This document shows, piece after piece, positions 1-39,634 of a stretch of 39,634 nucleotides of DNA. This DNA comes from Moorena sp. SIO3I8 (lineage in GTDB: Bacteria > Cyanobacteriota > Cyanobacteriia > Cyanobacteriales > Coleofasciculaceae), in assembly GCF_010692325.1 (NCBI RefSeq), contig NZ_JAAHHW010000015.1:59959-99592 (forward strand), given 5' to 3'. Made by a program: the position numbers and the translations under genes. The notes under the pieces were generated by a model. That model was given only the letters and a program-made list of their open reading frames with translations. It ran no database searches and was not told the origin of the DNA. Position 1 is the first letter of the stretch. Every line of letters begins with the position of its first letter.

Positions 1-1
1 A

Positions 2-616
2 CTCAAAGAAAAGTATGATTGTCCCATAGAGCAGGTGGTGATATTTCTGAAATTCACTCGCTCAGAAAAAGTTTATACTAATCAGTTGGTCGATACTAAT
101 ACCAGTCATTGCTATCGAGTAATCAGGCTGTGGGAGCAAGACCCATTACCATTATTGGCCAATCCTGCTTTATTGCCCTTCGCCACTTTAGCATTCAGTG
201 AATCTCCGACAAGATTATTAGAGCAAGTGGCGGCAGCAGTAGATAGGATTGAAGAACCATTGGCTTTTACTAACATATCCGCTTGTACCCAGTTACTAGC
301 TGGTTTGCGGTTTGACCAACGGTTGATCACAGAATTATTTCCGGAGGACGTGATGCAAGAGTCTGTAATTTATCAGAAGATCATTCAAAAAGGACATAAA
401 CTTGGTTTACTGGAAGGAAAACGCGAAGGAAGGCAAGAGGAAGGTTACTCAATCATTATACGTCAACTGACCCGTCGGTTTGGGAGTGTTGACGACCAGC
501 TACAACAGGGGATTCAAAAGCTTTCTATTGCTCAATTGGAGGAGTTGAGCGAGGCGCTGTTGGATTTTGAGACAGTCACAGATTTGACAGTCTGGTTAGC
601 TGAGCATCAGCAATAA
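2..616 (+). CDS. Rpn/DUF4351-type protein, 5'-truncated by window edge
   Basis: The frame is open to the left edge of the window (codons from base 2 read LKEKYDCPIEQVVIFLKFT), so the GTG at 35 is probably internal and the true start lies outside. The C-terminal ~75 residues (KREGRQEEG, IIRQLTRRFG, LSIAQLEELSEALLDF, LTVWL) have the charged helical pattern of DUF4351 domains. These end many cyanobacterial Rpn/PD-(D/E)XK 'putative transposase' proteins. The nuclease core itself is not in view, so activity cannot be judged. Rpn-family proteins are multicopy in filamentous cyanobacteria and linked to recombination-promoting DNA cleavage in E. coli; a role here is inference. The downstream neighbour is convergent, separated by low-complexity repeats. 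Confidence 0.7.
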   Translation, partial: LKEKYDCPIEQVVIFLKFTRSEKVYTNQLVDTNTSHCYRVIRLWEQDPLPLLANPALLPFATLAFSESPTRLLEQVAAAVDRIEEPLAFTNISACTQLLAGLRFDQRLITELFPEDVMQESVIYQKIIQKGHKLGLLEGKREGRQEEGYSIIIRQLTRRFGSVDDQLQQGIQKLSIAQLEELSEALLDFETVTDLTVWLAEHQQ

Positions 617-626
617 ACAGGATGCG

Positions 627-895
627 TGGAAATTAAGAATTAAGAATTAAGAATTGGGAATTAAGAATTGAGAATTAAGAATTGAGAATTAAGAATTGAG
701 AATTGAAAATTAAAAATTAAGAATTAAGAATTGAGAATTTGGCATTGGGAATTATGCCTTCTCCATTCTTCATTCTGCCTTCTTAATTCTCCATTCTTCA
801 TTCTGCCTTCTGCCTTCTGCCTTCTGCCTTCTGCCTTCTGCCTTCTTAATTCTTAATTCTACATTCTTAATTCTACATTCTTAATTCTACATTCT
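627..895. repeat. low-complexity purine/pyrimidine repeat tract
   Basis: From about 627 to 740 the + strand repeats AAGAATTAAGAATTGAG-type units. From about 760 to 895 it switches to CCTTCTG and TTAATTCTACATTC units, which are largely the reverse complement of the first half. The whole can fold as a long imperfect cruciform between two convergent genes. No gene is seen in it. Confidence 0.85.
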
Positions 896-907
896 GACAA
901 ACAACCT

Positions 908-2821
908 TCAACTTGAAACAGACATTTGATACCGTCCCAAAGCCAACAACGGGAAATATTGTTGATAGAAGTGGTACTTCAAATAAAAATGACTGGGAAA
1001 ACCTGTGCCTGTAAACTCGGTTTCATCCCAACTGCCATCGGGCTGTTGAGTTGACACTAAGTAGTTGACTCCCCTCTCAATGGCATCCCTTGCCCAGTTG
1101 CCAGTAGCTTCTCCTGCTGCCATTAAACCAATTAAAGCCCAAGCGGTTTGAGATGCGGTACTGATTCCTAGTCCCTTAAGACTGGGATCATCGTAACTAA
1201 GACAGGTCTCACCCCAGCCACCATTGAGGTTTTGACATTTCACTAGCCAAGCCGCACCCCGTTCGATACTACGTTGGTGGGTGTGAGGCGCTATTTTAGA
1301 TAATGCTGAAAGAGCACTACTGGTGCCATAGATATAGTTAACCCCCCAACGACCAAACCAGCTGCCATCGGCTTCCTGTTCCTGAATCAAAAATGCGATC
1401 GCTTTCTCTAACTGCTGGGATTCTATGGATAAATTACACGAACCCAGCATTTCCAGGACCCGTGCGGTCACATCCGCTGTGTTAGGGTCAATCATCGCTT
1501 TCAGGTCAGCATAGGGCAGAGAATTGAGCCAGTGTTGATTATTATTAATATCAAACGCCGCCCAACCCCCTTGGTTACACTGCATTGATGCTATCCAAGC
1601 CAAGCCACGAGCTATGGCTGCCTGCTTTAGTTTCTGATTAGGCAATTTCAAGCTATTCAAGGCCATAATCACCACTGGGGAATCATCTAAATCGGGATAG
1701 AAACGGTTTTGAAACTCAAAGGCCCATCCTCCTGGTTTCCCTTGGGGATTCTTGACCACCCAATCCCCATAGTCTAGTATTTGCTGCTGCAACAACCATT
1801 CGCCACCCCGAACTAAGGCTGGATGATCCGGTTCTAAACCAGATTCCACCATCGCTCGCAATACCCAAGCTGTATCCCAAACTGGGGAAACACAGGCTTG
1901 GACTCGGTAGCTGTCAGGGGTTTCAATGGCAAAGCGATCAATGGCTTCAAGTCCCCGTTGCACGACCGGATCCGCAAGATCATAGTTGAGACAACGCAAC
2001 GCTAACAGGGAATTCAACATGGCTGGAATAATTCCCCCCCAGTCTCCTGTGGCTTCTTGCCTTTCCAAGACCCATTTTTCTGCTGCTGCCAGTCCCTGCT
2101 TCCGGAATGGAACTAAATTCAAGTCTTCTGCTAACTTAAATCCATGATCAAGGAGTACAAATAAATCTGTCCAATCGGAATTGCGAGGTAGCTCAAACTT
2201 GGCGTGATCAGCTCCTTCGGTATATAACTCGTCTAGATTGATGCTTGGCTGAATATCAAATACTGGCTTCTGGTCAAAGACAATTAATAATGGAACTGTA
2301 CTTCCCCTTGCCCAGCTAGACATCTCATAGATCGTAAAGGGAAACCATTCCGGAAACAACATTATCCAGGGGGGAATCGAGGGAATCCCGCGCCAGCTAT
2401 AGCAGCCAATCAAGGCTAAATGAAATTTGGTGAAAATCCGGGTTTTGCTGATGCCACCCCGTCTGAGAATAAAATCCCTGGCTCGGACCAAAGCTGAGTC
2501 GCTGGCGGGTACCCCTAAAAGGCGAAGTGCCATATAAGCTTCCACCGAACAACTCAAATGCCCACCATCACCATAGAAAAGTTCCCAGCCACCGTGTTTC
2601 CGCTGTTGAGAACGCAGATAGGCTTCCGCTTTATGTAAAGGTCGTTGTTTGTCAGTTCCCCAAATTTTATGGAGTAGGATAATTTCCGCCGTTATGGTGA
2701 CATTAGATTCTAGTTCTGCCCACCAGTAACCATCGGGATATTGCTGAGCGAGTAGATAGCTTTGGCTATTTGCGATCGCTTCTGTAACCCCTGAGTTTAC
2801 AATCCTGTCTTGGGTTTGCAT
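908..2821 (-). CDS. shc: squalene-hopene cyclase
   Basis: Squalene-hopene cyclase converts squalene into hopene/hopanol at the membrane, the entry step of hopanoid synthesis. The 637-residue length is normal for the bacterial enzyme. The catalytic DxDD motif is present as D377-L-D-D380 within FYPDLDDSPVV, close to its position in the Alicyclobacillus enzyme. Several QW repeats are visible (QQPDGYWWAELE near the N-terminus, QEATGDWGG, QCNQGGWAAFD, QEADGSWFGRWG, QNLNGGWGE, QQPDGSWDE). The ATG at 2821 puts the first QW repeat about 30 residues in, as usual. It is divergent from an HpnB-like glycosyltransferase across only 103 bp, so the two may share a promoter region. No damage is seen. Confidence 0.97.
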   Translation of the reverse strand: MQTQDRIVNSGVTEAIANSQSYLLAQQYPDGYWWAELESNVTITAEIILLHKIWGTDKQRPLHKAEAYLRSQQRKHGGWELFYGDGGHLSCSVEAYMALRLLGVPASDSALVRARDFILRRGGISKTRIFTKFHLALIGCYSWRGIPSIPPWIMLFPEWFPFTIYEMSSWARGSTVPLLIVFDQKPVFDIQPSINLDELYTEGADHAKFELPRNSDWTDLFVLLDHGFKLAEDLNLVPFRKQGLAAAEKWVLERQEATGDWGGIIPAMLNSLLALRCLNYDLADPVVQRGLEAIDRFAIETPDSYRVQACVSPVWDTAWVLRAMVESGLEPDHPALVRGGEWLLQQQILDYGDWVVKNPQGKPGGWAFEFQNRFYPDLDDSPVVIMALNSLKLPNQKLKQAAIARGLAWIASMQCNQGGWAAFDINNNQHWLNSLPYADLKAMIDPNTADVTARVLEMLGSCNLSIESQQLEKAIAFLIQEQEADGSWFGRWGVNYIYGTSSALSALSKIAPHTHQRSIERGAAWLVKCQNLNGGWGETCLSYDDPSLKGLGISTASQTAWALIGLMAAGEATGNWARDAIERGVNYLVSTQQPDGSWDETEFTGTGFPSHFYLKYHFYQQYFPLLALGRYQMSVSS

Positions 2822-2924
2822 GTTTTACCGTTCTACTTCACACACCAGATTCAAAGGTGCGCGCACCTTTGGTTACGTTATTTTGCTACTTGTAGTGGAG
2901 AATTAGCAATAGGTATCAATACAA

Positions 2925-4184
2925 ATGGATACAATCGGATTAGCAATCACTGTTCTATCCTTAGGGATTTGGATCGGATTACTAGCATTTCGGGGTCAGT
3001 TTTGGCGAGCAGATCAACGGCTGGTTATAGAGAAATTCTCTACCAGGTCTGTAGGTCAAGGGGAATCCTTACCGAAAGTTTGTGCTGTAATTCCAGCTCG
3101 TAATGAAGCTGAGTTGCTCCCCACGACATTGCGATCGCTTCTGGCTCAAGACTACCCTGGCTGCTTGAAGGTGATTGTAGTCGATGACCAAAGCACTGAT
3201 CAAACCTGCACCATTGCTCAAGCCCTTGCCCAGGAAAGCAACCAATCTTCCGAACGATTCCAACTAGAAGTATTATCCGGTCAAGAGCTACCCCCTGGCT
3301 GGACAGGTAAACTTTGGGCCTTAGAACAAGGGATTTGTCATGGGCAGCAGCAAACCCCAGCCCCAGATTATTTTTTATTTACCGATGCTGATATTGAGCA
3401 TGATCCAGCCAATCTCCGTCAACTGGTTACCAAAGCGGAGATAGAACACTTGGATCTAGTTTCCCTAATGGTGTTGCTCAGATGCCAAGACTTTTGGGAG
3501 CGATTACTTATTCCTGCCTTTGTGTTCTTCTTTCAAAAACTGTATCCCTTTGCCTGGGTCAATAACCCCACAAAATCTACTGCCGCTGCGGCTGGAGGAT
3601 GTATTTTAATTCGCCATCAAGCCTTAAACCGCATCGGTGGAATTCAGGTGGTGCGTCAAGCATTAATCGATGATTGCGCCCTAGCTCAAGCAGTTAAATC
3701 TAGTAATAAACTCAAATCTTCCTCTGGTTCCCCTTCTGCCTTTGGTGGCATTTGGTTAGGGCTAAGTCAATCAACCCGCAGCTTACGACCATATCCTTCT
3801 TTAGCCAGTATCTGGAATATGATTGCTCGCACGGCTTTTACCCAACTAGAGTATTCCCCATGGCTATTAGTAGGTACGGTGATCGGAATGACCTTAATTT
3901 ATCTAGTACCTCCGATTGGTTTGATCGTTAGTGTATTGACTGGACATTGGCTGAATGCGATCGCCTTTGGCGCGGCTTCGCCGATCGCATCTTTTGTGAC
4001 ATGGTTGCTGATGGCTTTAGCTTACTTACCGACACTGCGTCTCTATCAATGTTCTCCTCTGCTGGGATTTTGCTTACCTGGGATCGGGTTGCTCTATACC
4101 CTAATGACCATAGATTCAGCATGGCGACATTGGCAAGGAAGGGGTGGTGCTTGGAAAGGAAGGGTTTATTCGGTTGAGGGTTAA
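2925..4184 (+). CDS. hpnB: hopene-associated glycosyltransferase HpnB-like
   Basis: GT2-family membrane glycosyltransferase of 419 residues. An N-terminal membrane helix (residues ~3-22) precedes the nucleotide-sugar fold: VIPARNEAELL, VIVVDDQSTDQT and the DxD-type metal site FTDADIEHD at about residues 152-160. An acceptor-side motif ALIDDCALA follows near residue 245. Two or three C-terminal membrane helices (from ~325 on) end the protein. HpnB proteins are encoded next to squalene-hopene cyclases and are assigned to hopanoid head-group or membrane-sugar chemistry; the exact substrate is unproven. Divergent pairing with shc supports the assignment. Residues 345-355 (AIAFGAASPIA) are encoded by a palindromic repeat inserted in frame between membrane segments. 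Confidence 0.88.
   Translation: MDTIGLAITVLSLGIWIGLLAFRGQFWRADQRLVIEKFSTRSVGQGESLPKVCAVIPARNEAELLPTTLRSLLAQDYPGCLKVIVVDDQSTDQTCTIAQALAQESNQSSERFQLEVLSGQELPPGWTGKLWALEQGICHGQQQTPAPDYFLFTDADIEHDPANLRQLVTKAEIEHLDLVSLMVLLRCQDFWERLLIPAFVFFFQKLYPFAWVNNPTKSTAAAAGGCILIRHQALNRIGGIQVVRQALIDDCALAQAVKSSNKLKSSSGSPSAFGGIWLGLSQSTRSLRPYPSLASIWNMIARTAFTQLEYSPWLLVGTVIGMTLIYLVPPIGLIVSVLTGHWLNAIAFGAASPIASFVTWLLMALAYLPTLRLYQCSPLLGFCLPGIGLLYTLMTIDSAWRHWQGRGGAWKGRVYSVEG
3957..3988 (+). repeat. in-frame palindromic element inside hpnB
   Basis: A 32-nt imperfect palindrome starts with the HIP1 octamer GCGATCGC and ends with CGATCGC, around a CTTTGGCGCGGCTTCG core. It is translated as AIAFGAASPIA. It shares the CCTTTGGCGCG core with the copies at 28740, 35550 and 38477, but lies in the opposite orientation relative to the host gene. 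Confidence 0.8.
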
Positions 4185-4202
4185 GGTTGGAGGTTGTTCT
4201 AT

Positions 4203-4275
4203 GTTGAAGGTTGGAGGTTGATAGTTGAAGGTTGGAGGTTGATAGTTAAAGGTTGGAGGTTGATAGTTGAAAGTT
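4203..4275 (+). repeat. 21-nt tandem repeat, about 3.5 copies
   Basis: The unit GTTGAAGGTTGGAGGTTGAT plus A occurs at 4203-4223, 4224-4244 and 4245-4265 (one G-to-A change), with a partial fourth copy. It lies just downstream of hpnB. No coding or regulatory signal is recognised. Confidence 0.9.
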
Positions 4276-4281
4276 TACTGT

Positions 4282-4370
4282 TATAGCAGTCGAAGTAAAG
4301 GTTAAGACATAGTTTTGTTACCAGAGCCGCTCTTGTCTATTACCCTTTCCCTAACTATACTTCACTATAC
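4282..4370. mobile_element. MITE-like element, family A (degenerate right end)
   Basis: The left 30 nt (4282-4311, beginning TATAGCAGTCGAAGTAAAGG and ending AAGACATA) are identical to the reverse complement of the right terminus of the element at 37111-37245. The right end (about 4350-4370, reverse complement TAGTATAGTGAAGTATAGTT) matches the other terminus only partly. There is no transposase inside. The rest of the gap to 4637 holds no gene. Confidence 0.65.
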
Positions 4371-4637
4371 TATTAACTTTTGTTAAGCACTGCATAATGT
4401 CCTGAACTTTGCCTGAGAAATAAATAGTGGTATTTTAAAATAACTAGGCTCAAAATTAACTCGAAGGCTGAGCATTAAATGGGCATCTATTGATTGACTC
4501 TTCCTTTGCTATTTAAAAAAAAAATTAAAGCTCAGGAAAATCTTGGCTTGTGATATAAAGGCATTCAGCTAATTTTAGTCTACGAAGGTTTCAAAATATC
4601 GATAAACACTAGCTGATACCGACAAAGGATAGGATTT

Positions 4638-5411
4638 ATGTTGGATAAAAATCTAGCAACTATTTTTAGTGCTTTTTCCATCTCTTTAGGTTTAACCATT
4701 GCTCTGGCTGGTGATCTTCATGCAGAGAGCACATTTCCTGATCCTAATGTTCCCTTCGTTGCCCAGTCTCTAGACGTATTGACCAATCAGATTGGATTTC
4801 CAATTGAGTTGGACTTAACCAAAGCACAAATTCGAGGAACGTTGCCAATTGAAAAATTCCGGGAAGATTTAGTTAACTCTATCAATCAATATGATGGGTA
4901 TTACATCAAGAATACTCGTTATAACAAGTGGAAGATCAACGATATTAATCTTCAGTCTATTGACAATGGTGGAGCAACATTTTCCTTTACCGTCAATTTG
5001 CGTAAGTATGAATGCATCAAGATTCCAGGTGTTGGCAGGAAGTGTACTCGTCTCTTTTCTGTAACACCTAGTGGTGATGTCAGTCTTGGTATTGCTATAC
5101 GTAATAACGATTTACAAGTTGCTTACCGTAAGCATAATGTGCGTGGACGGGGATGGTATTCTGATGCTCTGACTCTTCTTGAACGTCTATTTCGTAATCA
5201 AACAGTTAAAGCGATCAAGAATGGTTTGGCAAATTTTGATGGTGTCAATTTAATTTCCTATCTTAAAGATGCAGGTGTTGATAAACAGTTGAAACCCTAT
5301 GGCTTAACCCTAGATAAACTCGTTAAGGCTGGTGTTTCTATTAACGCCGATGTTACTCCAAAAGGGCTGAACTTTGTAATTGATTTACCTAAGACCATAA
5401 CCTTTGAATAA
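4638..5411 (+). CDS. exported protein of unknown function
   Basis: 257 residues; I do not recognise the family. Residues 1-30 form a typical Sec signal peptide (charged MLDKN, hydrophobic stretch IFSAFSISLGLTIALAG, cleavage near LHA-ES), so the product is probably periplasmic. The rest alternates polar and hydrophobic residues as in a beta-rich fold. Two cysteines (near KYECIKIPG and GRKCTRLF) are 14 residues apart and could form a disulphide. An amphipathic helix-rich C-terminal part follows (LLERLF, LISYLKDAGV). AGGAT lies about 8 nt before the ATG. It is convergent with the EAD1-like membrane protein, with 44 bp between stop codons. No link between them is proven. Confidence 0.75.
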   Translation: MLDKNLATIFSAFSISLGLTIALAGDLHAESTFPDPNVPFVAQSLDVLTNQIGFPIELDLTKAQIRGTLPIEKFREDLVNSINQYDGYYIKNTRYNKWKINDINLQSIDNGGATFSFTVNLRKYECIKIPGVGRKCTRLFSVTPSGDVSLGIAIRNNDLQVAYRKHNVRGRGWYSDALTLLERLFRNQTVKAIKNGLANFDGVNLISYLKDAGVDKQLKPYGLTLDKLVKAGVSINADVTPKGLNFVIDLPKTITFE

Positions 5412-5455
5412 TTAGTTAAGCTGTTAGGCATTAATGCTTAATAGCTTAGTCAGAT

Positions 5456-6943
5456 TTATTTGAGCTTTTCTAAAACTTGGTTATCTCTAATAATTTTATT
5501 TATTTCTTCGATAACATCATTTCGTTGTCGAGGCACCAAATATGCTGTTTCTCCGAATCCTATTACAAAGGATAATATCCCACTACCAGGTCTAAATGAA
5601 TAGTCAATTATTTGAGTATTTTTTATTTGAAAATTTCCAGTCGGATTAGGCTTATAAATAATTTTGAATTTGATATATCCTTTATAGTTTCTCTTGAGAA
5701 ATTTTAAGTGTTTTTCCTGCTTGCTCCATTCCACCTCACTAAGTAATACGTGTAATTCATGTGATTCATCATCTTGACCCGGGGATTTTATAAATTTATC
5801 TATTACTTCAGCTTTATGTATAAATATTGTCTTTAATTTATTAGGTTTAGTTAGATGCTGTTGTTCAAAAACTTTTACGATTTCTGGGTAATTGTCATAG
5901 TTTTGATGTAACTTTACTGTTTTAGTGGGAAGAATGCTAAATATAAATGCTTCTGCTAATATGACTATTCCCAAGATTACTAAGCTTCCCAAGATTACTA
6001 AGCTTCCCAAGATTACTAAGCTAACTGAGCCTATTTGGTTCAGTGTTAAATTTAGTTTTTTAACTAAACCAATTATAGCTAATATAATAACTATAATTGT
6101 ACATATTATACACAACAACATGCTCCAAAATTTAGAATACTTAACCCATTCTTGATTAATAAAGAATTCCATTATCCAAGCCACCATACTACTAATTAAT
6201 AGTCCTAGCAATACATAATCAAATTTAAATAAGCGGTTATTGCTTACCAATCTTATTATATAGCTTAGTATATAGCTTGCTTTCCTCCTCTTGGACTTGT
6301 TTTTTAACCACCATTTCTTGAGGTTATAAGCATTTTTGCTTGAAATATCAATATATTTATTTTTAACTAAAAAATTAGTAAAATTGATGATAGGTATTTC
6401 ACTGTAAAAATTTTCATCAAGTATAGCTTTTAAGTTATCTTTATCTATAATTTTATTTAAAATTATTATAGTTTTATCTTCTGTTACCTTCACTAATTGA
6501 TTAGTCCAATAATCTTGATATAATTGTTTTTTTGACTTCTTTTTTATCTTTTTTTCTAAAGGATACAATAGGTCGAGCAAACTAGTTGTAATTTTAAAAT
6601 TTTCATTGATTTCTTTTAACTTAGGATTACCGGGATTTTCTTCAAGTGCGCCATTAATTAAGTCTTCTAAACTATTTCTAGTATTAAAATGCTTTACTAC
6701 TTTGTAAGCTATTTCATCCAAATCTTCCCCAAGAGCAATATCGTCCAGATTTATAGTGAATTGATTTTTTAGCATCATTTCTAATTCAGTTTCACCAGGG
6801 AAAGCACTAAGCAGCGCTAACTTTATCTGTTTTAAAAGATAACCAGGGGTATTTCCAGCATTTTTTCTTCTAGCAGGGAAAGCAGTAAACAGAGCTGACT
6901 CTATCTGATCAAGGAGATAATCGGGGATATTTTTAACCTTCAT
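5456..6943 (-). CDS. EAD1-like membrane protein, candidate conflict-system component
   Basis: 495 residues, clearly more AT-rich than its neighbours. Residues ~34-113 fit Effector-Associated Domain 1: LLKQIKLALLSAFP, ELEMMLKNQFTINLDDIA, DEIAYKVVKHFNTRN, LEDLINGALEENPGNPKL. EADs are small helical adaptors that couple effectors to NTPase or peptidase partners in bacterial conflict and signalling systems. The first EAD helix is partly duplicated (residues 6-26 resemble 32-53). A helical linker follows. Three membrane segments lie at about 241-263, 272-294 and 303-337; the third contains a perfect 6-residue repeat (LVILGS). The C-terminal ~155 residues are a soluble domain of unknown fold. There is no catalytic motif, and no second EAD protein was seen in the window. 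The EAD call rests on motif recognition, not a search. Confidence 0.72.
   Translation of the reverse strand: MKVKNIPDYLLDQIESALFTAFPARRKNAGNTPGYLLKQIKLALLSAFPGETELEMMLKNQFTINLDDIALGEDLDEIAYKVVKHFNTRNSLEDLINGALEENPGNPKLKEINENFKITTSLLDLLYPLEKKIKKKSKKQLYQDYWTNQLVKVTEDKTIIILNKIIDKDNLKAILDENFYSEIPIINFTNFLVKNKYIDISSKNAYNLKKWWLKNKSKRRKASYILSYIIRLVSNNRLFKFDYVLLGLLISSMVAWIMEFFINQEWVKYSKFWSMLLCIICTIIVIILAIIGLVKKLNLTLNQIGSVSLVILGSLVILGSLVILGIVILAEAFIFSILPTKTVKLHQNYDNYPEIVKVFEQQHLTKPNKLKTIFIHKAEVIDKFIKSPGQDDESHELHVLLSEVEWSKQEKHLKFLKRNYKGYIKFKIIYKPNPTGNFQIKNTQIIDYSFRPGSGILSFVIGFGETAYLVPRQRNDVIEEINKIIRDNQVLEKLK
5968..6021 (-). repeat. 3 x 18-nt perfect tandem repeat inside membrane helix
   Basis: TTCCCAAGATTACTAAGC occurs three times without change (5968-5985, 5986-6003, 6004-6021). 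It is in frame and adds six-residue units to the third membrane helix of the EAD1-like protein. Perfect identity implies a recent expansion or an unstable length. Confidence 0.95.
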
Positions 6944-7393
6944 GTAAGTTCTCTACCTGTCAACAATAGAACTACTGATGCGATCGCTTTTAGGTGGGAT
7001 CCGATGGGCGAGTAAGCTATTGAATTTGGGTCTAATCAAATCTCCGTTAAGGATATTCGTCATTGGTTTGCTCATAGTTGTTAATGTACCTGATTAGACT
7101 AAAAATTACTATAATTCACCCTCTGTAATCTTATATGAGTAAGAGGAACGCCGATAGGCTGGTCTCAACTATATCCCAGTGGCATAGACAAGCGGTATAA
7201 GCCAGATCAAATAAGTTTGAGTGTAACAACAGCGGTTGGATATCTAACTCCTCTCCCCCCACACTTCCGAGACTTCCCGCTTAACCCAAATATCAAAAAA
7301 CTACCCCTATTACCATCATCCTACTGGGCAAATTGCTAAGATTTGCGCCATTATATCAATGTTTTCGGTGTGAGTAGTCAACTATCGTTCCCA
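6944..7393. other. intergenic region between divergent genes
   Basis: 450 bp separate the EAD1-like gene from the porin. It holds a HIP1 octamer at about 6979 and a TATAAT hexamer at 7110-7115 that could be a -10 box for the porin, although no good -35 box lies at the usual spacing. No gene or repeat is seen. Confidence 0.5.
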
Positions 7394-9178
7394 ATGCTCA
7401 AACTTACTTGGAGCTTACCCCATGTAACTCCAGCTGCGATCGCTGCAGCCTTTCTACTAACTCCCAATGGTCTAGCCAATGAATCTCAACCAAAGTCAAC
7501 AACCGCCCAGGAATTATCCATAGCAGTAGAGTTACTTCCCCCCATCTCTGTGGAAGTCATGGAGCAGGTGACACCTGTTGACCAGTTGTTACCAGGATCA
7601 CCAATAACGGAATTACCAACAAGTACACAAGGGTTTGACCATGAACTAACTCCCCATATCGAACCCAATATCGAACAGACAAATGATCCGATGGCTCAAG
7701 TCACATCAGTATCCCAGTTATCGGATGTCCAGCCCACAGATTGGGCATTCCAAGCCTTACAATCTATCGTAGAGCGCTACGGTTGTATGGCAGGATATCC
7801 TGATGGTAGCTATCGTGGCAATCGTCCCCTCAACCGTTATGAATTTGCTGCTGCTCTCAATGCCTGTTTCGATCAGCTCAGTAAGGTCATTGCTGCTCCC
7901 GATTTGTCATCTTCCTACTCTAAAGAGGATCTAGAAGCAATCAAGGGTTTGCAAGGAGAGTTTACCCTCGAACTAGCTCGACTGCGTGGTAACCTCGATG
8001 CTGTAACCGCTCGTACTGCTGAAGTCGAAATTACTGAGTTTTCCACCACGACTAAGCTCAATGGCGAAGTAGACTTTATCCTAATTGACTACTTCACCGA
8101 TAACAAAGCTGCCCCTTGTTGCAGTGACCCAACTCAAGACGATAGTCTTACCACTACATTCACAGGTCTTGCCCTATTATCCTTTGATACCAGTTTCACC
8201 GGTAAAGACCTGTTACGCACTAGAATCGACGCTACCAACGTGCCCGAATTGAATAACCCCCTTGATGGCACAGACATGACTCTCTATGACTTTGAGACAG
8301 ATACTGACAACGAGTTTGTCTTAACCGAACTATATTATCGATTCCCGATTAGCGATCGCATTCAAGCTCATATTGCAGCAGCAGGTCTGTCAGCTGATGA
8401 GATTACAGACCCCCTCAATCCCGTCTCAGCCCTCTCCCGTTTTGGAGTACATAACCCCCTTTATCGCCTAGCTGAAGGTGGTGGCGCTGCTATTCGTTAT
8501 CAATTTAATGACTCAATTAGAATCAGTGTAGCTTATTTAGGTAGTGCCGCTAGTATCTCTAATCCCACCGAAGGTAATGGGCTATTTAATGGTCAATTTG
8601 GTGCTTTCACTCAGCTAACCTTAACACCAAATCAGCGTTTAGGTATTGGATTAAATTATGTCCATTACTATTCTCCTGAACCAAACTCAGGGATTGATGT
8701 AACTGGCAGTACTGGCAGTCAATTTTCCCAAGCACCCTTTGGTGATCAAACCGCTACCTCGGCTAATGGGTTTGGTTTACAAGCGAGATATCGATTTAGT
8801 CCTGGTTTTGCCCTTGGGGGTTGGCTTAGTTATATCAATGCCAACGCCGAATCCTCTCCCCGCCAAATTGGTTTTGATGGCTCAAAGGGGGCTAAAGCTG
8901 ATATCTGGACTTGGGCGATAACCATGGCATTTCCAGATTTAGGCAAAGAAGGCAATGAATTAGGTTTCGTTTTTGGAATGCCCCCTAGACTAGCTGAAAA
9001 TGATATTAACAGTCGTCAAGATTCGGATGTATCTTACCATTTAGAGACCTTTTATCGCTACCAAATTAATGACAATATATCCATCACTCCCGGTCTATTT
9101 GTAATTATATCTCCAGAACACAACAGTAACAACAATAGTATCGTAGTACCAATGCTAAAAACTAAATTTATTTTTTGA
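7394..9178 (+). CDS. iron uptake porin (SLH + OprB-type beta-barrel)
   Basis: Cyanobacterial outer-membrane channel of the SomA/SomB/IutA-like type. An N-terminal signal peptide (hydrophobic AAIAAAFLL ending at GLANES) is followed by a variable linker. One SLH domain (SQLSDVQPTDWAFQALQSI ... YPDGSYRGNRPLNRYEFA) anchors the protein to pyruvylated cell-wall polysaccharide. A short coiled coil leads into the barrel (FSTTTKLNGEV to the terminal strand MLKTKFIF, ending in phenylalanine as outer-membrane proteins do). The ATG at 7394 is chosen because the signal peptide starts there; an upstream TTG at 7343 would add 17 residues. A second porin of the same design starts at 28569. Solute specificity cannot be read from sequence. 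Confidence 0.93.
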   Translation: MLKLTWSLPHVTPAAIAAAFLLTPNGLANESQPKSTTAQELSIAVELLPPISVEVMEQVTPVDQLLPGSPITELPTSTQGFDHELTPHIEPNIEQTNDPMAQVTSVSQLSDVQPTDWAFQALQSIVERYGCMAGYPDGSYRGNRPLNRYEFAAALNACFDQLSKVIAAPDLSSSYSKEDLEAIKGLQGEFTLELARLRGNLDAVTARTAEVEITEFSTTTKLNGEVDFILIDYFTDNKAAPCCSDPTQDDSLTTTFTGLALLSFDTSFTGKDLLRTRIDATNVPELNNPLDGTDMTLYDFETDTDNEFVLTELYYRFPISDRIQAHIAAAGLSADEITDPLNPVSALSRFGVHNPLYRLAEGGGAAIRYQFNDSIRISVAYLGSAASISNPTEGNGLFNGQFGAFTQLTLTPNQRLGIGLNYVHYYSPEPNSGIDVTGSTGSQFSQAPFGDQTATSANGFGLQARYRFSPGFALGGWLSYINANAESSPRQIGFDGSKGAKADIWTWAITMAFPDLGKEGNELGFVFGMPPRLAENDINSRQDSDVSYHLETFYRYQINDNISITPGLFVIISPEHNSNNNSIVVPMLKTKFIF

Positions 9179-9192
9179 TTTATTGTAAGCAT

Positions 9193-9278
9193 ATGCGCTA
9201 CGCGCACGCGTGCGCGTTCAGCCGTCAGCTGACAGCTTAAGATAAACCTGTTTGGCCTATGGCCACGCTACGGGAATG
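9193..9278. repeat. short dispersed GCTACGC/GGCC palindromes
   Basis: Adjacent small palindromes include GCGCTACGCGCACGCGTGCG (from 9193), a CAGCTGAC/GTCAGCTG motif, and TGGCCTATGGCCACGCTACG at about 9251. The same vocabulary (GTTCGCGTAGCGT plus a short palindrome) recurs at 21656 and 22022. These are repeats, not genes. Confidence 0.7.
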
Positions 9279-9425
9279 GGATAATTTAATATTGATAGAT
9301 GAATGAGAATTGAAAGTCAACAGAAAAGTCCATCTAAGCATAAGCTGATAGCCATCAGCTGACGTAACTCAGATTAAACCAATGGTTACCTCTGTTATTC
9401 AAAAGCTGATAGCTGAAACAAGCGT

Positions 9426-9790
9426 CCGAGTGCAGCGATTCTTGATAGCCAATCAGTAGAAACCGCAACCATGATTCATCTGGAAGTGGGCTATGATGCT
9501 GCCAAACAGGTTAAAGGTCGTAAGCGTCATCTGGTGGTGGTATCCCATGGTTTGTATTTTGGTTGTAGCCGTCAGTGCAGCTTCTTTACCAGAACGAGAG
9601 GGAGCTAAATTATTGTTCGACCAACTCCATGGACTTAGAGACAGATTTCACCGATTAATCAAAATTTGGGTTGATGGCGGTTATCGAGGTGAAGGTTTTA
9701 TGAGGTGGGTGATGGATGTCTATGGCTGGATTCAGGAGCCTTAGTATTACAAGTAATAAAAGCGTCTGAAAGTCCTGAAACAATTGAGGT
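9426..9790 (+). pseudogene. IS5-family-like transposase remnant, frameshifted
   Basis: Conceptual translation starting at 9426 reads PSAAILDSQSVETATM then GYDAAKQVKGRKRHLVV. It moves to another frame near 9555 (VAVSAASLPEREGAKLLFDQL ... WVDGGYRGEGF) and again near 9740 (LVLQVIKASESPE). DSQSV and DGGYRG carry the first two acidic residues of the DDE triad of IS5-group transposases. There is no N-terminal part, two frame changes are present, and the 3' side runs into dispersed repeats, so the gene is dead. Confidence 0.85.
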
Positions 9791-9819
9791 TGTATCTGCT
9801 CATACTTTTGGTGCTGTCA

Positions 9820-10110
9820 GCCATGCAAAGCGCGAGTGGGGGAAACCACGGCAGTCGCTCATGGGGGAGACCACGGCAGTCGCTCATGGTTAGAAGTTAC
9901 CGTAAGACAGTTGAGCCTTGTCTTGATGCAAAGCGCGAGTGGGGGAAACCCCCAAGACCGCGCAAATCACGCTAATCAATAAGTTTTACCCCTTTTTTGC
10001 ATAGCCGACCAACCATAAAGGCTCAACTGTCTAAGGTTTCGTCTCCGGGGGGAACCCCCAAGACCGCGCTGCCTCCCCAAGACCGCGCTGCCTTCCCAAG
10101 ACCGCGCAAA
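9820..10110. repeat. cluster of dispersed palindromic repeats
   Basis: Multiple copies of GCAAAGCGCGAGTGGGGGAA-type and CCCCCAAGACCGCGC-type units, plus GGCAGTCGCTCATGG units, are interleaved here. An outer inverted pair (9897-9919 and 10018-10037, TTAGACAGTTGAGCCTT core) brackets 9897-10037. The same units recur at 12735-13020. No gene is present. Confidence 0.85.
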
Positions 10111-10150
10111 TCACGCTAAATTAACATCAATAGCTTCGTAAAGCCTATTA

Positions 10151-10317
10151 TATAGCGTTTCTAGGAATCATGAGGTACAGTATTCTTTGACGTTGATTCC
10201 CTGTTTTAATGCAGGGCATCCCTATTCCTTCTTATGTCTTCCCTGTTCCCAGATCCGCTGTTCCCTGTTCCCTAAAATCCAGACATTGTGTACCTCAGAA
10301 GTCGCAGAATTGCTATA
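10151..10317. mobile_element. MITE-like element, family B
   Basis: The 29-nt terminal inverted repeats are 10151-10179 (TATAGC ... TGAGGTACA) and 10289-10317 (its complement), with 22 of 29 positions matching. The interior holds CCCTGTTCC-type simple repeats and no ORF. The same 29-nt terminus pattern occurs at 39275-39303, and a related pair at 17510/17758. Confidence 0.75.
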
Positions 10318-10430
10318 GCGTTAATTTAACGTAAAATTGACTTGGTCAATTTGAGGGCTGAAAAGCAGTTACTGAAAGACTTTCAAGTTTTTGGAGAGGT
10401 CTAATTCTAGGCTAGACAGAGAATGTTCTG

Positions 10431-10436
10431 TATAAT
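10431..10436 (+). promoter_or_regulatory. -10 box TATAAT before the cyclodeaminase/PhyH unit
   Basis: A perfect TATAAT predicts transcription starting near 10443. That makes the GTG at 10443 an unlikely start codon and supports the ATG at 10485. No convincing -35 box is seen at 17 bp. Confidence 0.6.
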
Positions 10437-10484
10437 GATTCAGTGTTGATTACTCGGGCAGAGTTCGTCCCATATAACAAAATC

Positions 10485-11567
10485 ATGGAAACTCTTTTAA
10501 TTAGGCCTGAAGATATTGCTGAAGTTGTCAAGCAAGTTGGGCTTGATTCCTTAATGGACAGGATGATGGCTAGTTTGACCGAAGCGTTCAAGGAAGTGAA
10601 TCGAGGTCAAGGGGAACTGCGATCGCGGGCGGGATTTGTCAAAAAACCATCCTGTGCTTGTGTCGAATGGATGCCCTACATGAGAAAAACAGACCAGTCG
10701 GTCACAATCAAAGTAGTTGCCTATCAGCCAGACAATATTGAGACAATCGGCATCCCTACGGTTTTAGCAACGACGAGCCTGTATGACTTTAACAACGGTC
10801 ATTTAGTGGCTCTGTGTGATGCTGTGACCCTAACTGCTATTCGGACAGGAGCTGCTTCAGCCATAGCTAGCAAGATTCTAGCCCATCCTGATAGTGCTAC
10901 TGTTGGACTGGTAGGAGCAGGAGCACAGGCAGTCACTCAGTTACACGGGTTGAGTCGAGTGTTTCCATTGCGAGAGGTCTTAGTTTTTGATGTTGACCCA
11001 GATGTAGCTCGCTCATTCTCCTCACGAGTAGCATTTTTAGGGCTATCAGTTCGGAGTTGTTCCCTAGAAGAACTCGAACGCAATGCTGATATTATTTGCA
11101 CAGCAACTTCGGTTGATGAAGGAGCAGATCCCGTCATGACCGGTGAAAACCTCAAACCTCACGTTCATATTAATGCCGTAGGTGCAGATATCATCGGCAA
11201 AACAGAGTTGCCCCTATCTTTGCTCAAACAAAGTTTTGTCTGCCCAGACTTTCCCGAACAAGCCTTGGTTGAAGGGGAATCTCAGCAATTACAACCGGAG
11301 GAAATCGGGCCGAGTTTAATGGAAGTGATTGAGCGACCAGAAAAGTTTTATCATTGGCGAGAACAGCAGACAATATTTGACTCTACGGGATTGGCAATAG
11401 AAGACCATGTCGCATTGGCAATTATGCAGGAATTGGTACAGGTTCACGGCTTAGGTCAACGTCTGCAACTTGAATATTGTCCGAAAGATCCGTATAACCC
11501 ATACGAGTTTATGACCAGTTCAGCGCAGCATTCGTCAGCACAGCCAGAACCATTAGCAGTAAGTTAA
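10485..11567 (+). CDS. ornithine cyclodeaminase / mu-crystallin family protein
   Basis: NAD(P)-binding enzyme of the OCD/mu-crystallin family, whose members include ornithine cyclodeaminase (ornithine to proline), alanine dehydrogenase, imine reductases and EutC of ectoine use. Seen: an N-terminal substrate domain (ALTEAFKEVNRGQG; EWMPYM), then AIRTGAASAIASKIL and the Rossmann motif GLVGAGAQAVTQLHGL, then a late D-rich region (INAVGADIIGK). The length of 360 residues is normal. ATG 10485 is preferred over GTG 10443 because a TATAAT box sits at 10431. A PhyH dioxygenase follows after 72 bp on the same strand, so the two are probably one transcript. The substrate cannot be fixed from sequence. 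Confidence 0.88.
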   Translation: METLLIRPEDIAEVVKQVGLDSLMDRMMASLTEAFKEVNRGQGELRSRAGFVKKPSCACVEWMPYMRKTDQSVTIKVVAYQPDNIETIGIPTVLATTSLYDFNNGHLVALCDAVTLTAIRTGAASAIASKILAHPDSATVGLVGAGAQAVTQLHGLSRVFPLREVLVFDVDPDVARSFSSRVAFLGLSVRSCSLEELERNADIICTATSVDEGADPVMTGENLKPHVHINAVGADIIGKTELPLSLLKQSFVCPDFPEQALVEGESQQLQPEEIGPSLMEVIERPEKFYHWREQQTIFDSTGLAIEDHVALAIMQELVQVHGLGQRLQLEYCPKDPYNPYEFMTSSAQHSSAQPEPLAVS

Positions 11568-11639
11568 ACCACAAATAAGCGTGGGTCAAATGACGCACAG
11601 GAAAGCTCGTTAGTATTTAGTTTCAAGGAGAAATTTTCC

Positions 11640-12461
11640 ATGCAACTCAGCAACGAACAATTGCAAACTTATCATGACCTTGGCTATCTCTTAGTGCAAA
11701 ACTGTTTTTCCGAAGCAGAAATAGATCGCATGAGAACTGAACTGCGGACAATATATGCCCAGGAAACACCTAGAAAAATTATTGAGGGAAATGAAAACCA
11801 GATCCGCACAGTTCTAGGTGTACATACTGAAAACGAAATTTTTCGACGTTGCTCCCACCATGCTTGTATTGTTAAACCCATAATGAAAATTCTGGGGAGC
11901 CAGGTCTATATTCATCAAAGCCAAATTAATCCCAAAGTAGCCTGGCAAAATGATGTTTGGATCTGGCATCAAGATTATGTATTTTTTAAGACAGAAGATG
12001 GTATTCCCACACCTCAGCTAGTCATTGCGCTTGTTTTCTTATATGAAGTTAACGAATTTAATGGGCCGTTAATGTTAATTCCCGGTTCTCATAAGGAAGG
12101 TATCGTTAGCGTTTTGAATCCTGTAACAGATAGTGAGACTGATGAGAGCGAAGAAGAATGGCTTCGACATATTAAAACGAACCAGACTTATCATGTTGAT
12201 CGCGAAACAGTTGAAAAATTGATAAATCAGTATGGTATTGTAGCACCAAAGGGAAAAGCCGGTTCAGTTCTCTTTATGCATCCTAATTGCGTTCATGGTT
12301 CAAACTCGAATATGTCTCCCTTTGATCGGACATTATTGGTGATCAAGTACAACAGCGTTAAAAATCTTCCAATTCCTGTAGAAAATCCACGTCCTGAATT
12401 TCAAGCCTCTCGCAATTATACACCAATAGAACCTTTATCGGATGAAGTTTTGTTGGTCTAG
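11640..12461 (+). CDS. phytanoyl-CoA dioxygenase (PhyH) family hydroxylase, EctD-like
   Basis: Fe(II)/2-oxoglutarate-dependent oxygenase of 273 residues. The iron ligands H110-x-D112 (WIWHQDY) and H219 (CVHGSNSN) and the 2-oxoglutarate arginine R230 (PFDRTLL) are all present, so it should be active. The stretch around the HxD motif (WHQDY followed by TEDGIPTP, then NGPLMLIPGSHK at ~141-152) resembles ectoine hydroxylase and other free-amino-acid hydroxylases more than lipid-type PhyH. AAGGAG at 11625-11630 lies 9 nt before the ATG. It follows the cyclodeaminase-family gene by 72 bp. A joint pathway making a hydroxylated proline-like or cyclic amino acid is an inference. No ectABC genes are in the window. 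Confidence 0.88.
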   Translation: MQLSNEQLQTYHDLGYLLVQNCFSEAEIDRMRTELRTIYAQETPRKIIEGNENQIRTVLGVHTENEIFRRCSHHACIVKPIMKILGSQVYIHQSQINPKVAWQNDVWIWHQDYVFFKTEDGIPTPQLVIALVFLYEVNEFNGPLMLIPGSHKEGIVSVLNPVTDSETDESEEEWLRHIKTNQTYHVDRETVEKLINQYGIVAPKGKAGSVLFMHPNCVHGSNSNMSPFDRTLLVIKYNSVKNLPIPVENPRPEFQASRNYTPIEPLSDEVLLV

Positions 12462-12495
12462 TAGCAAGCTGCTCTTAAGTTAATAATTTTTAGCC

Positions 12496-12526
12496 AGGGA
12501 GCTACTTTCTACGAACCTAGCTCCCT
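12496..12526 (+). terminator. hairpin after PhyH gene, possible terminator
   Basis: A 9-bp stem, AGGGAGCTA (12496-12504) with TAGCTCCCT (12518-12526), lies 35 bp after the PhyH stop. There is no U-run on the + strand, so intrinsic termination is uncertain. Confidence 0.45.
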
Positions 12527-12734
12527 CAAAAAGTAGTAATATGAAATATTTAAACATTTGCTACAAATGATTGATGGGGTGATTGTTTTTTTGAGTGTAG
12601 CAATTTTATTTTGACTGGGGATTTTTTTTTGAAAGCTATACAACAAAAGCTGAGGGGGTGACGAAATAAGCTAAAACGTTGACTCTATAAGCGATCTAGC
12701 TCTTAGGCCTCGTTGATAATACTTTCGTTGTCTT

Positions 12735-13020
12735 GATGCAGTCGCTCATGGTTTGAATTTACCGTAAGACAGTTGAGCCTTAATCAATGGAGGCGCGCTT
12801 TCCTATGGCGAATTAAATTACGGGGTCGTGCCCTGAGGGGGTGACAACAAGGCTAAAAACTAGACAGGGTATCGGGTGTGGGGTGTGGGGGGTGGGGAAA
12901 ATAGAAGCGATGCAGCGTGGTCTTGGGGGTTTCCCCCACTCGCGCAAAGCATGGCTGACAGCGATGCAGCAAGGGAACAGGGGGTTTCCCCCACTCGCGC
13001 TTTGCATCAAGACGGGAATA
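12735..13020. repeat. second cluster of dispersed repeats
   Basis: The region carries GCAGTCGCTCATGGTTTGAA and ACCGTAAGACAGTTGAGCCT (also at 9876-9919), a GGCGAATTAAATTACGGG unit, and two copies of GGGGGTTTCCCCCACTCGCG with flanking GCTTTGCAT. GGGAATA/GGGAACA simple repeats follow to about 13055. Nothing coding is seen between 12530 and 13066. Confidence 0.8.
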
Positions 13021-13066
13021 GGGAATAGGGAACAGCGGATCTGGGAGTAGGGAATATGATCGGTAT

Positions 13067-13199
13067 TCAAGCGGACTTGATATTAGGGGTTAATCCTAAT
13101 ACCTTGTGTTTTTCCCAACACTTGTGTGCTCGCTCCAGCTGCTGAGCAATCCCTTGAACACCAACAATTGGCAAAGCTTGCTCTAGCAACTCTTGACAC
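13067..13199 (-). pseudogene. C-terminal tail of a gene interrupted by the tnpB element
   Basis: Immediately past the tnpB element end, the minus strand is open for 43 codons to a TGA at 13067-13069. It reads QELLEQALPIVGVQGIAQQ then LERAHKCWEKHKVLGLTPNI with good protein-like composition. I do not recognise the family. It is most simply the 3' end of a gene split by insertion of the IS; the 5' part is not seen nearby, because the intron and PP2C gene lie on the other side. Confidence 0.45.
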
Positions 13200-13235
13200 T
13201 CCCCGGTCTAAAGACGCGGGGATTCTTGGTTCAAC
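13195..13235 (-). other. IS605-type right end with hairpin (omega-RNA 3' region)
   Basis: Minus-strand TCCCCG (13222-13217) pairs with CGGGGA (13205-13200) around an 11-nt loop, followed by GTGTCAA, the typical end of these elements. In intact IS605-type elements the TnpB guide RNA scaffold ends here and the flanking host DNA (13195 downward on this strand) supplies the guide. A near-identical end occurs at 21636-21700. Confidence 0.65.
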
Positions 13236-13533
13236 GACTCGGCTTGCTGTGACAAGTTTGCACCAGCCACAGTAGAGGCCAAATCTCCCCAAGCGTTTGG
13301 GTCGTTTAAGACCAAAGTTCCGACATGCCCTGCCGTACTTAAGGCTCTTTCTAGGATGTTGATTGCAGCGTTGTGGTCTCTGTCGAGAGAACAACCACAC
13401 TGACAAACATGGGTTCTAGTTGATAGAGATTTTTTAACTACTTCACCACAATTAGAACAATTTTGACTAGTATAGGCAGGGTTAACCGCAACAGTTACCT
13501 TGCCAAACTTAGTGCCAAAATATTCCATCCATT
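13208..13533 (-). pseudogene. tnpB: tnpB 3' fragment (IS200/IS605-type)
   Basis: This is the C-terminal ~108 residues of TnpB, the RNA-guided nuclease ancestor of Cas12. It includes the zinc ribbon (CSNCGEVV ... CQCGCSL) and the RuvC-III motif DRDHNAAINI. The frame is bounded upstream by a group II intron end rather than a start codon: the codon before WMEYFG is completed across the intron junction at 13533/13534. The RuvC-I and -II regions are absent, so the protein is inactive. The stop at 13208 lies inside the terminal hairpin of the element, as is usual. Confidence 0.9.
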
Positions 13534-13611
13534 ATTAAACTAAGCCGGTGAGTCGCCTCACCGACTCGTCTTCAGAACCGGACGTGACATTTTCACATCA
13601 TCCGGCTCCTC
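13534..13611 (-). mobile_element. group II intron 3' remnant: domains V and VI
   Basis: On the minus strand 13608-13575 is exactly 34 nt and matches domain V. It begins GAGCCGGATGATG with the AGC triad, has a GAAA tetraloop (GTGAAAAT), and closes with TCACGTCCGGTTC containing the two-base bulge. Domain VI follows as a 9-bp hairpin (GTCGGTGAG, loop GCGA, CTCACCGGC), then TTAGTTTAAT ending in AT at 13534, the usual AY 3' end. The 3' exon is tnpB. Everything 5' of domain V (ribozyme domains I-IV and reverse transcriptase) is missing or replaced by the PP2C gene, so the intron cannot splice alone. Confidence 0.85.
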
Positions 13612-13612
13612 A

Positions 13613-16039
13613 TCAAACGGAACCACTGACATTGGTACCTCTAGAACGGATTTTCATCTCCATCATAGGTAAAATCTCCTTTTCTCTTATCCACCCTTCC
13701 TGTCCCTGTGACACCAAGGTAGCAGAGGGTTTAGTCTGCTTAGAGTTTAATGGTACTGAGGATGAGCCAACTTTGGGGGAGCTAGCCGTTTGATCCGATG
13801 GAATATCCGATGGAATATCAGTTTTGTTGGTTCCGGGTGAGCAAACTCTTAATTTAATCCACCAAGTCTCTTCCTGAGGATACCTTTTTCTGGCAATAAC
13901 CTGCAAAACGCTACCAGCAGGAACTCTGCCAAGGATTGATTGCTGTTCAGGATTAACCAAAAGTTGTACAGTTTGACCCACTGTTCTAATAATATCTTGG
14001 TTTTTAATTAAGGCAGCTGGCTTAGGAGGGGTCCCGGAGTCAGGGGTTTGTGGTGGGAGAGGTTTAGTTTCTGGACTCTGTGTAGGGGTTTTAGAACGGG
14101 TTATTTCTTGCTCCTTACCGAGACTCAAAACCCCACTCAGGAAGCGATTTATCTGTCCACTCGCCTTTGGACTCAACACTGGACTCAACAGATAAACGAC
14201 TACCCCCCCTAACACCAAAAGCACGAATATGCCCAACAACAGTCTCCCAGTCTTCTCAGGAGAGGTTGAAGCTGAATAAGTAGGATTTTGGTCACCAGAG
14301 GCATCCCCATCTTCCATGAGGTTAAGTGTGAGCAACGCTGTTTTTTGTTCATCAGTAGAAGCGGGTTGCTGATCACTCTTAACGAACATTACAGTATTGT
14401 TGGTCTCGAGAGTGGGAAGGGATTCTAGCTGTGGCGGTGATAGTTGGATTGGCAAGGAAGGCTGGCTTGGTGTGACTTGACAGTAAATCAACGCCACCGT
14501 AACATTGTCGTGTCCGTTTTTGGTATTAGCAAGCTCAATGATGCGTTCTGCTGCTTTCTTCAAATCAATTTGACCGTCGAGAATGGGCAGGATTTCTGTT
14601 TGCCAGTACTGCTCGACTCGGTCATTGTCACTAAGACCATCAGAACACAGCAGAAAAACACAATCTTCATCCAACACCAAGCGCTGTACAGTCGGGTGCA
14701 GTGTGGTTGATGAACCCATGCCTAAAGCCTGCACTAGGGCACCAGATGTTGGTTGTTGTAGAGCATGTCGGTAAAGGGTATATCCAAGCCGCACCTCTCG
14801 AGACGCTAAATCATCATCTAGAGTAACTTGGTGACAACCATGGCGACTCACCCAATAGATTCTGCTATCCCCGACATGGGTAATGTATATTTCATGGGCA
14901 TGGGTTCTAGCCATGACCAAGGTTGTTCCCATACGCTGCCGATCAAATCGGTTCTCATGATCATTGCGTTGGCTAATGGAGTCATTGGCAGCACAGACAG
15001 CTTTTTCCAATTCCAGGGTTAGAGTGGTTGGGTTCCACACCTTCAGTTTAGCTGGAAGTTGTTTGAGCTGTTGTCGGAGAGTGTCAATCGCCAGTTGGGA
15101 GGCAATTTCACCACCTGCTTGTCCACCAATGCCATCGCAAACCATTGCCAAAGCTTCCTTACCTCTTGAAGAGCTAATTAGCTTACCACTAGGAGGGTAG
15201 CAAGCGTCTTCATTGTGGCTACGACCCGGACCGGTATCGGTACGAGTGAGAGTCTTATAGGTTCTCGATTGCCATGACCGGCATTCAAACAACCCTTTCG
15301 CCAGTAATGCTAACAGCTGCTCTGATGTCTGTATCTGTCCTTTTGTAAGCTGGGAACAGAGTTGTTGGCAAAACTCACTAATAACAGGGGAAGCCCCCTC
15401 AAGCAGTTGTGACCACAGCTGACCCAGCTGTTTTAAGGTTGGTGCTGGCGTTTGATCAGGCTGCAATTCCAACAACCTTAGCAAGGCTCCTTCCACCCGC
15501 ACCAGGTTTGATTTCAGTAAGCTAGACGCTACCCCTTCTCGGCTCAAAGGTTGCCACAGTGAAGCCCATTGCTGCAGCCAGTTGAGTTGGCGTACTGGTG
15601 AGGCATCTTTCCAGACGCTAGTGAGTTCTGGTGACAGTTGTCCAAGAGTATTAATGTTCCCTGTTGCCTGAATTGGTACTCCTTCGAGTAACCAAATCTC
15701 TTTGTTATGCCTTGGCTGAGGTGTTAGCAGACCATACACTTGAGGCAGGTGTAATCCATAGGAAACCAGTCTCAAGTATGGGGTTATGGTTTGAGGAATC
15801 TCTAGTGGGGTCTCTGGCGGTACCGCTGGTTGAGTATCTAAAAGAACACGAGAATGAATCAGGAGGTAGCGCTTAGCAATAACTTCTCCCGGTTGAGCGG
15901 CTTTTATGCCTGACCCAATAGCCCACAAGTATCGTCTGAGCAGCGGCGTGCGACATTTTTGGCAGAACTTGTTGGTCTGGGGATTGGGAGCCTGACATTG
16001 ATGGTTTGGGCAGTGGAGCGTTGCCGCCGGATTGTCCAT
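13613..16039 (-). CDS. PP2C-type protein phosphatase with zinc ribbon and SH3-like tail
   Basis: Metal-dependent serine/threonine phosphatase of 808 residues. A zinc ribbon (C10, C15, C26, C29) opens the protein. A kinase-like or regulatory region follows to about 260. The PP2C domain spans about 265-525, with RSHNEDA, VCDGIGGQAGG, THVGDSRIYW, LCSDGLSDND and NGHDNVTVALI, all metal ligands present. A membrane helix (LLLGIFVLLVLGGVVVYLL) lies near 610-630. The C-terminus resembles an SH3-like domain (LLVNPEQQSILGRVPAGSVL ... GWIREKEIL). Phosphatase in the cytoplasm and SH3-like part outside is the likely topology. The last ~14 residues (after ILPMM) run up to the intron remnant, which starts 5 nt beyond the stop; they may be intron-derived. 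Confidence 0.92.
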   Translation of the reverse strand: MDNPAATLHCPNHQCQAPNPQTNKFCQKCRTPLLRRYLWAIGSGIKAAQPGEVIAKRYLLIHSRVLLDTQPAVPPETPLEIPQTITPYLRLVSYGLHLPQVYGLLTPQPRHNKEIWLLEGVPIQATGNINTLGQLSPELTSVWKDASPVRQLNWLQQWASLWQPLSREGVASSLLKSNLVRVEGALLRLLELQPDQTPAPTLKQLGQLWSQLLEGASPVISEFCQQLCSQLTKGQIQTSEQLLALLAKGLFECRSWQSRTYKTLTRTDTGPGRSHNEDACYPPSGKLISSSRGKEALAMVCDGIGGQAGGEIASQLAIDTLRQQLKQLPAKLKVWNPTTLTLELEKAVCAANDSISQRNDHENRFDRQRMGTTLVMARTHAHEIYITHVGDSRIYWVSRHGCHQVTLDDDLASREVRLGYTLYRHALQQPTSGALVQALGMGSSTTLHPTVQRLVLDEDCVFLLCSDGLSDNDRVEQYWQTEILPILDGQIDLKKAAERIIELANTKNGHDNVTVALIYCQVTPSQPSLPIQLSPPQLESLPTLETNNTVMFVKSDQQPASTDEQKTALLTLNLMEDGDASGDQNPTYSASTSPEKTGRLLLGIFVLLVLGGVVVYLLSPVLSPKASGQINRFLSGVLSLGKEQEITRSKTPTQSPETKPLPPQTPDSGTPPKPAALIKNQDIIRTVGQTVQLLVNPEQQSILGRVPAGSVLQVIARKRYPQEETWWIKLRVCSPGTNKTDIPSDIPSDQTASSPKVGSSSVPLNSKQTKPSATLVSQGQEGWIREKEILPMMEMKIRSRGTNVSGSV

Positions 16040-16295
16040 GAAACTCTTTGCTGCTAAAGATAGCCTGATGGAACCGGGTTAACATTAGCACAGCTTTCTT
16101 TGAAGGAATTATGTGCCCACAAAGGAAGTGCCAAAATCAGCCCATTGATTAAAGATTGTAGCGCTTGACTTACGGGCTGGTTAATGATTTACTTCTATCA
16201 TGAATGAGTTGCGCTGAAACATTCGTTCGCAGCAATGGTTACCCTAGGGTCTATGGGGAAGGTCAGGATTACGTTTTATGTATTAATTTTATGTA

Positions 16296-16541
16296 TTAAT
16301 CATTGCGCAATATTGATGCCGTCCCCTCACTCATCACACTACTCTTGATTAACTCAGGCCAGATCAGCAAAAAGTACGTCCACCAAAGCATAATTGGCAT
16401 AGCAGCGAGTAGCGTGATCCAGAGGGTTTTGAAAACTACCCAGATACTTAAGATGATGCCCCCTCCGGTCAATAGGATTGACCAGGGTTGGCACCACCAA
16501 GGCTTATAACTCCAAGGATTGAATTTTTTTTCTGTAGACAA
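16296..16541 (-). CDS. DUF6737-like small membrane protein
   Basis: 81 residues, opening with FNPWSYKPWWCQPWSILLTG, a strongly conserved cyanobacterial signature I associate with DUF6737, followed by two membrane helices (ILSIWVVFKTLWITLLAAM and MLWWTYFLLIW). Function unknown. The only start in the frame is a TTG at 16541, with an in-frame stop a few codons upstream. It is transcribed in the same direction as the PP2C gene 257 bp further on and ndhM behind it. Confidence 0.8.
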   Translation of the reverse strand: MSTEKKFNPWSYKPWWCQPWSILLTGGGIILSIWVVFKTLWITLLAAMPIMLWWTYFLLIWPELIKSSVMSEGTASILRND

Positions 16542-16723
16542 GATTAGTCTTTTAAGCTACCACGACTTACTTCTTTGCACTAAGCAAGGGATTGATTAAA
16601 AGCATGAGAACCTCAAGTAAACCAGCTACAGTGTGGCGGGGGATGAAGGCAGACAGGCGCTTGAGTTATTCGCTCCCGTCGTGACTTGGTTTGAAAGTAG
16701 CTTGTCAGCCCATCTCCTACTGC

Positions 16724-17062
16724 CTAATTCTCAGGTTCTACTTGGGGCAATCCCATACTGTAATTAATCACTCGGCTTTCCGTATTGTAGCTAATTTGTC
16801 CATTTTGCAAAAGCGATCGCACAAGGTGTTCTAGGTCAGAACCGATACGACGGAGGTTGTATTCGGTCAAATCAAATCCGCTGTAGGATTCAACCAACTC
16901 ATCGAACTTCCGGTAAACCTGCTGTAGAGCGTCTTCATTCCAATTGAATTCGTTATCGGGGTCAATGTCTAAGGTTAAGACATTATCGCTCCCGACTAGT
17001 TCGTTATTTTTTACCTCTGCTGTATAGATTCGGACGTGACGAGTGGTGGACTTTAACAGCAT
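16724..17062 (-). CDS. ndhM: NAD(P)H-quinone oxidoreductase subunit M
   Basis: NdhM is a peripheral subunit of the cyanobacterial NDH-1 complex, which drives respiration and cyclic electron flow around photosystem I. The full 112 residues match the family throughout: [55 protein letters not shown] and [17 protein letters not shown] lies 8 nt before the ATG. No other ndh genes are adjacent, which is normal for this scattered subunit. Confidence 0.97.
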
Positions 17063-17191
17063 CTAGAAACCTCCTGCTCACAGCCTTTATTTTTTCATCT
17101 TTTCAGGCACTAGTCAATGCTGACCATTTGAATTACCCACAAACCAATCAAAGATTTGGGGTTGAGGGCTTCGAGTTTGAGCCGCTTTTGC

Positions 17192-17221
17192 CTCTAGTCC
17201 TGTACAAGTACAGAACTAGAG
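17192..17221. promoter_or_regulatory. 30-nt inverted repeat upstream of ndhM
   Basis: CTCTAGTCCTGTAC (17192-17205) and GTACAGAACTAGAG (17208-17221) pair over 14 positions with one mismatch around an AA loop, 130 bp upstream of ndhM. There is no U-run. It could be an operator or a structured leader. The rest of 17063-17509 shows nothing else. Confidence 0.5.
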
Positions 17222-17509
17222 CACATACCCCAGATATAGATTCGACGCATTCAAGGTATCGTAGGAGCAAACCAACTATTTAGCTAGTCAAATCCCAATT
17301 ACTGACCTCTTGACCTATACGCTATATGTAGTGTTTGTGATTTCGCCAGTAAGGAGATAATGGTCTGACAAGCACGTCCATGAGATTTGACAGACATTAC
17401 CAAAAAGTTACTTACTCTCATAGTAGGTTTCCCTACAACCTTAGACAGCAGTCCCCTTGACCTGTTCCCGCCGTGCGGGCCATTGGCGCTACTGGATGTG
17501 ATCGATATA

Positions 17510-17758
17510 TATCATTTATCAATTTGGTGAGGTACAAATTACTGGGGAGTCGGGAGCGGTGCGACCCGTGGCGAATTAAATTCGACGACTATAAGCGCAA
17601 GCCCTGGGAGTCGGGAGCGGTGCGACCCGTGGCGAATTAAATTCGACGACTGTAAGCGCAAGCCCTGGGAGTCGGTTTAATAATAGTTTATGGATTATGG
17701 TTTTCCGGGACTGGGGGAATAAAAAAAACTGTGTACCTCATGATTCTGATAATTAATA
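17510..17758. mobile_element. MITE-like element, family B, carrying a 61-nt tandem repeat
   Basis: The left terminus 17510-17536 and right terminus 17732-17758 are inverted repeats matching at 20 of 27 positions and ending internally in TGAGGTACA/TGTACCTCA. The right terminus shares 15 nt (GAATCATGAGGTACA on the minus strand) with the element at 10151. The interior is the tandem repeat at 17547-17675; there is no transposase. Confidence 0.6.
17547..17675. repeat. 61-nt tandem repeat, 2.1 copies, dispersed family
   Basis: GAGTCGGGAGCGGTGCGACC, then CGTGGCGAATTAAATTCGAC, then GACTATAAGCGCAAGCCCTG repeats with period 61 and one base change. A further copy of the central part lies at 19277-19323, and a diverged one at about 12806-12840. 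Confidence 0.9.
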
Positions 17759-17973
17759 GAGCAACCTGGGTTTTAGCGGCGGTCTCCACGGGGGAAGAAA
17801 AATGAACAATACATGCACTAGACATCTGCATAAAATCGGTTTTGACCCAGGCATTACAAGGGTTTGAGGTTAATTTTTGGAGATGTCTACTAATAGCAGA
17901 TCCTGATACTCTAAAGGGAAAAACTATATTAAGTAAAGTCAAACACACTAATCCAATGTCATAGCTTAAAAAA

Positions 17974-18897
17974 ATGTCTGGTACCATGGAAGATATTGCT
18001 AGACAAGCCCACCAGGGTAGCGTGGTGGCAATTATTCAAACACTCAATGAACGATTAGCCGATTTTGGGGTGAGAACTAGAGCCATTCTGGCTGATGGTG
18101 TATTGCAAGTTTTGTGTGAAGCAGCAAAACCAGAACAGCTGGAACAATCGATTCTAGTCAGTCAAATCCAGGAAATTCTGGAAGAAATTTCACCGCGTAA
18201 CATTCGTCGTGTCAGGATCAACAGCCGCATCGTGCGAGAGGAACAATTACTCTGGTTAGAAGAAATTAGCCGTGACCCAGACAATCAGCTGTTGTGGTAC
18301 GAAGACATAACCCTTACTAGGCCAAATTTCTTCAAGCAACTGGCTCAAACCCTCAACAATCGCCAAAACCTACCAAGCCAGCAACTGGCTCTAACACCAG
18401 GATTTTCCCGTCAAATCGGCCAAAAAAAACTACCGATTCAGCAACTGGTCTTACCGCCAGCTTCTTACGGTCAACTACGTAAAAAAGGTCGATTGCGGCA
18501 GGGTGTTGTGATTGGGTTAGGTTTGGGTTTACTCCTGATCCTAGTAGGTTGGTTACTGAATGATTGGTTTGGGAGGGAAATCAAATCCCATTACCCAACT
18601 CAAGCCGACCATTCGGCAACAGACCCAGCCAATTCTTATTCATCGGGATCTTCTAGTCAACCACCGGACCCCTTTACTGAAGCAATGCGCCTAGCTCAAG
18701 AAGCAGCCGCAGCAGGTCAAAGTGTCGAAACCTCAGCTCAATGGTTAGATGTGGCAGCTAAGTGGGAACGGGCATCAAATCTAATGGAGACGGTAAAACC
18801 TGATGACCAACGCTACCAAATAGCTCGTTATCGGGTTATACTTTATCGAAAAAACAGTGAGGAAGCTCAAAAACAAGCTAGAAAGAAGCGCTCCTAG
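17974..18897 (+). CDS. cyanobacterial membrane protein of unknown function
   Basis: 307 residues, family not recognised by name. The N-terminal ~100 residues form an alpha/beta region (VVAIIQTLNERLADFGVRTRA ... LEEISPRNIRRVRINSRIV) of the type found in many cyanobacterial proteins with DUF-like regulatory N-termini. A proline/glutamine-rich linker is followed by one membrane helix (GVVIGLGLGLLLILVGWLL, ~185-203), a Ser/Pro-rich spacer and a C-terminal alpha-helical part (EAMRLAQEAAAAGQ ... ERASNLMETV ... YRVILYRKNSEEA) resembling a single TPR-like hairpin. ATG 17974 is used; ATG 17986 is equally possible. No partner is evident. Confidence 0.75.
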   Translation: MSGTMEDIARQAHQGSVVAIIQTLNERLADFGVRTRAILADGVLQVLCEAAKPEQLEQSILVSQIQEILEEISPRNIRRVRINSRIVREEQLLWLEEISRDPDNQLLWYEDITLTRPNFFKQLAQTLNNRQNLPSQQLALTPGFSRQIGQKKLPIQQLVLPPASYGQLRKKGRLRQGVVIGLGLGLLLILVGWLLNDWFGREIKSHYPTQADHSATDPANSYSSGSSSQPPDPFTEAMRLAQEAAAAGQSVETSAQWLDVAAKWERASNLMETVKPDDQRYQIARYRVILYRKNSEEAQKQARKKRS

Positions 18898-18998
18898 TGG
18901 TGTTGAATCCAAGTTTTCAATCAGTTTTGTTAAAAAAACGCTATAAAAAGGTGCTCAAGGTGTTTAAGGTGTTCAAAGTTAATCGATTTCAATCCCAG

Positions 18999-19165
18999 AG
19001 GTGCGACCCAAGGCCGCGAGGGATTGCTCGCGGCCTTGGAAAGCGCACCTTGGAGAGATATCTGGAGTTTCTCAATTCTCTCCTGGGTTTCCAGGTACTA
19101 GTAGTTTACCCAACTCAGAGGCGCGACCCTAGGCCGGGGAACCCGGCCTAGGAGGCGCGCGCCTT
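18999..19165. repeat. two REP-like palindromes
   Basis: First: AGGTGCG/CGCACCT outer arms (18999-19005, 19044-19050) and a perfect 13-bp stem CCAAGGCCGCGAG/CTCGCGGCCTTGG (19008-19020, 19027-19039). Second: an 11-bp stem CCTAGGCCGGG/CCCGGCCTAGG (19128-19138, 19142-19152) inside GGCGCG/CGCGCC-type arms. Both are preceded by CAGAGG[T/C]GCGACCC. An 84-codon open frame across them is repeat-encoded. Confidence 0.85.
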
Positions 19166-19276
19166 TTGGGATTTTTACGCTCTGTGCCTTAGCTCGAAAC
19201 TCCAACAAGCCCTCACCCAGTCTACCGATCAGAATTAATTGGGTCAACGAATCTCGAGCAGTAACCATTTTGAGAT

Positions 19277-19323
19277 CGCGGTGCGACCCGTGGCGAATTT
19301 AATTCGACGACTATAAGCGCACC
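19277..19323. repeat. single copy of the GTGCGACCCGTGGCGAATT repeat
   Basis: This is the same unit as at 17547-17675 (GTGCGACCCGTGGCGAATTT, CGACGACTATAAGCGCA). No gene is seen in 19166-19575. Confidence 0.8.
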
Positions 19324-19501
19324 GGGAGCGAGTTTAACTCAACTGTGACGATTACATGATTTAGTTGTGCCACCGACCCACAGCTTCTCCTCTAACCAGA
19401 GTTCGGAATTGAACGGGTGTGTCGGTCGGTTGTCGTAAAAAACTCCAATCTCTTGATCAAAAGCACTCTGATGCCGGGAACACTAATCCTAGCGAGATTA
19501 C

Positions 19502-19537
19502 TGTTTTAACAGTTGTTCTTGTTTTAACAGTTGCTCT
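19502..19537. promoter_or_regulatory. paired 18-nt direct repeats upstream of histidine kinase
   Basis: TGTTTTAACAGTTGTTCT (19502-19519) and TGTTTTAACAGTTGCTCT (19520-19537) abut. Each carries a CTGTT-TT-AACAG-like dyad, although the second is preceded by T not C. The position 39-74 bp before the kinase frame suggests an operator. Confidence 0.5.
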
Positions 19538-19575
19538 AGTCAAGACCAGTATTCACAAGTTGTGCAACAAGCATA

Positions 19576-21639
19576 ATGGATGCAGAAAGCGCGATTTTTG
19601 CCCCAAGAGTAAATTCCATCAACTCCCGTCTCTCAGGTACATTTGAACCAACCTTTAGCCAGGAGCATCAAGGTTCACTCATGGCTTACCCGACAGAGTT
19701 AGCTCAGATCGGGCAACAAATTGCTAAGACGATACTAAATACCTCAGAAACGCAAACTCTGTTGGCGATGCTCGCCCAGGCTATAGGAGAGAGTTTTCAG
19801 GTGGATAGCTGTTTAATTGGGGCGCTGGCTAACCCTAGCACTACGCCCCAACTAGCCTGGTGGCGTGCTGATCAACACCTTGACCCAGAACACCGATACT
19901 ACAAAAATCCAGTGCAACTGCTGGAACTCTTAACCACAGAGGATGACTTAGGCAGTGACTCAGTACTGGCAATTTCAGATTGGCAAAAATCCGATGCTTG
20001 GTCTAACTTAGATTTGGGTGAAGAAGTGCTATCTGCCAGGGCAATACTGAAGACCTCCACAAAGTTTCAGTCTGTAGTCAACGGGGTAATTGTTTTAGGA
20101 AAAGCCCAGCCTTACCAATGGACAAAGACAGAGCAAGAACAGTTAATTTTTGTATCCCAATGGGTATCAGTAGCAATTTCTCAAGTTCAGCTAACCCACC
20201 AAGTGAAGGCGGCTACTCGAGACCAAACTCTGCTCAACCAATTGAGTCAAGTGATGCATAGCTCTCTCAATCTCCTGGAGATTTTCCAGATAGCTACCAC
20301 GGCTGTTGCTGAAGCACTTCAGGTGTCACGGGCATTACTGCTACTGTTAGATGAAACGAATCCTCTGTGTTGCAGTCTACCAGCAAAGCATTCACCAAAA
20401 CATGATCTGACAGTGGTTTGTGAATGGTTAAAGGAAACCTCTACTACTGATCTATTTTCAACAGGGGACGCACTGTTAAATAAATCCTTCCCAGTTTCTG
20501 AGTGTTCTTGGTACCAACAGGCTCTCAAGCAAGCCCCTGAACCGATAGTCATTACCGATAGACCAGATCACCCGATTGGTAAAGCTGAGCACCAGAGCAT
20601 CTCACTCCTAGATCAGAACCTAAAGCCAGGGTTACTAATCTGTCCTCTGGTTGGGGCAGATAATCATGGTTTGCTATCCGTTAAGGTTTTGGGGTTCTTG
20701 GTCTTGCAAAATACTCAACCTCGCCCTTGGCTAGAGAATGAAATTAACTTGGTCAAGTGGGTCAGTACACAAGTTAGTAGCACTATTATCCAAAATCAGA
20801 CTCTCCAGCAAGTACAATCCCTTGTTGAAGAACGCACGGCTCAGTTACAACATAGTCTGAAAGTTCAGGCAGAGTTATACGAAAGAACTCGCCAGCAAAT
20901 GGGTCAGCTAAAAGAATTAAATCGCCTCAAAGATGAATTTCTCAGTAGCATGAATCATGAGTTGCGGACACCTTTGACTGCAATGAGTCTAGCGATTCGG
21001 ATGTTGCGTCAACCCAAACTTGATCTTGAGCGTCGTGCCAAATATCTAGAAATCCTTGAGCAACAGTGTAATCAAGAAATTGAGCTAATTAACGACCTGT
21101 TGAGTCTACAGCAGCTGGAATCTGACCAGTCCCAACTGCACTTGCAAAGAATTGACCTGATGCCGATGATTAAGCACTTGGCTAAATCCTTTGAGTACAA
21201 ATGGGCGGAGAAAGGCTTAACCTTAACAATCAATAGTTCACTACCATCGCTGTTTATCAACACCGACGCTGAGAGCCTTAACCGTATCTTGCTGGAACTT
21301 TTAACCAATGCTGGCAAGTATTCTCACCCAAATACTACAGTGGTGATTGAGGTAACTGAGCAAATCCAGCAATCGGTGAAGCAAATTGTAATGAGTTTGA
21401 GCAATATTGGTCAGGGGATATCTCCAGAAGACCTCAGACATATTTTTGATAAATTCCATCGCGGTCAGGGGATGACCCAAAGGGCAGTTCAGGGTACTGG
21501 TTTGGGTCTAGCGCTAGTAAAATGCTTAGTGCAGCATCTCAATGGGACGGTAGATGTCTCCACTGGCCCGTCTGACACTCCTCGCACGTCCCGGGTATCT
21601 TTCACAATTACTCTGCCCCAGGTTCAATCTTTTATTTGA
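19576..21639 (+). CDS. GAF-domain sensor histidine kinase
   Basis: Two GAF-like sensor regions (about 50-195 and 215-420) precede a short coiled coil (VEERTAQLQHSL). The HisKA motif SSMNHELRTPLTAM follows with phospho-acceptor H461, then an HATPase domain (N-box LLELLTNAGKYSHP, G1 NIGQGISPEDL, F-box FDKFHRG, G2 GTGLGLALVKCL). It is an autophosphorylating two-component kinase with no membrane helix, so it is probably cytoplasmic. GAF domains may bind a small ligand; no bilin-type cysteine motif was recognised. No response regulator is adjacent. The longest frame starts at 19576; ATG 19681 (after an AAGG) gives 652 residues and fits the domain better. The stop codon overlaps the end of an IS605-type remnant. 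Confidence 0.92.
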   Translation: MDAESAIFAPRVNSINSRLSGTFEPTFSQEHQGSLMAYPTELAQIGQQIAKTILNTSETQTLLAMLAQAIGESFQVDSCLIGALANPSTTPQLAWWRADQHLDPEHRYYKNPVQLLELLTTEDDLGSDSVLAISDWQKSDAWSNLDLGEEVLSARAILKTSTKFQSVVNGVIVLGKAQPYQWTKTEQEQLIFVSQWVSVAISQVQLTHQVKAATRDQTLLNQLSQVMHSSLNLLEIFQIATTAVAEALQVSRALLLLLDETNPLCCSLPAKHSPKHDLTVVCEWLKETSTTDLFSTGDALLNKSFPVSECSWYQQALKQAPEPIVITDRPDHPIGKAEHQSISLLDQNLKPGLLICPLVGADNHGLLSVKVLGFLVLQNTQPRPWLENEINLVKWVSTQVSSTIIQNQTLQQVQSLVEERTAQLQHSLKVQAELYERTRQQMGQLKELNRLKDEFLSSMNHELRTPLTAMSLAIRMLRQPKLDLERRAKYLEILEQQCNQEIELINDLLSLQQLESDQSQLHLQRIDLMPMIKHLAKSFEYKWAEKGLTLTINSSLPSLFINTDAESLNRILLELLTNAGKYSHPNTTVVIEVTEQIQQSVKQIVMSLSNIGQGISPEDLRHIFDKFHRGQGMTQRAVQGTGLGLALVKCLVQHLNGTVDVSTGPSDTPRTSRVSFTITLPQVQSFI

Positions 21640-22160
21640 CACTCCCCGGCCTGTTCGCGTAGCGTCGGCTTTGCCGAAAGGCACGAGGATTCCTAGATCA
21701 ACGAGCCGCCGTAAACCGCCGAGTTCCAATCTTTGACGCCGCCAAAAACAGGACAATACTCAACCAAAAATCCGTGAAAACACCAAATTCCCAGTTAATT
21801 CACGACAGACCTAGAGGGCAGTTCTCCTTAGGCGTTCGAGTACTTGCTGGAAGTGCCTTAAAAGTCCGTTTGCCTTCCTTTTCCTCAGGTTCCGGTGTGC
21901 CCCACCGTACCTTGTTTAATCTCAAAAGTGATTCTTCTAGGTTCACACGCCAACGGTTAATTGACGGTTGGGTTTTTAAAGAGGACTTTCCCTACCCTCT
22001 AGGCATTACTTCTTTGTGGTCGTTCGCGTAGCGTGACCTACGGTCAATCAGTTACGGGTCTCTCTCCCGGCTGAGCCAACGGTTTTTCAGCCTGTACCTA
22101 TCTTAATTATACATCGGCTTTGACGATTATTCCAGAAAAGTCGTCCTAGAAGGACGAGGC
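21636..22160 (-). mobile_element. IS200/IS605-type remnant with decayed tnpB end
   Basis: The right-hand border begins TTGACACTCCCCGG, as at 13194-13206. Further in, TCGTTGATCTAGGAATCCTC on the minus strand aligns with the tnpB terminus at 13208 (SLNQESPRL, now SLI-stop-ESSCL). The left border carries a TCGTCC/GGACGA hairpin (22141-22157). The ~500 bp between holds no open tnpB, so it is a dead or non-autonomous copy. The terminal hairpin loop has itself received a GTTCGCGTAGCGT palindromic repeat (21653-21680), and a second such repeat lies at 22022-22048. Confidence 0.65.
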
Positions 22161-22328
22161 TTTAAACCCAAGATTTTTGGTAAAACTTAGTCATTAGTAA
22201 GTAAGAAGGCAAAACTAATGACTAATGACTAATAGCTTGGAAGACTAACTGGGAAGAATAGGTATTAAAGCGGATATGATCTGATTGATACTCCCGGATT
22301 GGATAGGAGTAACTATGAATAGCTGAGT

Positions 22329-24008
22329 ATGCTCACAACTGATGCGCCCAAGCCACCACGTTGGCAACAACCTAACTATTCCCCCCTGGCTCGCCAGATC
22401 GATATTTTTACTGCGGCAGCGCAGTTTATGGTTTATTTATGGTGGGACAAGGTATCGGCTAATAATTCCCCCAAGCAAAGAAATCGTCGAGCCCAGTGGT
22501 TAGTTAGAAAGCTCTTAGACTTAGGTCCAACATTCATCAAGATTGGGCAGGCACTATCCACACGCCCTGATTTACTTAGCTTAGAATATGTGAATGCCTT
22601 GGCGCAATTACAAGATCGGATCCCAGAATTTAGTGTAACCGATGCTATAAGTCTAATTGAATCAGAACTTGGTCACGACATTCATAGTTTGTATCGGGAT
22701 TTTGAGCATTTTCCTCTAGCCGCTGCCAGTTTGGGACAAGTTCATAAAGCCCGATTGCACACCGGGGAAGATGTAGTCGTTAAGGTTCAGCGTCCTGGCT
22801 TAGAAAAGCTATTTAACTTAGATTTTGAGATTATCCATCGATTGATTCGTTTTGTCAATCGATTTGTTCCGGGAACCAAAAAATATGATTTGGATTCCAT
22901 AATCCATGAGTTTTTTAACCTGCTCTATCAAGAAATTGACTACATCCATGAAGGGAAGAATGCTGAGAGTTTTCGTCACAATTTCAGCAATTCTCCTCGC
23001 ATTAGTGTCCCGAAAGTCTACTGGCGATATACAACTAAAAAAGTTTTGACTATCGAGTATATGCCGGGGATTAAAATTGATGACCGTCAGACCCTGGAAT
23101 CCCTCGGCATAAATCCTAAAGAAATTATTCAGCTGGGAATTTGTTGCTACCTCAAGCAGTTATTACAAGATGGCTTTTTTCAGTCTGACCCCCATCCTGG
23201 AAATATGGCAGTCTCTACAGAGGGCAGTCTGATTTTCTATGACTTTGGCACAATGCTGGAGGTCAAGTCCATGACTAAAGACCAAATGCTCCAGACTTTT
23301 TTTGCTGTACTGCGTAAGGACACTGATCAGGTAGTTAATAGTTTAACTTACATGGGGTTAATTGAACCCATGTCAGATCTCAAGCCAGTCAAGCGATTAG
23401 TTGCTTTTCTACTGGAAAAATTTACCGAAAAGCCCATAGAATTACAAGCTTTTGAGGAAATCAGTAGCGAACTTTACATAATGTTTGAGCAGCAACCTTT
23501 TCGCCTACCAGCACAACTGACATTTATTTTAAAGTCACTAACAACTCTTGATGGGATCGCTCGTGGCCTAGATCCCCAGTATAATTTGTTAGCTGCTACT
23601 GAGCCTTTTGTTAAAAGCCTGGCTGTTTTCCAAGGGCGGGGGAATATAGTGGGGGAACTAGCTAAACAAGCTAGGGATTTTGTGAAATATAACTTACGTA
23701 AGGCTAGCCCTACCGAACTAGCCATTCGACGCTTAGAAGAGCGGCTCGAGCTGGGAGAGTTACAATTACACGTGCGTTCTGTAGAAAGCGATCGCACTCT
23801 CAAGCAGATCACCCTTGCTCTAAAAAGCCTAATTTATGCTTGTTTAACTGGATTTACCCTGGTAGCTGGTACTATTTTCCTCTCAGGTCCTCATAGTGGA
23901 TGGGCGATAGCCGCCTTTGCCTTTTCCGGATTCTGGTTTTTGATTTTGCTACGTTCTCTGATTAACTTAGCAATTAGAGAAAGACTGGATAGATTAGCTA
24001 AAAGGTAG
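22329..24008 (+). CDS. AarF/ABC1/UbiB-type atypical kinase
   Basis: 559 residues with all ABC1/UbiB landmarks. These are the family-specific KxGQ segment FIKIGQALSTRPDLL (~residues 68-83), the alanine-rich loop AAASLGQVHKARL (~137-149), the lysine strand DVVVKVQRPG, QEIDYIHEGKNAE, the catalytic-loop equivalent SDPHPGN (~286-292) and DFG (~305). Two C-terminal membrane helices follow (SLIYACLTGFTLVAGTIFL and AFAFSGFWFLILL). UbiB-type proteins are ATPases needed for quinone or lipid metabolism; cyanobacteria and plastids carry several copies linked to plastoquinone/tocopherol metabolism. The exact paralogue role is unknown. It stands alone on this strand. Confidence 0.93.
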   Translation: MLTTDAPKPPRWQQPNYSPLARQIDIFTAAAQFMVYLWWDKVSANNSPKQRNRRAQWLVRKLLDLGPTFIKIGQALSTRPDLLSLEYVNALAQLQDRIPEFSVTDAISLIESELGHDIHSLYRDFEHFPLAAASLGQVHKARLHTGEDVVVKVQRPGLEKLFNLDFEIIHRLIRFVNRFVPGTKKYDLDSIIHEFFNLLYQEIDYIHEGKNAESFRHNFSNSPRISVPKVYWRYTTKKVLTIEYMPGIKIDDRQTLESLGINPKEIIQLGICCYLKQLLQDGFFQSDPHPGNMAVSTEGSLIFYDFGTMLEVKSMTKDQMLQTFFAVLRKDTDQVVNSLTYMGLIEPMSDLKPVKRLVAFLLEKFTEKPIELQAFEEISSELYIMFEQQPFRLPAQLTFILKSLTTLDGIARGLDPQYNLLAATEPFVKSLAVFQGRGNIVGELAKQARDFVKYNLRKASPTELAIRRLEERLELGELQLHVRSVESDRTLKQITLALKSLIYACLTGFTLVAGTIFLSGPHSGWAIAAFAFSGFWFLILLRSLINLAIRERLDRLAKR

Positions 24009-24077
24009 GCAATCTTATCTAAAATCGCCTACCTTAAGCTGTCGAATTTTTTCTGTTGTATTTTTTTCTTGTTTAGA

Positions 24078-24150
24078 TACCCCCAAGGGAATTCGAATCC
24101 CTGTCGCCTCCGTGAAAGGGAGGTGTCCTAGGCCTCTAGACGATGGGGGC
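24078..24150 (-). tRNA. trnE: tRNA-Glu (anticodon TTC)
   Basis: The 73-nt cloverleaf on the minus strand begins GCCCCCATCGTCTAGAGGCC. Anticodon stem-loop CCTCCCTTTCACGGAGG gives TTC, the T-arm is CAGGGATTCGAATTCCC, and the acceptor closes TGGGGGT with discriminator A (G1-U72 wobble). CCA is not encoded. In cyanobacteria this tRNA also feeds tetrapyrrole synthesis through glutamyl-tRNA reductase. Confidence 0.97.
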
Positions 24151-24231
24151 TTATTGATTTCACTTTTATAAGTGTAGCGGATATTTTGGTTTGTGTCAAG
24201 TGTTTGATCAGGAAAATTTTTTCCACTCCCG

Positions 24232-24780
24232 TTACTTGATACTATTTCGTAACTGTTCTAGGCGCTGCTGAGCCTTGGCATCCAAGGAATTGACTAAAAA
24301 ACGACCACTAGAGGATTTCTGTGGTCGGTATTTGCGGCGGGTTCGACGAGCTGTGAATTCAACATCGCTGAGCAACTGCTGGGAAGACATGCATTGAGCA
24401 CCATACCCCACAACCGTCAATTGCTCTGCCCGATCTGAGGTAGCGACGATCAGACGTTTAGTGGGTTTAACAAGATTGGTTCTATAGGAGGCGCAAAATT
24501 TTTCGATGTAAGTGTCTGCTGTCTCCCCGAAATCGGTGTAGTAAACCGATAAGTGATTAGTTATCACCTCACGACTGTTAGGGGTATTGAGTGAGTGAGC
24601 ATCAAAGACAATCTCAGTGTCATAGCCGACAAAGGCACTGTAATTGGCTAGGGTCTCAATTAACTCTTGGCGAGAACTCATGAGACCATCACGATCACGG
24701 GTATTTTTCAGGAAAGACCAAGAGCCAATGACGTTATAGCCATCAACTAGTAAAATAGCCAGCGGTGAAGAACAGGACAT
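24232..24780 (-). CDS. YacP-like NYN-domain endoribonuclease
   Basis: 182 residues. The NYN/PIN-like fold is shown by ILLVDGYNVIGSW near the N-terminus (first acidic residue), EIVFDAHSL in the middle and LIVATSDRAEQ later. A basic tail (ARRTRRKYRPQK) follows. B. subtilis YacP (Rae1) cleaves mRNA on the ribosome; a similar RNase role here is by family. The gene lies downstream of tRNA-Glu's 5' side on the same strand, with 81 bp between. Confidence 0.9.
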   Translation of the reverse strand: MSCSSPLAILLVDGYNVIGSWSFLKNTRDRDGLMSSRQELIETLANYSAFVGYDTEIVFDAHSLNTPNSREVITNHLSVYYTDFGETADTYIEKFCASYRTNLVKPTKRLIVATSDRAEQLTVVGYGAQCMSSQQLLSDVEFTARRTRRKYRPQKSSSGRFLVNSLDAKAQQRLEQLRNSIK

Positions 24781-25026
24781 TTTTCATGGTATTATACTGT
24801 TTACCGTCCGTATGGACTAAATATTAGCGCTAATTTTAACATTTCTTTATATTAGTATAAATTGCACTTGAGCAAAAGGCAAAAGGATTGAGCAAAAATG
24901 ACACTCAACATTTAACTATTAACATATAAAATATTATAGTCACAACTTTAAGTATTATAATTAACGCTTAGCAGTTAACAGTTAGCCGATTACAAACCCT
25001 AGGACTTTCGGGAAACTTCCCGAGAA

Positions 25027-25695
25027 TCAGTGATTATGACCTACCAGTCTTTGTTTCAGGCGTTCCGGTTCACCTTGGTCAATGACTCGACCCTGGTCTA
25101 ACAAAAATGCTCCATCACAATAATCCAGCTCATCCAAACGGTGGGTAACCCAAATAGCTGTCAATCCTCGACTTTTGACTAAATTTCGCACTTGTGACAC
25201 TAAATCCATTTGGGTATCTGGATCGAGTAGGGCAGTGGGTTCATCTAACAATAAAATCTGGCACTGTCTTGCGATCGCACCAGCGATCGCAATTCGCTGC
25301 TTCTGACCACCGCTGAGGGCATAGATCGGGCGTCGCTCTAGCTCTAGTAAATTCACCGCAGCTAGAGCTTCTTTTACCCGGGCTTGAACTTGAGCTAGGT
25401 CGAGCTTTTCGGCTACCAGTCCAAAGGCTACATCGGCACCTACGGTAGGCATGACTAGCTGATGATCAGGATTCTGGAAAACAAAACCTGGTGAACCGGC
25501 TAGGTAAATGTCACCGGATTGGGGGGACAATAAACCAGCCAGTAATCTAAGTAAGGTTGATTTACCACTGCCATTGGTTCCCAAGAGCATCCAAAATTCC
25601 CCCTTAGGGACTTCCAGGGAGCAAGATTGCAAAACTGTCCCCCCTTTAGGCCAGTTGAAGCCAACCTCTGTTACTTGAATTGCTGGTTGATTCAT
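25027..25695 (-). CDS. energy-coupling-factor-type ABC transporter ATPase
   Basis: ATP-binding subunit of about 222 residues, CbiO/EcfA-like. Walker A LLGTNGSGKSTLLRLLAG, Q-loop FVFQNPDHQLVMPTV (the NPDxQ form typical of ECF ATPases), signature LSGGQKQRIAIAGAI, Walker B ILLLDEPTALLD and the switch histidine in WVTHRLDE are all present. Start ATG 25695 is chosen because GGAG lies 12 nt upstream; ATG 25713 or 25734 would be longer, and 25734 would overlap the preceding gene. No membrane T-subunit or substrate-binding component is adjacent, so the substrate is unknown. Confidence 0.92.
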   Translation of the reverse strand: MNQPAIQVTEVGFNWPKGGTVLQSCSLEVPKGEFWMLLGTNGSGKSTLLRLLAGLLSPQSGDIYLAGSPGFVFQNPDHQLVMPTVGADVAFGLVAEKLDLAQVQARVKEALAAVNLLELERRPIYALSGGQKQRIAIAGAIARQCQILLLDEPTALLDPDTQMDLVSQVRNLVKSRGLTAIWVTHRLDELDYCDGAFLLDQGRVIDQGEPERLKQRLVGHNH

Positions 25696-25717
25696 TAATA
25701 TATCTTGCTCCATGAAT

Positions 25718-25948
25718 TTATTCAGCCATGGCAAAGAAGCCGGGAGTACGTCCTGAGCCTGTGGCTCCAGATTTTTGAGAAATAATTGCTACACTAATCT
25801 GATCGCTGAGAACGCCAATTTTCTTCTCTGGCTGGTGATCGCAGCTGAGTTCTAACAACTGAGGATGCCCAGAGCGCATGGCTGTCAAAATTTCCTGGTA
25901 GGTCGCTTGCGCCTCTTCTTCTGACTTACGTTGCACAGACAGTGGCAT
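25718..25948 (-). CDS. small conserved cyanobacterial protein
   Basis: 76 residues from ATG 25948 (an upstream ATG at 25984 would add 12). The N-terminus (LSVQRKSEEEAQATYQEILT) is helical, followed by HPQLLELSC, a beta-like SVAIISQKSGATGSGRTPGF and a hydrophobic end FFAMAE. I recall this shape from other cyanobacteria but have no function for it. It sits 22 bp upstream of the ECF ATPase gene on the same strand, so the two are probably co-transcribed. Confidence 0.65.
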   Translation of the reverse strand: MPLSVQRKSEEEAQATYQEILTAMRSGHPQLLELSCDHQPEKKIGVLSDQISVAIISQKSGATGSGRTPGFFAMAE

Positions 25949-26151
25949 GGGTGTATTCCTTAGAATCAAGTCAATGGTGAACATGGAGTATCAAGCTGTA
26001 GCGCGTTCTATTAATGTACTTCTTCTTATCTTAGACCCCAGCCCAAACCGGCGTAAGAGCGGTATCTTGGGTACAGTTATTACCTAATTTTTTTTTAGGG
26101 GGTAGCAAAATTAAGAATTATGACATATTATGATAGTTATATTAGACGAAG

Positions 26152-26194
26152 TTTACTTTTCTTTACTTAGACTGCCTTTAATAAAGAAAGTAAA
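26152..26194 (+). promoter_or_regulatory. inverted repeat in the psbD leader
   Basis: TTTACTTTTCTTTA (26152-26165) and TAAAGAAAGTAAA (26182-26194) are complementary apart from one extra T, with a 16-nt loop, ending 39 bp before the start codon. It could be an operator or a 5'-UTR hairpin. Confidence 0.5.
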
Positions 26195-26233
26195 TCGCCT
26201 TACCGTACTTATATATATCTGGAGATCCTTGCT

Positions 26234-27292
26234 ATGACAGTAGCAGTAGGACGCGCCCCCAGCACCAGAGGATGGTTTGACATCCTCGATGACTGGCTCA
26301 AGCGCGATCGCTTTGTATTCGTCGGCTGGTCCGGCATTCTATTGTTCCCCTGTGCCTACATGGCTTTGGGGGGCTGGTTGACTGGTACCACCTTTGTGAC
26401 TTCTTGGTACACCCATGGTTTAGCATCTTCCTACCTAGAAGGCTGCAACTTCCTGACCGTAGCAGTATCATCTCCTCCCAACAGTCTGGGACACTCCCTG
26501 CTGCTATTGTGGGGACCAGAAGCTCAAGGAGACTTGACCCGCTGGTTCCAACTAGGAGGGTTGTGGAGCTTTGTGGCATTCCACGGAGCGTTTGGTCTAA
26601 TTGGGTTCATGCTGCGGCAATTTGAAATTGCGCGTCTAGTAGGCATCAGACCCTACAACGCGATCGCATTCAGTGCGCCGATTGCAGTATTTGTCAGCGT
26701 GTTCCTGATGTACCCATTGGGACAGTCGAGCTGGTTCTTTGCTCCTAGCTTCGGAGTAGCAGGTATCTTCCGTTTCATCCTGTTCCTGCAAGGCTTCCAC
26801 AACTGGACACTGAATCCCTTCCATATGATGGGCGTAGCCGGGGTACTAGGTGGTGCTCTGCTGTGTGCCATTCATGGGGCAACGGTGGAAAATACCCTGT
26901 TCCAGGATGGGGACAAAGCAAACACCTTCCGGGCGTTCAACCCGACCCAAGCGGAAGAGACCTACTCAATGGTCACCGCTAACCGCTTCTGGTCTCAAAT
27001 CTTCGGGATTGCCTTCTCCAACAAGCGCTGGTTACACTTCTTCATGTTGTTTGTGCCAGTAACTGGCTTGTGGATGAGTGCAGTGGGAATTGTAGGTTTA
27101 GCATTAAACCTGCGAGCCTATGACTTCGTGTCCCAGGAAATCCGGGCAGCAGAAGACCCAGAGTTTGAAACCTTCTACACCAAGAACATTTTGCTGAACG
27201 AGGGTCTACGGGCTTGGATGGCTCCGGCAGACCAACCTCACCAAAACTTTGAGTTCCCTGAGGAAGTACTGCCTCGCGGTAACGCTCTGTAA
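26234..27292 (+). CDS. psbD: photosystem II D2 protein
   Basis: D2 forms the photosystem II reaction centre with D1 in the thylakoid membrane. 352 residues and complete, from [20 protein letters not shown] to LPRGNAL. Functional residues are in place: the redox tyrosine in FLMYPLGQ, the P680 histidine in [10 protein letters not shown], the quinone/iron histidine in [13 protein letters not shown], and the late iron-site region [17 protein letters not shown] lies 10 nt before the ATG. In cyanobacteria one psbD copy overlaps psbC; here no psbC follows, so this is the stand-alone second copy (psbD2-like), which in Synechococcus is light-stress induced. Induction here is inferred. Confidence 0.98.
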
Positions 27293-27336
27293 CACTCCAA
27301 GGCGGAACCAGAATTAAGGTTAGCTGTTGGATTTTC

Positions 27337-27366
27337 TCAAAGCCCCACCAGGAGGTGGGGCTTTGA
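27337..27366. terminator. perfect 13-bp hairpin after psbD
   Basis: TCAAAGCCCCACC and GGTGGGGCTTTGA flank an AGGA loop, 45 bp after the stop. The stem is strong but no U-run follows, so it may act as a 3' stabiliser as well as a terminator. Confidence 0.75.
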
Positions 27367-27534
27367 GCAGTTCTAGAAAAAGAAAACTGGAACGCTCTGA
27401 GCAATATTAGGCGAATTTATCATGATCCTAGTTTGCAGAGGTTGCAATTTGATCGATAGTCTGTTAACTTAAGGAAAGGTGATAATCCTGGAAAGGTAAA
27501 AAAAACCGCTTAGGGATTAAAGGAGGTGATGCCC

Positions 27535-27606
27535 ATGGAAGATAGTAGTAAAATCATGGGTCATCTGGTTGGAGTTAGCCGGCTGTGCGCCGGGGCTGTT
27601 CTCTAG
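27535..27606 (+). CDS. 23-residue leader-type small ORF
   Basis: ATG 27535 to TAG 27604-27606 encodes MEDSSKIMGHLVGVSRLCAGAVL. It is preceded at 27519-27530 by AAAGGAGGTGAT, a 12-nt perfect complement to the usual 16S rRNA 3' end, with the AGGAGG core 8 nt before the ATG. That is far stronger than any other ribosome site in the window and argues that it is translated. Its last third overlaps the first hairpin of a structured RNA ahead of the pterin dehydratase gene. No known peptide family was recognised. Confidence 0.5.
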   Translation: MEDSSKIMGHLVGVSRLCAGAVL

Positions 27607-27770
27607 GAGTTAGCTGGATTCTCTACGGAGAATCTATATGACTGCTTAGGCAGGGCTACCTAAGAGTTCCTCTCGGCAGCCTGGTTTCAATCAGAAGACC
27701 CGCTAGACCGCTCTCACACCAGGTGTTATGGATTAACCAAAACACTAGCCGTGAGAGCGGATAGTTTTTT
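27576..27770 (+). ncRNA. structured leader or sRNA ahead of pterin dehydratase
   Basis: Consecutive stems are visible. These are an AGCC/GGCT-based hairpin (27576-27597), GATTCTC/GAGAATC closed by the very stable cUACGg tetraloop (27617-27634), CTTAGG/CCTAAG (27645-27664) and the terminator stem 27708-27760. GGAGTTAGC occurs twice (27571, 27607). The arrangement fits an attenuator, a riboswitch or an independent sRNA. It does not match the tmRNA, 6S, RNase P, SRP or cobalamin elements that I know. Confidence 0.55.
27708..27770 (+). terminator. intrinsic terminator 35 bp before pterin dehydratase start
   Basis: CCGCTCTCAC (27708-27717) pairs perfectly with GTGAGAGCGG (27751-27760). An inner GTGTT/AACAC extension and a T6 tract (27765-27770) complete it. 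Confidence 0.8.
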
Positions 27771-27804
27771 GTATGGGATTGTTTAAGGAGTGCATCTAAG
27801 AATC

Positions 27805-28086
27805 ATGGCTCAACTACTCAGTGATGCAGAAATTAAAGCCAAGGCGAGTCAGCTAGAAGACTGGAGTGTGGAAGGGAAAACCCTGCGTAGTAATAAGACA
27901 TTCAAGGGTTTTGTAGAAGCGATCGCGTTTGTGAATAAACTTGTTGACCCATCTGAAGCTGCAGAACACCATCCTGACCTAGAGATTTCCTACAATAAGG
28001 TAACGATTACTTTAACCACTCATGATAGTGGTGGCTTAACCTCGAAAGATTTTGACCTAGCGCAAGTTATTTCAGAGCTGGGTTAA
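27805..28086 (+). CDS. 4a-hydroxytetrahydrobiopterin dehydratase (PCD/DCoH)
   Basis: 93 residues from ATG 27805. The active-site signature AAEHHPDLEISYNKV is present, followed by VTITLTTHDSGGLTSKDFDLA. The enzyme dehydrates pterin-4a-carbinolamine, and related proteins are thought to help folate or molybdopterin metabolism in bacteria lacking aromatic hydroxylases. A GTG at 27790 overlaps the AAGGAG sequence and is therefore rejected as the start. The gene is separated from psbD by the structured leader and terminator, which probably set its expression. Confidence 0.93.
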   Translation: MAQLLSDAEIKAKASQLEDWSVEGKTLRSNKTFKGFVEAIAFVNKLVDPSEAAEHHPDLEISYNKVTITLTTHDSGGLTSKDFDLAQVISELG

Positions 28087-28568
28087 TATGCTTTAAATAA
28101 CTCTAAATAAGTGACAATCGCCTTAGCAATAGACCCCAAGCCAGAAGAAGTTCATCCACTGGCAAAAGAAAAAAAGTTTGTATAGCACTTTGTCGATAAA
28201 GGCTATAGTATAAGAATTGTTCCTCTAATAAATTGTTCCTGTAATAGGTTAATAGGTTTTATCGCAATAGCGCTGATTCTTAGATAAAACCAAATACCGG
28301 TTTAGGCTGTGGAAAATCGGCTAGCTGGAAATTAACAACGCCAACAAGAAAAAAGTAACGATCCAGCTAGGAATTTGTATAGTCAAGGTCGGTCGGGAAG
28401 TTTTGAACCTTCCCAAACGGGATGATGTATTCAATAACCGTGAAGATATCATACCGTAAGCATTACGAGATGTGGCTAATGCCCTCGGTTGTAACATCAG
28501 CTTAGTATCCTCCGTGATTAATCCGGAGGAGAGTTCAATAATTTTAAAGGTGTGAGGATTAAGAGAAG
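28087..28568. other. 482-bp gap, possible decayed coding DNA
   Basis: No intact gene. At about 28340-28500 the + strand reads in one frame KKKVTIQLGICIVKVG, REVLNLPKRDDVFNNRED, then a stop (TAA), then ALRDVANALGCNISLVSSV. This looks like a small protein broken by one stop codon, but the family is not recognised. Confidence 0.3.
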
Positions 28569-30506
28569 ATGTCTAAACTACTGTTGAAGTCCCTACTGAT
28601 AAGTCCTGCTGTAGTGGGTGCTGCTCTCGCCCTTGGTACCAATGAGGTACAGGCAGCCAACAAGGCCAACTCGTTAACAGTTGAGAGTCAAGTTACTACG
28701 GAAGCTGCCCCACTTCAAGCTGTCCCAGTAAAGACAATTGCGATCGCTCTTCAGAGCGCGCCAAAGGCGAACGCGGCGGCCCCCACTGCCCCAGAAGTAA
28801 AGGATACGCCAGTTTTTTCCACGGAGATGGGCTCCAGCTTGGGTGAGGGAACATCATTAACTTTAAAGGCCGATACCCTAGTTCCTAAGGTAGACGTACC
28901 GGAGGCAGAAACAAAAATAGCCCAAGCCGTACCCTCAGCCTCAGATAACAGCCAGCTGTTAAATCAAATTCAACGCTACGGTAAAGAAGGTAGTAACAGC
29001 CAAGATCAGGTAACTAGTGTTTCCCAACTGCGGGATGTTTCCCCTGGAGACTGGGCTTATGAAGCTCTGCGTAGTCTGGTAGAGCGCTACGGTTGTATCG
29101 CTGGTTACCCAAACCGCACCTTCCGTGGTAACCGTGCTACTACCCGTTACGAATTTGCGGCTGGCTTGAACGCTTGTTTAAACCAGATTGAGCGTTTAAT
29201 TGCTGCTAGTACCGCTGACTTTATTACCCGTGAAGACTTAGAAACGCTGCAACGGCTGATTCAAGAGTTTGAGGCAGAACTGGCTACCCTCGGAGCACGG
29301 GTCGATAACCTGGAAGGTCGAGTCGCATTCCTCGAGGATCACCAATTCTCTACTACTACCAAACTGGAAGGGGAAGTCATATTCGCCCTGACCAATAACT
29401 TTGGTGATTTTGGGGAAGATGACAATAACCAAGTTGTATTTGGTGACAGGGTTCGTTTAGTTCTCGACACCAGCTTCACTGGTGAAGACAGTTTGGTAAC
29501 TCGTCTGAGTGCTGGTAACCTGAATGCCTTTACAGAGGGGGGTGACATTGCCCCAGAACTCACCCAGACCTTTAACACTGAGATTGATGGTACTGGTGAC
29601 GGGAACGATATAGGGGTTGACTGGTTAGCCTATTACGGTGACATTCCTATTGGTCCGTTTGGTCGAGTATCAACTTACATTGCTGCCTTTGGTGGTCGGC
29701 ATGATGATTACGTTCCTACACTCAATCCCTATTTCCAAGACTTCGATGGTGGTAGTGGCTCTCTATCCACATTTTCTCAACAAAACCCCATCTATCGGAT
29801 TGGTGGTGGTGCTGGTTTAGGGGTTAGCTTCCAACTTGGTTTACTAGAGAGCGTGATTGGACCAAGTACTGTCACACTGGGTTACCTAGCTGGGAATGCG
29901 TCAGATCCTGATGAAGGGTCAGGTCTGTTCAATGGTGATTATTCTGCCTTGGGTCAGTTGAACTTCAACGTCAATGACCGGATTGGTGTCGGCTTTACTT
30001 ACGTCCATGGTTTCCATAAAGAGGACAGTGCCATATTCAGCAAAGGCGCGGGAACAGATGGTATCGTAGGTACCCGTGCTGCCAACTTAAATCAAGACGC
30101 ACTTCTTGCTAGTCGTATAGCTGATTCAGCTGACAAGGTAACCAACTCCTACGGAGCAGAATTAGCGTTTCGCCTCACCGACAAGATTTCCTTTAGTGGA
30201 TTTTTCAACTACACCGATGTGATTGTGATTGGTGAAGGAGATGGTGAAATTTGGAGTTACGGCGGTGGTTTAGCCTTCCCCGATTTTGGGAAAGAAGGTA
30301 GTGTGTTAGGTTTCTTTGGTGGTGCAGTGCCCTATTCGGATTTGAATGAGATTGATACCCCCATTCACATCGAAGGCTTCTACAAGTATCAGCTATCCGA
30401 TAATATCTCTATCACTCCTGGTGTGATCTGGGTGATTAATCCAGAGCAGAGTGATGATAATGATGATGCTGTGATTGGTACCATCAGAACCACATTCACG
30501 TTCTAG
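28569..30506 (+). CDS. iron uptake porin (SLH + OprB-type beta-barrel)
   Basis: 645 residues. The signal peptide is MSKLLLKSLLISPAVVGAAL with cleavage near VQA-AN. A long variable linker is followed by an SLH domain (SQLRDVSPGDWAYEALRSL ... YPNRTFRGNRATTRYEFA), a coiled coil (LIQEFEAELATLGARVDNLE) and a beta-barrel from FSTTTKLEGEV to the terminal TIRTTFTF. It is the same design as the porin at 7394, with which it shares the VERYGC and ISITPG stretches. Residues 58-69 of the linker (IALQSAPKANA) are encoded by a palindromic element that also occurs in three other genes. A clear terminator follows the gene. Solute preference is unknown. Confidence 0.94.
   Translation: MSKLLLKSLLISPAVVGAALALGTNEVQAANKANSLTVESQVTTEAAPLQAVPVKTIAIALQSAPKANAAAPTAPEVKDTPVFSTEMGSSLGEGTSLTLKADTLVPKVDVPEAETKIAQAVPSASDNSQLLNQIQRYGKEGSNSQDQVTSVSQLRDVSPGDWAYEALRSLVERYGCIAGYPNRTFRGNRATTRYEFAAGLNACLNQIERLIAASTADFITREDLETLQRLIQEFEAELATLGARVDNLEGRVAFLEDHQFSTTTKLEGEVIFALTNNFGDFGEDDNNQVVFGDRVRLVLDTSFTGEDSLVTRLSAGNLNAFTEGGDIAPELTQTFNTEIDGTGDGNDIGVDWLAYYGDIPIGPFGRVSTYIAAFGGRHDDYVPTLNPYFQDFDGGSGSLSTFSQQNPIYRIGGGAGLGVSFQLGLLESVIGPSTVTLGYLAGNASDPDEGSGLFNGDYSALGQLNFNVNDRIGVGFTYVHGFHKEDSAIFSKGAGTDGIVGTRAANLNQDALLASRIADSADKVTNSYGAELAFRLTDKISFSGFFNYTDVIVIGEGDGEIWSYGGGLAFPDFGKEGSVLGFFGGAVPYSDLNEIDTPIHIEGFYKYQLSDNISITPGVIWVINPEQSDDNDDAVIGTIRTTFTF
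28740..28774 (+). repeat. in-frame palindromic element inside porin gene
   Basis: 35 nt: GCGATCGCTCTTCAGAGC followed by GCGCCAAAGGCGAACGC. It is read as IALQSAPKANA in the flexible linker after the signal peptide. Confidence 0.9.
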
Positions 30507-30552
30507 AGACCCTGGCTAATTACCCAAGGACTATCGAGCATTAGTTAGGTTT

Positions 30553-30580
30553 CCCTGCCCCTAGGCGGGGATTTTTGTTT
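30553..30580 (+). terminator. intrinsic terminator of second porin
   Basis: CCCTGCC (30553-30559) pairs with GGCGGGG (30564-30570, one G-U pair) over a CCTA loop. ATTTTTG follows. Confidence 0.85.
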
Positions 30581-30650
30581 GAAGGGGTGAAAGTGTCAAA
30601 AAATACTAGGATGATGGAGAACAACTAATAACTCAGAATTTCCAACAGTT

Positions 30651-31601
30651 ATGCGAATTGCTCCAAATATTACCGAACTGGTTGGTCGGACGCCTCTAGT
30701 GCAATTGAATCGTATTCCTCAAGCAGAAGGCTGTGTGGCTAGAATTGTAGCCAAACTAGAGGGCATGAATCCATCTTCGTCTGTTAAAGACCGGATTGGT
30801 GTTAGCATGATCAACACAGCGGAGCAGAATGAGTGGATTACCCCCGGCAAAACTATTTTGGTGGAACCGACCTCGGGAAACACAGGTATTGCTCTAGCAA
30901 TGGCAGCGGCAGCCAAGGGTTACCAACTTATCCTAACCATGCCAGAGACAATGAGCATCGAGCGACGGGCTATGTTGCGAGCTTATGGTGCTCACTTGGA
31001 ACTGACACCAGGTAGTGAAGGCATGGGTGGCTGTATTAGGCGAGCTCAGGAAATTGTAGAAACCACATCCAATGCCTATATGCTGCAACAGTTTCGTAAT
31101 CCAGCTAACCCAAAAATTCACTATTATACCACAGCTGAAGAAATTTGGGACGATACGGAAGGACAGGTGGATTTCCTGGTGGCTGGAGTCGGTACGGGTG
31201 GTACAATTACTGGTGTTGCTGAAGCGATTAAAAAACGTAAGCCCAGTTTTAAAGCGATCGCAGTTGAACCAGCTAGTAGTTCTGTACTTTCTGGAGGCTC
31301 TCCAGGACCTCACAAAATTCAGGGTATCGGTGCGGGTTTTATTCCAGAAGTACTCAAGGTGGAACTTCTGGACGAGGTGATTACAGTTACGGATGATGAT
31401 GCGATCGCATACGGTCGTCGTTTAGCCCGTGAAGAAGGAATTCTTTCCGGCATTTCCACTGGAGCCATACTATCAGCGGCGATTCAAGTTGCCAAACGTC
31501 CAGAAAATGAAGGATGCCTGATTGTGATGATTCAACCAAGTTTTGGGGAACGCTACCTAAGCACCCCCCTGTTCCAAGAGCCGACGGCCACCACGGATTA
31601 G
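30651..31601 (+). CDS. cysK: cysteine synthase A
   Basis: O-acetylserine sulfhydrylase of 316 residues, making cysteine from O-acetylserine and sulfide. The PLP lysine is K46 ([11 protein letters not shown]). The substrate loop is T74-S-G-N-T ([11 protein letters not shown]), and the phosphate-binding loop is GTGGTITG near 181-188. The late motif [10 protein letters not shown] is present. Its own start lies 70 bp after the porin terminator. A J-domain gene follows on the same strand 130 bp later. Confidence 0.96.
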
Positions 31602-31733
31602 TGTTATGGGGCAAGGCACTTCCATTCACTAGTTATCCTAAAACCTCTGGAAATCTATGGAAATATTGGATTGAGCTTACTTGGTACCTTAATTATACTA
31701 TCGCTGCCGGTTTAAGTAGGTTTAGTGTCGCCC

Positions 31734-32435
31734 ATGTCAGACTCGAATCACTACCAGACTCTGGATGTTCATCCCCACGCTACGACCCTAGAAATTAAAC
31801 AAGCCTACCGACGGCTAGCCAAGCGCTTTCATCCAGATAGCAACAGCCCCACCGCTGATCCGGAAAAAATTATCCAAGTTAATGCTGCCTATGAGGTCCT
31901 CAGTAACCCTGAGCGACGGCGTTCCTATGACCAAAAGAGGCATTACTTTCAGCATTCATTAGAGCATCAGAATCGACAACAGCGAACAGCTGATGCCCAA
32001 AGACATTACCAGCATCATCGGCAAAAGGGAAAAAAGACTGATGCCCAGCTAGGGTACTGGTTGCAGCAAATTTATCAACCTGTAAACTACTGGATTAGTC
32101 ATATCCTTGAGCCTCTAGAGGCTCAACTCGATGAACTCTCGGCTGACCCGTTTGATGATGAACTCATGGCAGAGTTTGAAGCTTATCTGGAAGAGTGTGG
32201 TGATCATCTCCATCAAGCTCAGAGGCTGTTTCATTCTCAACCTAATCCTGCCACCGTTGCCAGTGCTGCTGCTAACCTCTACTACTGTCTTAATCAGTTA
32301 GGAGATGGCATAGAAGAATTAAAGCTGTTTACCCTTAACTACGACGACTACCACCTACACACAGGTCAAGAACTGTTCAGAATTGCCTCCCATCTGCTCT
32401 GGGAAGCTAAAGACACAGTTAAAGATTTTTGGTAA
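31734..32435 (+). CDS. J-domain protein (DnaJ-like)
   Basis: A 233-residue co-chaperone with an N-terminal J domain of ~65 residues: YQTLDVHPHATTLEIKQAYR, the HPD motif (residues 33-35 from this start), VNAAYEVLSNPERRRSYD. The HPD motif stimulates Hsp70 ATPase. There is no Gly/Phe or zinc region. The remaining 150 residues are helical and unlike standard DnaJ C-termini, so it is a type III J-protein whose client is unknown. A GTG three codons upstream (31725) is an alternative start. Confidence 0.92.
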   Translation: MSDSNHYQTLDVHPHATTLEIKQAYRRLAKRFHPDSNSPTADPEKIIQVNAAYEVLSNPERRRSYDQKRHYFQHSLEHQNRQQRTADAQRHYQHHRQKGKKTDAQLGYWLQQIYQPVNYWISHILEPLEAQLDELSADPFDDELMAEFEAYLEECGDHLHQAQRLFHSQPNPATVASAAANLYYCLNQLGDGIEELKLFTLNYDDYHLHTGQELFRIASHLLWEAKDTVKDFW

Positions 32436-32596
32436 TGGGTAACCAATAGGATTTTTGTAGCAAACCCAAGAATGATCAATCTTGACTTACATGCAAAAGG
32501 GACTTGATTAATGAATAATCATTAATAACTAATGACTAACGACCACTAATCCAAATTAGTTTATGCTGAACATAAGTCTAGTTTACCTAACTTGAC

Positions 32597-33487
32597 ATGG
32601 AATGCGTCATTAAGCGCCGTGCTGAGTTTTCAGCCAGCCACCGATACTGGTTACCAGAACTGAGTGAAGCTCAGAACATTCAGCGGTTTGGTTTGGGTAG
32701 CCGATTTCCTGGACACGGACACAACTACGTTCTGTTCGTTTTCCTGACCGCTCAGTTGGATAAGTATGGCATGGTGGAAAACTTTTCTAAAGTCAAAAGG
32801 GTGATCCAACGAGAGGTCACCAGCCAACTTGACTACGCTTATCTCAATGAGGTTTGGTCAGAATTTCAGCAAACCTTACCTACTACCGAAAACATAGCAC
32901 GAGTAATTTGGCAGCACTTGGTTACTTACCTACCACTACTGAAGATTCAGCTATTTGAACATCCAAAACTCTGGGCTGACTATCAAGGAAACGGTATGGA
33001 AGTATATCTGACTATCAGTAACCACTTTAGCGCTGCTCACCGACTAGCTCATCCTGACCTCAGTGACGAGGAAAACTACCAGATTTACGGTAAGTGTGCT
33101 CGTCCCAACGGACATGGACATAACTATCACATAGAAGTGACTGTTAAGGGTGAAATGGATCCGCGCACTGGCATGATTGTTGATCTAGGCTCCTTGCAGC
33201 AAGTCATGGATGAATATGTCGTGGAAGCTTTTGACCATACTTTCCTCAATAAAGACATTCCATACTTTGCCCGGGTTGTTCCTACTGCCGAAAATATTGC
33301 TATCTATATTTGTCAGTTGTTGCAACAACCAATTCAAGAATTGGATGTCCAACTTCATAAGGTGAAATTGATTGAAAGTCCTAATAACTCCTGCGAAGTC
33401 TACTGCACACCAGACACTACCAAGTCAGCAGCAACATCATCTAGAGAAACTCTGCTGACCTTGATTGAGTTGAATAATAAAGTTTAG
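32597..33487 (+). CDS. tandem 6-carboxytetrahydropterin synthase (QueD/PTPS-like)
   Basis: 296 residues, about twice the usual length, made of two PTPS/QueD domains (~1-128 and ~133-280). Domain 2 has zinc histidines H149, H173, H175 (HFSAAHRL, NGHGHNY) and the catalytic cysteine C167 (YGKCARP). Domain 1 keeps H15, H40 and H42 (FSASHRYW, PGHGHNY) but has GLGSRF where the cysteine should be, so it probably is not catalytic. QueD makes carboxytetrahydropterin for queuosine; PTPS makes biopterin precursors. Which applies is not decided by sequence. No queC, queE or queF is nearby, but a pterin dehydratase lies 4.5 kb upstream. Confidence 0.9.
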   Translation: MECVIKRRAEFSASHRYWLPELSEAQNIQRFGLGSRFPGHGHNYVLFVFLTAQLDKYGMVENFSKVKRVIQREVTSQLDYAYLNEVWSEFQQTLPTTENIARVIWQHLVTYLPLLKIQLFEHPKLWADYQGNGMEVYLTISNHFSAAHRLAHPDLSDEENYQIYGKCARPNGHGHNYHIEVTVKGEMDPRTGMIVDLGSLQQVMDEYVVEAFDHTFLNKDIPYFARVVPTAENIAIYICQLLQQPIQELDVQLHKVKLIESPNNSCEVYCTPDTTKSAATSSRETLLTLIELNNKV

Positions 33488-33909
33488 CCCAGTCCCCACC
33501 TAAAATCTTTGATGCGCGGTGGGCTGCTTTCAATACCTGGCAAGCGTAGCATGGGCTAAGCGCATTAGCCCTAGGCTGAATGCTTAGCTAGGGATTTTTA
33601 TTTGCTGAGATTAAATCATCCATAAGTTAGAGTTAGTATATCATTTGTTATGATAAGGGTAAAGTGGCCGGAATCAGGATTGATGCGGTTATCATAGTAG
33701 TCAAGTATCCGCACTCGTACTGTTAGGTCCAGCTGCGCTAAATCCGAAAGCCTTCATATCCTCGTATTTTGCCCCGTGGTATCTCACTCAAAGGATGAGA
33801 TACGACCTTGAGCAATTCAAAACAAGGGAATATATGGCAAAGGATTTTACTCGATTGCGCAAACTTAGAAAACTACAAAACTCTTGATGATCCGTAAGAG
33901 GCAATAGGA
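33488..33909. other. 422-bp gap with one possible terminator
   Basis: CCCTAG (33569-33574) pairs with CTAGGG (33588-33593), followed by ATTTTTA; this weak intrinsic terminator is 80 bp after the QueD-like gene. The rest shows no gene or repeat. The likely ribosome site of the TPR gene is AAGAGG at 33896-33901. Confidence 0.45.
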
Positions 33910-34992
33910 ATGGAGAGCCGGTTGCCGTGTGATGACAGCCAATATAGGGAGCGTCTAGCAGAGGCAGCACGCCAAACTTTCGTTCCTACATTACCAAACA
34001 ACATTCCAGATAATGTTGATGACCTTGCGCGGTTCCCTCGCGCCGGTGAAGCTGCTCAACTTTTAGAGAAAGGGATTGAGCAGCACCAGCGATGTCAATT
34101 CTTCGCAGCAAGACAGTCGTTCCAAGAGGCACTAGCAATATATGCGCAATTGGGAAATAGACGGGGTCAAGGAAAAGCTCTGAGTGGTATGGCACTAACT
34201 GCTTATTCCTTAGACAACTTTCCACAAGCGATAAAATATAGTAACAAAAGTCTTGCGATCGCAAAAGACATCAAAGACCAGCGTCTTGAGGGCCAGGTTT
34301 TGGGAATTTTGGGAAATGCCTACCGTCACCAAGGAAATCACCTCAAGGCCATTGACTATGGTCAAAAAAGCCTAACTATTATGCGGCAACTCCAAGACCG
34401 ACTGGGAGAGGTGACTGCCTTGAACAATCTAGGATTGGCCCATAAGGCACTAGGAGATTTGCCCCGAGCAATGGCTTGCCAGCAACAGAGCCTCTATGTT
34501 GCCCAGACTCTTGGGTTACCTGAGCTGGAGGAGCGAATTCTGAGAAATCTCAGTAACTCCTGCTACTCCATCGGTGATTATGCTCAAGCTATTGACTATT
34601 ACGAGCAGCGTTTTGCGATCGCACAGCAGATGGGTGATCGTCCCCTAGAAGGACAGATTCTGGGCAAGCTGGGTAATGCTTGCTTGGCACTAGGAGATTA
34701 TATTCAAGGGATTTACTATATTCAGCAGCAATTGCTCAAAGCTCAACAAATGGGTAATCGCCGTCTAGAACAACAAGCCTTAGGTCGCTTGGGAAAGGCT
34801 TATGATGCCTTAGACAATTATGGCCAAGCGGTTGAATACTATGAACAACGCTTGAGTATTGCCCAAGCCATCGGTGACCGGAAGGCAGCAAAAAAAGCCA
34901 TAGCTAGTCTGAAAGCTGCTTATTACTCTCAAGGAAACTACACCAAAGCTATGGAGTACCATCAGAAAAATTTAGCACTGACTAATCCCTAA
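33910..34992 (+). CDS. tetratricopeptide repeat protein
   Basis: 360 residues. After a ~50-residue N-terminus, about seven TPR units of 40 residues fill the protein, of the Rapsyn/LGN-like spacing: GNRRGQGKALSGMALTAY, LEGQVLGILGNAYRHQGN, LGEVTALNNLGLAHKALGD, LEERILRNLSNSCYSIGD, LEGQILGKLGNACLALGD and similar. It lacks a signal peptide, membrane helix or catalytic domain. TPRs mediate protein-protein contacts; the partner is unknown. GAGG lies 8 nt upstream of the ATG. It is convergent with the next gene. Confidence 0.9.
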   Translation: MESRLPCDDSQYRERLAEAARQTFVPTLPNNIPDNVDDLARFPRAGEAAQLLEKGIEQHQRCQFFAARQSFQEALAIYAQLGNRRGQGKALSGMALTAYSLDNFPQAIKYSNKSLAIAKDIKDQRLEGQVLGILGNAYRHQGNHLKAIDYGQKSLTIMRQLQDRLGEVTALNNLGLAHKALGDLPRAMACQQQSLYVAQTLGLPELEERILRNLSNSCYSIGDYAQAIDYYEQRFAIAQQMGDRPLEGQILGKLGNACLALGDYIQGIYYIQQQLLKAQQMGNRRLEQQALGRLGKAYDALDNYGQAVEYYEQRLSIAQAIGDRKAAKKAIASLKAAYYSQGNYTKAMEYHQKNLALTNP

Positions 34993-35089
34993 TCGGAATG
35001 GTAGTTCTGGTGGGGATAAGGCTCGTAGCCATTAGCCATTCCCACAAAACCGACACTAATCTCTATCAAAATACCGAAATAGGGTTCAC

Positions 35090-36025
35090 TTACTTATTGT
35101 CCTCTATATACTTGCGCTGGCTCGGAGGGGCGACCCAAAGTAGACAATAGCCGCTAGTCGCTTTTTTGCCCCCAAAGTTTAACCGGATTCCTGCCTCTAT
35201 GGCATCCTTTTGACATTCTAAGTTATCCAAATAGCCCGCATTCCACTTGGTTATATTTCTGGCTAATTTGCCCTCTTTACTGATTGCCCAATTTAAGGTA
35301 TCTGCTTCGTCTAGGGTTAGTTGTCTAGAACCATTGGGGTCTAATTTTGGCTGACTTAACTGAGATAGTCCCCAACCCGCTCCTAGTCCACAAACCAATG
35401 ACAAAACCACAGCTCCACAGATGGCTGTAATGTTTATAAAAGGAGATGTCTTAGCAACCAGAAAATCCCTTGAGCCTTTGGGTGGATAGGAACAGGGCTG
35501 TCTTTCTGACTTGGATTCTATGGTTACCTTTGATTGCTCTATGGCAGACGCGTTCGCCTTTGGCGCGCTCTGAAGAGCGTTCGCCTTTGGCGCGCTCTGA
35601 AGAGCGTTCGCTTTAGAAATTTCTTGGCGCTGAATATCCATGGTGGATTGCCCGACGACATCAATCATCTGCTGGATATCCTTTTCCCAACTTCGGAATA
35701 ACTGCTCTAAGGATTTAGGAGTATCTGCTAACATTGTTTCCAAACTGGACGTTGCTACCAAAAATAGGAATAGCGGGTCATTAGCGTCCAATTCTGTCGC
35801 AACAACTAAATCTAAAATTTTTGCCTTAAAGCTATCCGAACGTCCTTCTAACAGCTTTTCCAATAGAGAGTAATCCGTCTTATCCCTCTCGTCAATTAAA
35901 TCTGACAGACTTTCAGGTTGCTTGATGTGGGAGAGGTTTTCTTGAGAAAGATTACTTCCTACCATTTCCCTAATTCCTTGTTTGCTTACTTCTTTATAAA
36001 TAGCCATAAAATTCGAGAATAACAA
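35090..36025 (-). CDS. single-span membrane protein (DUF6753-like)
   Basis: 311 residues. A helical cytoplasmic N-terminal region includes KILDLVVATELDANDPLFLFLVATS and PKSLEQLFRSWEKD, a pattern I associate with the cyanobacterial DUF6753 family. One membrane helix follows (ITAICGAVVLSLVCGLGAGW, ~225-245), then a short outer domain with two cysteines (NLECQKDA, SGYCLLWV). Residues 139-159 are two copies of the nine-residue unit ALQSAPKAN, encoded by the palindromic element in tandem. ATG 36025 is used; ATG 36007 is also possible. Function unknown. Confidence 0.7.
   Translation of the reverse strand: MLFSNFMAIYKEVSKQGIREMVGSNLSQENLSHIKQPESLSDLIDERDKTDYSLLEKLLEGRSDSFKAKILDLVVATELDANDPLFLFLVATSSLETMLADTPKSLEQLFRSWEKDIQQMIDVVGQSTMDIQRQEISKANALQSAPKANALQSAPKANASAIEQSKVTIESKSERQPCSYPPKGSRDFLVAKTSPFINITAICGAVVLSLVCGLGAGWGLSQLSQPKLDPNGSRQLTLDEADTLNWAISKEGKLARNITKWNAGYLDNLECQKDAIEAGIRLNFGGKKATSGYCLLWVAPPSQRKYIEDNK
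35550..35611 (-). repeat. two tandem in-frame palindromic elements
   Basis: The 27-nt unit GCGTTCGCCTTTGGCGCGCT plus CTGAAGA occurs twice, with a closing GCGTTCGC. The 27-nt period keeps the frame and yields NALQSAPKAN repeated. It is the same element, same reading frame and same orientation to the gene as at 28740. Confidence 0.92.
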
Positions 36026-36289
36026 GATTTGTAAATATTTGTTACATAGAGACGTTAAAATCCTGAAACGAGAAAAATTCTCTGAAAAAAGGAACGTTAC
36101 TATAAGGGGTTATATGTACATAATCAATCCGTTGCTCTGCTTAGAGAGTACTACCAAGAAAGAGAAACAGTCAAAAACTTGAACAGGTTAAATCAGTAAG
36201 CATTCAGCAGTTAGCTAACGCGCTAAGCGCAGGCTGACTGCTAATAGCTTAATGCTTACTTAAATCAAGGGATTTAGAAGAAGGAATTT

Positions 36290-37102
36290 ATGGCTATGAC
36301 CCACCTAAGTGCTGAAACTTATCACACTGATCCTCAGATAATTGATGATGATTTTTTGGATTATCCCCACGTAGATCATATCTGTCTTCAATTAAACGAA
36401 GTCACCCTAGGAGCTTATAGCCTTGATAACCAAATTATTTTTAGCTTACGGCAAATGTCTATACCGATTAGACAGTCTCCAAGACAAGCTCAACAATTTC
36501 TTGAAGAAAATGGCTATCAAAAATTATGGGTTACTACTCCTTCCCAGAGAAACTTGACTGTTTATCCTCTCAAGAGCTTACTGGCTTATTGGAAATATTT
36601 AGTGTCAGACAATCTCATCCCCGCCTACCTGGATAAAAATCAAACAGTTTCCTTAAAGCAACTCATTGAACAATTAGAGCAAGACCCAAATCAATTAATC
36701 AAACCAAGGGTGAACTTAATTAACCAAGATTCAGATTGGCTACAAGCAACCCCGACTAGGATTACAATTGGTCAATCCCAATTAGAAATATTAAAAACAG
36801 AGGATGATCAGGAGTTTCGGGTTAGTTTATCCGCTGCCATGGATGCCATAGGCTCATCGGTTGCTTTACTGGTGGGAATTATTAACTCAAGGAGAAAACT
36901 AAAAAAATTGAAAGCAAAAGGTTTTTCTGGTAAGATACTATTCTGTTATACAGAAACTGAAGGGATAATGAAAACTATGAGTTTAGGAGATTGTCTTCAT
37001 ATTTGGGAATACTTTGCCCTGAAAGGCAATACTAAAGCTGTCTATCTCCTATCGTCTTGCAGCAAACTGGGGATAAATTCTCTGCTGGAATTTAAGTCTT
37101 AA
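36290..37102 (+). CDS. protein of unknown function
   Basis: 270 residues, family not recognised. There is no signal peptide; a possible weak hydrophobic stretch is GSSVALLVGI (~190). The middle (RITIGQSQLEILKTEDDQEF then RVSLSAAMDAIG) is faintly like the N-terminal domain of phage antirepressors, but this is not firm. The C-terminal half is basic then mixed (RRKLKKLKAKG, YETLG-free, GDCLHIWEYFALKGN). AAGGAA at 36281 fits either ATG 36290 or ATG 36296. It is divergent from the DUF6753-like gene (264 bp) and convergent with the AAA gene. Confidence 0.65.
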   Translation: MAMTHLSAETYHTDPQIIDDDFLDYPHVDHICLQLNEVTLGAYSLDNQIIFSLRQMSIPIRQSPRQAQQFLEENGYQKLWVTTPSQRNLTVYPLKSLLAYWKYLVSDNLIPAYLDKNQTVSLKQLIEQLEQDPNQLIKPRVNLINQDSDWLQATPTRITIGQSQLEILKTEDDQEFRVSLSAAMDAIGSSVALLVGIINSRRKLKKLKAKGFSGKILFCYTETEGIMKTMSLGDCLHIWEYFALKGNTKAVYLLSSCSKLGINSLLEFKS

Positions 37103-37110
37103 TCAGCAGT

Positions 37111-37245
37111 TATAGCAAGGAAAGTATAGTTTAGGACATAGTATTTTGTTTTCAAGGTAACAGGGATCCCCCCTAACCCCCCTTAGTAAGGGGGGAAGGG
37201 AACAGGGAACATAAATATGTCTTAACCTTTACTTCGACTGCTATA
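37111..37245. mobile_element. MITE-like element, family A
   Basis: The 30-nt terminal inverted repeats, 37111-37140 and 37216-37245, match at 23 of 30 positions (TATAGCA ... GACATA). The interior contains the CCCCCCTTAGTAAGGGGGG palindrome common in cyanobacterial spacers and GGGAACA repeats. There is no ORF. The right terminus is identical to the left terminus of the copy at 4282. Confidence 0.78.
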
Positions 37246-37310
37246 TTTAAACCTAATCAAGGTATAAAATTCCTTGATTAAACTGGTTGGTAATCGGTAA
37301 GGCTTAAGTG

Positions 37311-37380
37311 GTAATGGGTAATGGTACGAGAGTAATCACAATTACCCATTACCCATTACCCATTACCCATTACTCATTAA
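37311..37380. repeat. TAATGGG / CCCATTA simple inverted repeats
   Basis: GTAATGGGTAATGG (37311-37324) faces about five TTACCCA units (37341-37378). They can form a hairpin between convergent genes. Confidence 0.85.
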
Positions 37381-37495
37381 ATCGGATTAGATATCAGATT
37401 AAGTCCGGTTGAATACCCATAATAAAGAAGATTGATGGGGAGATAGTGTGCTGTAAAAATTGGTATTAAGGATAATTATCGGGACATGATATCAC

Positions 37496-39247
37496 TTAAG
37501 ACCCAACATTTAATCTTTCTCCCCACAAGGTAGTTATTTCCCTAGCAAAAATTGATTTATCTGGTGAAGAGGAAGGCTTACAAACCCCTTCTGCTCGATT
37601 TTCCATTGCTAAAACTCTCTCTGTATCCTGAGAATACAAGGGAGTCATTGCTTCTCGCTGCTCTAATAGATTTTCCAATTCAATTTTAAAAGGAGTTCTC
37701 TGACCTTGATGGAACACTCGCTGCACTGCTGATTCTACAATGGCACGAATTTCTGCTCCAGTACATTTTCGTGTTGCACTCAATAATCGACGCCATTGTT
37801 TTTCTGTTAATGGTCCATTTCCCTCCCGATAACGAGGATCAAATCGGCTAGCATGGAGTTTAAAAATCTCAAACCGCTCAATCTCTTTGGGAAAACCCAC
37901 ATAAAACAGTTTGTCAAATCTGCCAGCACGAGTTAATTCTGGAGGCAAAGCATCTAATCGGTTGAGAGTTCCAATCACAAATGTAGGAGTTGTCTTCTCC
38001 TGCAACCAGGTTAAGAGAATTCCTAGAATTTGTTTGGTGTTATTTGTTTGGGAATCAAAAAACTTATCCAGTTCATCGAGAAACAAAACACAAGGACTCG
38101 CGGCCTCAACTCGACGCAAAAGTCGTTTTAAATGGGTTGGACTACTACCAATTACTAAATCCACTCCCATGCTAATTAAAGGAAATCCTAAGGTTTGAGC
38201 GCAGACTTTGGCAGCAAAGGTTTTTCCTGTTCCTGGAGGACCAATCAATAGCCATCCCTTGGGCAATGGAATCCCATAAGCTCTGGCTTGATCAGAAAAA
38301 TCTTGTTTCACCCATTCCAAGGCTTGTTTCAGTTTATCTAATCCCCCAAATTCCCCAACATCAGGTTTGAGGAATTCTAAACCAAATCCTTTGAGTCTGT
38401 GAATTTTGTAATTGATTAATTGCTTGGCTAGCTCTGATTGAGATTGGGCTTTATTGACTGCTATATGAAATTGCTTGCGTTCGCCTTTGGCGCGCTCTTC
38501 AGAGCGATCGCTGAAAGCGGGGCTTAGCCCATCGCCTTTGGCGCGCTCTTCAGAGCGATCGCTTAACAGGCGAGACACGATGGGAGCGCATTTATTTTTT
38601 TTCGCCGCCAGTTTGACAGCCATCCGAATTTCTTCCGGGGTCAATCCCCCGATAGACCGAGCTAGTCTATCGTCTAGAGGTGTTTCTTGGTCAGCCAAAC
38701 CATATTCTACTAAATGAGTTTTTAATAATGCCGTGACTTCCTTGGGTTCTGGAAAAGGAAATTCGGCAGCAGGAATAATTGAGTTTAAAATTCGAGGTAA
38801 CTCATTCTCCCCCGTATCCAAAAGAATTAGAAACTTATCGCTTGATAGACCAAAGTTGTAGAGAACATTAGACAATGAGGTTCTGATGGTTATGGTTTGC
38901 CCACTGTCAGCACTATCGAGTAAAGACGGTAAATCTTCTAAGATAAATAAGGCTTTACCAGAATAGGCTTGGCAAAAATTCAACACTTCAACAACCTGTG
39001 AAAATGCCTCACGCTCTTCTAGGACATTAACCATTGAACTTTCTAAGGTTTGAGAATTTCCATCCCACTCAATTTTCTGAAATCCACGACTAGCTAAATT
39101 CCAGAGGTAAACCAAGAATACTCCATGGTGAGTAAGACTCTGACAAATCCACCTAAGTACATTGTGTCTTTCAATCAAGGGAATTCCTATAGATACTGCT
39201 CTATAGCATTCTAATAATGTCCCAAATTCGGGTATTTTCATTCTCAA
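37496..39247 (-). CDS. Ycf46-like AAA family ATPase
   Basis: 583 residues. An N-terminal ~215-residue domain resembles the degenerate ATPase-like N-domain of Ycf46 proteins (LFILEDLPSLLDS; FPFPEPKEVTALL; DRLARSIGGLTPEEIR). The AAA domain follows, with Walker A GPPGTGKT at 336-343, Walker B VLFLDELDKFF, sensor region TFVIGTLNRLDALPPEL and the arginine-finger segment RAGRFDKLFYVGFP. Ycf46 in Synechocystis is linked to inorganic-carbon use; other roles are possible. Residues ~229-258, between the domains, are two in-frame copies of the palindromic element (SDRSEERAKG). The neighbours are poorly characterised proteins. Confidence 0.88.
   Translation of the reverse strand: MRMKIPEFGTLLECYRAVSIGIPLIERHNVLRWICQSLTHHGVFLVYLWNLASRGFQKIEWDGNSQTLESSMVNVLEEREAFSQVVEVLNFCQAYSGKALFILEDLPSLLDSADSGQTITIRTSLSNVLYNFGLSSDKFLILLDTGENELPRILNSIIPAAEFPFPEPKEVTALLKTHLVEYGLADQETPLDDRLARSIGGLTPEEIRMAVKLAAKKNKCAPIVSRLLSDRSEERAKGDGLSPAFSDRSEERAKGERKQFHIAVNKAQSQSELAKQLINYKIHRLKGFGLEFLKPDVGEFGGLDKLKQALEWVKQDFSDQARAYGIPLPKGWLLIGPPGTGKTFAAKVCAQTLGFPLISMGVDLVIGSSPTHLKRLLRRVEAASPCVLFLDELDKFFDSQTNNTKQILGILLTWLQEKTTPTFVIGTLNRLDALPPELTRAGRFDKLFYVGFPKEIERFEIFKLHASRFDPRYREGNGPLTEKQWRRLLSATRKCTGAEIRAIVESAVQRVFHQGQRTPFKIELENLLEQREAMTPLYSQDTERVLAMENRAEGVCKPSSSPDKSIFAREITTLWGERLNVGS
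38477..38563 (-). repeat. two in-frame palindromic elements inside AAA gene
   Basis: Copies at 38477-38511 (35 nt) and 38531-38563 share CCTTTGGCGCGCTCTTCAGA then GCGATCGC. They are separated by a short spacer containing GGGGCTTAGCCC. They are read as SDRSEERAKG, i.e. in a different frame from the copies at 28740 and 35550. Confidence 0.92.
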
Positions 39248-39274
39248 GCAAACGTTATTCAGTCAAAATTAAAC

Positions 39275-39303
39275 TATAGCATTTTCAAAATAAGTGAGGT
39301 ACA
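39275..39303 (+). mobile_element. family B MITE left end
   Basis: TATAGC, 14 variable nt, then AGTGAGGTACA-type ending; 29 nt, the same length as the terminus at 10151. GTGAGGTACAAATT is identical to 17527-17540. No matching right end is seen before the window ends. Confidence 0.55.
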
Positions 39304-39317
39304 AATTTATGGGTTTT

Positions 39318-39411
39318 AGGGAGCAGGGAGCAGGGAGCAGGGAGCAGGGAGCAGGGAGCAGGGAGCAGGGAGCAGGGAGCAGGGAGCAGGGAGCAGGGAG
39401 CAGGGAGCAGG
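39318..39411. repeat. heptanucleotide array (AGGGAGC)n, about 13 copies
   Basis: 94 nt of perfect 7-nt repeats. The minus-strand frame through it encodes a LLPAPCS repeat and is not a gene. Confidence 0.97.
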
Positions 39412-39474
39412 CAAGAGGAATCCCCCCTAACCCCCCTTAGTAAGGGCAGGGCTGTTTCATTCTCGCCAAAAATA

Positions 39475-39506
39475 GATGGGGAGATGGGGAGATGGGGAGA
39501 TGGGGA
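39475..39506. repeat. octanucleotide array (GATGGGGA) x 4
   Basis: Four perfect copies; a CCCCCCTTAGTAAGGG fragment lies just upstream at about 39432. The remaining sequence to 39634 shows no gene. Confidence 0.95.
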
Positions 39507-39634
39507 GAATTTTGGACGAATAGTCGTGATTTTGGCCAAATTTATCTAACCCTCCTCGAAGGCCGAATCACGAATTGTTAGTCATTGGAGTTGCTTCCTC
39601 CCAACTAATTTGTCAGATTTTAATGACTAAATTG

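Follow-up and report, generated by a model that had tools for sequence, protein, structure and literature searches.

In-frame insertions of short palindromic repeats, probably of the SDR5 type, at HIP1 sites in unrelated Moorena genes

Short two-hairpin repeats lie as clean, in-frame insertions in unrelated proteins of Moorena, with orthologues that lack the added residues, and the HIP1 octamer, GCGATCGC, is both their target and the source of their outer stem. The reading that we favor, with a probability of roughly 80%, is that SDR5-type repeats are directed into HIP1 and that selection then keeps only the genic copies that are frame-neutral. The window, by which we mean the whole stretch of 39,634 nt (39.6 kb) analyzed here, holds six exact matches to the core CCTTTGGCGCG at four loci, at positions 3964 (+), 28757 (−), 35557 (+), 35584 (+), 38484 (+), and 38535 (+), while dinucleotide shuffles of the window averaged 0.40 and never exceeded 2, with up to one mismatch allowed. 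An earlier note on this DNA had described six copies at four loci, each inside a coding region and keeping the frame, and this was borne out for all six, in genes with family support as HpnB (TIGR03469), a SomB/OprB porin, a DUF6753 protein (PF20538), and an AAA ATPase (PF00004). The single element of about 30–35 nt described in that note proved to be two related ones, a 24-nt element in hpnB, ATCGCCTTTGGCGCGGCTTCGCCG, and a 27-nt element in the other three genes, TTCGCCTTTGGCGCGCTCTGAAGAGCG, with a loop of GA or TC.

The sites were compared among four Moorena genomes, the window's own and those designated G001, G002 (M. bouillonii PNG), and G003. In hpnB, the 24-nt element splits HIP1 at 3957..3988 on the plus strand (inserted bases 3960–3983 if placed after HIP1 nucleotide 3) and is read as AIAFGAASPIA, and the orthologues in G002 and G001 carry HIP1 empty. 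An outgroup comparison covering 14 of the 24 orthologue loci returned yielded 12 non-self loci that span the site, 11 without the residues and one with a different insert, so that the hpnB site can be polarized; in the alignment it is a stretch of variable length across orthologues, compatible with the linkers or interhelical loops in which the earlier note had put most sites. The porin element, at 28740..28774 on the minus strand (inserted 28745–28771 if after nucleotide 3), is read as AIALQSAPKANA at approximately residues 58–69, ahead of the SLH domain (155–197), and its HIP1 is empty in G001 and filled in G002. Two tandem 27-nt elements occupy 35550..35611 (+) in the DUF6753 gene, itself on the minus strand (35553–35579 and 35580–35606, read as KANALQSAPKANALQSAPKANA); here G001 has an empty GCGATCGC, G003 an empty GCGATAGC, G002 one copy, and the window two. 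The AAA ATPase gene, also on the minus strand, contains a 27-nt element at 38477..38511 (+; inserted 38480–38506 if after nucleotide 3), read as SDRSEERAKGER, which is common to all four Moorena genomes and whose residues are absent from three outgroup homologues. An adjoining extra 51 bp (17 codons; 38512..38562, +), with a second copy of the 27-nt type at 38531–38562, is found only in the window's genome among the four, and G003 has a different 72-bp insert there.

The mirror case is provided by the neighboring gene for squalene-hopene cyclase (shc; 908–2821, minus strand), whose HIP1 at 1395..1402, a position that was checked, is empty in the window and filled in M. bouillonii by a 48-bp nested element encoding 16 amino acids. 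In L217, one more called gene of G002 has a filled site that is empty in G001. The insertions in hpnB, the porin, and the DUF6753 gene thus each face an intact, empty GCGATCGC in a sister Moorena genome, the clean insertion for which the earlier note had proposed that orthologues be searched, and the filled and empty states of these three sites and of shc are a sign of recent mobility.

Empty sites also delimit the junction, which falls after HIP1 nucleotides 2–8 for the 24-nt type and 0–3 for the 27-nt type, both types being compatible with insertion after nucleotide 2 or 3. For the 26-nt class, of which no empty site was seen, the junction lies after nucleotides 3–8, and adding this class would leave nucleotide 3 as the shared site. 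The two separate 27-nt insertions in the porin and the DUF6753 gene carry their own TTCGC on the left, where the G001 empty sites, GCGATCGC, have ATCGC as target, which argues against target-site duplication; with the 24-nt type, presence and absence of a duplication of 5 bp would look alike. With DNA parameters, the 24-nt type and a Nostoc-type 24-nt element are predicted to share an identical dot-bracket fold, and comparison of the two reveals two-sided changes at two pairs of hairpin 2. Among 12 chosen sequences, such changes affect 2 of 13 pairs, a number that 143 of 500 shuffles reach, and 5 of 156 cells, which none of the 500 reaches, and further pair types were matched by 453 of 500 shuffles, so base-pair covariation would lend the predicted fold mixed support. 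For SDR4 to SDR6, the predicted secondary structure is reportedly backed by compensatory changes.

Inserts of 24, 27, and 48 nt are whole codons and add 8, 9, and 16 amino acids with the frame unshifted. We cataloged copies in the four Moorena genomes with the window's first hairpin as seed, a search that missed other members of the family and in which the 24- and 27-nt classes have a fixed length by definition. Whole-codon copies were found inside called genes in 24 of 48 cases and outside them in the other 24, while HIP1-flanked copies of 26 or 28 nt lay fully inside a called gene in 0 of 14 cases, with partial overlap in 2 of the 14. The difference between 24/48 and 0/14 has a Fisher p of 4e-4, the copies being partly non-independent, and with orthologues collapsed by hand it is 16/39 against 0/11 (p = 0.01). 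Nested forms, the length of which was left free by the search, measured 48 nt (seven) or 72 nt (three), all multiples of three. Mosaics with GTGGCC-type hairpins are also present in Moorena.

The same counts bear on whether proteins are a preferred target, as a comparison of coding and intergenic copies might have indicated; with half of the whole-codon copies outside called genes and none of the 14 others fully inside one, they are not. HIP1 sites overall lie in called genes in 264 of 381 cases, and by the gene caller alone whole-codon copies are rarer in genes than HIP1 sites are (p = 0.009), so that part of the in-frame insertions may do harm; the rarity vanishes (p = 0.25) when five copies are added by hand, the hand check having covered the whole-codon class only. 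The caller is simple and conservative, and in two stretches of 400 kb it marked 55% and 61% of the sequence as coding.

Two other ideas were examined and set aside. HIP1 does not act as a hotspot for indels in general, as 4 of 197 indels of 10–250 bp in a 165.6-kb alignment of G002 and G001 fall at HIP1-like sites, against about 2 expected by a rough calculation; among the window indels listed, 1 of 22 relative to G002 and 2 of 20 relative to G001 fall at HIP1-like empty sites. The element had also been described as open in several frames, and the 24-nt form is indeed open in six of six frames and the 27-nt form in five of six, but 40–63% of shuffled sequences do likewise, and we rejected the idea that such openness is a special adaptation.

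In the mechanism that we propose, each unit consists of a two-base start (AT or TT) followed by two adjacent hairpins, CGCC-TTT-GGCG and then a variable second one, and splits HIP1 after nucleotide 2 or 3, that is, at GCG^ATCGC if one site serves all classes. The split HIP1 arms could then pair and close a three-way junction. Insertion would be blind to gene or spacer, and many units would land in genes because HIP1 is mostly genic; those of 24, 27, 48, and 72 nt would persist there as long as they create no stop, and those of 26 and 28 nt would be purged. The added peptides are most likely tolerated by-products and not selected functions. How the element moves we can only infer: copying appears to proceed without target-site duplication and often locally, which would fit a single-strand hairpin or template switching at HIP1 and would fit a cut-and-paste transposase less well. 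No mobilizing enzyme was found.

Several alternatives were weighed against this background. That the residues are ordinary low-complexity or conserved protein linkers with HIP1-rich codons is very improbable: HIP1 is common in called genes, and most often in the same frame, which would suit it, but the DNA is near-identical across unrelated genes and between gene and spacer, and the empty sites are clean. As to movement, HIP1 sites may exchange the element by template switching or gene conversion with no dedicated enzyme, a tentative candidate, less likely than not, in which a strand paired at the GCG of an empty site would cross into a filled site close by and come back at ATCGC. It would account for the lack of target duplication at the porin and DUF6753 sites, and the tandem doubling in DUF6753 fits slippage. 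The AAA copy present in all four genomes is the only exact 14-nt probe match in G001, and the newer copies lie near it, DUF6753 at 2.9 kb and the porin at 9.7 kb (12.1 kb in G002); the window cluster holds five of seven exact probe matches in this genome and three of four in G002. The whole 8-Mb genome has 16 copies of CCTTTGGCGCG, six of them within these 39.6 kb, a strong clustering (binomial 1e-10) by a test that was post hoc. Against this route, homology beyond the element amounts to just 3 + 5 bases, and copies of the wider pattern are scattered round the whole genome.

A single-strand transposase of the Y1/RAYT type, which has been proposed to move REPINs, is a somewhat unlikely agent. 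The predicted two-hairpin single-strand fold, the precise short target, and the lack of target duplication would suit it, and each of the four Moorena genomes has 13–25 Y1 transposase matches, many of them fragments. The element, however, occurs in none of 24 Y1 loci that we inspected out of the 70 matches, spanning 74 kb, a weak result with fewer than one expected, and one copy among 48 has a GTAG/CGTC tetramer, on either strand, directly adjoining its split HIP1. An RNA intermediate, which the SDR authors are said to have suggested in 2008, is improbable: the single strand is predicted, with DNA parameters, to fold stably, but 15 of the 24 genic copies are antisense to their host gene.

HIP1-directed insertion followed by selection for the frame yields a simple rule, in which a tiny repeat is admitted to genes or kept out of them according to whole-codon length, and a warning for annotation, since 'insertions' of 8–16 residues in proteins of cyanobacteria can stem from repeats. 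Neighboring genes of sister strains of Moorena supply exact before-and-after pairs, one of them in a well-studied enzyme, and what moves 24-nt repeats into HIP1, an old puzzle, is now testable. A broader picture, which we consider doubtful, is that of a modular HIP1 parasite with a constant first and an interchangeable second hairpin, mainly local, perhaps transposase-free, filtered by codon length, and steadily supplying proteins with new segments of 8, 9, and 16 residues; if true, such segments would reach core cyanobacterial enzymes such as squalene-hopene cyclase. In this picture, the 27-nt form would shift its one closed frame to the other strand when its GA/TC loop is inverted.

The earlier note had raised the possibility of a less familiar, protein-inserting family built on HIP1. 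In our comparison the Moorena elements are probably SDR5-type and not a new kind, a likeness drawn from site, size, and predicted fold. SDR5 is reportedly 21–27 nt long, a range that accommodates the 24- and 27-nt Moorena elements and is exceeded by the nested 48- and 72-nt forms and the 28-nt class. Described in 2008, SDR5 inserts between HIP1 nucleotides 3 and 4 (Elhai et al., Genome Res 18:1484; PMC4390886), in agreement with the Moorena elements. In the Moorena copies found, the loop of hairpin 1 is TTT and the second hairpin takes several forms (24, 26, 27, 28, 48, and 72 nt), and their repeated in-frame insertion into proteins is demonstrated here with empty sites. No report of protein insertion by such elements appeared in the open-literature titles and abstract openings listed, though the 2008 description of SDR5 may contain one, and an open-literature search with the CCTTTGGCGCG core gave no title on cyanobacterial repeats among the matches listed. 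The Nostoc-type 24-nt element matches the Moorena 24-nt type in length, site context, and predicted fold and was found mainly in plasmids of Nostocales (44 of the 63 records, judged by genus name; 30 of 30 listed). Of its 30 listed positions on plasmids, some of which are near-identical to one another, 17 lie under annotated genes, and in a Tolypothrix AAA ATPase it forms a clean insertion of 8 residues.

Other known systems resemble the Moorena elements in part. HIP1 alone is an octamer without an insert, and a MITE would be expected to show the target-site duplication that the 27-nt element lacks. REPs and REPINs are likewise short palindromes, sometimes inside genes (PMC3733652), but the GTAG/CGTC tag stands directly beside the split HIP1 in just that one Moorena copy, and within about ten bases, by a looser test in which right-end positions are approximate, in 9 of 48. 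The resemblance to Rickettsia palindromic elements noted earlier holds for palindromic repeats placed in frame in unrelated proteins and does not extend to kinship: as described, those elements are about 150 bp (PMC10969869), and the Moorena elements are set apart by their 24–72 nt, their cyanobacterial host, and their HIP1 target, so that the likeness would be a functional analogy only.

All six short palindromic copies that the earlier note had described in four genes, each in frame, were recovered as cores in their places (6/6), above shuffled sequence, and exact cores number 16 in the whole genome (7.99 Mb, 510 contigs). Comparison of orthologous sites across three other Moorena genomes (G001, G002, which is M. 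bouillonii PNG, and G003) established clean insertion, as empty and filled pairs were found for the DUF6753, porin, and hpnB genes and mirrored in shc. The DUF6753 gene carries two tandem units in the window and one in G002, and the site is empty in G001, with an intact HIP1 octamer, and in G003, with a HIP1 bearing one change. The porin site is filled in the window and G002 and empty in G001; no porin orthologue was found among the G003 stretches compared. In the AAA gene, one unit is present in all four Moorena genomes, with further in-frame additions of 51 bases in the window and 72 different bases in G003. The loop of the second hairpin is GA, TC, or TG among homologous copies (38480-38506 and 38531-38562 in the window; loci L026 and L032), and a flip between GA and TC moves the single stop-bearing frame to the opposite strand, possibly a switch.

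For hpnB, 14 orthologue loci out of 24 returned were compared. The site is an intact HIP1 in G002 and G001, and the added residues are absent in 11 of the 12 non-self loci spanning it; the remaining locus, from another genus (G014, L039), carries, in the very same HIP1, a different insert of 27 nt that shows no clear hairpins on visual inspection. The G003 protein stops upstream of the site, its frame (L042) ending shortly past the start of a different palindromic repeat, CCCCCCTAGCCCCCCAA...TTGGGGGATTTAGGGGGC. This repeat lies in frame near residue 270 of hpnB in G001 (L044) and G002 (L040), where it extends the stretch by 27 residues relative to the window, and similar repeats were seen elsewhere as ~100-155 bp indels. 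In the adjoining shc, the window has an intact HIP1 at 1395-1402, and a 48-bp insert there lengthens the G002 protein by 16 residues. Among solved cyclase structures, the best match (1gsz) is 16 residues shorter in the aligned insert region. Window positions 1-13600 gave no alignment longer than 1500 bp in the 400-kb G002 and G001 stretches matching the window's end.

Within HIP1, the 24-nt insertions are compatible with positions after nt 2-8 and those of 27 nt with nt 0-3, which narrows the choice at the empty sites to nt 2 or 3. No empty site was seen for the 26-nt class, which is compatible with nt 3-8; if the three classes share a single target, nt 3 alone remains. SDR5, a cyanobacterial small dispersed repeat described in 2008, is reported to insert in HIP1 after nt 3 (PMC4390886). 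Because the left flank of the porin and DUF6753 insertions, GCGTTCGC, differs from that of the empty G001 sites, GCGATCGC, TTCGC would most likely have arrived with the 27-nt element and not be a copy of the target.

The pattern GCGWTCGCCNNNGGCG gave 27, 26, 15, and 41 matches in the window's genome, G002, G001, and G003, respectively, and its reversed control 0, 0, 0, and 1. Flanks were fetched and identical contexts merged, leaving 105 distinct copies, and genes were predicted with a simple codon-usage caller, for which 800 kb of G002 and G001 sequence served as training data. Called genes contain 9 of 25 copies in the 24-nt class, 8 of 13 in the 27-nt class, and 7 of 10 nested copies; as the latter measure 48 nt (n = 7) or 72 nt (n = 3), all 48 copies in these classes are whole codons. 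None of the 57 other copies (26 nt, n = 9; right end not HIP1, n = 28, many being part of a longer spacer repeat; mixed, n = 20) lies fully in a called gene, while two partly overlap one. Mosaic chains of hairpin units (GTAGCGTGGCC..., CCCTTCGGG, TTTGGCG) with TCGC between units were also seen in L002, L004, L034, L036, and L315. The fair comparison set is the 14 of the 57 that are HIP1-flanked and 26 or 28 nt long, and against these the difference is 24/48 versus 0/14 (Fisher, p = 4e-4), or 16/39 versus 0/11 (p = 0.01) with orthologues and paralogues collapsed by hand. Five more copies appear genic on hand inspection, a second look given to whole-codon copies alone: two orthologues in a presumably ComF-like gene (Pfam Pribosyltran match under the cut-off), and one each in EamA, a PemK-like gene, and a 247-residue frame in L324.

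Hosts named with Pfam and NCBIfam comprise HpnB, SomB/OprB porin, DUF6753, AAA, TonB_C, ChaN, CHAT/TPR, transglutaminase, squalene-hopene cyclase, AI-2E transporter, EamA, and PemK-like proteins; three scanned host proteins (L005, L312, L217) matched no Pfam family. In a PemK/MazF-like gene (L035, G003:C170), a 27-nt element forms the C-terminal residues.

The copies had been read as a protein-inserting family, a reading that the baseline does not bear out. With the same caller, 264 of 381 HIP1 sites lie within genes, and whole-codon copies are somewhat rarer there (24/48, p = 0.009) or, with the hand-added copies, not clearly different (29/48, p = 0.25), so genes are not preferred by the element. 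Counting genic against intergenic copies thus upheld the absence of frame-breaking lengths from genes and gave no excess within them, which together point to selection after insertion, rather than a protein-seeking element. As to movement, the 27-nt form shows no target duplication. The AAA copy is the sole G001 match to a 14-nt probe, and the distances from it to the newer copies are 2.9 and 9.7 kb (porin in G002, 12.1 kb); this cluster holds 5 of 7 probe matches in the window's genome and 3 of 4 in G002, both counts being post hoc. Of 70 Y1 transposase matches, 24 loci were examined and contained no copy, with fewer than one expected. The lack of duplication, the local clustering, and the absence from Y1 loci fit either template switching between HIP1 sites or a single-strand transposase.

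A broader two-hairpin pattern occurs in at least 39 of 243 genomes of the order, with high counts, among the matches listed, in Moorena and families f31 and f33. The Moorena 24-nt element has few good matches in cyanobacterial plasmids; a Nostoc-type 24-nt element matched 63 plasmid records, 44 from Nostocales genera, and lies under annotated genes in 17 of the 30 places listed, some on near-identical plasmids. In Tolypothrix, a Nostoc-type unit adds a clean eight residues at another site in a homologue of the window's AAA ATPase, and protein insertion is thus not limited to Moorena. The element resembles the known class SDR5 in site, size, and predicted fold. As far as the literature was searched, and allowing that the 2008 SDR5 paper may mention gene copies, the exact before-and-after pairs in proteins and the length rule are new.
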